From the NCBI GenBank assembly GCA_021442155.1, contig CM038220.1:75627817-75691816 (forward strand): a DNA stretch of 64,000 nt. The letters are read 5' to 3'. This stretch comes from Cymbidium sinense. Lineage: Eukaryota > Streptophyta > Magnoliopsida > Asparagales > Orchidaceae. Under the pieces are notes generated by a model. The model made no database searches. It had not been told where the DNA came from and worked only from the letters and a program-made list of their open reading frames with translations. Below are positions 1 through 64,000 of the stretch, one piece after another (the stretch's first letter is position 1; the number at the start of each line of letters is the position of its first letter). The position numbers were made by a program, and so were the translations under genes.

Positions 1-5
1 TATCC

Positions 6-224
6 CTAGTTGTTAGCAACTTTGGCCAGAATTTCATAATCGCTTGCTTTATCTACAACTTCCAACACAAGTAACTCTAAATTTGAAACTTTCTCTGAAG
101 AATATGCTAAATCTAACTCTATTTAATTCATAACTTCCCTTGCAGTCACTCCAACTATCGTATCTCCATTATATGATGTATTCTTGCCCAATGCTATAAT
201 ATCAGAAGCATCATTCACAGACAT
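6..224 (-). pseudogene. WIT-like coiled-coil protein fragment
   Basis: A 73-codon reading frame from ATG at 222-224 to a stop at 6-8, with one internal TAA. After that stop the residues IELDLAYSSEKVSNLELL and the following stretch resemble the N-terminal region of plant WPP-domain-interacting tail-anchored proteins (WIT1/WIT2), which bind RanGAP at the nuclear envelope. The fragment directly follows the truncated PI4K-gamma piece on the same strand, so the two form a chimera. The family call is from memory of the conserved motif and is only moderately secure. It could instead be another coiled-coil protein. Confidence 0.45.
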
Positions 225-263
225 TTTATTTTGTTCTGTCCTGTAAACTTGTCGATGAAGAAA

Positions 264-1128
264 TCAAAGATGATAAAACTTGAACAGCAAAGCGATGCGG
301 TCGGCGGAACAGTTGGGTTTGCGGCTAGCCGACGGCTTACTGCTGTTACAACTAACACCTTCATTCACATTGAACATTGAGTGGGTGATCTTCACAAGAA
401 TTGTCGGAGGGACATTTGCGAAATGGTTGTAATCAAGAAGGTAAGCGACAACTTCCCTGAATCCAGTCTCACTGACTCGAACTGACTTCTTCAAGCCTGG
501 CTGACCTAGCGCTTTACCAATAAACCCTTCGGATTATTTGGCGCAAATGGATCTTCGTCAGTTGTCTTAACAATGGCGACACTCTCGCCCTGACAGTTTC
601 TGAAGTAGTCAGCACTCCCAAGCTCATTATGAATGGGTATAGGATCCACACCATTTTGATAGCCTTTACAACAGTCTTGACAAGTTGTTTCGCTACCGAG
701 CAACGACTCGGACATCCTAATATCTCAATCGGACCACTACGAACTCTGTGTTGGAGATCCTTTCCTGTTGGAGATAAGCAAGGGGTGGAAGAACTTCTGT
801 GAATAAGGTTCCTAGTCGAGAGTAAAGGGGAATCATTTTGAGCATCACTGAGATCATTCTTCAGCACACGATCGCTAAACGTCAGTGAACTTTCTTCAGT
901 GGGTACGTTAAGGGCCACATGCAATTTCTTTTTCACTGTATGGGCGTTGTCCCCACGATCGAGTTGAATTCCAAGGACACAACCTGTATCTGTCTGGACG
1001 AACACTCTTCTCCTCCAAGAAGGCCTTGCCTCACCACTCTTAATACCGTGGTACTCATTATTATGAGATCGATTATGGACTGCGACTGCCATTTGAGTCT
1101 GAACTGGGTTGTCCAATTTAGGAGACAT
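264..1128 (-). pseudogene. Phosphatidylinositol 4-kinase gamma fragment
   Basis: Type II-like PI4K-gamma proteins are plant kinases with N-terminal ubiquitin-like domains. The reading frame starts at ATG 1126-1128 (MSPKLDNPVQTQMAVAV). It includes a ubiquitin-like domain at about residues 40-105 (FVQTDTGCVLGIQLDR ... LTFSDRVLKNDL) and the linker HRSSSTPCLSPTGKDLQ. The beginning of the kinase domain follows (NGVDPIPIHNELGS, ESVAIVKTTDEDPFAPNN, then KKSVRVSETGFREV and HFANVPPTILVKITHS). The domain is spread over three frames, with shifts near 655 and 523, and ends before the catalytic region. Full-length family members are roughly 550-650 residues, so about 60% is missing. Family recognition is strong; the copy cannot encode an active kinase. 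Confidence 0.9.
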
Positions 1129-1751
1129 GAAACAGAGAAAGAGGGAATGCCGCTGTTGGAATAACTGTTATGCTTGCCAGTTCTATCTACTCAATCATCA
1201 TGAACGAATGAAATGAGAGACCAGACTCTGAATATGTGAGCATTGAAGTGGTTCCTGTTTGATTCGACAGTAGTGACGGAAAGGGAACAAAGCCACAGCA
1301 GTCCACTTCGTTCCGTGAAAGACCATCATTCAATGGAATCGACGTAGATAGAAATTACGAGACGAGAATCCTAGTTCTATAATAACTTTCCATTTTGCCT
1401 TATAGGAATCAAAACGGTTTCTTGTGGCTTTGGGAAAGCGAACGCATGTTGATCGTGCCTCGTGGGAACAAATGAGAGGGAAAGAATCTTGCCATTTTCT
1501 GGAGAAAGGAAGAAGAAACGAACTGAAAAATCAGCGGGATTTGTGGTTTACTTGAGGAGAAGGGGGAGCACGAGCGATTTGTGCAGTTTTCGTTCGAACG
1601 AAAGGGGGGAACGGTTGTGCCAAGGAGGAGCGGCTGTGCACAGTAGGATCAGGGACGGATTGAGTTATTGAGAATTAATAGACATTTTTAATTAATTTTC
1701 TAAATATTAATCAATTTTAAAATGAATTTTATGCCAACATTATTATATGGT

Positions 1752-1753
<2 letters not shown>
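1129..1753 (-). other. LTR leader upstream of the PI4K-gamma piece
   Basis: No gene is seen here. On the minus strand it is pyrimidine-rich and holds CCGTTCCCCCCTTTCG followed by TTCGAACGAA. A very similar CTGTTCCCCTCTTTTTC plus ATTCGAACGAG occurs upstream of the AHL insert (about 11620-11655), and related text occurs near 19580. I read this as the transcribed leader shared by the LTRs, with host 5' untranslated sequence possibly beginning nearer 1130-1440. Confidence 0.45.

Positions 1754-1831
<78 letters not shown>
1754..1831. repeat. (TA)n microsatellite
   Basis: A 78-bp uninterrupted TA tract lies between block A and the leader of the RT-1 3' LTR, at the position where other LTR copies have short TATATATA runs. 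Confidence 0.95.
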
Positions 1832-1835
<4 letters not shown>

Positions 1836-2865
1836 ACAAGCCAACGCTAATTTACATTTCAGATCGGGTTTGGTTTAAGACCAATCAATAATTTCACCAC
1901 ACGCGTCACTTTCGACCGCTTGATTTTCACGCACGTCCAGAGTATGAAAATTTTACTTGATAGGATGCGTTTCAAAGATAACGGCGTGATCATTCATAAG
2001 CGTCGTTTGATTCTCATCGCTCCTCTCGACCGACATGCGCGGCTGACGACAGCGCTTGACGGTTGATCATCGTCACGCAATATTTATATCAGTACTTTCG
2101 GTTCTAACCATGATGATGGCGAAAAGTTACGGAGGTCATTTGTTGATTGATGACGGCACATTTCTCGATTTGCCGTCACTTCAAATCATTGATTTGTACT
2201 CATTCGATTTGAGCAAAAAGTCCCATTTGATAGTTTTGATGTTTTGAACGCTGATCATTCGAACGGCGCCGTTTGATCTTCGTCGCAGCTTCCTAACTTT
2301 GATATGCATGCAAGCATGTTGATGACTCGAGCACTTGATCAGTTGATCATTAAATTGTACAATATTTATATCCTAACCAATTTCGACGTTCTGAATGAGA
2401 TGGCGAAGTCCGCTCACATCGGAGGTTTGATTTCGGACGCCCCGGTATTTCACTCGATTGTTATCACTTCAAATCACTCAATATTTGCACAGACTCGTCC
2501 GAATTGAGCACGGATAGTCTTATTTGATAGATTTCGATGTTTCGAAGCTAACGACATGATCAATTTCATGAACGGAGGTCGTTACGATATCGTCGCAGCT
2601 TCTCGACTCCGATATGCATGTCAACACATTGATAGCTCAAGCGCTTAATCAATTGCTCGTTAGATTTTACAATATTTATATTCTGATCAATTTCGATGTT
2701 CTAAACATGAAGGAGAAGTCCATTCATCAATCGGAGGTCGTTTCAACCATTTTCAGTGACGTCTAGTGCATTTTGACCCCGATTTGCACATTATCACCTT
2801 AGAAGTCCGCCGAATTTGATTTGTAGCCTTGATTTTGACTTATGGCACACATATGGAGGTCAACA
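1832..2865 (-). repeat. LTR block A (U3), degenerate ~310-bp repeats
   Basis: At least three diverged units are marked by the motif CAATATTTATAT near 2078, 2359 and 2674. Each is followed by a variant of TTTCGATGTTCTGAA and of GGCGAAGTCCATTCATC. The same units recur at 14895-16049, 19690-20441, 21114-21500 (inverted), 35010-35440 (inverted) and 49600-50083. Short reading frames inside it have no recognisable product. By position it is the U3 part of the LTR. Confidence 0.75.
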
Positions 2866-4640
2866 AATGCCCCCCAACAAATTTGATTCGCGCATGGTGC
2901 GAGTCACATTTCCTGAAAATTGATTGACCTTTTAGCTACGTAACTTGGATCCTTTCGAGATAGCGATACTACGAGCTTTGCAAGGATTTATCATTAAGAT
3001 GTCGCCTTATTCAGACATGCTAAATGACTGCTCCGATTTGTCAGAATCGACTTGTCGGATTGATAAGAGTTCTTACACCTTCTACTATCTGCTTCAATGG
3101 CTTTGTTGAAGATCTATTTTTTTATGTCCTTGCAGATTTGAGCCTCCTCCGACCCTAGCTTTGTGCTTGGTTGGGTTTGATGGAGGAATTTGTCTGCTTA
3201 TTTTGATGAAGAACTCCGCTAGGGAATTGGTTTATCTGTGCTTGATCGAATTTGAAATTCCTTATGTCCTAGCTTTGAGCTTGACGAACTTGATGAAGGA
3301 CTGACATGATTTGTCCATATTGACTTGTTAGGAAGTGTATGTATGCGATGAACCATGTGCTTGCTGCTTTGATGGATTCGTTGAAGGATACATATAGATG
3401 ACCCAGCCTTCTGGCTTATATAAGATTAATGTTGAGTTATTAGTCTACCAACGTGTGCTTTAACAGACTGAATAACTACAAAATTCCTTTAGTTCAGCCA
3501 TCGGCTTTGTATGAACTATGGAATTGCTTCCTCGGTCCTATGTTTTCTGCTTTAATAGATTTGATGAGGAGATTGGCTTTGATCTGTGCTTTGAGCTTGA
3601 TCAGATCATTTGAGAATAGATTGAAATATTACATTACGAGCAATATATAGATTGATTTGAGGTAGCCCTGAATTGAGAGTTTCTCGCCTTGATCTATCGA
3701 TCAAGTAGAGAGATCTCGGATCGCTTGCTTGTAATCACTAAGTCGGATCTAGTTTAAGATTGAATACTATCATCATTGAACCGAGGGCTCTTTCACACGC
3801 ATTTTCTTACGCTTGTTGAGTGAGGAGACAACTCGCCACATCCGGCTTATTGAGTTCAACCTTTAGAACCTACTTGAGTCTTCGACTTAAGCTATAGTGG
3901 GTTGGTGGTTTTGTCATCAGACTAACAAACTGGGGCTCTTCCACTACGACCTTTTATTACAGCTTGTTGAGTGAAGAGAGCCTAACTCAATTTGTGGCTT
4001 GTTGACCTTTAGAACCTATTCGTCCTAGACTTTAGGATGTAGTGATTGATGTTTGTCCAACTTAATTGATTGAAGCTTCCGAAATCAGGAGTTCTTCTAA
4101 CTTGACCTCAAAATTTGGCAAATCTGACAGATAGACTTCTTGACATTTAGGGTTATCCTTTCATGCATAGAGATAGATTCATTTTGTTCCTGCAAGACTC
4201 TACAACTTAACAGTAATAATTATGGATATATCCATGGATTTTGGCGTAAAGCTCGATGTCAACCTAAATAAGAATATATTTGAGGATCTCATCTTATGAC
4301 ACGATGTCAACTCAAATAAATTTGATATAAACTAAAAAAATGCCCCCTGTCTTGTAGGGGAAATTCTAAAGCATATTTAGGAGAATTTTTAAGATGAAAA
4401 ATACTCAAATACATCAATATTTGAATTGATGTACTCTAAAGGGGATTTTAACATACAACATTGATTTCATATGTATATAAAATTCTAAAAATGCCCCCTA
4501 TGTAATAGGAGAATTTTCATGAAAAAGTTCTTCATCTAGAGTATGTTTATTTCGGGATCTCGGCATGAAGCACGATGTCAACCTAAATAGATATACTAAA
4601 AAAAATGTCCCTATCTTGTGGGGAATGTTTTTTTTTTGTC
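2866..4640 (-). other. RT-1 3' untranslated block between pol and LTR
   Basis: No coding sequence recognised. Read on the minus strand it lies between the integrase remnant and the LTR start, and it matches 33540-35009 of RT-5 and 50084-51690 of RT-7. It contains three purine-tract-like repeats of AGGGGGCATTTTT type near 4338-4350, 4490-4505 and 4595-4612. A CTTATATAAG palindrome at 3415-3424 is conserved in RT-5 at 34494-34503 and could be a cryptic TATA box. Long, repeat-prone 3' untranslated regions are typical of Tat/Ogre elements. Confidence 0.6.
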
Positions 4641-4950
4641 GAAAATGCATTCTTACTTTGCAAGAGAATTTGAGCAAAACTTACACATGTAATGATAGTG
4701 AGGATTAATTAGTCTTCTCAGTACCAGGACTAATTCTCCTTCTTAAAAGTTCAATGGATTCACAATGATCGAAAAGCTTTGGACATCTTTGTAGACTTCT
4801 AGATTTTATTGGGCTTGGTGCTTGACCTCGCGTCATCAAATTCTCACATCCAGACAAGCATTCTCATCTTGAGTGAGACAATACTACTTGAGTGAAAGTA
4901 ATTCAACTTCAAGTGGCAAGACTTCAACTACCAAGATAATGAGTGAATTT
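4641..4950 (-). pseudogene. Integrase C-terminal remnant of RT-1
   Basis: The minus strand reads through a segment containing LPLEVELLSL, matching the better-preserved LPLEVELPSLRVVVQ region in RT-7 (51993-52238). It then breaks off. Frameshifts prevent a continuous frame. The integrase core, RNase H, RT and protease are all missing upstream, so the deletion joins the integrase tail directly to gag-region sequence. Confidence 0.55.
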
Positions 4951-6500
4951 TGTGAGAATACTAGATGTCACATGTTGTTGTCTTTCTCAGAAGGCGCTTT
5001 CACTTGAGATTTTGGCCTCCAAATTTGCTCACCTATTTATTAGGACCTTTCGACGGTGGATTCTTGGACATGTGGTCCAAGTGTCACATCGATGCTCACC
5101 GGGACTTGAATTAGTTGACATCTTATCGGGTTGTTGGAGGAGGTCTCCTCAAGGAGAAACTCTGGCCTCATTGATGATGGACTTTGATATTTTCTTTTAT
5201 CGCCATCATTTCTCCTTTGCAACATTGGGAACTGATGCACTCTTGCATATACGCTTTCAAATTCTCACTAGAGAAGCGGATCAAGTTGTCGTCCAAAATT
5301 TTGATTTGACTAGTAGAGCTATCCCTTTTTACCCATCTTTAGGCTGCCAACCTGTTATGAATTAAAATATTTATTTCTGGTTCTACAACTTGCTGTACAA
5401 TTTTTTGCTTGAGCAATAGCTGTTGAGCATGCAGTTCAACATTTCTCTTTTCTGACTGTCTCTAGGTTAACTTTCTTCCAAATGAAGAAGCTTCTGCGTC
5501 GTAACTTCTTCTCGAGGCTTTACCCTCCATATTTATTTTTCTTTCTACCGAGACCTTTCGATAGTGGATTCCCGATCATGCGGTTTAGGTGTCACACTCT
5601 GATGTTCACCATGCAGGGCTCTCTTAGAATGAACATGAGTTCCAACTACCACTGATGGTAGCTTTTGTAGTGAGGTTTTGGCTTCTTTGATAATTAGCAT
5701 TTAATTCCTCTTCTTCATAGGATCTTTTTTTCTTAACAATCTTCAGGACTCTATGTGCTCGAGCAGATGAAGTTTCATGTTGTCTCTGGGGTTGAAGTCG
5801 ACTATTGTCAAAAAAACACCACTTAACATCACTATTAGAGCTATTCCTTTTCACCCATCTCAAAATTTTTAAATTTATTGTGGGGTAGAAATACTCACTT
5901 CTAGTTGTAAGGTTGGTTGTATGACTTGTGATTCAGACAACAACTACTGAGCTCACAGTTTAGTGTTTCTTCTCATTTTCCTTCTACTCAATTTTCCTCT
6001 AGAAGAGGAGGCTTCAGCATTATGCCTTCCTAATGTGAAAGGTTCAACTGGCAGAGTAGTCGCATTCACATGTATGATTGAAACTTTCTGCTAGTGATGG
6101 TTCTTTTCATGACTGGTGCCTCAAAATGAATTAATCATTTAAGTACAAAGGCTCTTTTTTTTAGGAACCATTAAGAAATTATTCCAATTGTCATCTTCCA
6201 TTACATAGGTTGGTTTGTATAATATGCATATGCTTTAGGTGGAGGATTATTTGCAATGGTGATGGCTGGGAAGTCTACACTATCAAATTGAATAGTAGCT
6301 CCAATATCCCCAATATTGATTACATGAAATGAGATATCATGACCTAACTGCATGATAAACGGTGTCCTAAAGATCCATCGATATACATAACAAACATATT
6401 AGTCATAAGAATATGATTGATTTAAATTTAATTTTATTGATGATTGATTTTAAATATCAATTTTATCATGCTCCACTATTATTATAACTTAAATTCGACT
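4943..6500 (-). pseudogene. gag-region remnant of RT-1, partly duplicated
   Basis: Two related stretches on the minus strand (about 4960-5240 and 5510-5870) share text around the peptide VTLGPHV and the DNA GGACCTTTCGACGGTGG versus GAGACCTTTCGATAGTGG. The same text occurs once in RT-7 (54414-54650) and, diverged, in RT-5 near 25480-25560, always 5' of or within gag. I therefore call it the 5' untranslated or N-terminal gag region, duplicated in RT-1. No zinc-knuckle or capsid motif is readable. The remainder to 6500 is AT-rich and unassigned. Confidence 0.45.
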
Positions 6501-6525
6501 AACCAAAGATGGAAAGAGAATCCTG

Positions 6526-6543
6526 TCCTCAGTGGAGTCGCCA
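6526..6543 (-). other. Primer binding site, tRNA-Arg type
   Basis: The minus strand reads TGGCGACTCCACTGAGGA, complementary with one mismatch to the 3' end of plant tRNA-Arg(ACG), which ends ...CCCCAGTGGAGTCGCCA. It lies six bases (GATTTC) beyond the LTR terminus GAAGCCCACA (6550-6559), as expected for the start of reverse transcription. Use of tRNA-Arg is a known trait of Ogre-type Tat elements. RT-7 has only a decayed version near 55348-55366. Confidence 0.8.
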
Positions 6544-6549
6544 GAAATC

Positions 6550-8500
6550 TGTGGGCTTCAAAAATTCGTCACCGACCTCTCGATAATTTTTTTTGAATAA
6601 TTGAATTGAAGAGAGTGATTTAAAAGTGTCGGTGTAATTTCAGAAGGCAGATGGGATAGTAGATAAGACACTACCCAAAGATTTCATCCTCGTTTGGTGA
6701 GGACTATAGATCTGGTTCCAGGTTTTCTATAGGCGCAAGCCTCTATAGTTAATTACCCCTCCCAATAAGTGAGAGAGAACTTTCGATTAAGGCTAGTCGT
6801 TAGAATTTAAGATTATGAAATTTATCATTTCAACTTAAACATGATAGTTGGGGGAATGATGACGTGCCCGATCTAGATCCCATGGTTCCGTCATCCCAGG
6901 AAGCGATCCTTGGTCTATGAGGAGGTAGTCAACACAACTTGGGAAGGATCCTTATCGACAATACATGGTTATGTCTAAGAAATCCTGTAGACATGGTGAT
7001 GTTTGTCAGAGAGGCAATTTAAGTTTACGAAAGGGTTGTTTGTCTATCATACCACATGATTCATAACTCAAAGGGAAGAGCCATTGGGGAGCATCGGCCG
7101 TAATCGTGTAATGGAGCCGGATTGGCCAAACCACTCGATCGAGGACTCGTGCGTTCATCTGGAGCTCTTTAAAGCCAGTAGTCGAGGACACGCCACATCC
7201 TTACTAGCGTGAGATTGATTAAAAGTGAACATAGCAGAACACTTGATTTGACATTGGTTTCTTTGTGAGCTAGAGTTTTCTTAGTTTGTCATCCCCGACA
7301 AACAGTTGCGGAAGGTGTATGGATTGAGTTTTGCTTTAAGCTTTTAATAATAGAATTTCATTTAGATGATTTTTAGATTGACACTCAATTTGAGTTAGTT
7401 TGATTTGAAAATATAATCACATTTTGATGGAAATATTTCCTCTGGTTGAAATTACCATTCAATGCAGCCATCATCGGGGTAGTCAATTGATTAATTGAAT
7501 CAAATATATTTGAGAATTTTAGATCTTGTCAACTCTGTTTAGCTCTTAACAGAGGATTAGATCTACTGTTATATGACAGAATCAACTTCTCAGATATTCC
7601 ACTAACTTAGACTCATTATAATAGATTTTTAGGCTTTGTTAACCACCCTAAGACTAAAGCGGGAAGCAACGTGCAACATCCTGACTTGAATCTAAACATT
7701 CGTTAGCCATGCAAGTATTTATAACTTAGATAATTTCATCTAATTAATGAAATCATTGATATTAAAAATTATAATTAGAATGAAATTTCTTTTATTTTTG
7801 AATTGAAGAAAAGTTTCTGCATTTGTGCAGCATTTAATTTAGTGTCACCTTCTATCTACTTGTACAAAGCATTGCAGATCCGGTGGCGAAGAGGGCATTT
7901 TGATTTAGATTCTAAAAGATAGTTTAATTTGTTGTTTTAAAAGAAGATTTATCCCTCAGAATAGCTTTCATTTTTTCCCACTTTTTTGTTTTACTTTTGA
8001 GTTTGTTGTATGTCATTTTCTCTCCCCTTTTTGTTGTTAAAGTTTTTAATTTGAATTTTAGCTTTAGGTTTCCTTGCTTAACATTCTTAAGTCGATTCAT
8101 TTTATGCTCTCATTTTTCTTTTAAGTCAAAAGATTTGACGTAATTTTGGCAGCCTCCCGACATCATCCCCGTGTAGGGGGCTGCATCGGGGGTATTTTGG
8201 CCTACCCGTCACGCTCTGATGAGCATGAAGGTTGGTGTTTTGAAGCACCTCGACCGACCTTCAATCTCGTTACGCCCTGATGAGCATAACGAGGCCTTCA
8301 ATCACCTAATAAAGCAAATATATATGCAAATAGTCTAAATTTCGGCAGCCTTTCAGTATAAGGGTGCCACATCTGATGATTTTGGCTTCTCGATACGCCC
8401 TGATGAGCATAGTGAGCGATGTATTGCGACACCACGACCATCTTAATGCACCCACTATACCCTGATGAGCATTAGCGTGATCTTGAAATCTGCAAAAAGA
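6550..8500 (-). repeat. LTR block B, copy 1 (U5 with hairpins)
   Basis: Block B recurs at 11735-14690, 16310-18690, 23150-24610, 37080-37649, 41740-44582, 46003-48650 and 55368-57795. On the plus strand it starts TGTGGGCTTCAAAAATTC. It contains the conserved phrases TAGTAGATAAGACACTACCC, TAATTACCCCTCCCAAT and GGGGGAATGATGAC, and ends in a hairpin array (8140-8490). Short reading frames within it (for example 7006-7191) differ between copies and are not judged coding. Confidence 0.8.
8140..8490. repeat. Structured hairpin array in block B copy 1
   Basis: Successive inverted repeats are visible. One is a pseudoknot-like module at 8149-8192. Another is GGTG...CACC at 8233-8249. A third is the stem CTCGTTACGC / GCATAACGAG (8266-8275 and 8284-8293, one mismatch) around loop CCTGATGA. 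Equivalent stems in other copies carry paired base changes. Each module tends to end with AGGCCTTCAA. Confidence 0.7.
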
Positions 8501-8514
8501 GACACCAGCATGTA

Positions 8515-9077
8515 TAATCTACAATAATTGCAGTCTTATTGAAAATTTTCAACCTCATGCCTTGGACATCTAGAATAGTTGTGCTAGAATCAATATGCTT
8601 TATTGCAGTGATGGAACAAGCCGAAAACTTAAGTTGGAAGCTCCACTCAACCTCTTTAACATGATATTTGATATAGCTTTATGTGGTTATGACATGCATA
8701 AGTTTGTTTGGTTCAATTTTTTCTAATATTTCAATGTAAACTGACCTCCCCTCCCTGTCTACACCATGGTATCCATGAGGATAGTACTTCAGAACTTCAG
8801 GTAACTCTTCATAATCAAAATCCTCAATAATAGTGTCGGCGCCATGCTCCTTCCTCCATTGAAGCATATCAGCCCACATCTGCTTTACTTTCTCGATATC
8901 AAATTTATGAGCATTCAAAAATCTCAACATCATATGATAATTATCATGCTTTGAAGGCAGCAAATCATCCAATATCAAAGATTGGTGAAAAGCATCAACA
9001 GCTTGAAGCTCCTCTATATCCTTTATGTCCTCAATAGAAACAGAAATAACCGAGTGAGAAAGATTGGCAATGCACAA
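8515..9077 (-). pseudogene. SEC14-like phosphatidylinositol transfer protein (SFH) fragment
   Basis: SFH proteins bind and exchange phosphatidylinositol and phosphatidylcholine. The minus strand encodes [19 protein letters not shown], the CRAL-TRIO N-terminal part ([34 protein letters not shown]) and the start of the SEC14 lipid-binding domain ([19 protein letters not shown]). An in-frame TAA at 8679-8681 is followed in the same frame by [12 protein letters not shown] and [14 protein letters not shown], which are also conserved. Similarity ends near 8520 where block B begins. The N-terminus ahead of SVSIED is not family-like, perhaps an exon boundary. Roughly a quarter of a full SFH protein is present. 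Confidence 0.9.
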
Positions 9078-9570
9078 CGAATCACAGCGGCGATACTGAT
9101 TAAGGGAGACCGAGCGAGAGGGAGTAAATCATAGATTCAAAGGTGTACGGCTTGGTATCAGATCAATGAAAGCAGGCGACGGGAACATTAACCAGATGAG
9201 ATTTCGATGGAGAGAATTCTCGGCTTCAATGGTGGTACAGTACCGGCTGGAGTAGGAGGAACAACCGGCGGGCACTGTAGCGCAGAGACCAGCGGCTCAG
9301 TTTGGAGCATTCGGCTTCAAGAGGAGCAGCGGGAAGGTTAAGACGGAAGAAAAAAGTGCTCAAACAACGGCAGCCCAGCCTCACCAATATTAGCACCACC
9401 GTGTAGAGGAGATGACTGCTTGGCTTGCATGCATCCAGCAGGAGACGCTTCCACGATTCAGAGCTCGAGGATTTTGATCACATCAACAGGAATCTCAGCT
9501 CAGGCTCAGTTAGAAACCCTCGAGCTCGAAGCAGAGAAAGTAAAACTTCAATCTTTAATATGTGGGTTTG
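9078..9570 (-). other. Unassigned stretch between SFH and AHL pieces
   Basis: No recognisable coding sequence. It is less AT-rich than the surroundings. It may be the downstream end of the AHL source gene plus the leader of the SFH source gene, but no motif supports this. Confidence 0.3.
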
Positions 9571-11374
9571 CTGAACAGAAGATGCGGCTGTAAGAAACCC
9601 AGCCACCCCACCACCGATGACTCGGCCATCAGGACCAGCCAATGAAACACTCAGGCTGCGTATTTGACTATGCTGATCACCATTCTTAGATAGAAGAATA
9701 GAACCAGAAAGTGATAGTATTTCAAATCGACCCTCATAAGTACTGTACCAACAGAAGTTGCAGCCTGACGAAGTGTCACGTTAGATATAGCGCCATTTGC
9801 AGAAAGTATGCAAATAGCACGTAGTCCATTCTGAAAAAATGACGGGATTATTTTTAAAATAGTCATATTATTAATTTTAGAGTGTAATTTAAGTCATCAA
9901 ATTTTTTTTTTACTTAGAAAATAGGCCAGTCATCTACTGGATATTCGTAAGCGTCGTGTTCGTCGTTTCTGACTGGAGGATTTTATTTTGTAGAGAGAGA
10001 GAGAGAGGCGCATTTTTTTTATTTTTTGCTTTCGGTAGAGAGAGGGTTTTATTATTATTTTAATTAATATAATTATTTAAAATATTTAAAATATATAATT
10101 TAATTTAAAATATTTTTATAAAATATTTAATAATTAAATATTTATATATTTAGTTATTAATTAATTTATTTATATATATATAATTAAATATATAATTTAA
10201 AAATATTTTTAATTATATATATAAATTTAGAAATTTATTTAATAATTTTTATTAATTAATATAATTATTTAAATATATAATTTTTATTAATTTTTATTAA
10301 TATATAATTTAAAAATATTTAAAATATATAAATAAATAATTTTTAAATAAATAAATAAATAAATAAATTATATAAATAAAGTAATATTATATATATATAT
10401 TTATATATTTAAATTATATAAATATTTTTAAGTTATATAAATAATTTTAAAATATTTAAAATATATAAATAAATAATTAGTTATATATATATATATATAT
10501 ATATTTATTTATTTAATTAGTTATTTTTTTATTTAAAAATATTTAATTATTTAAAATATATAATTAGTTAAATAAATAAATAAAAAATTTTAAATTATAT
10601 AAATATTTAGTTATTTATATATTTATAAAATATTTAGTTATTTATATATTTATTTATTTATTATATAAAGCCAATAAATTATATAAATAAATATATAAAT
10701 AACTAAATATTTTATATATAATTACTTTATTTATATAATTTATAAAATATTTATATAATTTCTTTCTTTCTTTATTTATTTATTAAAATTATTTATTTAT
10801 ATATTTTAAATATTTTTAAATTATATATTAACAAAATTAATAAAAAATTATATATTTAAATATTTATATTAATTAAAAAATTATTAAATAAATTTCTAAA
10901 TTTATATATATAATTAAAAATATTTTTAAAGTATATATTTAATTATATATAAATAAATTAATTAATAATTAAATATATAAATATTTAGTTATTAAATATT
11001 TTATAAAAATATTTTTAAATTATATATTTTAAATATTTTAAATAATTATATTAATTAAAAAAAATAAAACCCTCTCTCTCTACGGAAAAAAAAAAATAAA
11101 AAAACACTCTCTCTCTCTCTCTCTCTCTCCCTCTCTCTCCTACGAAAGCAAAAAAAAAAAAAAAAAAAAAAAATCCTTGATTATGTCCTTGTACAGGGCA
11201 TTCATAAAAAAAAAATTTGATGTCTAAATTGTTAATTAAAGTTAATAATATGACTATTTTAAAAATAATCCCAAAAAATGACATGATTTTCGAGGATGCT
11301 TCCTCTCCAGCCTTAATAGTAATTACATGAGGAGTAAATCCAGACCCTGCTGATCCAAGTGCCAACATCTGCTG
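9571..11374 (-). pseudogene. AHL (AT-hook nuclear-localized) PPC-domain fragment, transposon-split
   Basis: AHL proteins are plant nuclear proteins with AT-hooks and a PPC/DUF296 domain that mediates trimer formation. From 11374 leftward the minus strand reads QMLALGSAGSGFTPHVIT, IKAGEEASSKIMSFF, then after the inserted element QNGLRAICILSANGAISNVT and LRQAATSVGTV. A one-base frameshift near 9740 follows, then YEGRFEILSLSGSILLSKN and SVSLAGPDGRVIGGGVAGF, ending TAASSVQ (9571). That is nearly the whole PPC domain. No AT-hook is present upstream; the frame instead runs into an unrelated sequence. Removing the insert with one target-site copy leaves the PPC frame continuous across the junction, so the insertion postdates this coding sequence. 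Confidence 0.92.
9844..11272. mobile_element. Mutator-like non-autonomous foldback element
   Basis: The ends are perfect inverted repeats for about 31 bp (GGGATTATTTTTAAAATAGT... at 9844, its complement ending at 11272). They are flanked by the 10-bp direct repeat AAAAAATGAC (9834-9843 and 11273-11282). Long inverted ends with 9-10 bp target duplications are the signature of Mutator-like elements. Inverted similarity continues almost to a centre near 10670, through TTTGCTTTCG plus GA/CT tracts and several hundred bp of AT-only sequence, so the whole 1,429 bp could fold on itself. The left arm is longer through indels. No transposase is present. Confidence 0.88.
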
Positions 11375-11735
11375 CAAAAGTCTTGTAGGCATCGAATAGG
11401 TCGATGCATTGCATCGATTTCCAGCAATGGCTTTCCTAGTGAGTTTTTTGAAGCCATTAGAGAGGCAGAGGCTGGGTTTTTTGGAGAAAGGAGCCGGTTT
11501 GAGAATCCAGTCCCCCCTTTGCCACTGCTTGCAGTTGAAGAAAAGGGAAAGAAGGCCCCCAACAGAATGGAGAGGGAACAAGTAAACAATCAGCTTTGGG
11601 AATGGTTTTGAGGAGCGAGCTCGTTCGAATGAAAAAGAGGGGAACAGTTGAGGGATTTGAATTATCGACTGAGGGAGACTCACGCGTGTGCGGGTGAAGG
11701 AGCCGAAGAAATTGAATCTCACACAGTATTTTAAA
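11375..11735 (-). other. LTR leader and unknown chimeric 5' coding stretch ahead of AHL
   Basis: The minus strand from about 11720 gives a pyrimidine-rich leader with CAACTGTTCCCCTC and ATTCGAACGAG. A reading frame then includes GFKKLTRKAIAGNRCNAS and TRLL and runs into the AHL sequence QMLALG without a stop. The segment does not resemble an AHL N-terminus. It has the Ser/Lys-rich look of an organelle transit peptide, but I do not recognise the gene. It appears to be a second source fused to AHL. Confidence 0.35.
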
Positions 11736-12539
11736 GTGTCAGTATAATTTTCAAAAGGCAGATAGAATAGTAGATAAGACACTACCCAGAGATTTCATCA
11801 TTATTTGGTGAGAACTTTAGATATGGTTCCAGGTTTCCTATAGGCGCAAGTCCATATGGTTAATTACCCCTCCCAATAAGTGAGAGAGAACTTTCGATTA
11901 AGGCAAGTCATTTAGATTGTTGAATGCATAGCGTGTAGTAACAGCATATAGAGTTATAGAATTTAAGATATGAAATTCATCATTTTAGCTTAAATCAGAT
12001 GGTTGGGGGAATGATGATGGCCGTCTAGATCCCATGATTATCGTCAGGCGTCGTGGTCCCTGTTTACTTCGAGGAGGAGGCGGTCGGACTTGACAAAATG
12101 ATCCTTATCAACAACACATAGGTTACGTCGTCAAGAAATCTTTGTACCAGGGTGGTGTTTGTCTAAGACAAGCTTAAGTCTACATTGGAGAGGGTTGTTT
12201 GCCTCCAAGTATACATGATTCACAACTCAAAGGGTAAAGCCATTGGGAGAATACTGATGCGTGATAAATATAATGGAGCGGTGGCCAAACCACGTCGAGG
12301 ACTCGGTCGACGACTTCATCGTGGAACCTGCCAAGCGGTCGGAGGACACGGGTATACTAGCGTGAGATTGATTGAGAGTGAACATAGCATAACACTTGAT
12401 TTGACATTGGCTCCTTTGTGAGCTAGAGTTTTCTTAGTTTGTCACCCCCAACAAACAGTTGTAGAAGTGGATAGATTGGGTTTGATTTAAGTTTTAATGA
12501 TAGAATTTTATTTAAACAGTTTCAGATTGCTACTTAAAA

Positions 12540-13440
12540 ATTGATTAATTAGAATATGTTTAAGAGCTTTAGATCCTGTCAACTCCGTTTAGCCGCTAAC
12601 AGAGGATTAGATCTACTATCACTTGACAAAATCAGTTTCTCAGATATTTCACTAATTTGAAACTCTAATTATAGGATTTTTTTAGGTTTTATTATCGGGA
12701 CTAGTCAAGACTAAGCAGGAAGCAACAGCAACACCTTGACACTTGAATATAAGCATTCAACATAGTGTGGGCACATGCGTGTATTTATGATGATTTTCAT
12801 TTAGAGTTATGAGATAAATTTGATTTTAATTTGATTTGAAAAATTTATTAATTTGAATATATTTAAGTGCTTTAGATCCTCCTATTTAGCGAGAGGATTA
12901 GATCTGTCACTTGACATAATCGTTCTTAAATATTTCCAATTGAAACTCTTATTATATAGGTTTTAGGTTTTGTTAACTTTGAACCAAACTAAGACTGAAG
13001 CAACTGCGGCGTCCTCGACACTTGAATTTAAGCATTCAACACTTAGGGGACCCATGCGGGTGTATTTAAGACTTTATGTAGTGTTTATTTCTTAACTATG
13101 AGATTGATTTCAAATTTTTATTTAATTCTAACTTAGCCTGCACAGCATTTTTAGACATTAAAATTCTAATATGTTTAAGAGCTTTATATCCTATCAACTC
13201 TATTTAGCTGCTAATAGAGGATTAGATCCACTGTCATTTGACAAAATCAATTTCATAGATATTTCACTAATTTGAAACTCTTATTATAGGTTTTTAGGTT
13301 TTGTTAACCCACTCTAAACTAAACCGGAAGCATCGCACTCACAAATAATTTCAACATTGATAGTGTCGAGGCCCATGCGGGTGTATAATAATTTTAGGTA
13401 ATTTGGTGTTTGAATTATGAGATTGATTTTAGATTTTTCA
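12540..13440. repeat. Triplicated ~305-bp unit inside block B copy 2
   Basis: The phrase TTTAGATCCT followed by GAGGATTAGATC recurs at about 12569, 12871 and 13184. Each time it is followed by a variant of TTTCACTAATTTGAAACTC and TTTTAGGTTTTGTTAAC. Block B copies 1 and 3 have this unit once (near 7525 and 17255), so the triplication is local to this copy. Confidence 0.75.
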
Positions 13441-13929
13441 TTTAATTATAACTTTATCCTATGCAGCCTTTTCAGACATTAAAATTTATACTTGAAATCT
13501 CTATGTCCGAGCACATGCAGGAATTTATAACTTAGATAATTTTACCTAATTAGTGATTTCGTTGATTATGAAAATCATAATTAAAATGAAATTCCTTAAG
13601 TTTTGTATTGAAGGAAAGCTCCATGATTTTTGTAGAATTGGATTTAGTATTGTCTTCTGTCTGCTTGTACAAAGAGTTGTAGATCCGGTGGCGAAGAAGA
13701 CAATCGATTTAGATTGTAAAAGATCGTTTAATTTATTATTTTAAAAGAAGATTTATCCCTCAGAGTAGCTTTCATTTTCTCTCTCTTTTGTTTTACTTTT
13801 GTGCTTGTTATATGCTATTTTTCCTCCCCCTTTTGTTGTTCAGAGTTTTTAATTTGAATTTTAGCTTTAGGTTTCCTTATTTAACATTCTTAAGTCGATC
13901 CATTTTATGTTCCCATTTTTTTAAGTCAA

Positions 13930-14690
13930 AAGATTTGACGTAATTTTGGCAACCTCCTAGCATCATCTCTCGTAGAGGCGTCGAGTGTTTTGGCTTTACA
14001 TCGCATACAATGGCGTGATAGTTGGTGTTTTGGACACCTCGGTGACCTTCAATCCGTTGCTACGATGAGCATAACGAGGCCCAATTACTCTAAAAGCAAA
14101 TATATATGCAAATATTCCAAATTTTACAAAGATTTTGGCGGTGTTTGGCGTCATCCGCGTAGGGGCTACTAATTATTTTGGCTATCGTCGCATACGATGG
14201 CGTGATGGTTGGTGTTTTGAAGCACCTCGACATACCTTCAATCCCGTCACGCCCTGATGAGCATAATGATGCCTTCAATCACCTGTATAAAAGCAAACAT
14301 ATATGCATATATTCTGAATTTCAATAGTATTTCAGTATAAGGGGTGCCACATTTGACGATTTTGGTTTACTTGGTACGCCCTGATGAGCGTAGCGAGCGG
14401 TGTCTTGCGACACCACAACCGGATTTCATCTTGTCACACCCTGATGAGCATGATTAGGCCTTCAGACTTGCATAAATACAAGCATATGCATATATAATTT
14501 TTTCTTTCAGGCATTTCATCAAACACCTTCCTTGCCTCTTCTACAATACCATTTTCAGCATACATCTTTATCAAACGGTAGACTTACTCGGTACGCCCTG
14601 ATGAACATTGCAAGCGGTGTCTTGTGACACCACAGCTGATTTTCATCTCGTCACGCCCTGATGAGCACGATGAGGCCTTCAAACTTGAAG
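13930..14690. repeat. Hairpin array of block B copy 2, ~190-bp modules
   Basis: Two tandem modules (about 13935-14125 and 14125-14325) each hold TTTTGGC, GGCGTGAT, GGTGTTTTG...CACCTCG and GATGAGCATAA. Further modules carry TACGCCCTGATGAGCGTA (perfect 5-bp inner stem, 14376-14393) and GGTGTCTTGCGACACC (14399-14414). A PPR coding piece interrupts the array at 14497-14580. Confidence 0.7.
14497..14580 (-). pseudogene. Pentatricopeptide repeat (PPR) protein fragment
   Basis: Twenty-eight codons on the minus strand include LIKMYAENGIVEEARKVFDE, a canonical PLS-class PPR motif, followed by MPER. PPR proteins bind organelle RNA. The piece sits inside the hairpin array, replacing about 30 bases found at that place in neighbouring modules. 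Only one motif is present. The family is certain; the gene cannot be told. Confidence 0.85.
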
Positions 14691-14830
14691 CAGAGTAAGG
14701 TACCTCCAAGACTTATGAAGCCAATAGGCTGCATTAACTTTTGAACATTATAGATTGTCTTGAAGTGCACCGACATCCATGAATTCAGCACAAAGTATCC
14801 CCAGTTGTTAGTAACTTTTGAACATTATAT
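14690..14830 (-). pseudogene. Possible PPR E-domain or unknown coding fragment
   Basis: An open minus-strand frame reads NNWGYFVLNSWMSVHF and NVQKLMQPIGFISLGG. The spacing of GYFVL, NVQKLM and the final G-rich part resembles the E motif that follows PPR arrays, which would fit the PPR piece next door. The resemblance is weak. Its first 22 bases also match the start of the window (complement of 1-22) with two differences. Confidence 0.3.
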
Positions 14831-14854
14831 ATAGTCTTTATCTTCAACGTTGGT

Positions 14855-14855
<1 letters not shown>

Positions 14856-14894
<39 letters not shown>
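14856..14894. repeat. (TA)n microsatellite
   Basis: A TA run preceded by TGGTCA, at the same LTR position as the tract at 1754-1831, which is preceded by ATGGTCA. Confidence 0.95.
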
Positions 14895-14898
<4 letters not shown>

Positions 14899-16049
14899 GG
14901 TTATTTCAATGTTCCGAACTTGACGACGTAGTCCATTTCACGATCGGAGGTCATTTGGTTCGAGTCGGCGCTAAATTGAGTCAATTTCAGCTCAAAATGC
15001 GCGTCGTCACTTTTGACTGCTCGATTTTTGCGCAGACTCACCGAATTGAGTGCGAATAGTCTTACTTGATAGATTTTGACAATTCAAAGCTAATGGCATG
15101 ATCAATTTCATAAACGAAGGTCGTTTGATCCTCGTTGGTGCCTCCTAACCTCGATATACGTGTAGATATGTTGACGACTTGAGCGCTTGATCGGTTGATC
15201 ATCAAGTCATGCAATATTTATATCCTTACCATTTTCAATGTTCTAAATGTGATGGCGAAGTCCATTCATCGATCAGAGGTCATTTGGGTTAATTTTGGCA
15301 ACGTCCAGTACATTTCATCCTCGATTTACACGCTGTCACTTCAAATCATTCGACATTTGTATAGACTCATCCGATTTGAGTGCGAACAGTCCCATTTGAT
15401 AGTTTTTGATGTTTTGAAGCTAACATAGTAATTAATTTCATGAACAGAGGTCGTTTAATCATCATTGCAGCTTCTTAACTTTGATATACGTGCAAGCATG
15501 TTGACGACTTGAGCGCTTGATCAGTTGATCATTAAGTCATACAATATTTATATCTTGACCAATTTTGACATTCTAAATGCTATGGTGAAGTTTGTTCATT
15601 GATCAGAGGTCATTTGAGTTGATTTCGGTGATGTCCATGCATTTTATTTTCGATTTATCACTTCAAATCACTCAATATTTATGAACTCATCCTGCGGATG
15701 GTCTTATTTGATAGATTTCAATATTTTGAAGCTAACTACATGATCAATTTCATGAATGGAGCTCGTTCAAACATTGTCACAGCTTCTCGACTTTGATATG
15801 TGCGTTGACACATTGATTGCTCTAGCGCTTAATCAATTGCTCGTTAGATTTTGCAATATTTATATTCTGATCAATTTTGATGTTCTGAACGCGAAGGCGA
15901 AGTCCCTTCATCAATTGGAGGTCGTTCCAACTATTTTCAATGATGTCCATTGTATTTTGACCCCGATTTGTACACTATCACCTCTGAAGTCCATCGAATT
16001 CGATTTGTAGGCTTGATTTTAACTTATGGCACATATATGAAGGTCAACA
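14895..16049 (-). repeat. LTR block A, copy 2
   Basis: Repeat units are marked by CAATATTTATAT near 15212, 15543 and 15857, a spacing of about 315-330 bp. Sequence parallels 1832-2865. The LTR start TGTTGACC lies at 16049 (minus). Confidence 0.75.
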
Positions 16050-16309
16050 CGAAGTCAAAAGTTATGGATGAAGTGAGGTGTGGGCTCGATCCACCACTAT
16101 ATTCACGTCTTAATTTTGTAACTATGTGTTGCGATGGTTGCATTGGGGTTCTACTCTTACTTGAAAGTAGACATTCAGATATATTGTAGATCTCATATGC
16201 TACAACCTTTAATTCAATTGCAGCCTTCTTCAATTCATTTGAATCAAGATACCACAATATATGCATTCAATAAGACAACTTATTAGCAAGCTTCCCAATT
16301 TGTTGAGTC
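16050..16309 (-). other. Spacer with unrecognised frame
   Basis: A minus-strand frame from 16266 reads MHILWYLDSNELKKAAIELK and VVAYEIYNISECLLSSK. It looks protein-like but matches no family I know. The stretch is what remains of LTR-4 between the start of LTR-2 and the left edge of solo LTR-3. Confidence 0.3.
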
Positions 16310-18349
16310 TGTAGGCTCCGAAAATTCACCGACCTCTCGACAATTTTTTGATTAATTGATTGAATTGAAAAGAGTGTGATTTGAAGTGTCGGTGTAGTTT
16401 TCAAAAGCGGATGAGATAGTAGATAAGACACTACCCAGAGATTTTATTCTCATTTGGTGAAGACTTAAGATATGGTTTCAGGTTTCCTATAGGTGCAAGC
16501 TTCTATAGTTAATTACCCCTCCCAATAAGTCAGAGAGAACTTTCGATTAAGGCTAGTCATTAGATCGCAAAATGCGTAGCGTATAGAGTTTCAGAATTTA
16601 GATTATGAAATTTATCATTTCAGCTTAAACCGGATGATTGGGGGAATAATGACGTGCCTGATCTAGATCCCATGGTTCCGTCGTCCCGGCTAGTCACGGT
16701 CCCTAGTCTACTGAGTCAAAGGAGGTAATGACCCGATAGAATGATCATTTGCTCGGAACACATGGTTACGTCGTCAAGAAATTCTTATAGACTTGAGGTG
16801 GTGTTTGTATCAGGAGGCAGTCTTAAGTCCACAGCAATAGAGGTTTGCCTATTAAGTATACCCTATAATTCACAACTCAAAGGGCAGATCCATTAGGGAG
16901 CATATGGACTACGGTCGTGATCGTAATATTGTTGAGCCGAACTAGCCAAACCACCCGATCAGAGGACTCTAGTCATAACTGCTTCATTGTAAAACTCTTG
17001 GCCAATCCACGTGGTCGGAGGACGCGTCTTCGCGCTCGGTAAGAGATTAATTGAGAGTGAAAATAGTAGAACACTTGATTTGACATTAACTCTTTTATGA
17101 GCTAAAGTTTTCTTAATTTGTCACTCCTAACAAACAGTTGCAAAAGGTGGATAGATTGAGTTTTGATATAAGTTTTTAATGATAGAGTTTCATTTAAGCA
17201 GTTTCAAATTGCTACTTAATTTGATTTCAAAAATTGATTAATTTGAATATGTTTAAGAGCATGAGAACTTGTCCTCTATTTAGTTGTCAATAGAGGATTA
17301 GATCTACTGTCACATGATCGAATCAGTTTGTCAGATATTTCACTGATTTAAAACTCTTATTATAGGTTTTTAAGTTTTGTTAACCCGGACCCAGTTCTAA
17401 GACTAAACTGGGAATCAACCCGCGCAGTATCCTCAGACACTTGAATTTAAGCATTTAGCATAGTGTTGAGGCCCATGCGGATGTATTGTAATTTTAGGTA
17501 ATTTTATGTTTGAATTATGAGATTGATTTTGTATTTTCATTTTTTATTCCAATTTACATCGACTTTTTACATTAAAATTTACACTTGAAATCTCTATGTC
17601 CGAGCACATACAGGTGTTTATAGCTTAGATAATTTCATATAATTAGTGATTTCATTGATTTTGAAAATCATAATTGGAATGAAATTGCATGAAAAGAGGT
17701 ATTGAAGGAAAGCTCCATGATTTTGTAGATTTTGATTTTATGCTTTAAATGCCTTGTACAAGAGTTTAAGTTATGGTGAAGAAGGCATTTTGATTTAGGC
17801 GTAGTTTAAAACATTACTGCTTAGTTTACTTGTTGATTTTTTGTAATTCTCCCAATTTGATTATGTTCAATCTACACGACTTTTGATAAGTTATGATTTC
17901 GGTTTTATCATTTTAGCCTCACATGCTTATTAAGCATAGTACTTCACTTCATATTAGAGTTATGAAACTCAATTTGGATTCATCCTTGATTTTGAGTTTA
18001 TTGCAAGTTCCTTATGAGTTTAGTATTAGTCCCCAGGTTAATTAAAGCTTGTTTAATTTTGAAAAATTGCATGAGAACTCACTTTCTTCAATTTAAGCCA
18101 TGAGAATTCTATTAAATTTAAGTTTAGTATCGCCTCCCAAGTGTGAGTTTAATATTAGCCTCTCCCAAAATTTACTTAGATTTTAAATGAATGTTCTATT
18201 CTTTCCTAAATTTTCTTTAAAGGCCCCCCTTTTTTTTCTTATTTAATGCTTTTAATTTAAAATTAGTTGTAGGTTTCCTTACTTAGCATTTTTAAGTCAG
18301 TTCATTTCAGTCTCCCATTTTTTCTAAGTCAAAAGATTTGACATTCTCC

Positions 18350-18690
18350 CGGCGTCATCCCATGTAGAGGCTGCGTGAGTATTTTGACTTCTTTCTGCGC
18401 TCTGTTGGCGTGGGAATGTGTCGCGACACTGGCGGTTTTCATCTCGTTGTCTGTTGAGCACCACGCCTTTAAACGAAGAAGACAAATCTGATATATATTC
18501 ATTCCCTCTCTCTCTCTTTTTTAAGTCGAAATTAAATAAAATTTCAGCGATTTTTTGCAGGCGACATCTAATGGGTGTTGGCTTACTCAACATTGTTGGC
18601 GTAGCGAGTGGTGTCACAAACCCATTCATCTCGTCGGCGGTTGAGCCCAACAATATACATATATTTTCTTACATTTGCGATGCTCGAAAG
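18350..18690. repeat. Diverged hairpin array of block B copy 3
   Basis: Sequence is related to the other arrays but base-shifted: GTGTCGCGACAC (18418-18429) is a perfect palindrome where other copies have GTGTCTTGCGACAC. TGTTGGCGTGGGAATG and TTGTTGGCGTAGCGAG replace the CCTGATGAGC loops. Confidence 0.55.
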
Positions 18691-18837
18691 ATGGTGTTAG
18701 GTATCGATTGAGAATGTAAGGCAAGAGTGCGATCTCGAAAACCGAAAGAAAATTGCGACATGTTTCTTTCGGTTAGGTGCAAGAGAAAATAGGATGGGTT
18801 ATGCCAGAAATGCGGTGGCAGAAATCGAAAGAAAAAT

Positions 18838-19450
18838 TTATCTGTTGACGATGTTCTTTCCTGATTTATGACGAAAAATGGGGCAAAGGCGTCGGAAATC
18901 GAAGAAGATTCGATGATGATATTCTTCTCCGATACAGAAAATGGATGAATGAGGTTGTGACGGACATCGGCCTAGTGAGACACGCGCGGCTGGCCGGGTG
19001 GTTTGAAGGAGGGCTGGGCAGTTTGAAGGGCTGACGGGCCGTGCGGTTTGCGGGCTAGTGGGCTGGTGGGAGGCAGGCTTGCGGGATGGAGGAATGGTGC
19101 ATGAGGATAAAGCTACTAGCGATGGAACGGCATCGGGTTGGTGGCGGGATCCGCGGCAGGTCAATATGCGGGATGGGCGGAGCGATAGGTGGGGTTCCAC
19201 GGAAGCGGGTCGACGACGGGGTCGCGGAGCGGGCCGTGGAAGCGGGTCGGCGGCTGGGTGGCAAAGCGGGATACGGAAGCTGGTCGAGTGCGGCGGGCTG
19301 GAGGTAGGCTGGCGGGTCGCGCGGGCTGCGGACAACGGGCCGGAGCGCGTGCCTGTGACAGGTTAGGATGCGTGGAAGCAGGCCTGCAGGACGTGCGGGC
19401 GGCAGGTTTCCAGTGTACACGGGGTTGCGCGGAGCAGGATGGTGGAAACT
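18838..19450. other. GC-rich low-complexity island
   Basis: The segment is very GC-rich against an AT-rich background and is built from short variants of GGCGGGT, GCGGGCTG and CGGGTCG, like a degenerate minisatellite. Because stop codons are rare in such sequence, open frames exist on both strands (minus 18838-19335, proline/arginine-rich; plus 19058-19366). I judge none to be a real gene. It occupies the slot where other LTRs hold host-gene pieces and may be a rearranged insert. Flanks (18690-18838, 19450-19690) resemble the LTR leader, for example GGAGAAGAATATCATCATC on the minus strand. Confidence 0.6.
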
Positions 19451-19689
19451 GAGAGGGGAGAATTTACCTGACTTTTTTTCATTTTCGATCAGAGAGAGGA
19501 TAGTAGGAAGAAAAATGAGAAGGGAATAGAAAGAGTGGGATAAGTTTTTTTTTTTTTTAAATCAGATAAACTGAAAATTAGAGGGAACGGTTGAGCATGG
19601 GGAGGGGGGGTAATTTAGGAATTTTTTAAAAAATTTAAATTTATTAAACAATTTTAATATGGATTTAGCGTCGATAAATATACACAGTC

Positions 19690-20441
19690 AATATATATCA
19701 ATCTATGATAATTTCATTATTTTGAACGATACATCTGTTTTGCGTTATCGTTTGGTTGAGTTGCCAATGAGTATTTCAACTCAAAATCATCGTCACTTTC
19801 ACTCGATCTTCATCACTCCTTGAGTGCGAATTCTTCTTGATAGATTTGCGTTTCAAAGCCAATGATGTTGTGAATGAAGGTGGTTTGATCCCCGTCTTGC
19901 CACAATCTTGATATGTGTGTAAGAACATTGATCGGCTTGATTGGTTATGATAAAGTCGCAATATTTATATCCGTCAATTTTGATGTTTGAATCGATGGTG
20001 AGTCGTTATCGATCATTTGAGTTGATTTTGGTGATGTTTTGTGTATTTCAGTCTCGATTTATGCGTTATCACTTCAAATCAATCGACACTTTTACAGACT
20101 CGTCTAAGTTGAGCACGAATGGTTTCATTTGATAGTATTTAATGTTTTGATGCTAACGGTGTGATCAATTTCATGACGGAGGTCATTTGGTCATCGTCGT
20201 AGCTTCCTGACTCCGATATACGCGTTGACACATTGATAGCTCGAGCGCTTAATTGATTGATTATTAGATTTTGTAATATTTATATTTCGATTGATTTCGT
20301 TGACATGACAAAGTCATTGCGTCGGTCATTTCACCATTTTCGATGACGTCCTGTATTTTGAGCCTCAATTTGCATTGCGCCAAGTCGGTAATTGATTTGT
20401 AGACTTGACTTTGACTTATGGTACATATATGGAGGTCGACA
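19690..20441 (-). repeat. LTR block A, copy 3
   Basis: Shorter and more diverged than copies 1 and 2. AATATTTATAT motifs are seen near 19961 and 20276, and CAGTCAATATATATC near 19688 stands at the TA-tract position. Confidence 0.7.
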
Positions 20442-21113
20442 TAGTCTTATTTAAATTTCGCCAATTTGATTTTCAATTTATTTGATATGAATATGAGCGC
20501 AATTCACTTGTTAATTGGAAAGCCATTTTATAAATCATTTTGTAGATTTCATTTGGATTTCATTAATTTTGAAGATAAGCAACAGATATATCACAAGTGT
20601 TTCAAATTCAACTTTAAATGCAAGCTCCAAATGATCTTTTAAAGGTTACATTCATGGTTGCTCATGAGTTGCATAATTGAACTTGTGCTTGTGAGAAAGG
20701 TACCAAATTACTTATGTACCTTTGTTCTCAATTTGAAAGTGGATATTTAGACTTACCACCAATTATTTGTCATTTAATATTCAATTGAGATCTTTACTTT
20801 GTTTGATATTAAATATGATTTGTTCACATAAAAAGACTTCAGATCTAATATGAATTTATCCTCAATTTTAGATCAAGTTTTATATTTATTTAATAACTAG
20901 ACTTTAAATTTATCTGAAATCTCTTGTGAGTTCCTTTTCATGTATGTCAAAAGAATTCAAGTTTAATTCAAGTTTTATGGGTTCACTGAGTTCGATCCCT
21001 ATTTATATGATTTTTTTAATTTTATTTGTACTCAATTCTCAAATTCATTTGTTTATTTATATTTAATTTTCAATTCATGTCTTTTGACTTTATATTTTAT
21101 ATTTAACTTAATA
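20442..21113 (-). repeat. LTR-4 block B part, left of RT-5
   Basis: AT-rich. It matches the complement of 42130-43300 in LTR-6, for example CTTTATATTTTATATTTAAC near 21086-21105. It stops exactly at the RT-5 start, and its continuation resumes at 37650. No gene is seen. Confidence 0.65.
21109..21113. repeat. RT-5 target-site duplication, left
   Basis: TAATA at 21109-21113 pairs with TAATG at 37650-37654 (one mismatch). The uninterrupted sequence in LTR-6 (complement near 42150-42175) reads through this point as AACTTAATGTTAAA, confirming an insertion site. Confidence 0.65.
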
Positions 21114-21729
21114 TGTTGACTTCATATGTCATCAAGTCAAGTCGTCTACAAATCGAATTGATGACTTGGTGTGATTAAGGTTCAAAATGCAATACCACGA
21201 AAATGGTGACTCCGTCGATGGAACTTTTGTCGCGTTCAGAACGTCAAAATTGATCAAAATATAAATATTACAAAATCTAACGAACAAGTTATTAAGCTCG
21301 TTGCGTTCGCGTATATGAGAGGGAGATCTTAGACAAAACGACTCTTCATAAAATTGATCATATCTTGTTAAACAACGTCAAATCTATCAAATAAGACTAT
21401 TCACATTTAATTTGGACAAGTCTGCACGAAAATCGAGTAATCGAAAGAGATAATGCGCATTTTGAGTTGAAATTGTCCATTTGGAATGCAACCAAAGATC
21501 CATTGTGAAATTGCGTTATTTAGAACGTAATAACTTAATATATATATTAAGTATAAGATTTTATCATTATAAAATTCAAATTATGATTGATTAGATGCTT
21601 AATTAATATACATATATTAATTAACTTAAAGTTTAAAATAAAACTTAAAACTAAGGTTCAACCGATCTCGCCTTTCTTCCTTCTCTTCGTTCGATTAAGG
21701 AACCACAAACACAATTCCTCTAATCTCAA

Positions 21730-22600
21730 GGAAGCGAAATCCTCCTTCCCTATCGAATTCGCCCCGACCTCAAACTCTACTGCTCCAATCCTCTCCTCCG
21801 TAGCTTCCACCCCCCCTCCGCCACGGCATCGTCCTTTGCTTCTGTCGAGGATGACAAAACTCACAAACTTTTTGATAGCAGTGATCTCCCAGATATGGCA
21901 TGGGCCTTGGGTATCTCATCCCGTGTGGCATATGGGGCTTGTGCCTGCTTAGTGCTGGCAGCGCTCAGCTTACCCCTTGTGATGCGGTCGGTGACGTCCA
22001 CGACGAGCGCGAAGATTAGGGTTTTGTCCTATGTGAATCTGCTCTCCGGGTTCTACATGGCGTGGAACATTGGAGCTAATGACGTGGCCAATGTGATGGT
22101 AATGTCAGTGGGCTCCGGGGCACTCTCGATTTTGCAGGCGGTATTGATTCCGGTGATGCTAGAGTTCTCCGGGGCTCTCTTAATGGGGATTCATGTGACG
22201 AGTACTATGTAGAAGGGGATCCTTGTGGTTTCGGTGTTTCAGGGAAAGGATTCGCTGCTATTTACTGGGTTTCTTTTGTCGTTGGCTGCTTCGAGTGGCT
22301 TCCTTCAATGGCTATCCTGTTTGTACCACACGCTGTATAGTAGGTGCCATGGTTGGTTTTGGTTAGTCTATGGCGGCGTTGGAGCTATTTTCTGGAGTTC
22401 CCTGGCACGAGTAGCTTCATCGTGGGCCATATCCCCTATCATGGGAGCAGCAACATCTTTCATTGTTTATAAATGCATCCACAGGTTCGTGTACAGTGCT
22501 GATTATCCAGGCCAGGCCGCTGCAGCTTTCGCTCTAGTTGCAATTTTCCTCGGCATTACTAGAATTTCCTTCGTCGGCTTTCCCATTGGTTTTCCTTCAA
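21730..22600 (+). pseudogene. PHT2;1: Chloroplast phosphate transporter PHT2;1 fragment, copy 1
   Basis: PHT2;1 is a PiT/PHO4-family phosphate transporter of the chloroplast envelope. The frame reads transit-peptide-like sequence, MAWALGISSRVAYGACACLV, then the family signature in LLSGFYMAWNIGANDVAN. SVGSGALSILQAV, EFSGALLMG and VFQGKDSLLF follow, then VYGGVGAIFWSSLARVASSW and CIHRFVYSADYPGQAAAAF. Damage: a frameshift in a C-run near 21805-21830, TAG at 22210-22212, and compensating frameshifts near 22300 and 22363. It stops about halfway through the first PHO4 half, at the same point as copy 2. About 88% identical to 35640-36539 by eye. Confidence 0.93.
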
Positions 22601-23063
22601 CTGCAAACCACAAACCCACTCCGTTGTCCAACCCTCTCCATAAACCTAGCCATTCCAGCCCGCAGCCTCCACTCTGCTATCCCGCCAAAATGCTTCTGCA
22701 TACCCATCCGCTTGCCTTCTTCCCATGAAATAGTCCAATTTGGCTTCATCGAATCAGGGGAAGAACGTCATTAAGAGTGAATTTTTTTTTTTTAGTTTTT
22801 TACTCACTTCCCTTTCTTTTTGCAAGAAACGTCGTCAATCTTCTTTTCTTAGATCGTCTCATACCCTTCATTTTTTGTTTCGAAAGTGGGAAAACGTCAA
22901 TCAGTGGTAAATTCTTCTTTCGGTTTCGTCGCGTTTCTTTCACACCGAAATGGAAGAACATCATGATTCTTGATTTTTCCTCCTTTATATTCTCAATCGC
23001 TATCCAACCTTGTTCCTTCAGAAATTAGCAAAAAAATGAATCGAATATGTGAGATCTGAATGG

Positions 23064-23095
<32 letters not shown>

Positions 23096-23149
23096 TTCTG
23101 TGTTCTTTCGTTTGAAGATCATGTGCTCGAGAGACGAGATAAAAAATAG
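22601..23149 (+). other. LTR region downstream of PHT2;1
   Basis: No gene recognised. It is collinear with 36540-37080: both contain variants of CCAGCCCGCAGC, GGGGAAGAAC.TCAT and a TGAATGGATATATATAT run. The shared text shows the two PHT2;1 pieces lie in the same larger unit. Confidence 0.55.
23064..23090. repeat. (TA)n microsatellite
   Basis: A short TA tract after GAATGGA; the matching place in the 3' LTR (near 37066-37080) has only TATATATAT. Confidence 0.9.
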
Positions 23150-24610
23150 TGGTGTCATGAAGCTTTAATTATTATCTTTCAGAGGCGTCTGAAAAACCTA
23201 GATGTAAATCCTCGAATCGCCAAAATTTTGTCTAATTTAAAATTATAAATAAGGGGAATGAATATATATTACATTTATCTTAAGTTTAAAGACCCTCGTA
23301 CTCAGAGGAGACGATGAGATAAAATGGGTTCTTGAAGCAGACCGCAGTCTTATTCAAGGCGTCTAGTAAGCCAAAACAAGATTTTTCATGGAGATGGAGG
23401 ATACAAAATATTAATTTGACTTAGAAAAAAGGGAAGTGTGTAATGAAATGACTTAAGAACGCTAAGTAAGGAAACTTGCGGATAATTTTAAACTAAAAGT
23501 GTCAAACAAAAAAAGAGGGGAAAGTAAAATGACATACAACAAACATAAAAGTAAAATAAAATAAAAATAATGGTGAATAGAACTTATAAATTTTATCTCA
23601 GTAGAGTTGAAAGCCCACTTGTTCATAACCACTTTCAAATAATCCCCACTCAAACCTTAAACAAATGGAATAGAATAGGAGACTCCCTCTTGGCCTTATT
23701 TAGAGAAATTAGAAGAGGTAGTGAGTGGGTTGTTTTCAAAAGAAAAAAAAAGAGGGCGGAAAATGAATGTAGGAAAGTTTGAATAAAAGAGGGAGGCAAA
23801 AGAATGTGGGAAAGTTTGAATAAAATAGGAGGGAAAATGTATGTAGAAAAGTTTGAATAAAAGAGGGGGCAAAACAAATGTAGGAGAGTTCGAATAAAAA
23901 GAGGGAGAAAATGAGAATTACTCCGAGGAGTAAATCTTCTTCTTAAAGTAACAAATTAAATTATCCTTTGAACCTATAACTTCAAAATTCCTTCTTTGCC
24001 ACTAGATCTGCAACTCTTTGTACAAGCAAATAGAAGGCGATATTAGACCAAATCTACAAAAATCATGGAGCTTTCCTTCAATATAAAATTAAAATTTCTT
24101 TTATGATTTTCAAAATCAACAAATGGTGAAATTATCTAAGCAATAAACACCTGCATGTGCTCAGACATAAAGATCTTAAGTGAAAATTTTAATGTCTAAA
24201 AAGGCTGCATAGGTTAAATTGAAATATAAAAAAAATGAAAATACAAAATCAATCTCGTAATTCAAGCACAAAATTAGCTAAAATTATTATACACGCATGG
24301 GAGATCTTTGATTACCAAATTCAAGTGTTTGAGGATCACGGGTTGCTTCCGATTTAGTCTTGGGCTGGGTTGAGTTAACAAAACCTAAAACTTATAATAA
24401 GAGTTTCAACTCAAATATCGAGAAATTGATTCTCGGTGATAGTAGATCTAATCTCTTACATTTCGCTAAACAGTTGGGGATCTAGCACTTAAACATATTC
24501 AAATTAATCAATTATTTCAAATCAAATTAAGTAGCAATAAAGCTGCTTGAATGGAATTATTAAAACTTAAAACTCAATCCATCCACCTTCCGCAATTATT
24601 TTTTCGGGGG
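23150..24610 (+). repeat. LTR block B, copy 4 (inverted relative to copy 1)
   Basis: Complement of the block B consensus from the hairpin part (decayed, 23150-23420) to the phrase TCCATCCACCTTCCGCAA (24580-24597), where it breaks off. It carries a local minisatellite (23753-23907). Confidence 0.65.
23753..23907. repeat. 37-bp minisatellite, four units
   Basis: Units centred on GAAAGTTTGAATAAAAGAGG begin their core at about 23774, 23811, 23848 and 23885, a period of 37 bp, with flanking AATGTAGG variants. It is absent from other block B copies. Confidence 0.85.
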
Positions 24611-26569
24611 TGACAAACTAAGAATAAATCATTCTGTTGAGTATATCTTTATTAAACTATTATTTATTTTATAGCGCCTCTATATCGTGAAAGTATGGGG
24701 TGAAATAATAATTGTTAATTATTAATCCCCATCTTTCACTTTAATGGATCTACAAAGCACTCCTTTCCAGTTATGGTGAACATGCGCCTAGCCAATAATG
24801 TCATCATAAGAGATGTCGTACCATTCAATTTGGTAGTATGAATTTCCTATCATATGCAACTCATGAAGTACTCGGTTGTACATCAAGGCCATCTTTGGAA
24901 GGCACGAAGTTATTGAAACTCCTAGCCGGGTGCACCAACCGGTTCAACAACCATTGTCGAGTTCTCCCAAGAACTTCGTTTTCAAAAGGCTAGGTCAATC
25001 CCAAGCTCCATGATGAAAATAAGTGGAAAAAGCTGTCTTTAATTCCTTGTGGTATTGATCTGAACTTTTGTACTGAAAAGCATGATCATGAAGCTTCCTC
25101 ATCGAAGCAAATTAACTAAAGAGAGAGAAGAAGGAGAAACGGTCGGCTAGATCCCCTTTAAATGACCTAGTGAACAAAGCGATCTTCTTGCGGCGAGTAT
25201 TCTACCACATAACTTTGACAATCTAAAGTGGGTAAAGAGGAATAGCTTTACTAGCGAAATAAAGCAATCCTTCTGGAACCAACCATGTCAAGCTTCACCA
25301 CCACAGAAGAGATAACCTGAAACACTATCTGCTAGGATATATAAAGTTCTCAAGTAAAGAAAATAGGCCAAATGAAAGAAGATTTGAGGCACGTAATGAT
25401 GAAAATCGAATCTCCACCAAGAAAGTTGTCATCTCTTACAGCCTTGATCCGATTACACCAGCGTGGCGAGCATCGAATGACACTTGGACCTCGTGTCAAG
25501 AATTGACGAAGGTCACAGGAAAGGATAAGAAAATATGCAGGCCAATGCTTCATAATGAAACTTTGAAGAATGGAAGAGGTGTGACATCTGACACATATAC
25601 TCAGAAATCTGCCTTAAAACCAACTCATTAAAGTGAATATCCAAAAAAAGGGATATCACTGATGAAAGATATGATGATCGACACCTTGGAGAATCCTCTA
25701 GGAGATCCCATCGGTGATCAGTTTCACCCCTACAAAAGAAGGTTGATATTGATCGTGGTCCTTTAATAGAAGAAGTACTTCTTCCGCACATTAAACCAGA
25801 TATCCGGAAACATCGATCAAATTAAATTAAAGAAGAAAATAATGAAGAGGATTCTATGGAAGTAGAGTTGTCTATATGGTTAGAGATGAACTCTCACCAC
25901 ATCGGTTGTAAATCGAAACTAAACCTAAATTCGACATCTCTGAAGAAGGTTCTTCATAGAAGCAAATAGAGGATGAATCTTCGATCTTCGCTGAAGATGA
26001 AGAAGAACAAGACCAGAATGAGAAAGAGATCATGGGTGTCGAAGTTGTCTATATGGTTGAACTAAGAAATGATCAGCCTGGTACATGCTTTTATAATTAG
26101 CATTATTTAACCCCAACAATTGTTTACGTAAATACACAAGGAGAAGACGGTCAAGTTCTTCCCAAATTAGTAAGGAGTAACAACAACAAAATAAAAAAGA
26201 AGAGGAAGAGCTTGATTGATGCCTAGAGAGCAAAGAGAAATGCAATGGATGGAGATCAAAGACAAGGAGATTGCACAACTTGGTACCAAAATGAATGATA
26301 TGATACAAATGAACATCATGATGGAGATGTTGTAGAAGAATATCACATCAGTCTGCACCTATTTTCTGCTAATCACAGCATTGATAATACAACTTATACC
26401 CGGCTTTTCAATCTCATGCTACATGAAGCGAGGAACGAAGTTAACCCTATCTCTCCAACCAATTCAAAATCTAGCTTGCAGAAGGTATGCTTTGCTCGGT
26501 AGAAACAATAATCAATGAAAAGATAAAAGTCATAGCCTCAAGCGGGTTGGTGAGTAAAGTGCCTGTCCA
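24611..26569 (+). other. RT-5 5' internal region, no clear gene
   Basis: Between the broken 5' LTR and gag. Part (24640-24760) matches the complement of 55130-55330 in RT-7. The phrase CACTTGGACCTCGTGTCAAGAA (from 25480) corresponds to the gag-region text of RT-1 and RT-7. It is probably 5' untranslated and N-terminal gag sequence. No primer site is visible. Confidence 0.45.
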
Positions 26570-27240
26570 AATGAATATGACCAAGTTTAAAAAGGTTACT
26601 CGATTGCCAAAATTTAATACTTTCAGTGGGCTTGGAAATCCAAAGTAACACCTAGCCCAATTTAAGGCTACTTGTGGTAACACAGGAGGGAACGATGCAC
26701 TATTTTTTCATCAATTCGTTAGTAGCCTAACCTCAGTTGCTTTTGAACGGTATGAAGAATTGTTGAATGTTCCAGTTAAAATATTTGCTGAATTAGAGAC
26801 TATATTTGTGAAGAGGTTCGCTAGTACAATCAAGAAAATCATAATCGTTGATCTTGCCTTGCTGAAAAGGAGGAAAGATGAGTTAGTGATAAAATTCATA
26901 AGTCATTAGCGCAACCTAAGTATGAAGTGCGAGCAATAATTGGAAGAAGAACATATAATCTAATTGCTAATGGGCAATATGGATGATAAAATGGCACCAT
27001 TTCTATGTATGGCATCGATTGTAATATTCGACTTTCGATGGCTAAATTCAAAAGTTGAATTGCCTAATGTGTGAAGTCTATGCAGATAAACCAAAGAGAA
27101 ACAAACCTTTAGACTCAAGAAGAAATAAAATTTATGCCACTTCCTATAACTCAAATGGCAAAAGGTGGGTAATATACAACATGGATAAAGGAAAGCAGCC
27201 GGTGTAAAATGATGATAAAGGCAAAAAGCCTATTTATTCT
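26570..27240 (+). pseudogene. gag capsid region of RT-5
   Basis: The frame reads LPKFNTFSGLGNPK, QFKATCGNTGGNDALFFHQF, then SLTSVAFERYEELLNVPV, ELETIFVKRFAS and HRNLSMKCEQ-like text with stops. This is the Retrotrans_gag capsid domain of Ty3/gypsy elements (pattern AF.WY..L.....SW.EL...F...F). Stops occur near 26648 and 26908, and the C-terminal half is more eroded. Confidence 0.8.
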
Positions 27241-27255
27241 AGTCCACAATGAAAA

Positions 27256-27702
27256 TTGGCATTAGGAGGTAATGACAAACCTCAGACTTTTCTAAGTGGT
27301 GGGGAGCGTCCAAAACAAGCAACAAAAGATGATGAGCGAATGCGACAATCTCTTAAAGAAAAGATGAACAAAGAATATTCTTTTAGAAGGGACAGTGTGG
27401 CTAAATTATTTCGGCAAGTAGTCAAAGCCGGTCTATAGTTACCAGAAATTAAAAGGCCTGAAGAAGCTAATCAAGTCAATAATACAAACTACTGTCCCTA
27501 TCATCGGATGATCAGTCATTCTATTGAAGATTGTTATGTCTTCAAAGATTGGCTAGAAATGAAGTATCAACGAGGTGAATTTATATTATCTGATAGTGTT
27601 ATAGTCAACCCAAAAAGAGAGTCTACAAGGATGATTACGTCCTCTTCCATTTCATCCAACAAAGACAAACAGAAGGAGAAATTAGTTCAGACTGAAGAAT
27701 GA
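27256..27702 (+). pseudogene. gag C-terminal region with CxxH...HxxxxC zinc motif, RT-5
   Basis: Two consecutive frames separated by one stop near 27438. The second contains NYCPYHRMISHSIEDCYVFK, a Cx2H...Hx4C knuckle typical of the gag end of Tat/Ogre elements, where it binds element RNA. Lysine-rich sequence follows to 27702. The stretch 27703-28770 contains short lysine- and glutamate-rich frames, probably the eroded gag-protease linker. Confidence 0.65.
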
Positions 27703-28771
27703 AAAATAGTAGTCTCCCAAAAGAGCGAAAATCTTTGGCGGTAAAAGATATCCCAGTGTTAAGTGGAAATCACCACTTGAACTTATATTAGACTTAAGAG
27801 AGATGCTAAACCAAGTATTTGGGCTTCTCGGTAATTGATAAGGCTACTTTGTCACAACATAAGAAGCAATCTATTAAATGCAATCCTCATAAATCAAAGA
27901 AGCTGACCAAGACAAGGAAGATCAAGAAGAGAACTACAACTCAAAAGATCATTAATAATCTAGAGGTGTATCACCAGCTGGCAAGACAGCCATTGAGGCT
28001 TACAGACTTCATGCCTAAACTTTGCATTGCTGAATCAGATGAATAAGATAATGGTGAATCTTATCCAGTATAGACATGCTGAATCATCTGCATGATGTCA
28101 GATATTCTTCAGCATCAATTTCTTTGAAATGACAAGGGTTGTCAGACAAACTCGACCAACCCATCAAAGTTTTTGTCAGGAAAGCAAGAAGAGCATAAAG
28201 AGCTAATATTTGAATTTTGTTTAATTACTCAGCAAGACAATAACAGTTCAGATGAAGATCTATATTTTCCTGATGGAGAAGAGTCAGACTTATCGATATC
28301 ATTATGTATGAAACGTATGACGTTGAAAAATGAGTCTAGCTCTTTTGGCCAATCTTCCAGAATAAGAACGGAATTTAAAAAAAACTATCTCTTCAAAAGA
28401 ATCTAAGCAAAATAAGGTGATTCAAGTTCAGTTGAGAAGTGGTAAAGTCTTACCACCTTCATCAAAGAAGGGAAATGCAAATAATTACAAAGGCAAACAA
28501 ATTGAAGTCAATGAGGATATCATTCCCAAAATCCTAGGATAAAGCTTAAATTGAGCGAGAAGATAGATTATAATATTCTATCACACCTGAGAAAGATCCC
28601 TGCATAATTAAGTATGTACAAGGCTCTCTTGATGTCAAAAGACCTCCAAGAAACTTTGATACAAGCTTTCAAAGATTTGGAACGTTATGAAGCTTACTTT
28701 GCTGAGAAATGCATGATCGAAACATTACAAACTCAAGATCTCCCATTAATCATATTTTTTAAGGAAGACTT

Positions 28772-29083
28772 ATGTTGGGGACAGCAGATCACAACCGTCC
28801 TCTTTATATTACTATAGAGAGTGATGGCATCTTGATTAGTCGAATATTGATTGATCTAGGTTCTTCTATCAATCTTATGAGTCTAAAATTGTTAAAAGGA
28901 TTATCACTAGATATTCAACATCTTGGGAAAGATAAGTTAATGGTTCATGGATTCAATGAAAATGGGAAGAAAAATCTAGGTTCTTTTATTCATCCACTCA
29001 AGTTCAGGGATTTATATACAGAAGCTAAGTTTCATGTAATCGATGCCGATACATCATTTAGAGCTCTCTTGGGTCAGCCATGA
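28772..29083 (+). pseudogene. Retroviral-type aspartic protease domain, RT-5
   Basis: The frame contains RPLYITIESDGILISRILID, then LGSSINLMS. Further on are LMVHGFNENGKKNLGSF and FHVIDADTSFRALLGQP, the full layout of the plant Ty3/gypsy protease. It would cut the polyprotein. The catalytic D-[TS/GG]-x motif appears as IDLGSS; the first Asp is present. A stop follows LLGQP where the family usually continues with W. Confidence 0.8.
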
Positions 29084-30238
29084 CTACATGAGTATGGCAT
29101 GGTCCCATCAACTATGCATCAATGTATGAAGTATCTAAAAGATGGAGAAGAATTCAGAATTCCTAGTAACCTATAACCATTCTCCATCAATGATGCGAAG
29201 ATCTATGAAGATGAAAAGTACTTCATCCTCAAAGAGCCTAAGCTAGCAGAGCCTCTTGAAGCGGTAGCATCTACTTCAGGAACTAAAAAGAAATTTCATA
29301 AAGTGAAAGAGCAAAAGCAAAGGGGAAGAAAGAAGGCAATGTCGATGCTCCCTAAAGACTTGATTCTGCACCTAAATCAAGAAAATCAGCTACTCATTTG
29401 GGAAGTAAAATGAAAGAAAGAGAAGATATTTCTGTCATGCCTAATGGAACTTACAAGCTCTCAATAAAAGTAGAGTATGAAATAAGTGATTCTAATTCAG
29501 GCTATAATTTTGAATATACTTATGGAAATAGAGTTCAGATGGCTGTACTTATGGAAATAGAGTTCAGATGGCTGCATCAAGGAGGATAGCTCACTTAGTA
29601 GAGTCAAATGACTCACTCAAAATTATACCCATCCCTCAATAATGCTTCAAAGAAATCAGTCCACTGGAGGTTCATAATATTGAAGAATTGATAACATTCT
29701 ATATGCTGCCGTTGAGTGAGAGTGGTGAAACAGAAACTCTATTTTATAAATCTAAAGAGTCTCAGCCTCAAGATTTTAAATAGTCTGCTCAACATGAAAA
29801 TTATGATAAAGTAGTGCCAACAAGAATATCAATATACTATCTACAGAAATTATGAAGAATGATACATAAGCTTAGAATTCATATTGGAACTACTAAACAT
29901 AGGACTCAAATCTTTAACAAGATGTGGAGCCAAATAAGTCCTCAAGTATTGCGAAGAAGTGATAAGTTTATCACTAAAGGTTTGGGATTCATCCACAAAT
30001 CTCATCAAGATAGAGCCTGTAATAATATAATAGAAGTTGAGATAGAAACTCTTAGTGATAAAGAAGATGATTCTCATGAAATTCTTCTTAAAAATGATAA
30101 AGAAGTGGAAGTCAAGCCCGCACCTGAAGAACTTGAAGATGGTGGACAAATAGCTACCATGGATGAACTTAAAGAAGTCAACTTAGAGGAGGATGATCCG
30201 TCCAACTTTTTCGTGCCCTTCTGCTTGATGGGAAAGTT
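29084..30238 (+). pseudogene. Eroded protease-RT linker, RT-5
   Basis: Short frames rich in Lys, Glu and Ser (for example 29398-29589 and 29859-30248). The stretch TGGCTGTACTTATGGAAATAG (29540-29560) repeats the sequence just before it. No domain is recognised. By position it is the spacer before RT, which is long in this lineage. Confidence 0.45.
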
Positions 30239-30250
30239 GAGGAGCTAAAA

Positions 30251-31051
30251 ATGCTACTTTGTGAATTAAGAGATTGCTTTGCCTGGACATATTCTGAAAT
30301 GCTAGGCTTATCCCCTGATGTAGCAGTTCATAAATTAGCTATTAAACCAGATGCAACACCTGTTAAGCAAGCTCCTAGACAAATGAGATTGGAGATTGAA
30401 GAACAGGTAATTGCATAAACTAAAAAGATAATTGAAGCAGACTTCAACCGGGACGAGAAGAAGGTAGATTGGATAGCTAACATTGTTCCAATTAGAAAGA
30501 AGAATGACCAAATTCGTCTCTGCATTGACTTCCAAGACCTAAATAAGGCGTGCCCAAAAGATGACTTTCCACTTCCAATATCAGAACTACTAGTGGACAA
30601 CACTTCCAACTATGACATGTTCTCATTTATGGACGGATTGTCAGGGTACAACCAAATCAAAATGGCAAGTGAAGATGAAAAATATACATAATTCAGAACT
30701 TTTATTGGCATATATTGTTACACGATCATGCCCTTTGTCCTGAAAAATGCTAGAGCTACATACCAAAGAGCCATGACACATACTTTTGATGAGTTGATTC
30801 ATCAAAAGGTGGGATGTTATGTCGACGATTTGGTGGTGAAGAGCTTAAACAGTGAAAATCACTTCGAAGACTTGAGAATTGTACTAGAGAGAATTAGAAA
30901 ATATGAGCTCAAGATGAATCCTCTACAATGTGCATTTGGGGTATCCTCAGAAAAATTTCTCGTGTGCATTGTATGTCATAGAGGTATTGAAATCGATCTT
31001 GCTAAAATCAAGGCAATCGTGGAGATGCCTCCACTGAAGAGTTTGTGTTAG
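30251..31051 (+). pseudogene. Reverse transcriptase domain, RT-5
   Basis: A single frame apart from stops at 30416-30418 and 30689-30691. It includes WIANIVPIRKKN, IRLCIDFQDLNKACPKDDFP, LPISELLVDN and FMDGLSGYNQIKMA. MPFVLKNARATYQRAM, the catalytic YVDDLVVKS and LKMNPLQCAFGVSS follow. These are conserved RT blocks 2-6 of Ty3/gypsy. The catalytic pair of Asp in YVDD is intact. It resembles Tat-lineage RT, as does the second RNase H downstream. Confidence 0.9.
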
Positions 31052-31129
31052 CTCAGTTCTTTACAAGGACAACTCGCATTCATTCATCAATTTATATCAA
31101 ACTTATCAGGATGCTGTCAGCCATTTTCA

Positions 31130-31470
31130 AGGTTGATGAAGAAGGATGTTCCATTCAAGTGGGATAAGGAGTGCTAGGAAGCCTTCAATAGCATTAAAAG
31201 CTACCTATTAAATCCACCAATCCTTGCAGTGCCTACTCCTAAGAAGCCCCTCATTCTATACAAAGCTACATTAAAAGAGTCTCTCGGGGTATTGTTGGTA
31301 TAACACAATGAAGAGAGCAAAGAGAATGCTCTTTATTATATCAGTTGGAGGTTGATTGAAGCAGAAATGAGATACTCTCTAATAGAGAAGCACTGTTTAG
31401 CATTGATCTTTGTAGCCAAAAGCTCTATCATTATATGTTATCTCATAAGATTACCCTCATCTCGAGGATC
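31130..31470 (+). pseudogene. RNase H domain, RT-5
   Basis: The frame reads KKDVPFKWDKEC, PLILYKATLKESLGVLL and HNEESKENALYYISWRLI, then AEMRYSLIEKHCLALIF, with stops. This is the RNase H that follows RT in Ty3/gypsy elements. The same domain appears in RT-7 (53849-54314) and RT-8 (63548-63851). Confidence 0.8.
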
Positions 31471-31689
31471 GATCCGCTGAAGTACTTGATGATAAGAACA
31501 TCATTGACAGGTCGCTTGGCATAATGGACAATATTACTTTTGTAATTTGATATCACATACATTCCGCAAAAAGTAGTGAAGGGACAAGTCTTAGCAGATT
31601 TTCTAGCTGCACATCCTATCCCTGTGGATTCTTCTCTTAATGACGATTTACCGGATGAGCAAATTATGCTCATTCATGAAAGAAAAATG

Positions 31690-32260
31690 TTATAAATTTT
31701 TGAAATGTACTTTGATGGAGCCTCATCGATCAAACAAGTCCAACATCTAAATTTCCCAAGAGAAGAGAATGATCATATTGATTATTCAAGCCAAGAAATA
31801 ATAATAAAATTTAAATATAGCATTAATTAGTCTTGAAGAAGCTATTTTCGTAGGCATTCGAACTTGCATATTTTTGGTGATTCTCAGCTTATTATAAATT
31901 AGGTACTTGGCATCTATAGAATTAATAAGCTTGAGTTAGCTTTCTATCACAAAAAAGTTCTTGAGCTTATGAATCATATACCAAATATCACACTAACTCG
32001 AGTCTCTCAGTACGAGAATAGCAAAGCCGACTGCTTAGCAAAACTAGCTAAGGAAATGACAAGTATGAACAGTGATTATGTCATGATCGCCATATTTACT
32101 CAACGAGTTCTAGAGCCAATAAAGTATCAGTCCTCGCAAGTAGAGGGGTTACCAAATTCAAACACGAGGATGCACTCGGTTGCTCCTCATACTCTAAAAT
32201 CAACAAGAAGTTGTACCAAGAAGAGCTTTGGCATTGCCTCGAGCGTGTGAAGGCTTTATT
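31690..32260 (+). pseudogene. Second (archaeal-type) RNase H domain, RT-5
   Basis: Readable parts are MYFDGASS at the start, then a GDSQLIIN-like segment near 31880. From 31969 comes MNHIPNITLTRVSQYENSKA followed by DCLAKLAKEM. A second RNase H between the first and the integrase is diagnostic of the Tat branch (Tat, Ogre and relatives). Several stops and shifts. Confidence 0.75.
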
Positions 32261-32433
32261 GTAGAAGAGTCACGTGATTGGAGGCAAGCCTTCATCGACT
32301 ATTTTAAAGAAAGCAAATTACCAAGTAATAAATCACCTCAAATCAAAGAGAATGCTTCGTTATGCTTTCATCAACAACACTTTATATCGTAGATCCTTTA
32401 AACAAATGTATCGATGTGTGATGAACTATCAAA

Positions 32434-33494
32434 GTGATGGTTGAAGTTTATGAAGGACTTTATCGTGCACATCAGTTAGATCCCAAGATGGCAGTAAAGA
32501 TTAAAAGGATGGGTTATTATTGGCCATCTATGGTGAGAGATTACATTAATTATGCTAAGAAGTGTCATGAGTGTCAAGTACATGGGAATGTCATCCATCA
32601 ACCTCCAAATCCATTACACTCAACAATAGCATCCTGACCATTCGAATATTGGGGTACAGATATAATTGGACCAATTGATCCACCGTCGTCAGTTAGACAT
32701 CGCTTCATCCTAGTAGCAACTCATTATTCTCTAAGTGGGCTGAGGCTAATCCATTTAAAGAAGTTACTACTGATCGAGTGATCAACTTCTTCACGCATAA
32801 TGTAGTCTATAGATTTGGAGTGCCACACCGACTAATTTCTAATAATGGCACAACTTTCAAAAGTGGAAATATTTATAGATTCATCGATCGACATAAAATT
32901 GATTGACGATACTCTTCAATATATAATCCAAGAGCAAATAGTTTGGTAGATGCTTTCAATAAGACATTGGTCAAACTGCTTAAGAAGATTCTCACTAAAA
33001 ATAAGAGAGAATGGTATACCAAGCTAATAGAGGCTCTATGGGCATATTGAACTACCTGCAAGATGCCGACTAAAGCTACTCCCTATTCATTAGTATTTAG
33101 AAGCGTTCTTCTGAAGTTGAGTTGCCTTCACTTGGTAGCCATCCTCTAATCTAAGAAGATCAAAATGCCCGCCTGAGAATGGAGGAACTTAACACACTTG
33201 ATGAAGTTAGACTGTAAGCTCATCAAAATTTGGAAGTCTATCGAGCAAAGATGTTTAGGGCTTTTGACCATACGGTGTGGCCCCAAACATTCCCAAAAGG
33301 AGAATTGGTTCTTGTGCTGAGAAGACTAATTATCCCCAATCGAAAATTTAGTAGCAAATTTAAGCCTAACTATGAATGCCCTTTTGCCATTGAAAAAGTA
33401 TACCAAGGAGGGGAATACCAACTCATCAACTTAAAGGGTGAAAGACCAATGTCGCCAATTAATGGTCGATACTTGAAAAAATACTATACTTGAT
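32434..33494 (+). pseudogene. Integrase, RT-5
   Basis: An HHCC zinc-binding part (GLYRAHQLDPKMAVKIKRMG, CHECQVHG) is followed by the core start (FEYWGTDIIGP, first catalytic Asp). The core then decays. The C-terminal part is open from 33230 to 33493: PKGELVLVLRRLIIPNRKF, FAIEKVYQGGEYQLINL, ending NGRYLKKYYT and a stop. Integrase inserts element DNA into the genome. Confidence 0.85.
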
Positions 33495-33539
33495 GACCAC
33501 ATTCTCGAGGTACAATAGAAATCCCCTTGCAAGAAAGGA

Positions 33540-35009
33540 GGCATTTTTTAGTTTATACTAAGTTTATTTGAGTTGACATCGTGCCATAAGATGAGATCAT
33601 CAAATATATTCTGATTCAGGTTGACATCGAACGTTATGCCAAAATCCCTGAATATATCTATAATTATCATTGTTAAGTTGCATGTTCTTGCAGAAATAAA
33701 AAGAATCTATTTCTATGCATGAAAAGACAACCCTAAATGTCAAGAAATTTATCTCCCCAATTTATCAAATTCGAGATCAAGTCAAAAGAAATCTAATTTG
33801 AAAGATTCAATCAGCGAGTTTGAAACATCAACATACATCCCAGTCTCAGGACAAGGATGGGTTCTAAAGGTCAAACTCAATAAGCCCACAAATGACTGAG
33901 TTGCTGATGCTCTCCTCACTCAACAAGCTACAAGAAAAGGCCGAGTAAAAGAGCCCTCGTTCATTAGTCTGATGATAAAACCACCAACCCACTACAGTGT
34001 AAGTCGAAGACTCGAGTATGTTCTAAAGGTTAAACTCAACAAGCCCAAATATGGCCGAGTTGTTGACACTCTCCTCACTCAACAAGCCGCAAGAAAAGGC
34101 CATAATGAAAGACCCTTGCTCGTCAGTCCAATGACGATAGCTGTGCAATCTCAAAATAGGTCCAACTTAGTGATTACAAGCAGCCAGGATCTAAGAGATC
34201 TTTCTACTTGATCGATAGATCAAGGCAATCTAAGGAAATGCTTAATTCAGGCCTGCCTCAAATCAATCTACATATTACTTGCAAGGTGATATTTCAATCT
34301 ATTCTCAAATGATCTGATCAAGCTCAAAGCATATATCAAAGTCAATCTCCTCATCAAGTCTATCAAAATAAAAAGCACGGGATCGGGAAAGTAATTTCAT
34401 AGTTCATACAAAGTTGATGGTTGAACTAAAGGAATTTCATGGTTATTCAGTCTGTTAAAGCACACATTGCTAGACTAATAACTCAACATTGATCTTATAT
34501 AAGCCGGAAGGTTGGGTCATCTGTATGTATCCTTCAACGAATCCATCAAAGCAGCAAGCATAGGATTCATGGAGTGCATACACTTCGACAAGTCAATAGG
34601 ACAAATCGGTGTCTTCCTTCATTAAGTCCCTCAAAGTTGGGAGAAGGAATTTCAAATCCGATCAAGCATGGATAAACCGATTCCCTAGCGGAGTCCTTCA
34701 TCAAAACAAGCAGACCAATTCCTCCTTCAAACCCAACCAAGTATGAAGTGGGAGGAGAGGCTATGACATAAAAGAAAGAGATCTTCAACAAAGCCATTGA
34801 AGCAGATAGTAGATGGTGTAAGAACTCTTATCAATCCATCATTTAGCATGTCCTGAATAAGGCAACATACTAATGACAATTCCTGTCAAAGCTTCGTAAG
34901 CTATTGCGAAGCTAAAATGATCCAAGCTCTGTGGCCAGCCCAAAGGGTCAACCAATTTTCAACAAATGTGGCTGGCTTCATGTGCAAATTTTATTTGTTA
35001 CGGGACATT
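33540..35009 (+). other. RT-5 3' untranslated block
   Basis: No gene. It begins after a purine-rich tract (AAGAAAGGAGGCATTTTTTAG, around 33525-33547) and ends at CGGGACATT beside the LTR start. It matches 2880-4620 and 50084-51690 in reverse. Contains TATATAAG at 34496-34503, conserved in RT-1. Confidence 0.6.
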
Positions 35010-35639
35010 TGTTGACCTCCATATGTGTACCATAAGTCAAAGTCAAGTTTACAAATCGAATTCGATGACGGAAGATGCATCAAAATTTCAAAATGCAATA
35101 AATGGTCAAAATCTCCACGATTCGAACCATTCAAAATAAATTGATCAAAATATAAATATTGCAAAATCTGGCAAGCAATTGATTAAGCGTTCGAGTCGAA
35201 TGAGCCTGCACGCATTTCAAGGTTAGGAGGCATCGATGTAAACCAAATGACCTCCGTTCAAAAAATTGATTGCATTGTTAGCTTTGAAATATCAAAATCT
35301 ATCAAATAAGACTATTCACACTTAATTTGGATAAGTATGCTCGAAAATCGAGCGGTCAAAAGTGACGATGCGCATTTTGAGTTGAAATTGACGATCTTGA
35401 ACCAAACGCTCCAATTGTAAAGCACGCCGTTATTTTCAGAACATTGGAATAATATAATATTAACATATATATTAATAAAATGATTTCATCATCATAAAAT
35501 TCAAATTAGGATTGATTAGATGCTTAATTAATATACATATATTAATTAACTTAAAGTTTAAAATAAAACTTAAAACCAAAGCTGAACCGATCCCGCCTTT
35601 CTTCCCTCTCTTCATTCGATTAAGGAACCACAAGCACAA

Positions 35640-36539
35640 CTCCTTCAACCACAAGAATGCAAAATCCTCCTTCCCTATCGAACTCCTATTCTTCGCCTGC
35701 ACCTCAAACTCTACTGCTCCAATCCTCTCCTCGGTAGCTTCCACCCCCCCACCGCCACCACATCCTTCTTTGCTTCTGCAGAGGATGATAAAACTCACAA
35801 ACATTCTGACATCAATGATCTCCTGGAGATGGCACGAGCCTTGGATATCTCATCTCGTGTGGCATACGGGGCTTGTGCCTGCTTAGTGCTGGCAGTGCTC
35901 AGCTTACCCCTTATGATGCAGTCAGTGACGTGCGTGGCGAGCACGAAGATTAGGGTTCTGTCCTATGTGACTCTGCTCTCCGGGTTCTTCATGGCATAGA
36001 ACATTGGAGATAATGATGTGGCCAACGCGATGGACACGTCAGTGGGCTCAGGGGTGCTCTTGCTTTTGCAAGCAGTATTAATTGTGGTGCTGCTGGAGTT
36101 CTTTGTGGTTCTCTTGATGAGGACTCATGTAATGAGTACTATGCAGAAGAAGATCTTTATGGTTCGATGTTTCAGGGAAAGGATTCGTTGTTGTTTGCTG
36201 GGCTTCATTCATCATTGGCTGCTTCGGGTGGCTTCCTTCAATGGCTGGCCTATTTCTACCACACATTGTATAGTAGGTGCCATGGTTGATTTTGGTCTAG
36301 TCTATGGCAGCATTGGAGCTATTTTCTGGAGTTCCCTAGCACGAGTAGCTTCATCGCGGGTCATATCCAATATCATGGGAGCAGTAGCATCTTTCATTGT
36401 TTATAAATACATCCGTAGGTTCGTGTACAATGCCGATAATCCAGGTCAGACAGCTGTAGCTTTCGTTCTAGTTGCAATTTTCCTCAGCATTACTAGAATT
36501 TCCTTTGCGTCTTTCCCATTGGCTCTCCTTCAATTGTAG
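35640..36539 (+). pseudogene. PHT2;1: Chloroplast phosphate transporter PHT2;1 fragment, copy 2
   Basis: Same extent and same flanks as copy 1. It reads EDDKTHKHSDINDLLEMARA, SRVAYGACACLVLAVLSLP, then LLSGFFMA followed by a stop (TAG, 35997-35999, where the family has Trp). NIGDNDVANAMDTSVGSG follows, where the GAND signature Ala is changed to Asp. A frameshifted stretch lies at about 36160-36230, then NGWPISTTHCIVGAMVDFGL, VASSRVISNIMGAVASF and FVYNADNPGQTAVAF. It ends with TAG at 36537-36539. It encodes only the first PHO4 half. Confidence 0.93.
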
Positions 36540-37079
36540 AATAAGAAAACCACAAACCTTCTCCATTGTCTAGCCCACTCCGAAAAGCCAGCCGTTCCGG
36601 CCCGCAGCTCGCCTCCACTACGCTATCCTGACCCACAAGCTCCCGTCCTGCATGCTCGTCCCACCGCGCATTCTTCCCGCAGCCCTCAACCCATCTAATT
36701 TTTAGTTCATTGCAAACTGGGGAAGAACATCATGAAGATGAAAATTCTTTTTTTTTAGGTTTAGTGTCGCTCCTGCTTTTACTTCCACTTTTCACTACCC
36801 GTGGAATAATATCGTCGAGGATCTTCTTTTGTTTCGTGTCGCTTGCTTTTCTCTACTTTTCTTCACCGTAAGAACTCATCAGGAGAATTCTACTTTTGAT
36901 TTTCATTACGATTCCTTTGCTTTAACCTTCACAAACCAAGCGGGTAAATATCGTCAAGAGATGAATTCTCGATTTTCTCTCTTGGTTGTCTTACATTCAC
37001 TCACATACGTTCCTTGTAGAGCATTGCGATCAAAAAAAAAAAAATTCGAGCATGAGATCGTGAATGGATATATATATAT
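36540..37079 (+). other. LTR region downstream of PHT2;1 copy 2
   Basis: Collinear with 22601-23149; no gene recognised. The open frame at 36829-37164 has no family resemblance and is not conserved in the other LTR. Confidence 0.5.
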
Positions 37080-37649
37080 TCTGGAGTCTCGATCGGGTGG
37101 TTTGGCGGTCAGCTCCATTATATTACGATCATGTGCGCGTAATCTGATGCTCGCTGAGTTGTGATCATATGGTATATTTGATAGGAAAAATACGTCTAAG
37201 ATAGACTTAAGATTATTCTTTTAAACACCACCCCCAGTCATAAGGATTTCTTGGATCGTAACATGTGTTCTTAGATCCTTTTATCGAGTTAGATTACTCC
37301 TCTAACTAAGTAGGTAGGGCCGCTTGGATGATGGAACCATGTGATCTAGATCGGGCACATCATCATTCCCCCAACCATCCGGTTTAAGCTTAAATGATGA
37401 ATTTATATCTTAAATTCTAAAACTCTAAATCTTTATTCTTGCTCTGTTACGCGTCAACGATCAATAAGCTCGAAGTTCTCTTACTTATTGAGTAATTAAC
37501 TAGGGCTTTATAGAAACCCGATCTAAAGTTCATCAAATGAGGATGAAATATCTGGTAGTATCTTATCTACTATCTCATATGCCCAAAATTACGACCTCAA
37601 ACCACACTCTCTTCAATTCATAAAATTGTTGAAGGTAAGTTTTCTCACA
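37080..37649 (+). repeat. LTR block B, copy 5 (U5 end only)
   Basis: Complement of the first 570 bp of block B copy 1, with CACCACCCCCAGTCATAAGG (37227-37246) and TATCTACTATCTCA (37564-37577), ending at the LTR terminus. Confidence 0.75.
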
Positions 37650-38060
37650 TAATGTTGAATGCTTTTTTTTGTTAAGTCCAAGATTTGATGGAATTTCAAC
37701 ACTTTAAGATTCAAGCGTCATCCGGCGTAGAATCGAAACTATTTTGGCTTTCTTCATGAGCGGTTGGTGTTTGAGCGTCTTGACCAATTTATTATCTGAT
37801 GAGCATAACGAGGCATTCAATCACTTGCATAAAAGAAAATATATAAGCAAATATTCTTCTCCTCTTTTTTTTTTCTTAAGTCCAAATTTTAGTCAAAATT
37901 TCGGCAGCATTTTAGCACAGGGGGAGCAACATCCAACGGTTTAGGCTTACTCGATATGCCCTGATGAGTATAGCGAGCGGTGTCTTGTGACACCACAGTC
38001 GAATTTTATCTCATTATGACTTGATGAACATGAAGAGGCTTTTAAACCTGAAACTGTAAA
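37650..38060 (-). repeat. LTR-4 hairpin array, right of RT-5
   Basis: Plus strand: TTTTTGTTAAGTCCAAGATTTGATGG, then GCGTCATCCGGCGTAGAATCG, GATATGCCCTGATGAGTATAGCG and GGTGTCTTGTGACACC (37979-37994, perfect six-base stem). It continues the block B copy that stops at 21113. Confidence 0.7.
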
Positions 38061-38795
38061 CAGTCTTTTGAATTTGCAAACTTTAGAGCTTGGAAACTGT
38101 TACAAACTTGAAATGTTGCCAATAAATATGGAAAACTTGGTTATGCTGTGGCATCTCGATTTGCGTCTTGACCAAGATTGTAGAGATAGACAAATTGATC
38201 TCATTTCCATGCCACCTGGTATTGGAAATTTAAAATCTTTAAGACACTTGTCAAGGTTTGCCGTCGGATTAGAGCTCCAGTATGGTCTAGGAGAATTGAA
38301 GGACTTAAAACTCCATGACAAACTTTGCATCACCAAGCTTGAACAACTAGTCAGTGTCCATGATGCAGATGTAGCCAATTTAAAGGGTAAACGAGACATT
38401 GATTCAGTAATGTTGAGATGGAGTGATGCTGCATTCAGAAAATCAGTAAATGTGCCTGAAGAAGATATGATTGATCGACTCCAGCCTCACGAGAATCTCA
38501 AGCATTTAAGTGTAGAAAATTACAATGGGAAGGAATTTTGAATTGGATCAAAGATCCATCTTTCAAGAAGTTGAAAACAATGACACTCGTCAATTGCAAA
38601 ATGTGCTCATCTCTCTCATCTGGGTGGAATCTGTCATCACTGAAGATGCTCCAGCTAAAGAGTTTGCATGGAGTGAAAAGCTTTGGCATTGTGCATTCAG
38701 GGTTCAAAGATTTAGAAACACTTGATGTGTCAGATATGCCTGAACTGGATAGCTGGTTTTTAGGAGATAGGATGAATCGTCTTACTGCTCTGTGC
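38061..38795 (+). pseudogene. NLR disease-resistance gene, leucine-rich repeat fragment
   Basis: The frame reads NLQTLELGNCYKLEMLPINM, LVMLWHLDL, GIGNLKSLRHLSRFAVG and LGELKDLKLHDKLCI. LKHLSVENYNGKEF follows, then a frameshift near 38539, then NWIKDPSFKKLKTMTLVNC, GWNLSSLKMLQLKSL and LETLDVSDMPEL. This is the LRR half of a coiled-coil NLR immune receptor. No NB-ARC domain is present. Unlike the other host pieces it is antisense to the LTR that contains it. It breaks off near 38795 into the KANADI duplication. Confidence 0.9.
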
Positions 38796-38799
38796 CTCC

Positions 38800-39100
38800 C
38801 ACTTGAGAATTACTGCATCCTGCACTGCAGTCCACGTCTTGAGCTGTCGTGGTTGTATTTGATTCTCTGCTATCTATCTGCCTCCAATGCCACGGTCTTC
38901 TCCTCCCGAGCCCTTCGAGGAAGTTGCAGCTTTCTCAGTAGTCTTCACAGTTCTATACATCTGCAAATGACTTTTGACATGGGCTAGAGTAAGATCTCTC
39001 ACATCCATGAGTTCATGAACTGATTTTGGAGTAGCCCTCTCATGTCCACCAAGTAACTCTATAGCATGCACAAAACGGGCATGTAGAGTCATCGTCCACT
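38800..39100 (-). pseudogene. KANADI-type GARP domain fragment, copy 1
   Basis: The frame from ATG 39090-39092 reads TLHARFVHAIELLGGHERAT, PKSVHELMDVRDLTLAHVKS, HLQMYRTVKTTEKAA and GSGGEDRGIG. This is the GARP Myb-like DNA-binding domain, with the KANADI signature of the LLGGHERATPKSV region and LAHVKSHLQMYRTVK. KANADI factors set abaxial leaf identity. The first helix residues upstream of TLHARF are cut. Duplicate of 39150-39495. Confidence 0.9.
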
Positions 39101-39149
39101 AATTTGTGCATTGTTGATTGCCCCAATCTGAGATGGCTATACGTCCCAC

Positions 39150-39495
39150 TTGAAGAATTACTTCATTCTGCACTGCAGTTCATGTCTTGAACTATCATAG
39201 TTGTATTTGATTCTCTGCTATCTATCCGCCCTCCAATGCCACGGTCTTCTCCTCCTGAGCCCTCTGATGAAGCTACAGCTTTCTCAGTAGTCTTCACGGT
39301 TCTATACATCTGCAAATGACTTTTGACATGGGCTAGAGTAAGATCTCTCACATCCATGAGTCCAAGAACTGATTTTGGAGTAGCTCTCTCATGTCCACCA
39401 AGTAACTCTATAGCATGCACAAAACAGGCATGTAGAGTCATCATCCACCTCGACCTCGACGCCCTCATACTCCTCTTCACTAGATTCTTCCACAT
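39150..39495 (-). pseudogene. KANADI-type GARP domain fragment, copy 2
   Basis: The longest frame, starting at 39495, reads MWKNLVKRSMRASRSRWMMT, then LHACFVHAIELLGGHERATP, KSVLGLMDVRDLTLAHVKSH and LQMYRTVKTTEKAVASS, ending NTTMIVQDMNCSAE. The domain is complete and open, including the R[AS][PS]R.RW start. Compared with typical KANADI (TLHAHFVHAV) it has TLHACFVHAI. It is one exon only; the rest of the gene is missing. It follows the LTR-4 leader (40170-39800) in sense orientation. Confidence 0.92.
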
Positions 39496-39544
39496 AAGCT
39501 TATTTCATCAAGCCTTACGATGGCTCAAAGCACCTAACCTATAG

Positions 39545-39751
39545 TTTTGCTGATTTTGGTTGTAGAACAATCTCACTAAAGGATAAAATAAAAAGTTAGG
39601 TTTTAAGTAATTTGTTGAGGAGTCCTAATTCAACCAAATTGAAGTATAAGAATCCATTTGTGGGAATAAAGGGAAAGGACTATTGTTGTAGATTGGGATC
39701 CCCTTAATTGGTAGAGAAGATTGTCGATGCGCTATTTGTGGTGATGAAGAG

Positions 39752-39789
<38 letters not shown>

Positions 39790-40250
39790 CATTGTGTGGT
39801 TCGTAAGTCTAAGGCGCAGTGAAGGTTGTAGCTAGTTGCGGTGATGGCTGATGATGAGGATGGACTGAGGCGAGATGAGAGTTGCAAGAGACAGGATGTG
39901 GAGGATAGGAGAAGAGTGGGCAAAAAAAAGGATTCATACGAAGAGAGAGGGGCCCTTTTTTTTTTGCTGCCGTTCTTACGGTTGAGGGGAAAAACAAGCC
40001 AGAGAGGGAGTGGGATTTTCTATTCGTTGCGGTTCCTCAACCAAACAAAAAAAAAAGAAAGGCAGGATCGATTGCTCCTTTGTGATTTCTCAACCGAACG
40101 AAGAGAGGATGAGGGGCTTTTAATTTTTTTTTTTAATTTTAAAGAGGCCGAACGAGCGAAGGAATGAATCTAATTGAGCGAGTGAGCTATAGATGGAAAA
40201 GGGGGCTTTCGATTTTCTCTTTTTTTTCTTCTCTTTCTTTTTTTAATATG
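39545..40250 (-). other. LTR-4 leader region
   Basis: On the minus strand the DNA is pyrimidine-rich with CTCTCTTCGTTCGGTTGAG (about 40097-40115), matching CTTCTCTTCGTTCGATTAAG ahead of PHT2;1, plus poly-T and CT runs. A plus-strand open frame at 39841-40167 (Arg/Lys/Glu-rich) is read as the reverse of this tract and not as a gene. Confidence 0.45.
39753..39787. repeat. (GA)n microsatellite
   Basis: A 35-bp GA run within the LTR-4 leader; on the minus strand a CT run, common in plant 5' untranslated regions. Confidence 0.9.
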
Positions 40251-40266
40251 TAATATTCATTTATAC

Positions 40267-40269
<3 letters not shown>

Positions 40270-40323
<54 letters not shown>
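40270..40323. repeat. (TA)n microsatellite
   Basis: A TA tract flanked by T-rich sequence (TTTTTCTTCTCTTTC to the left, TTTTTCTCTTTTTTC to the right). It lies between the leaders of LTR-4 (minus) and LTR-6 (plus), at the usual promoter-proximal place. Confidence 0.95.
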
Positions 40324-40326
<3 letters not shown>

Positions 40327-40697
40327 GTACTACTATTTTTTTTTCTCTTTTTTCTTTTTTTATTTCCAAAAAATAGGATACTAAAGAGGATCAACACCTT
40401 TGAAACATCTCTCCTGCACTTGAAGCCTTCTCCTATGTGGCACCATATCTTGCCAACCTAAGTGCTTCTTTCAAAAGTCCATTTTTGAGCTGGAGCATGG
40501 ACAAAGGAGGTGAGATCCCATCCTTTTTGGGCGTTACCATCTAATCTTGGCATATGAATGTGTTTTTTCGTAAGTCCATTTTAGTTAAAACCCAATAACA
40601 TGTTATCAATATCTCAGTTTGTGCATAAGGGCGGCAAAGGTCACTCTCAAGTGTTGACCCTCAGTTGCTTCATCCCTAAAATCGCTCTCGCTCTCGC

Positions 40698-41126
40698 TTG
40701 AACACTCACACTCTCTCTCAAAACCACAAGAAGAATTCTGAAGCTCCTACTCCCATTTTCCCACAATCGTTCCCTCAAAATCGAATAAACCCCTCTCAAC
40801 CAGAAGGAACCGCTCAAAATCCCTCCTCTTCTTCATTCGGTCTCCTCTTCATCGAACAACATCCACATGAGCCCCATACGCATGATTCCCTTCCCTCGAC
40901 CGATCATATCTTTCATCTTGAGCAGCACACGAGAGCCAAAAGCCTCCATCCATCCTTACTCCCTGATCGCACGCGAGCAACTAGGCTCCATCCGTCCCTC
41001 TTGATCGGGCAGAAGCCGCACGCTACTCACATTTTCTCCCTGTCGATCGCACAACCAGTTCTGATCCCATCTTCGTCCAACCGAGCAGCAGTGAGTGACA
41101 CTCTCAATTTCCCTTCCCTCAACTAA
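40698..41126 (+). other. Unrecognised open frame in the LTR-6 leader
   Basis: A 142-codon frame rich in Pro, Ser and His with an internal near-repeat (SLHPSLLPDRTRAT / RLHPSLLIGQKPHAT). The DNA is CT-rich and continues the leader-like pattern TCTCTCTCAAAACC. No family resemblance. It is probably untranslated leader sequence; a small chance remains that it is a captured 5' exon. Confidence 0.2.
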
Positions 41127-41391
41127 AGGTAACTCTCTCCCTCGATCCCTACCTCGCACGTCCCTCACTCCCTATTTTCCTCTATTTGGAAGCCCTAGCT
41201 CTGTAGTTCCTCCCTCCCTGCCCAATTCCTCCTGTTCGAAGTCCGAGTGAGACGAGGAGTTTGTCTGAGAAATGGCTCGAAGAATGAGTGAAAGCCATTA
41301 AATCCTAAAAATCCCATCTAGTTTTAATTTGTGTTCAATAAAGCGTTTGATTGAGTTATGCTGCATTATATTATGGTTTGCGCATTTGAGT

Positions 41392-41670
41392 TTTCCTTTA
41401 GATCCAACAATGACACATCACTTTACATCTCAAAGGGGTTTGAGAATTGCTGTTCCCAATCCTTGCTTTGCTATTAGTTGGTTGGATGATAAAACCACTT
41501 CTCAAGCTGGCGATATTGCAACTATTTAGATTAAACTTTTGAACAATTATTTAAGCGGCAACCCGCATTCGCTCTCCCTCTGGGTTTGCTCCCAAAAGGC
41601 CTTTTCCTCCATAATTCCCTCCTTCTCTGGCTTCCCTTCCACACAAATGACCGCCAAGAGGGAACTCTAT
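41392..41670 (+). pseudogene. Possible GEX2-like (gamete-expressed) fragment
   Basis: The plus frame reads CFAISWLDDKTTSQAGDIAT followed by I, a TAG (41527-41529), and IKLLNNYLSG. GEX2, a plant sperm-surface adhesion protein, has a conserved N-terminal segment of the form FAFSWLDD..F.AGD.ATI.IKVL as I recall it. Only about 30 residues support the match, so it is tentative. It lies in sense, just before block B, like the other host pieces. Confidence 0.4.
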
Positions 41671-41739
41671 CATTAGGCGAGTTCCTCTCAGTTTTAGACC
41701 GATTCAATCAGATAATCAACCCAATAATCTAGCCAAACT

Positions 41740-44582
41740 CATGCAAAATTATTATTGTTGATGGTTGATGTATAAAATGTATGAATGTGTATATGGTATA
41801 TGCATTTATTTTTTTTATCGATTTGAAAACATCACTTCGTGGTGATAAGATGAAAATCGGACGGTGTTCGTGGCCGGGTGCACGCTTATTTTTTTGAAAT
41901 CGCCAAATTTCATAAAAACAAAAGGGGCTTGAATGTGTACATTGCATCATATTGGTTTCTTTTAGCGATTGAAACGCGTTATCCTCATCGAGATAACGTG
42001 ATTAAAATTGATCGGTGCTTCAAAATAACCATCATTTCATTAGTGTGATGGATAAGCAAAATAGTTGATGTAGCTCCTACGTGGGATGATGCGAATCTTG
42101 TCAAAATTTTGTCAAATTTTTTTGACTTAACAAAATAATAATAATTTAACATTAAGTTAAATATAAAATATAAAGTCTAAAGAGATGAATTAGAAAATAA
42201 ATGTAAATGAAATTGAAATGAATTTGAAAGAGATTTGATTACAAATAAAATTGAAAACCTTATTTCAAATAAGATTATAGGGATCAAACTCAAGTTAAAT
42301 TATAAATATGAAATAAACTTGAATTCCTTTGATATACATGAATCTCATAATTGCTTAAAATAATCCAAAAAGAAAATCCTAGTGAATTATTGAAGACATA
42401 TGGTGGGATTAAAACATAACTTATAAGCAAACAAATGTGGTTCAAGTGGGGCTTGAAGCTAACTCCAAACTCATATGAAACTTATAATTTACTTGAAATT
42501 TGGTTATATATATATATTAATCTCTTGAAGTGGAGTTTAAAATAAAGTCAAATTGGGTTTGATCGCTCTACATGAAGAAGATGAAGAACATAACTTGTCA
42601 CCGATGATTTTTGTCATGCACGATCTTTTCAATAAATGTTGCTATTATCATAACTTATTCTAAGTGAACTAAGAATGATTTAAATCAAACACAATCAAGG
42701 TTGGAGAATGAAGATGAAGCTTGATAACTTGCTATACTATGATGAGGGTTAATGGTTAATTAGCTAAGAAGAATTAGTTGAACTTTGTGGCTTATATTAT
42801 ATCATGTGTGAAAATGATTAAAAGAAAATAAGCCAAATGCAAACATAACTTTGAATTCATTTTACACTTATGGGGAGGTTACATGAAGCTTGAAGGCTAA
42901 TTTTCAATTGAGATAGAGCCCAAATCAAGCTCTAGAGTGAGATTCATAAAGAATAAGTCTTATTTAATCCATATATCGTAATGTCTAATTTATAATAGAC
43001 TAAAGAAGGCTTCAATTAAACATAAAATTGATACATATGAGATTTGTTAAGTGTATTTTCAAGTTAAAGTGAAAATCAAATAAATTTATAAGAGGTTTTC
43101 ACTATAACTAAATACATTAGCAAGCATGATCGAGACTTCTTATTGAATAATCAATTTGTATTCAAAAGAAGCTTGAATTCAAATAAGCTGCTTAAAGGAA
43201 GTATGATATCTTGTATGAGTTAGTATCAAATTTGAATGTTGAATATTTTGAGGAATTGCAATTTTGAAATAATGATTATATAAATTAATAAATTACAAAG
43301 TATAAAATTACTTAATGTCTAAATAATTTTAAAAATTTCAAATTTTTAATATGAAGTTATAAATCAATTAAGTTAATTAAATGAAAATTAATTCTTGATT
43401 TTAAAATAAAATTACTTAAATTACTAAAATACATGGGAAGAATATAGAGAATGTAAACTTTTATCAATCTTTAATTATTGATTCTTGATCTTGGATTGGG
43501 TTAACAAAATATAAAATCAATTATTATAAAAATTTCTTAAAAAATATTTGAGAAGCTAATTTTTTCATATGATAGTGATCTAATTCTTTATTATTAAATT
43601 AATAGAATTGAGGATAAAATAGCAAAATAATATATCCAGATGATGGCTGTGTTGAATGAAGATTTCAATCGGAGGGATACTTACCATAAAAATGTGTTTG
43701 CAAGCTTAAAGTGAAATAATCAAAATCAAGTATTAATACAAATATAAAAATGGGATAAATTACTAAGTTAAATAAAATTTAATCTTTAAAGAACTTAAAG
43801 ATAAAACTCAATCCACCTTTCATAATAGTTTATTGAAGGTGAAAAATTAAACCCTAGCTATAAAGGGTGTCAAATCAAATGTATTTCTATATTTACTCTC
43901 AATCAATCTCATGCCGAAGGCGTGGCCTATGTCCTTTTACGTGGTTTGGCCAAGATATACTCCATATATGTAGTTACGGCCAAAATCCTCATCGGTGGTT
44001 GTGCCAAATGACACCATTATATTATGATCACGACTGTAGCCCGTATGCTCCCCAATGGCTTTGCCCTTTGAGTTGTGAATCATTAGGTACACCTGATAGG
44101 ACAAAAAAGCCTCTATCAGCTAAAGTAGACTTAAGCTCATCTCTTTAGACAAACACCACCCCATGTCTATAAGGATTCCTTGGATGACACAGCCCATGGT
44201 TGGTGATAAGGATCCTTCTATTAGGTTGGGTAGACTACCTCCTCTAGTAGGGACCACGAGCGAGATGACCATGGGATCTAGAAAGCGTCATTTCCCAACC
44301 ATTTGCTTTAAGATAATATAATAAATTTCATAAATCTAAATTCTAAAACTCCACGTCTATCCTCCATTCAATAATCTAATGACTAGTCTTAATCAAAAGT
44401 TCTCTCCCAACTAGAGGGTAATTAACTATAGGTGCTTTAATAGAAACCAAGATCTAAAGTCCTCACAAAATGAGGGTGAAATCTCTCTCTATCTTATCTA
44501 CTATTTCATCGCCTTAAAAATTTTGACATTGAACCATACTCAATCAATGTGAGAGATTGGTGGTGAATTTTTGGAGCCCACA
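41740..44582 (+). repeat. LTR block B, copy 6
   Basis: Inverted relative to copy 1. Terminal phrase near 44565; TCTTATCTACTATTTCATC (44502-44520); AT-rich middle 42130-43800; hairpin array 41740-42110 including CGCGTTATC / GATAACGTG (41975-41983 and 41992-42000). The longest complete copy and the best reference for the family. Confidence 0.75.
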
Positions 44583-46002
44583 TAAAGGTTGTAGGTTTAT
44601 TTTCTTTTTTTAATATTTATATTTTTGCAGTCATGGATGATGAGAAGAAAATTTCCTTAAGAAGTAGTATAATTTAAATTTAGGGAAATGAGAAATTTTC
44701 TAAGGTTTTCTAAGTTATGAACTCATTTCTTTTAAGAAAGTCATTTTGAAATGTGCAAAAGTTAAAGAAAGAGCATTTCAAGTTTAGAATTAGCTATAGG
44801 GATTATGCATAAATCTACCAAAGGTTTCCTCCACTTAAAGCACTTCAAAACATTTCATCAATACAAACTTCTCAACTAAGAATTCACATGTATGCCATTC
44901 AATGCAAATGTCTATAGTAGGTGCTACAACTTAGTTTCTTGTTGATATGAATTACTGAAACTTCATAAAAAATCATCAAATTTTCTAAACAAAAGTCTAT
45001 CATAATATGAGCTCCCATTAGTAAGAATGCTTCAATAAAAATAAATTTAATAAATAGATATGTGACTCAACATTTATAGGTCCTTTGTATCTATAAATCA
45101 TTATAGATGTATATATATCATGCTCACAATTGCAGTTGGTTTTTCATGAATACATATTAATTTCAACAATCGATTTTCCCATGTTTACATAAATCAATTT
45201 TAGAAATTGATTTTCTTCTATATACATATCAATTTTAGCATCCGACTTTTATAGTATACACATCCATCTCATCAAATGATTTTCTTATATAGATCCATCT
45301 CTACCCATTAAGCCATGTAAGCATTAGTTCATTCACAATGTCACCTACTTCTAAACAAATATATTGCACCATAAATTAAAAGAAGAATTCCCAATCAAAA
45401 TAGGGGATGGAGTATGGTTAATGATGTAAACTTAGGTAAATAAGTAGTGGAGCAATCTTCTAATCAACACTTTTTTGTGAAAGTTATTATTGATTTTTAA
45501 GCTTATTCTTTGTAACTCATGGAAGAACTATAATGTAAACCTTCTTCTTGATGAGTTAAGCAGATGAAAGTTGTCAGTATGAGAAACAATGTTTTATGAA
45601 ACTCATACATTTGTGCCATAACTACATGTAGGTTATCATATTTAAATTGAACTGAACTATAGTCCTTAAAACCTGGTTTAACTGTCATTTGAAGAAAATT
45701 AGAGTTTATAATTAAATCTATTTTATATAAAATATTTGTGTACATTTAGTAAACATGAAATTAGCTACCAAAAATGTTATTATCACTCATGTAAAAATTC
45801 AATTGTTGTATGGAAAGTAAGGTATAATGCGAGATAAGAAGGGCTCTCTCTTCCTTCGTCCAAACACCTTGTTCGGCCCAAAAATGAACTTTGGAAGTGC
45901 CTTTACCTAGTGAGAGAAGAAGGTATCGTGCAAGAGAAAGTGGTGCGGAAGAAATGTTTTAAATTTGGCACAAGAGAAAAAGATCACAGATGATTACATG
46001 GG
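44583..46002. other. Low-copy-looking DNA between two LTR termini
   Basis: It matches none of the repeat blocks. It is AT-rich with a loose tandem pattern around 45160-45290 (variants of ATCAATTTTAG...GATTTTCTT). The minus frame at 45503-45745 has no recognisable domain. It is bounded on both sides by U5 termini of oppositely oriented LTRs (44582 and 46003), so it may be host intergenic DNA. Confidence 0.5.
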
Positions 46003-48059
46003 TGTGAGCTCTTAAAATTCACCACCGATATCTCAATGAAGAGAGTTTGATTAAATATTGGTTAAATTTTTAGAAGAAAGATGGAATAGTATATAAGACA
46101 CTACCTAGAGATTTTGCCCTCATTATGTAAGGACTTTAGATCTAGTTCTAGGTTTCCTATAAGCGCAAGCACTTATAACTAATTACCTCTCTCAATGTTG
46201 AGAGAGAACTTTTGATTAAGGCTAGTTTAGATTGCTAATTATTTAGTGTATAGTAGTAGCATGTGGAGTTTAAAATTTGAGATTTAGAATTTATGAAATT
46301 CATTGTTATTAGTTTAAAATAGATGGTTGGGGGAATGATGATGCACTCGATTAAGATCCCACGGTTCCATCATCCTGGGATGTCATGGTCCCTAGTCTAC
46401 TTAGTTAAAGGAGGTAGTCGACCCAATTTAACTAAAGAATTCTTATCATTAGCCATAGGTTGTGTTGTCCAAGGAGACATTGTAGACCTGGGGTAGTGTT
46501 TGTCTAAGGAGATAAGTTTAAGTCCACTTTAGTTGGCAGAGAGATTTTTACCTACCAGGTGCACCCTATGATTCACAACTTAAAGGACAGAGCCATTGGG
46601 GAACATGCGGGCTACAATCATGACCATGATATAATGGTGTCATTTGGCATCACATGGTCGGACTATGATAAATCGCATCATATGTGGGCTCTTGGTCAAA
46701 CCGCATGGTCAAAGGACACATGCATCTTATTGGCATGAATTTGATTGAGAGTGATCATAGTATAATACTTGACTTGATATTGGCTCTTTTGTAAGCTAAA
46801 TTTTTCTTAATTTGTTACTTTCAACAAATATTTGTGGAAGGTGGGTTGGATTTTAGCTTTAAGTTTTTTAAATATTGATGATTTTCATTTGATCATTTAT
46901 ATCTTAATAACATGTTAGCTTTTATATTTAAATTAATATTTTATTTAAGTCAATTTGATCTGAAATTATGATTATATTTTGATAAAAGTATCCTATCTAA
47001 TTGAAATCTCCATTCATCATATTCATCATCGGGGTGGATATATTATTTTGCTATTACAGTTCGCCCACTCTATTTAATAATGAGGATCGATCTCATGATA
47101 GAATTAGCTTCTCATATATTTTACAAGTTGAAATTCTTATAATAGTATTATTAGATTTTAGGTTTTGTTAACCCAGCCCCGATTCTAAGACCCAATTGAG
47201 AATTAACCCGCTCGACATCCTTAGACACTTATAGTGTCGAGGCTCATCTGGTGTATTTTTAGATTTCTTGCATAATTTTAAAGTATTGAATTTAAATTTT
47301 AATCATGCCTTATGATATGTGCAAAACTCATCACATTAAGTTCTATGCATGTATTTTAATTCCATAAATTTAAGCATGTGATTGCCTTATAATGTGTACA
47401 CTACTTATTTCATTTAAAGATTTATACTTATTTAATGTACTCTATTATTATGAATTCAAATGCAATGCCACTTCAAGATGGTTTATTAATGCCTTTTGTT
47501 TTGCTTATATGATGGGTTACAAATTTGGTGGTGTATATTATAAGTTTCATTCTTATCGCTTCAACTCCTTTGAATATTTTATTGCAGAATTTCTTATTCA
47601 TTCAAGTATTTTGTTTACATTGGATGAACATCTAACTTATTGTAAATTATTATTAGTGAGATAATTATAAGCCCAATCTTGTCTCAGCAGCTTAATATAT
47701 TATACTTAATTAAATTATTGAATTTATTACTTGTTTAAGCTTCAAATATTATTCTTTCATTATTTCATTTTTTTATTAATTATCACTCTCTATTTTGATG
47801 AAATTTTCTCGTCATATTTGAGTCTTCCCATCATGCTTAAGAAAGCATGCATAGTTACTCTACCAATCTTAAACTTACGCTAAAGAAAGTGTGCATAGCC
47901 TTCAATACATAAGTATTTTGAAATTTGACCTCAAGTCATCCTCAGAGCTACTTTGGAATACTAGAGCCTTGCTTAAGAAAACATGCATAATTAGTGTATT
48001 GCTACACTACATCTTAGAGAATCTTCTAAACCCATCATACTTAAGAAAGCATGCATGGG

Positions 48060-48560
48060 CCTTCAATGCCTGTGTTTGGAATGAAATTCGGCAGCATCTC
48101 GGTATCATCCCCACATGAGGGGCGGCATCAGGAGTACTAAAGCCTTCCCACCAAGCTTATGAGAAGCGTGCATGGTAGGTGTCTTTCTTGCGCTTAAGAG
48201 GTCTTCCAAACCCACAATGCTTAAGAAGAGTGCATAGGCCTTCAATACCTACATAGAGACATCCTAGTTTCCTCGCCATCTTTGGAGTAGCATGTACTTA
48301 TATCTAGCAAATATTTTCAATTGTATTGAAGAAGTATGTACATGAATTTAATATACTAAGCATAATATGCAGTATTTCAAATGAAATTTAGCAACTCCCA
48401 GCGTCATCCGCAGATATAAGAGGTTGTATCGGGAGTACTAAGGCCTTCCCACCATGTTTATGGGAAGCATGCATGGTAGGTGTCTCACCACCTGTGAAGG
48501 GATTTTGCACCTACCATGCTTATGAGAATCATCTTAGGCCTTCAAACCGTGTAAGAGATG
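48060..48560. repeat. Hairpin array of block B copy 7
   Basis: Modules begin TTCGGCAGCATCTCGG (48088) and TTTAGCAACTCCCAGCG (about 48398). The second pairs ACTCCC with GGGAGT. Stems of CATGCTTATGAGAA...GCATG type and AGGTGTCTCACCACCT (perfect AGGTG/CACCT, 48478-48493) replace the CCTGATGA hairpins, yet the trailing AGGCCTTCAA is kept. Confidence 0.6.
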
Positions 48561-48649
48561 GGTTTCCTCATCATCTTTGAAGCTATGCAGAGTACTCTAG
48601 CAAAATTCCCCCTTTGAATTAATCATGAGTGAGTACATAAAATTATAAG

Positions 48650-49500
48650 CATTCATCACATTTTGGTTTTACATATACATTAATCCATGGTGACTATAAT
48701 ACAAATGTAACTACTACTACACCTTCACTTATCAACACTTTACCCCTCTTTTTTTTTTAACATCAAATGAGAGAACACATCCCCTCGGTGGATCTAGCCT
48801 CCACTTTGTCCTCCTCATTCCAAACATCAAAAATCTATCACTCTTTCCAATCTTACTTTTAGACTTTCCAACAAACAACCACATACTCCCAACAAATCCA
48901 TTGTCCCACCCTTTTCATGTCAAATATCAAAACACCACTACTTTCTCTTTGGTGGAATAAAAATTCGTGAAACATCACACTTTAATTATATATAGCATGA
49001 AGAGAGAAACATAAGTCTACAACAATTTAGATCTTATCATCTCATACCTCGTTGGCTCAACTGCTAGAAAAGGGGTTGAAGTAGAGGCTGGCTTCTTGAA
49101 AGTAGTAAGAGAGGGACAACCAAATAAAGCTTGCAGCAGTTTACACAATTGGGAGGTGCAAGCAATGATCAGCTGCTTCATTCGATTGAGAGAAGTAGAT
49201 GGGATGGAGGGCTTCATGCGTTGTTTGACTCGCTGAGGAAGAGAGAGAGGGTCTGCTTTCGGCCAAAAGAGAGGAAGAAAAGGGTTTGCTAAAGGTGGAC
49301 AAGTATTTTACATTCAATGGAGAGAAAAGAAGAGGGGCTAGAGCTTTATTCGAATGTGAATAAGGGAAGAAGTCTCATCGGATAATAGGAGAATGAATGG
49401 GAGTTGCACGCATCTTGATCAATCGAATGAATGAAGGAAAAAAGGGGTGTATGATGCTCAGTTTGAGTGGTGTGAGTGGCGAATGGGCTTAGGGTTAGAT
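48650..49500 (-). other. Transcribed region of RT-7 3' LTR with unrecognised small frame
   Basis: Downstream of the TATA box the minus strand is CT-rich. It has a 66-codon frame (49217-49017) starting MKPSIPSTSLNRMKQLIIAC and containing KPASTSTPF. No family is recognised. This is the slot that holds host-gene pieces in other LTRs, so it may be a captured first exon. Confidence 0.3.
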
Positions 49501-49509
49501 ATTATTTGG

Positions 49510-49517
49510 TATATATA
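49510..49517 (-). promoter_or_regulatory. TATA box of RT-7 3' LTR
   Basis: CCTATATATACC on the minus strand, followed about 40-60 bp later by pyrimidine-rich leader sequence. It lies directly after block A, where an LTR core promoter is expected. It occupies the position of the expanded TA tracts in other LTRs. Confidence 0.5.
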
Positions 49518-49589
49518 GGCCCCTTTTCCTTATTTAAGTGATTAAATTAACCCTAATTAAACTTTTCACAGAACATCATTTTATGATTA

Positions 49590-50083
49590 ATATATATATG
49601 TTAATTTTAGGTTATTTTGATGTTTTAGATGCAATGACGTTTCATGATCGAGGTTCAAATCAACATCGGATTGGATCAATTTCAGTTCAAATTACGCATT
49701 GCCGCTTCTGACCACTCGACATTTGCTCAGACTCGTTTGAATTGAGCAGATAGTCTCATTTGATAGTTTTTGATATTTTAATGCTAACGACATGATCAAT
49801 ATCATGAATAGAGGTTTTTGGTCATCAAAGCCTTTTTTGACTCTACATCGCGTGAACACGTCGAATTTCCTTCTTAATCGATTATTGTCAAATTGTGCAA
49901 TATGTATTATTTTGATCAATTTCAATATTTTGAAACTGATGGTGAAGTTTGTTCATTGATTGGAGATCATTTTGGTGATGTCGAGTGTATTTTGACTTCA
50001 ATTTGTGCATCATTGTATCCGAAGCCGATCGACTTAGTCTTGTGAACTCAACTCGACTGATCTGACATACATGGAGGTCAAAT
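49590..50083 (-). repeat. LTR block A, copy 6
   Basis: Short copy with GCAATATGTATTATTTTG near 49897 in place of CAATATTTATAT, and GTTATTTTGATGTTTTAGATGC near 49609. It follows the same order as the other A blocks. Confidence 0.6.
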
Positions 50084-51515
50084 GCCCTCAACAAATGTAA
50101 TTCATGTATTAGTCATGTTTGCTAAAAACTGGTTGACCTTTCATGTCAATCATGAATCTCAAATTACTTCAACTTCAATTTCAATGGATTCACCGAAGAA
50201 CTTCTTCCACTATATACTCTTTGCTTTGATGGGTTCATTGAAGATCTTTTGCCTTTTGTGTGTTTGTAGATTTGGATTTCTTCCCGGCATCATGCTTGAT
50301 CAAGATGGAGGGATTGATTTGTTTGCTTTTGAGATTTAAAGTTCTTTCTGTCCTAGCTTTAAGCTCGACAGACTTGATGAAGGATTGACTTGATTTGTCC
50401 ATATTGACTTATCAGAAAGTGTATGTTTGTCCTAAATCCCGTGCTTGCTGCTTTTACGGACTCGTTGAAGGGTGCATATAGATGACCTAGCCTTCCAGCT
50501 CATATTAGGTCTATAATATTGAGTTATCTGTCTAGCAATGTGTGCTTTAACAGACTGAATAATCATGGAATTCTTTTAGTTCGGCCATTTCCTTTGTGTG
50601 ACCTATGGAATTACTTCCTTGACCCTATGCTTTTTTGCTTTAGTGGACTTGATGAGAAAATTGGCTTTGATATGTGCTTTGTGCTTAATCGGATCATTTA
50701 AAAAAGGATATCATGTTAGCAATCTGAGATTGAATTGAGGTAGTTCTGGGTTGAGAGTTATTTGCTTAGATTATCTTCGTATATGGCTCAGGTAGAAAGA
50801 AGTCTTGGATTCTGGTTGCTTGTAACCACTAAGTTGAATTTGGTTTGAGTTTGAATAGCTGTCATCATTAGACTGATGAGCAGGGGCTCTTTCACTGCGA
50901 CCTTTTCTTCTGGCTTATTGAGTGAGGAGAGCATCAACAAACCATTTGTGAGCTTGTTGAGCCGACCTTTAGAACTATTCTTGACTTAAGTTGTAATGGA
51001 TTGGTGGTTTGGTCATTAGACTAACGAGCTCTTTCACCATGGAATTTTCTTGCATTTTATTAAGTGAGGAGAGCGTCACAACTCATTTATGGGCTTATTG
51101 AGTTTGACCTTAGAACCTATTTATATCCTAGACTTGTATGAGGTTGATGGTTTCCCAACTTGAAGCTTCCAAATTTAAGAGTTCTTCTGACTTGATCTTC
51201 AAAATTTGATGAATCTGGGAGCCAAACTTTTGATATTTATGGTTATCCTTTCATTCATGAAATTGGATTCTTCTCATTCTTGTAAGAGCGTGCAACTTTA
51301 ACAATAACAATTATAGATATATTCAGGGATCTTGGCATAAAGTTGGATGTCAACCTGAATATATATAAAAAGACCTCCTATTTCATAAGAGAAGATTGAA
51401 TAATCTTGATCATAAAAAATGCTTCCCTCTCTAATAGGGGGATTGTAGACTAATTTAGAAATATATTACAGAGTTTAAACTTATTTAATATAAATAAACA
51501 TAGCTCATTATGATC

Positions 51516-51593
<78 letters not shown>

Positions 51594-51690
51594 GATCTCG
51601 ACTTGAAGCGATGTCAACTTAGTTAAATATACAAAAAATGCCTCTATCTAGGAAGGGGCTTTCACTGATAACTTGAAAATGCGTTCTCTT
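50084..51690 (-). other. RT-7 3' untranslated block
   Basis: No gene. Collinear with 2866-4640 (for example TTTAACAGACTGAATAA near 50545 and 3461). It carries a TA tract at 51519-51590 and the purine tract near the pol end (minus: GATAGAGGCATTTTTTG, around 51630-51648). Confidence 0.6.
51519..51590. repeat. (TA)n microsatellite
   Basis: A 72-bp TA run between GATCATT and GAGGATCTCG. The matching place in RT-1 reads AATATATTTGAGGATCTC, so the tract grew from a short TATAT core. Confidence 0.95.
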
Positions 51691-51959
51691 TTATGAGAGA
51701 ATCTTCAAGAGATATTACATGTGTATTTTATTAGTGCAAGATTCATTTAAGTATTTATATACTTATCTACAATTAGTTGTGATATTTCTTGAGATATCGA
51801 TCATTGATTGGTGGCATCAGTCATTGACCATTCATGTTAATAAGCTGGTAGGCTCCTCCTTACACCTTCTCTATGATGTAGGGACCTTCCCAGTTAGCTT
51901 TGAATATACCATCGATTTTATGATGAGAGATGATTGGCCTTCTCAGTAACAGAACTAAT

Positions 51960-52850
51960 TCACCTTTCTAGAATGTTTGAGGATGTACCAAACTATTGGA
52001 CATCCTGGACATTTCTAAACTTTGTTGAGCTTAGTCTAACTCCATTGAGTGCATCCAACTCTTCTATTCGTAGGCGAGCATTCTCATCTTGAGTAAGATT
52101 GAATTGGACAACTACTCGAAGTGATGGTAGCTCAACTTCTAGTGGTAGAACAGCTTCAACTCTAAATATTAGAGTATAAAGAGTTATTTTGGTCGACATC
52201 TTGTAAGTGGTTCTATATACCCATAATACTTCCATCATTTTAGTGTGTCACTCTCTTTTATTCTTTATGAGAATCTTTTTGAGCAGCTTCACTAGGATTT
52301 TATTAAAAGCCTCTGCCAAATCATTAGCCCTTAAATTATAGATTGATGAGTACCACCAATCAATTTTGTGCCGATTAGTGAATTTGTATATCTTCACACT
52401 CTTGAAAGTCAGGTCATTGTCTAAAATGATTCATCATGGCACCCTGAATATATTCACAATATTATTGGTGAAGAAATCAACGACTCGATAAGTAGTGACT
52501 TCCTTAAACAAAGCAACTTCAGTCCATTTGGAGAAGTTGTCAGTAGCTGCTAGAATGAATTGATGTCGGTATGATGGGGATCAATCAACCCAATTATATC
52601 TGCCCGACTTTCAAATGGCGGATACTATTGTTAGATGTGATTAGGAGGTTGATGAATGAGATCTCCGTGGACTTGGCATTCATGACATTTCCTGGCATGA
52701 TTTACTCTATCTTTCACCATTTATGGCCAATAATATCTCATTATCTTGATTTTAATTGCCATTTTGGGACCTGACTTGTGCGCGTCACAAAGTCCTTCAT
52801 GAATTTCGGACATAACTTTGTTGGATTCATCCATCCCTAAGCACTATAGC
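51960..52850 (-). pseudogene. Integrase remnant, RT-7
   Basis: The frame 52238-51993 reads MMEVLWVYRTTYKMSTKITL, then YTLIFRVEAVLPLEVELPSL and NLTQDENARLRIEELDAL, the end of the integrase core and start of the C-terminal domain (family pattern WAYRTT.K..T..TP..LV.G.EAVLP.E). Upstream text includes ADIIGLI, the first catalytic Asp region, out of frame. The HHCC part is eroded. Confidence 0.8.
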
Positions 52851-53299
52851 CACATTTGTTCAAAGAATCTATGGTACAAGTCGTTAACATAAGAAATTCT
52901 TAAGATTCTTTTATAATATGTAATGATTTATTGCTTGGTAATTTTCTTTCCTTGATATAATGATGAACAACTATCTCCAATCATCTCTTCCTGAAAGCTT
53001 CACATGATTTCTTTGCAATACTTTTAAATTTTTCTGTTTCTTGTACTTATTTTTTGGGAGAGTGAGGAGCAATTTATATTGCCTTTTACTTGCTTTAATT
53101 TGATGTCCCCTCTACCTATGGGGAGTATGGATTTATTTCAGAACTCAATGAGTGGACAATTCAATCAACACATCGTCATCATTTGTGTTAGCCATTTCTT
53201 TTTCCAGTTTAGCCAAGCAATCCGTCTTTCTATTTTTCGATCGAGAAACTTCAAGATAGTTTAATGTTCACAATTTGTTTCATGAGTTAAAGCACTCAT

Positions 53300-53600
53300 T
53301 TATGATAGTATGCTAATTCAAACTTATTAATTTTATAGATGCTCAATACTTGGTTGATCACCAATTACGATTCTCCAAAGATTTTTAAATTTTGGATGCC
53401 AATAATAATAACTTCTTCGAGGCCTGCCACCAATGCCTCATATTCAGCTTCATTATTGGTTTTTAGTTTAGTCAACCAGTATGAATGCCTCATTATACCA
53501 CCTTTTGGTGTTATGAAGATGAGATCTTGCTTTTTTTTTGGGGACAAAATTGGCTTAATAGATGATGCTCAGTCAGAGTATATTTTCTAGATATGTAGCT
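53300..53600 (-). pseudogene. Second RNase H remnant, RT-7
   Basis: The frame 53547-53365 reads LIFITPKGGIMRHSYWLTKL, then KTNNEAEYEALVAGLEEVII. The NNEAEYEAL motif is the hallmark of the archaeal-type RNase H of Tat elements. Asp/Glu active-site positions around NNEAEYEA are kept. Confidence 0.8.
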
Positions 53601-53848
53601 TTTCTCTTTTATGGATAAGCAAAATCTATTCATTAGGTAAATCATCATTGAGTGTTGAATCTATTGAGATAGGATGTGCAGCGAGAACGTCTGCTATTAT
53701 CTATCCCTTTATAGCTTTCTAAGGTACATATGTGATATTGAACTATCATAGGAGCATTGCCCTATGTGCTAAATGACCTGTCAACACTTCAGTAGATCGA
53801 TCTTTGAGATGAGAGTTATCTTGTGCGACAAGATATAATGTTGAGCTT

Positions 53849-54314
53849 TTAGGCAGCGAAGATTAGTGCAAGATAGTGCTTCTCGATCGAAGAGTACTTT
53901 GCCTCAGCTCCTATTAATCTTTGACTTATGTAATAAAGAGCATTCTCCTTTCCTTCTTCATTATGCTGTGTGAACAATGCTCTAATGGATTCTTCTAGCA
54001 CGACTGTATATAAAATGAGGGACTTTGTTGAGATTGGCATTGCCAGAATAAATATCTTTTGATAATGTTAAAAGCTTCTTGATAATTTTTTTGTCCCACC
54101 TGAAAGGAGTGTCCTTCTTCACCAGCTTCTCTCTCTTGGATGCGGATCTCTGATCAACACCTTCAATGAATTTTTGGCTCAGAGTGTGGAATATGAATTT
54201 CTTTAATAAGAGGAATGCAATCAAAATCAACTTCTTCTTGAGAAGATCGAATGAGTTGGTGATGGGATTCCTTGTAGGACTCCCCAAGGTGTCGACCGTC
54301 AGAAATTTCATCAC
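53849..54314 (-). pseudogene. RNase H remnant, RT-7
   Basis: Overlapping frames (54314-53982 and 54040-53849) together carry KKDTPFRWDKKI-like text, LILYTVVLEESIRALF, HNEEGKENALYYISQRLI and SSIEKHYLALIFA. RT is absent: immediately upstream the sequence jumps to the gag region. Confidence 0.8.
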
Positions 54315-54413
54315 ATATGACCTTTTCTTAGGTGCCCATTCTTAATGTTTTATTTATGGTGGATCTCCGGGATGCAGTCGGATGCCATGTTTGCCTTTTC
54401 TTTAAAGTAGTTT

Positions 54414-55130
54414 CACTTCGAGGCTTCGGCCTCCAAATTTACTTACCTTTTTGCAGGGACCTTTTGACGGCGGATTCTTAGAACATGCGGTCCAAGTGTC
54501 ACTTCTTGATGCTCACCGTGCAGAACTTGTTTGGATTGGTGATGATTCATATGAGATGATAGTTTTATAAATGGAGCTTCAACATTCTCAATCATCAATG
54601 GACTCTGAAATTTTCTTTCCATAAAGCCTCTTTTCCTTGCCACTTTCAAAACTCAAAGTATCTTTAGCAGATAAAGTTTTGACTTCCTTTGCGATGTTGG
54701 AGCTTGACTTTGCTCGGCCCAAAAATATCGATTCATCTCGCCAGTAGAGCTATTCTTTTTACCCATATCAAAATTTAAATTTATTGGGAATAAAAATACT
54801 CGCTTCTGGCTGCAATATTGGTTGCTTTCTCTGAGACTGTTCATAAAAAAAATCTATTGAGACTTCAACTCAATACTTTTTTTTTGTGTTCTAGTTAATT
54901 TGTTTCATGATAAGGAAGCTCCACCCTCCAATCTCTTTGGTGTGAATAGCTCAACTAGCAGAGTAGTTGCACATGATTGCCTTTTATGTGCAACACATGC
55001 AAGGGTTTCAATAGTTATAGCAACAACAACTTGAAAGTATATACTTCTGAATCAGATGGTGGCTCTAGCATTTCCTACATTGATAATTATGTTGACCAAA
55101 CAAATGTTGTCACCACACCAAAGTTGTTGG
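54414..55130 (-). pseudogene. gag-region remnant, RT-7
   Basis: The frame 54649-54443 (MKVARKRGFMERKFQSPLMI, later EVTLGPHVLRIRRQKV) parallels the RT-1 gag-region stretches. No capsid or zinc motif is visible. Sequence 55130-55330 matches 24640-24760 of RT-5 in reverse. Confidence 0.45.
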
Positions 55131-55367
55131 AGTGAAAAGAATATTTTGTAGATAAACTCTTTATAAATGAAAGATGGAATTGATAATCAACAATTAATAT
55201 TTCACCCCATAATTTTAAAATGTAAAGATACCACCGAACAAAATAATATAGAGAATTTTATTTATTATTGATTTAAAATTTTAATTTTTTACATTTTTTT
55301 ATACTACTATTTCAGTTTTGACTAAAGATGGAAAAGTGAAATTTGTCCCCAAGAATTGCAGAAATCA

Positions 55368-57795
55368 AAAAAATTCACCACCGATCTCTCGGTGAAGAGA
55401 GTTTAATTAAATGTTAGTTAATTTTTTAGAAAGTAGATGGAATAGTAGATAAGACACTACCCAAAGATTTTTCCCTCATTTTGTGAGGACTTTAGATCTG
55501 GTTCTAGGTTTCCTATAGGTGCAAGCACCTATAGTTAATTACCTCTCTCAATGCTAAGAGAAAACTTTCAATTAAGCTAGTTGTTAGATAGCTAATTACT
55601 TAGTGTATAGTAGTAGCATGTGGATTTTAAAATTTGAGATTTAAATTTTATGAAATTTTATCGTTATTAGTTTAAAATGGATGGTTGGGGGAATGATGAC
55701 CCGTCAAGATCCCACAATTTTTTATCATCTTGGGTCATAGTCTACTTAGTCAGAGGAGATAGTCAACCCAACTTGATCGAAGGATTCTTATCAGTAGCTA
55801 TGGTTGCATTGTCTAAGGAGACCTTGTAGACCTGGGGTGGTGTTTTGTCTATGAAGACAAGTTTAAGTCCACCTTAGCTGATAGAGGGCTTTTTTTCCTA
55901 TTAGGTGCACTTTATGATTCACAACTCAAAGGATAAAGCTATTGGGGAGCATACGGGCTACAGTTGTGACTGTGATATAATGGTGTCATTTGGCGGATCA
56001 CCGTCAAGACTCTTGTCATAAAACACATTATATGTGGAGCTGTGGCCAAACAATGCGGTCGGAGGACACGGACCGTCCTTCGCCATGAGATTGATTGAGA
56101 GTGAACATAGTAGAACACTTGACTTGACATTGGCTCCTTTGTGAGCAAGTGTTTTTTTTTAATTTGTCACGTTCAACAAATAATTGCGGGAGCTGGGTTG
56201 GATTTTCGCTTTAAGTTTTTTAATTGTTGATGATTTTCATTTGGTCATTTATAGCTTAATGACATGTTAGATTTTACATTTGAATTAATTTTTTATTTAA
56301 GTCAAATTGATCTAAAATTACGATTATATTTTAATGAAAGTATCCCCTTCGATTGAAATACCCATTCAACATAGCTATCATCTGGGTAGATATATTATTT
56401 TATTATTCCATATCCTGTCGACTATATTAATTTAATAATAGATGATCAGATCTACTATTAAATGATAGAATTTGTTTCTCGGATATTTTACTAAGTTGAA
56501 ATTCTTATAATATTAATAGCAGAATCAACCTTAGCATCCTCAAACACTATATTCATGCATTCAATGTAGTGTGTCCATGCTTGTATTTTTAGATTACTTG
56601 CATAATTTTAAGGTATTGAATTTGAGTTTTAATCATGCCTTATGATATGTGCAAAGCTCATCACATTAAGTTCTATGCATGTATTTTAATTACATAAATT
56701 TAAGCATGTGATTGCCTTATAATGTGCACACTACTTGTTCCATTTAAATTATTTTCATGCACTATGCTATCATGAATTCAAATGCAATGCCACTTAAAAG
56801 ATGGTTTATTAATTGCCTTTTGTTTCTTGTACATTGTGTTGCAAATCTGGTGACGTATATTATTGGTTTCATTCATATTCAACTTTAACTATTTTGAATA
56901 TTTCATTGCACAGTAGATTTCTTATTTATTCAATTATTTTGCTTGCAATGGATAGACATCTAAATTGTTGTAGACTATTGTTAGTGAGATAATTGTAAGC
57001 CCAATCTTTTCTCAATAGCTTAGTATATTGTACTTAATTCAATTATTGATCTTATTACTCATTTACGTTTCAAATATTATTCTTTAACAATTTTATTTTA
57101 TTTTTATTAATTATCACTCTTTATTTTGATGAAATTTTGGCAGCCTCTCGGTGTCGTCCCCACAGAGTGGGCCACTTTGGGAGTGCTAGAGCCTTCCTAC
57201 CATGCTTGAGAAAGCATGCATAGTCAGTTTCTTGTGGCATTGCAGCTTAGAGAATCTTCTAAACCTACCACACTTAAGAAAGCATGCATCGGCCTTTAAT
57301 ACATAGGTTTTTGGAATGAAACTTGGCAACCTCCCAGCGTCATCCCCACATAGGGGGTTGCATCGGGAGTGCTAGAGCCTTCCTTCCATGATTAAGAAAT
57401 TATACATAGTTAGTGTCTTGCGACACTATGGCTTAGAGAATCTTCTAAACCCACCATGCTTAAGAAAGTGTGCATAGGCCTTCAATGCCTACATTTGGAA
57501 TGAAATTTGGCCTCTCAAGTCATCCTCATCAGAGTTCTCAAGCCATCCCACTATGCTTATGGGAAGCGTTCATGGTAGGTGTCTTGCGACACCGTGACTT
57601 AAGAGTTCTTCCTAACCCACCATGCTTTAGAAAGTGTGCATAGGCCTTCAGTAACTACGTAAGAGACATCTTGGTTTTCGCCATGCTAAGTAGTATGCAC
57701 AAGTACTTATGTCTAGCAAATATTTACAATTGCATTGAAGCAACATGTACAACAATTTAATATACTAAGCAGGCATATGCATATGTATTTCAAAT
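55368..57795 (-). mobile_element. RT-7 5' LTR, block B copy 8, cut by gap
   Basis: Starts after the decayed primer site (TTTCTGCAATTCTTGGGGA, minus, near 55348-55366). It contains TAGTAGATAAGACACTACCC (about 55447-55466) and the hairpin array 57120-57640, and runs into the N gap. The rest of the LTR is not assembled. Confidence 0.65.
57120..57640. repeat. Hairpin array of block B copy 8, three modules
   Basis: Modules start at about 57136 (TTTGGCAGCCTCTCGG), 57324 (TTGGCAACCTCCCAGCG) and 57505 (TTTGGCCTCTCAAG), a period near 185 bp. Stems include CATGCTT/AAGCATG (57201-57207 and 57212-57218), AGTGTCTTGCGACACT (57412-57427), GGTGTCTTGCGACACC (57578-57593) and a pseudoknot-like module at 57326-57369. 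Confidence 0.75.
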
Positions 57796-57895
57796 NNNNN
57801 NNNNNNNNNNNNNNNNNNNNNNNNNNNNNNNNNNNNNNNNNNNNNNNNNNNNNNNNNNNNNNNNNNNNNNNNNNNNNNNNNNNNNNNNNNNNNNN
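57796..57895. other. Assembly gap (100 N)
   Basis: Exactly 100 undetermined bases, the usual placeholder for a gap of unknown size. Repeat structure changes completely across it, so the two sides may be far apart. Confidence 1.
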
Positions 57896-57899
57896 GACT

Positions 57900-58680
57900 T
57901 GAGTTTGGTTTGATGATTGTAGGTTTTCATTTATATTTGGATAGATGATTGTAGGAATGATTGATCAAGAGACAATTAATTGCTTTTGGCTTGGTTTAAG
58001 TGAATTTTGGTCAAGTCCAAGAAATTGGCTTAAAGGGTATAAATTGATTTGAATTTATATTTCTTTTATATTTGGGAATATAAATGAAGATATAAATGAT
58101 TCTTGAGAAAAATTACTTAAGTTTGGAGTGATTTGGATGCAAATTTGACCAAGCTTATGGATGTCAAAAGGGCTAAGAAGGAAATCAATTTAGTTTGATT
58201 TATTTTTTGGTCATTGAATGTGGGTTTCATTTATATTTATGAATATAAATGAAGAAGTAATTGATTAAATATAAAGAAATTAATTTATTTTGGGGTGATT
58301 TGGGTTAAGATTTAGATAAGGTCATGGATGTAGGTCCATATGGCTTAAGAAGGGTTTTGATTTGGTTTGATTCAGTTTGAGTCATTTGAGTATGGATTTC
58401 ATTTATATTTGTGAATATAAATGAATGAATAATTGATTTATAAAGAAATCAATCATGTTAGGGATAACTTAAGTGGAGATTTGGCTAAGCTTATGAGAAT
58501 GGGTCATATGGCTTAGAAAGGAATTTTGAAACTTTGATTTAATTTTTGGTTTTAATCACTTGGAATTGAGTTTTGATTTGGATTTGATAAATGATAAAGA
58601 GATTGAATTGATCTTGAGAAAATCAATTTAATTGGACTTGGCTAAGGTTATGGCCATGGAATTCTATCTTAACAGTTTAT
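57900..58680. repeat. ~170-bp tandem repeat with palindromic core
   Basis: TTCATTTATATT plus AATATAAATGAA cores start at about 57926, 58061, 58226 and 58398 (spacings 135, 165, 172). Between them the text GGTTTGATT..., TTTGGCTAAG.TTATGG and ATCAATTTA recurs, and a fifth unit without the core follows to about 58680. Confidence 0.7.
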
Positions 58681-59690
58681 GGAGAATTTTGAGCTCGGAT
58701 TTGACATGAGTTGATTATGAGTCTTGAAATTTGGTTTGGATTTGGTATGAATTTGAGGTTTGGTTTGAGAAGAAAGCATGGGTTGGGTGTAGGCCATAGG
58801 GTAGGCATGTCTTCCTAAGTCCCTAAGGCATAACCTATTCTCATGGCTAACCCTTCTAAGTCTCTAAGCTTAGGTTAAGTGTTCACCTAATCACTAAGTG
58901 TTATAAGACTAAGGAGCTCTTAATATCTATAAGAGTCCTAGATCTATGATGAGGAAGTTTAGAACTCAGTCCAAAAGTGAGGTCAACAAAAGTACCCCCA
59001 ATAGGTGTGGTGTAACTGACAAGGCACACCGCACGTATTGGCATTGACCAAGATGATCAACAATGTCTAAAGGATTGTAAGTGCTAAGGAAAATGATCTA
59101 TCCTTAAATCCGAGATGTAGATAGAATTATGATCTTAGTGCAATGCAACTCAACTTATGCTAAAGGCATAATAGAGGGAGGAGGAATCTGCTAAGAGATT
59201 GAGTTTGTGAACCTTCCATTAGGTAGTCGTTATCCATGAGGATAACAATTTAAGTTTGATTACAAATATGATTTGGGGAGAGAAGATCTGCTAGGGATTA
59301 GGATTTATAATTCATCGGGGATGGGTACCGGAACCTTCCACTAAGGAAGCGTGTTCAGATTATCTACTAGGGATAAGAATTTTATTTGGTTTGATGAATT
59401 TAGAATTTGGTGGAGGCTTCACTAAAGAGGGCTAAATCAATTTGCGCTACACTGGGGAAAATTTTGATTTGATTAGCAGGCATCCACTGGGGATGAGAAT
59501 TTGAATTGTGGGGGGGCTCCATTGAGGAGAGGATATGATTTGGTTTAAAAGAAGTCGAAAGTATATTTACTGGAGATATGAGCTCGGATCCACTAAGGGA
59601 ATAAGGTGGATTTGATTTGATGGATTTCTTTATTTTGCTTGGGGAGGTATCTGCTAGGGATAAGAGTGGATTTGGTATAAGGACCCTGTT
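58681..59690. other. Unassigned region of RT-8 3' part
   Basis: No gene. G-rich on the plus strand, with recurring CACTAAGGGA/CACTGGGGA-type phrases (CTGCTAGGGATTAGGATTT, CTACTAGGGATAAGAATTT, CCACTGGGGATGAGAATTT at about 59290, 59362 and 59478), a loose repeat of about 70-115 bp. Confidence 0.5.
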
Positions 59691-61260
59691 GGCGTGTGAT
59701 GGATCTACTGAGAAGTGACTATATCAGCCTCGACCTATCCCAAGTTTACAATTTGGTTACACCACGGGTAGAGCTAACCAACCTAATGGTGACTATTGAG
59801 GGAGTGCCGCTTGAGACTTATCTCAACTCAAGAATAGACAGAAGTATCATTTCAATTAAATGGACCCTATCGGTGTGTGATGGATTCACTAAGAAGGGGC
59901 TATATCAGCCTCAACCTATCTTAGATTTACAAATCCAAAGGGATAGTCTACCGGCCGCGGGGTAGAGCTAACCAATCTAAGGGGTGTCTTTTGGTGTGCA
60001 ACGACTGAGCTATGAAGAAAGCGTGTAGACTTACATCTTTCAAAGTGGGGAGAAACTGCTGGGATGATTTAGTTGGTAGTACAATAAATTGAACCCAACC
60101 TAAGGTTGCCCATTGGTGTGCAATGATCGTGCTGAAAAGAATGTGTAATAGACTTACATCTTCCAAAATAAGGACGAAAGCTGGGGTGGCCCATTGGTAG
60201 CACAATAAGTCAAACTCGACATAAGAGAAACTACTGAGAGAGTGTCGCTTGGAACTTATCTCATTTCAAGATTAGTCAGGTGATTCCTATAGAGAGTTTT
60301 GCTGACATTTCCCTTAAATATAGGATGTCTACTTAGGAAAAGGTACCTTTGGGGGTGTCCACCTAAATCACAAGTGAAAATATATAATTTGTTTATATGT
60401 TTGCATGGACCTGTTGGGTGGCGACCACACTAAGAAGAAGCTTATATCAACCTAGTCCTATCTCGGACTTAGGACCAAGGGAGATCGCATATCCAAGAAG
60501 AAAAGTTTTCCAAACACAGGGGTGGTTACTAAGAAAGGGGGAATGTCCAATCTAAGAGTAACCCGGGTAGTATCTAAATGGGCTCAATATTGGCATGATC
60601 CAAATAGAGTGCCCACGGAGAGGGATGCTGGGGCTTTATCCTAGACCATGTAAAAGAAAGCTTATAGGTATGATGACCAACTCGGGAGAAAGCTTATAGA
60701 CTTACATCCGCCATGAGTGGTGTATCCACTTTGGATGGGTCACTATCGATAGTGAGTACCAACCAACATAAGGTAAGGTGCCCATTTTTTTGATGATCAA
60801 TCTAAGAAGGCTTGTAGACTTACATCTTCAGATGGAAATGATCACCGGGATAATTTATCATCGTTGGACACATGCTATCTGACCTAGGGTGACTACTAAG
60901 TGGGGAGTCCCGTATGAGGACTAGACCTAGACTTAAAGTAGTTAGGAGGAAAGGAGCCACTAGGAGACTTATTATAAGCCTCAAATATACTTAACTCAGT
61001 CAATGCATGATGACTAGTTCAAGAAGAAAGCATGTAGGCTTACATCCTCTTAGACAAAGTCAATCATGAGGTAGCTTACCGGTTGTGTAGTAAGGCCTAC
61101 CAAATTAACAAGGCACTCGTCGATTTGCATTGGTCAAGTTAAGAAGAAATCTTGTAGACTTACATCCTCTAACAAGCAACTATTGGGGTGGCACACCAGC
61201 AGGGTAGCATGTCAGCCCGACCTAGAACAGCTAATGAGTGAGTGACATGGGGGATTTATC
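59690..61260. repeat. Degenerate tandem repeats in RT-8 3' region
   Basis: TGTAGACTTACATC recurs at about 60025, 60690, 60805 and 61155, with TATTAGACTTACATC-like and TGTAGGCTTACATC variants near 60150 and 61030, usually preceded by AAGAAAG(C) and followed by a short purine run. A larger near-duplication (GTGTGATGGATC.ACT...GACTATATCAGCCTC) occurs at 59692 and 59874. The short frame at 59696-59965 overlaps this duplication and is not judged a gene. Confidence 0.65.
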
Positions 61261-61568
61261 CCACATCAAAGTAGCCCAAGATAAAAGATATGTATTTGTT
61301 TTATGTGGTTGTTTGTAGTTTGTGTTAGTGTTGTGTTGATAAAGGATAGGGCACCCCTTGGGTTCCTTACACCTACTTTAAACACATCATGGCGGATTCA
61401 CAAGCAAAGATGTTTCTCAATAAAGAAAAGATGGGATTTGAGATGAAATTTTTTTTATTGATAATTATTTTTAAATAAGAATCATGGATAATATTTATTT
61501 AGGTAGAGCCCATAGATTGGAAGCATTGTGCGCTCTCCCTTACAATTTATGAGCTGATAAAATCCTCC

Positions 61569-62500
61569 CTAGTAGGCCTTGTTTATGGTAAAATGGCATT
61601 CCCAAGGTAGTTCAAACTTGCCTCCCATCTTTCGATGGGCAATAATTGGTCTCCTTAGAACTAAAACAAGCTCTCCTACTTTAAAAGCTCTAGGAAGGAC
61701 AAACTTGATATGATCTTGAATCTTTTTAGCTTTGTACAACTTAAGGTTTTGGCATGTCCGGAGGCATCTCTCCTCCAAACCTTTGAGCTCTTCTAACCGT
61801 AACTTGGCATTCTGCTCTGTTGTGATCTTGCTACCCATAGTTATCCTTAATTATGGGAGTTGGACTTATAACGATAGAATGGCTTCTGACCCAAACACTA
61901 ATGAGAAATTGGTAGACTAAGTTGGAGTTCTGTATGTAATGTGATAGGCCCACAAGGCTTCAACTAACTGCTCATGCTACTGTTGTTTATTGTTATCGAG
62001 TATCTTTTTTAATATCCGGATGAGAGTTTTGTTGAAGGCTTATGCCAAGCCATTTACCCTTGGGTAGTTGATGGTAGAATATCTCTAATCTATGCTATGT
62101 ATCCAAGCAAAGCTATTGATTTTGGTGCTCTTGAATGCTACAATGTAATATAATTCATCGAGGCACCCAACCTATATACGAATATGGTTCCTAAAAAAAT
62201 TAGAGCATATCTGCGTGATCTCTTAGTGGGATCACCTCTGCCCACTTGAAAAAGTAGTCGGTGGCAGCTAGAATGAACTAATGACCCTTGGAAGATGGAG
62301 ATCGGACCCATTATGTCAGTACCCCAACACTCAAATGGCCATGAGGCCAAGGTAGGGTGTAGATTATTGGGTGGTTAGTGTAAGACCACACCATGCACCT
62401 GACATTGGTGGTATCTCGTAGCTATATCCATACAATCTATAATCATCGAAGGCCAATAGTATCTAAGTCTCTTGATCTTAGCTTTCATCTTTAGACCAGA
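61569..62500 (-). pseudogene. Integrase, RT-8
   Basis: C-terminal frame 61838-61569: QNLKLYKAKKIQDHIKFVLP, KVGELVLVLRRPIIAHRKM and GKFELPWECHFTINKAY. Core start at 62350: WPFECWGTDIMGPISIF, the first catalytic Asp, after which the frame shifts. The C-terminal module resembles that of RT-5 (GELVLVLRRLIIPNRKF), showing common lineage despite different non-coding parts. Confidence 0.85.
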
Positions 62501-62773
62501 TTAATGCACTCTGCATAAGCCTGAGTGTTCCTCAGTCACAATCTCATGGGCTTTATATTTGTCTAAATAATATAACCACATATGATCAAAGGACTGTCAA
62601 TACATGGTGCCATCCATGAGAGTGTAAGAAAGGGATCTATGCTTCACCTGATGTGTTATTGACTTCTCTTGAGGTAGTTTGCCTATATTTAAATAATCCA
62701 TGAATGGTTGCCTCTAATCTGACTCGTCAACCTTTTTGACAATGTTAATCTCCCATTCAAGAGAGGGTCTCTG

Positions 62774-63200
62774 ATGAGTTTAACAACAACAAGGGGTAAG
62801 ACTTATCTATTTTGGACCCTTATTAGTATAGACTCATCTTCTAGACATACCAACTCTTTGGCAAGCTTGGCTAAAGCATCCGCTGCAACATTCTCTCCTC
62901 GAGGAATCTTACAAATGGTAACCTCTGGGATTTGGGCCAACAACTCCATAGCGTGCTTATGGAAATGATGGAGCTTTAGAACTTTATAAGACCCAATGAT
63001 TTGGTTGATAACTAACTAAGAGTCCCTGAAGATGTTGATACTTTAGATGCGTAATGGCTAACTCCAAACCTGGGGCAATTAGAGTCTCATATTTGACCTC
63101 GTTATTGATGCATGGATTGGATAGATGATATGAGAATCTCATCACATCACGGTCTGGAGTTAAGAGATCTATTCCTACCCCTACCTTCCCTGAAAGTGTA
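62774..63200 (-). pseudogene. Second RNase H, RT-8
   Basis: The minus frame from 62968 reads HKHAMELLAQIPEVTICKIP, then RGENVAADALAKLAKELV, the C-terminal half of the archaeal-type RNase H (motif ENxxADALAKLA). The N-terminal half to about 63200 is frameshifted. Confidence 0.8.
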
Positions 63201-63439
63201 GATCATGGTTCTTCTCCCTTTTGAACTGAAGCACACCATCAAATAACATCTCCCAGTGGTGAATGCTAATGTCCCCTAAGTTCATGATTCATCAGGGAGG
63301 TCATCATGAAGCAGAGAATCAGTAGGAATTGGGTGTGCTGTTAAAAAATCTGCTAGTACTTTTCCTTTCACCACACGAAGGGGTATGAAAGTAATATCAA
63401 ACTGCGACAAAATCATGGACCATCGTGCCAACCATTCGA

Positions 63440-64000
63440 ATAGCGTCGACTGTGTCATGAGATATTACAGTGGATTGATTATAGAGATCAAGTTCACCTT
63501 ATGAGAAAGTTTATAATATCGTAGCTTCTGGGATGCAAAGATTACAGCTAGGCAGTGGTTTTCAATAATTCATAATTTGTCTCGATAAGGATTAGTTGAC
63601 GGCTGAGATAGTAGAGTGCATTCTCTTTCCCTTCGTCATTGGTTTGGGCCAACGCACCAATGTAGTCATCTAATGCAATAGTATATAGTATCAATGGCTT
63701 GCCCAGGATAGGGGCTGCTAGAACTGGCGGTGTCATCGAAGGTAAATTGACACTTGTCATCCCACTTGAACTTAACATCCTTTTTGACAAATGTTAAAAA
63801 TGGTTGGCATCTTCCTGATAGGTTGGATATGAAGCATCTTAGATATGCCAACCGCCCTTAGAATGATCTAAGTAGAGTTAGACATTTAGGGGTGGCATTT
63901 TAATATCATCTTGATATTCTTTGGATCGATTTCTATTCCAGTGTTGGGCAACAAAGAAATTTCCCAAAAAACTCTAAATGCACACTTTTAGGGGATTCAT
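63440..64000 (-). pseudogene. RT end and RNase H, RT-8
   Basis: From the window edge the minus strand gives MNPLKCAF-like and GIEIDPKNIK text (end of RT), then frames with FVKKDVKFKWDDKCQFTFDD (63851-63666) and LILYTIALDDYIGALAQTND, EGKENALYYLSRQLI (63790-63548). Frames overlap and shift, so the polyprotein is broken. Confidence 0.8.

What the first reader, a model, noticed from the sequence alone, without database searches (positions are those of the whole stretch)
1..49590. One LTR family carries a different host-gene piece in nearly every copy, almost always in sense
Between the promoter-proximal TA region and the hairpin-rich U5 block, the copies hold PI4K-gamma + WIT-like (RT-1 3' LTR), AHL + SFH (RT-1 5' LTR), PPR (LTR-2), a GC-rich insert (LTR-3), KANADI x2 + NLR (LTR-4), PHT2;1 (both RT-5 LTRs) and a possible GEX2-like piece (LTR-6). 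Relative to the LTR, all except the NLR piece are in sense orientation. Capture of host sequence in the internal region of retrotransposons is known. A replaceable slot inside the LTR, downstream of the promoter, is not something I know as described. If real, each insertion would print two copies of a promoter-driven chimeric exon.
Basis: partly seen in the sequence, partly recalled or inferred. Interest (0 to 1): 0.92.

Follow-up and report, generated by a model that had tools for sequence, protein, structure and literature searches.

The report
Spliced host RNA inside retrotransposon LTRs
In an orchid-like plant genome, a large family of old retrotransposons carries pieces of ordinary plant genes inside its long terminal repeats; for three of the genes checked the pieces lack introns, and one has its exons in the order of a circular RNA, so they were most likely copied from RNA while the element was being reverse transcribed.

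Summary
Partly confirmed, with corrections. The window holds nested, decayed Ty3/gypsy elements with very long LTRs: a U3/TATA/leader block, a variable stretch, then U5. Parts of PI4K-gamma, AHL, SFH and PHT2;1 lie there, all sense; GARP/KANADI (sense) and NLR (antisense) lie beside a U5 whose U3 I could not find. In the window's own genome, 15 of 20 fetched copies had a recognisable U3; all 15 have 0.7-1.9 kb between U3 and U5, none a direct join. Only one (L023: TPR + APC1, sense) gave Pfam-recognisable host sequence, so 'nearly every copy' is not supported. Native genes show the route: PHT2;1 has 12.3 kb and 75 bp introns that 9 of 9 compared LTR copies lack; the SFH piece lacks two introns; the AHL piece lacks two and carries an exact back-splice junction (late-exon donor joined to upstream-exon acceptor), also in a second copy. 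So these three came from spliced, once back-spliced, RNA, not from DNA-level capture. Capture during minus-strand strong-stop synthesis is inferred. Sense: 7 of 8 pieces (one-sided p = 0.035, not independent). RT-1's two LTRs carry different inserts, which is unexplained.

The parts
1..2865 (-). RT-1 3' LTR, cut by the window edge: U3 2865->~1790, (AT)39 at 1754-1831, leader, then the variable stretch
   Evidence: preceded by the PPT-like GGGGGGCATT
267..1167 (-). PI4K-gamma piece (ubiquitin-like region and start of the kinase), sense to the LTR
   Evidence: both domains below cut-off; matches of 560 bp or more at 14 other places
6550..16049 (-). RT-1 5' LTR read as one unit: U3 16049->14857, first U5 copy 14750->11710 (lacks last ~50 bp), AHL, SFH, second U5 copy
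   Evidence: the one-unit reading is my inference
9446..11400 (-). AHL piece: two native introns absent; a late exon joined by an exact back-splice junction (at ~9581) to an upstream exon; interrupted by 9844-11272
9844..11272 (.). palindromic fold-back element inserted in AHL codons, flanked by GTCATTTTTT on both sides; absent from the C3 copy L044
8530..9128 (-). SFH (Sec14-nodulin) piece, contiguous across two native introns, sense
6550..8577 (-). second U5 block of RT-1 5' LTR, ending CCCACA, followed by PBS-like TGGCGACTCCACTGAGGAC
16310..20441 (-). LTR-3, solo LTR; GC-rich variable stretch 18560-19620 of unknown origin; flanks GACTA / GACTC (4 of 5)
21114..24670 (+). RT-5 5' LTR: U3, leader, PHT2;1 piece, U5 (its exact end not found)
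21720..22600 (+). PHT2;1 piece (about aa 36-329 of 566), intron-free, sense
24671..35009 (+). RT-5 internal region with reverse transcriptase and integrase remnants
35010..37651 (+). RT-5 3' LTR: U3, leader, PHT2;1 piece (35646-36530), shortened U5; end read by eye; flanks TAATA / TAATG (4 of 5)
37662..38108 (-). start of the LTR-4 U5, interrupted by RT-5; continuation at 21113->20442
38020..38984 (+). NLR leucine-rich-repeat piece, antisense to the LTR-4 U5
   Evidence: 38020-38541
38790..39504 (-). GARP/KANADI-like piece in two tandem copies (92% alike), sense to the LTR-4 U5
   Evidence: below cut-off
46003..50080 (-). LTR-6 (3' LTR): U3 50080->~49500, variable stretch 49500->48680 (no Pfam match in two ORFs tested), U5 48680->46003

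Best explanation
A large family of Ty3/gypsy elements with very long LTRs captured pieces of host RNA while its own RNA was being reverse transcribed. Shown for PHT2;1, SFH and AHL: the pieces lack introns that the native genes have, are sense to the element and lie in the LTR next to U5. Shown for PHT2;1: both outer edges lie inside exons. Shown for AHL: the piece carries a back-splice junction (circular RNA, or trans-splicing). Inferred: the reverse transcriptase, started at the PBS, copied the ~2 kb U5, switched to a co-packaged host RNA, sometimes to a second one, returned to element RNA and finished the leader. A switch at this minus-strand strong-stop stage puts the piece between leader and U5, and normal strand transfers then copy it into both LTRs, so it is heritable. 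Inferred too: the stretch tolerates foreign sequence because it is a long untranslated leader, while captures inside gag-pol would end autonomous spread. Some pieces were then amplified as subfamilies.
For: PHT2;1: native introns GTTGCAG|GTTAG..CATCACAG|GTGGC (12.3 kb from the coordinates) and CAGG|GTATG..GTGTAG|TTCG (75 bp) are absent in 9 of 9 LTR copies compared (L031-L039; further, shorter or more diverged matches were not compared). At the first intron all 9 share the same 14-16 base shortfall, which fits an upstream alternative GT donor joined to the true acceptor, with point changes in some copies. U3 before and U5 after in 8 of 9. SFH: native exons at query 79-206, 202-307 and 305-569 on C11 with splice sites; contiguous in the window. 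AHL: the intron ACTTATGAG|GTTTG..GTTCAG|GGTCG is absent, as is the one ending TACGCAG|GATG; CTGTTCAG is joined to CAAACCC, which in the native gene follows TTTTTTGCAG 3.8 kb upstream, in the window and in L044; a published survey says that the GRFEIL motif always begins an exon in intron-containing Type-B genes (PMC4209074, passages). Outer edges of PHT2;1 mid-exon. Sense: 7 of 8 pieces. Mosaics: AHL+SFH; TPR+APC1 in L023. U5 directly after SFH in L045. PHT2;1 matches on one strand 12-16 kb apart at four places.
Against: RT-1's two LTRs hold different inserts. In RT-5 the PHT2;1 copies are 86% alike while the 3' one is 94% like L036 elsewhere, and the U3s are 68% alike; a single clean capture-and-insertion predicts sister LTRs, so later recombination, gene conversion or asymmetric strand transfer must be assumed. 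The NLR piece is antisense. 14 of 15 sampled stretches show no Pfam host domain. No intron-split native source was seen for PI4K or the TPR piece. PHT2;1 starts inside the gene, so my first idea, that copying runs to the mRNA cap, is not supported. The strong-stop timing was not tested directly.
Confidence: 0.75

Rival explanations
1. DNA-level capture: Helitrons, Pack-MULEs or segmental insertions carrying gene fragments landed in the LTRs.
For: Multi-gene mosaics and GC-rich content resemble such carriers; a fold-back element with a 9-10 bp flank duplication lies in AHL.
Against: PHT2;1, SFH and AHL lack native introns exactly at splice sites; the fold-back is absent from L044, so it came later. 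Carrier ends were not searched for.
Confidence: 0.06
2. Processed pseudogenes made by LINE machinery inserted into the LTRs.
For: Intron-free pieces; an A-rich tract (GTAGAAAACAAAAAAAAAA) follows the PHT2;1 piece in most copies.
Against: The PHT2;1 piece stops at about aa 329 of 566 and the SFH piece stops inside the gene, whereas LINE copies are expected to keep the 3' end; two-gene mosaics and repeated placement between leader and U5 are not expected. Flank duplications around the pieces were not tested.
Confidence: 0.08
3. RNA capture happened, but by read-through or trans-splicing of element RNA onto host exons before reverse transcription, not by template switching.
For: The AHL back-splice lies exactly on splice sites and PHT2;1 uses an alternative donor.
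Against: The outer edges of PHT2;1 lie inside exons.
Confidence: 0.1
4. The stretch is mostly the family's own fast-evolving leader; host pieces are uncommon accidents that happen to be frequent in this window.
For: 14 of 15 sampled stretches show no Pfam domain; L009, L014 and L027 share content; the U5-side parts share tandem repeats.
Against: Stretches differ in content and GC (0.36-0.56) from one another and from U3/U5; six host genes (PHT2;1, PI4K, AHL, SFH, TPR, APC1) were found at this place.
Confidence: 0.4

Closest known systems
LTR-mediated retroposition by template switching (Tan et al., as described in PMC5408686; passages)
   Same: Cellular mRNA copied into element cDNA by switching templates inside the particle; partial gene pieces; several switches possible.
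   Different: Here the piece lies inside the LTR, between leader and U5, is present in both LTRs of RT-5, and one piece carries a back-splice junction.
Bs1 of maize (PMC13317346; passages)
   Same: Segments of three host genes in one plant LTR element.
   Different: In Bs1 the pieces are in the internal region (recalled); here they are inside LTRs of one family, with different pieces in different copies.
BARE-2 / Wis-2 LTR exchange and Triticeae template-switch complexes (PMC13317346, PMC1950507; passages)
   Same: Abnormal template switching changes LTR content or makes chimeric complexes.
   Different: The donor there is another retrotransposon, not host gene RNA.
LTR-captured genes of rice, sorghum and maize (PMC3726574, PMC2774510; passages)
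   Same: Hundreds of gene fragments inside LTR retrotransposons.
   Different: The passages I saw count genes within whole elements and describe no variable stretch inside the LTR; the maize survey found no element with fragments of more than one standard nuclear gene.
circRNA-derived pseudogenes (recalled from mammals; no call)
   Same: Genomic copy with a back-splice junction.
   Different: Here in a plant, inside an LTR family.

Membership tests
Ty3/gypsy LTR retrotransposon | reverse transcriptase, RNase H and integrase domains of LTR type | tested here: met
   RVT_1, Integrase_H2C2, RT_RNaseH matches in fragments; 5 of 10 ORFs matched
Ty3/gypsy LTR retrotransposon | TG..CA LTR ends | tested here: met
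   window ends. In 15 sampled LTRs a start was placed in 14 (9 begin TG, the others TA or CA) and an end in 13 (10 end in CA)
Ty3/gypsy LTR retrotransposon | PBS and flank duplication | tested here: inconclusive
   PBS-like sequence after 6550; flank matches 4 of 5 bp for RT-5 and LTR-3, which chance could give; most sampled LTRs show no clear duplication
Tat lineage of Ty3/gypsy | lineage by domain phylogeny | not tested
   suspected from recalled motifs only
LTR-mediated retroposition | captured piece derives from spliced RNA | tested here: met
   for PHT2;1, SFH, AHL
LTR-mediated retroposition | piece in element sense | tested here: inconclusive
   7 of 8 pieces, one-sided p = 0.035, pieces within one LTR not independent
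LTR-mediated retroposition | microsimilarity at switch points | not tested
   edges of PHT2;1 were seen but no donor element sequence of that time is known
Pack-MULE / Helitron capture | DNA copy of the gene, introns kept | tested here: not met
   introns absent for PHT2;1, SFH, AHL; not tested for the other pieces
Pack-MULE / Helitron capture | carrier ends around the gene pieces | not tested
   not searched for
LINE processed pseudogene | 3' end of the mRNA followed by poly(A) | tested here: not met
   PHT2;1 and SFH pieces lack the gene 3' end; an A-rich tract after PHT2;1 is unexplained
circRNA-derived copy | donor of a later exon joined exactly to the acceptor of an earlier exon | tested here: met
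   AHL CTGTTCAG joined to CAAACCC in window and L044; trans-splicing not excluded

The most novel reading that the evidence does not exclude
Because U5 plus leader is several kb long here, minus-strand strong-stop synthesis became a standing entry point for host transcripts, circular RNAs included: LTR lineages carry sampled pieces of the plant's ancient transcriptome under their promoter, passed to both LTRs and spread by the element.
Probability: 0.4. Interest if true: 0.85.

Novelty: new variant of a known kind. Interest (0 to 1): 0.72.

Why it matters
Gene capture by LTR elements is usually described for the internal region, where it costs the element its own genes (recalled). A capture point inside the LTR would let an autonomous family carry, double and promote host exons without losing gag-pol, and would leave a datable record of spliced and circular RNAs of the past. 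The AHL back-splice junction makes the question 'do circular RNAs re-enter plant genomes through LTR elements?' directly testable.

Tried and rejected
Rejected: copying to the mRNA cap (the PHT2;1 piece starts inside the gene). Rejected: the small gap in PHT2;1 as a random deletion; it fits an alternative splice donor. Rejected: LTR-2 as a separate LTR with a PPR piece. Led nowhere: Pfam on 9 of 10 further window ORFs, the tenth giving PI3_PI4_kinase; Pfam on 98 antisense ORFs of the sample (14 weak families, best 7.4e-5, one member each, not followed up and not counted as host pieces); papers on KANADI gene structure (0 papers). The GARP piece and the L020 stretch could not be searched in the genome. 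The sample is the top of one similarity search with one U5 (40 of 14,672 candidates scored); the 20 best places other than the window were fetched, and 5 (L012, L015, L016, L021, L025) were dropped before the slot count because no U3 was seen in the fetched 10 kb. The 19 places next in that list could not be fetched.
Full report
What the window is. It is plant DNA with nested, decayed Ty3/gypsy elements (RVT_1, RNase H and integrase zinc-binding matches). The best protein matches of the PHT2;1 piece are orchids: Dendrobium catenatum 69%, Phalaenopsis equestris 62% (7,998 candidates scored, 390 proteins found, 120 listed). The window lies at G000:C7:75627817-75691816 of a 3.53 Gb assembly.

LTR anatomy. 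U3-type blocks start TGTTGACC or a near match at 2865(-), 16049(-), 20441(-), 21114(+), 35010(+), ~50080(-) and run through a TATATATAT stretch and about 100 bp of leader, where homology stops. U5-type blocks end in CCCACA or a near match. A PBS-like sequence follows the end at 6550. RT-5 (21114-37651) has flanks TAATA/TAATG (4 of 5; the right end was read by eye) and sits inside the U5 of another LTR: the flanking pieces 38108->37662 and 21112->20882 map, best match each, to neighbouring places of uninterrupted U5 blocks (the neighbourhood is read across a 62% alignment). LTR-3 has flanks GACTA/GACTC (4 of 5).

Host pieces. Pfam finds PHO4, PPC and LRR above cut-off, and CRAL_TRIO_N, Myb/GARP, ubiquitin and PI3_PI4_kinase below it. 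All are sense to their LTR except NLR. GARP and NLR belong to LTR-4, whose U3 I could not find.

Are variable stretches general? A search with the window's U5 end gave 43 matches, 40 of 14,672 candidates scored. I fetched the 20 best other places. Fifteen have a U3 upstream on the same strand; five were dropped. All 15 have 0.7-1.9 kb between the detected U3 and U5; none joins them directly. GC there is 0.36-0.56 against 0.29-0.39 in U3 and 0.28-0.36 in U5. In most, the U5-side part is shared tandem repeats; a part of 100 bp or more without a partner among the other stretches exists in 14 of 15 (E < 1e-5, identity 60% or more). L009, L014 and L027 share content. Thirteen sampled LTRs with both ends placed are 3.7-6.2 kb long. 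Pfam on 115 sense ORFs of 45 aa or more found families in two ORFs only, both in L023: TPR (2.7e-17) and, just downstream, APC1 (3e-6, above cut-off). Single rechecks of 29 other sense ORFs gave none. The 98 antisense ORFs gave 14 weak families. So the stretch is general in this sample, but recognisable host genes are a minority.

Route of capture. PHT2;1: the native gene on C8 has a 12.3 kb intron and a 75 bp intron inside the captured part. All nine LTR-borne copies compared lack both. At the first, all nine show the same shortfall of 14-16 bases, as expected if an upstream GT in exon 1 was the donor; the shared junction says one capture, then amplification. Eight of nine have U3 before and U5 after; L038 lacks the U3. 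SFH: the native C11 gene has three exons over the captured stretch (splice sites); the window and eight other places are contiguous there, of which I checked one, L045, for U5 (present). AHL: the native C2 gene has the intron before GRFEIL that a published survey says is constant in this gene type (PMC4209074, passages); the window lacks it and lacks the intron before that exon. The window also joins the donor end CTGTTCAG to CAAACCC, which in the native gene lies 3.8 kb upstream directly after TTTTTTGCAG. The C3 copy L044 has the same junction and a U5-type block about 0.9 kb further on, but no U3 in the 3.1 kb fetched. That is a back-splice junction: circular RNA or trans-splicing.

Mechanism. 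RNA templates, mostly sense orientation, mid-exon edges and mosaics point to template switching in reverse transcription, a mechanism already proposed for LTR-mediated retroposition (PMC5408686, passages). Placement between leader and U5 is what a switch during minus-strand strong-stop synthesis would give, and it would be copied into both LTRs. This step is inferred.

What does not fit. RT-1's LTRs carry different inserts. RT-5's PHT2;1 copies are 86% alike, its U3s 68%, and the 3' copy is 94% like L036. Two other places show a short-variant and a long-variant PHT2;1 LTR 12-13.5 kb apart. Recombination, conversion or asymmetric strand transfer (proposed for HIV-1 in PMC9278108, passages) could do this; I could not choose. 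The NLR piece is antisense.

Novelty. My searches on captured host sequence in LTR elements (listings, plus passages of six papers) showed captures in elements, LTR exchange between elements and template switching; in what I saw, no host-RNA stretch inside the LTR was described. The library lacks most subscription papers. I file it as a new variant of LTR-mediated retroposition.

Noticed in passing
window 9844-11272: 1.43 kb palindromic, AT-rich fold-back element with ends GGGATTATTTTTAAAATAGTC and flank duplication GTCATTTTTT; by eye a similar AT-rich insert lies in the PHT2;1 copy L035.
   Followed up: partly
window 21114-37651 and 1-16049: Both window elements have unlike LTRs at their two ends (asymmetric LTRs).
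   Followed up: partly
G000:C19:46.68-47.05 Mb: Nine PI4K-gamma pieces of 560 bp or more, 90-93% like the window's, within about 365 kb, on both strands.
   Followed up: no
L030:51-677: A U5-type match lies in the 12.3 kb intron of native PHT2;1, near exon 1: the family also sits in a host intron.
   Followed up: no
L032, L034, L035, L037-L039, right after the PHT2;1 piece: A-rich tract such as GTAGAAAACAAAAAAAAAA directly after the host piece.
   Followed up: no
window 38790-39504: GARP piece in two tandem copies 92% alike, younger than the divergence between LTRs.
   Followed up: no
window 57796-57895: Gap of 100 N next to a U5 block whose U3 side is therefore unknown.
   Followed up: no
window 61572-63857 (-): Remnant of another gypsy pol; the stretch between it and 57896 showed no clear similarity to the studied LTRs.
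   Followed up: no
L045 sense 641-919: The C17 copy of the SFH piece includes about 280 bp (with a likely start codon) that the window lacks.
   Followed up: partly
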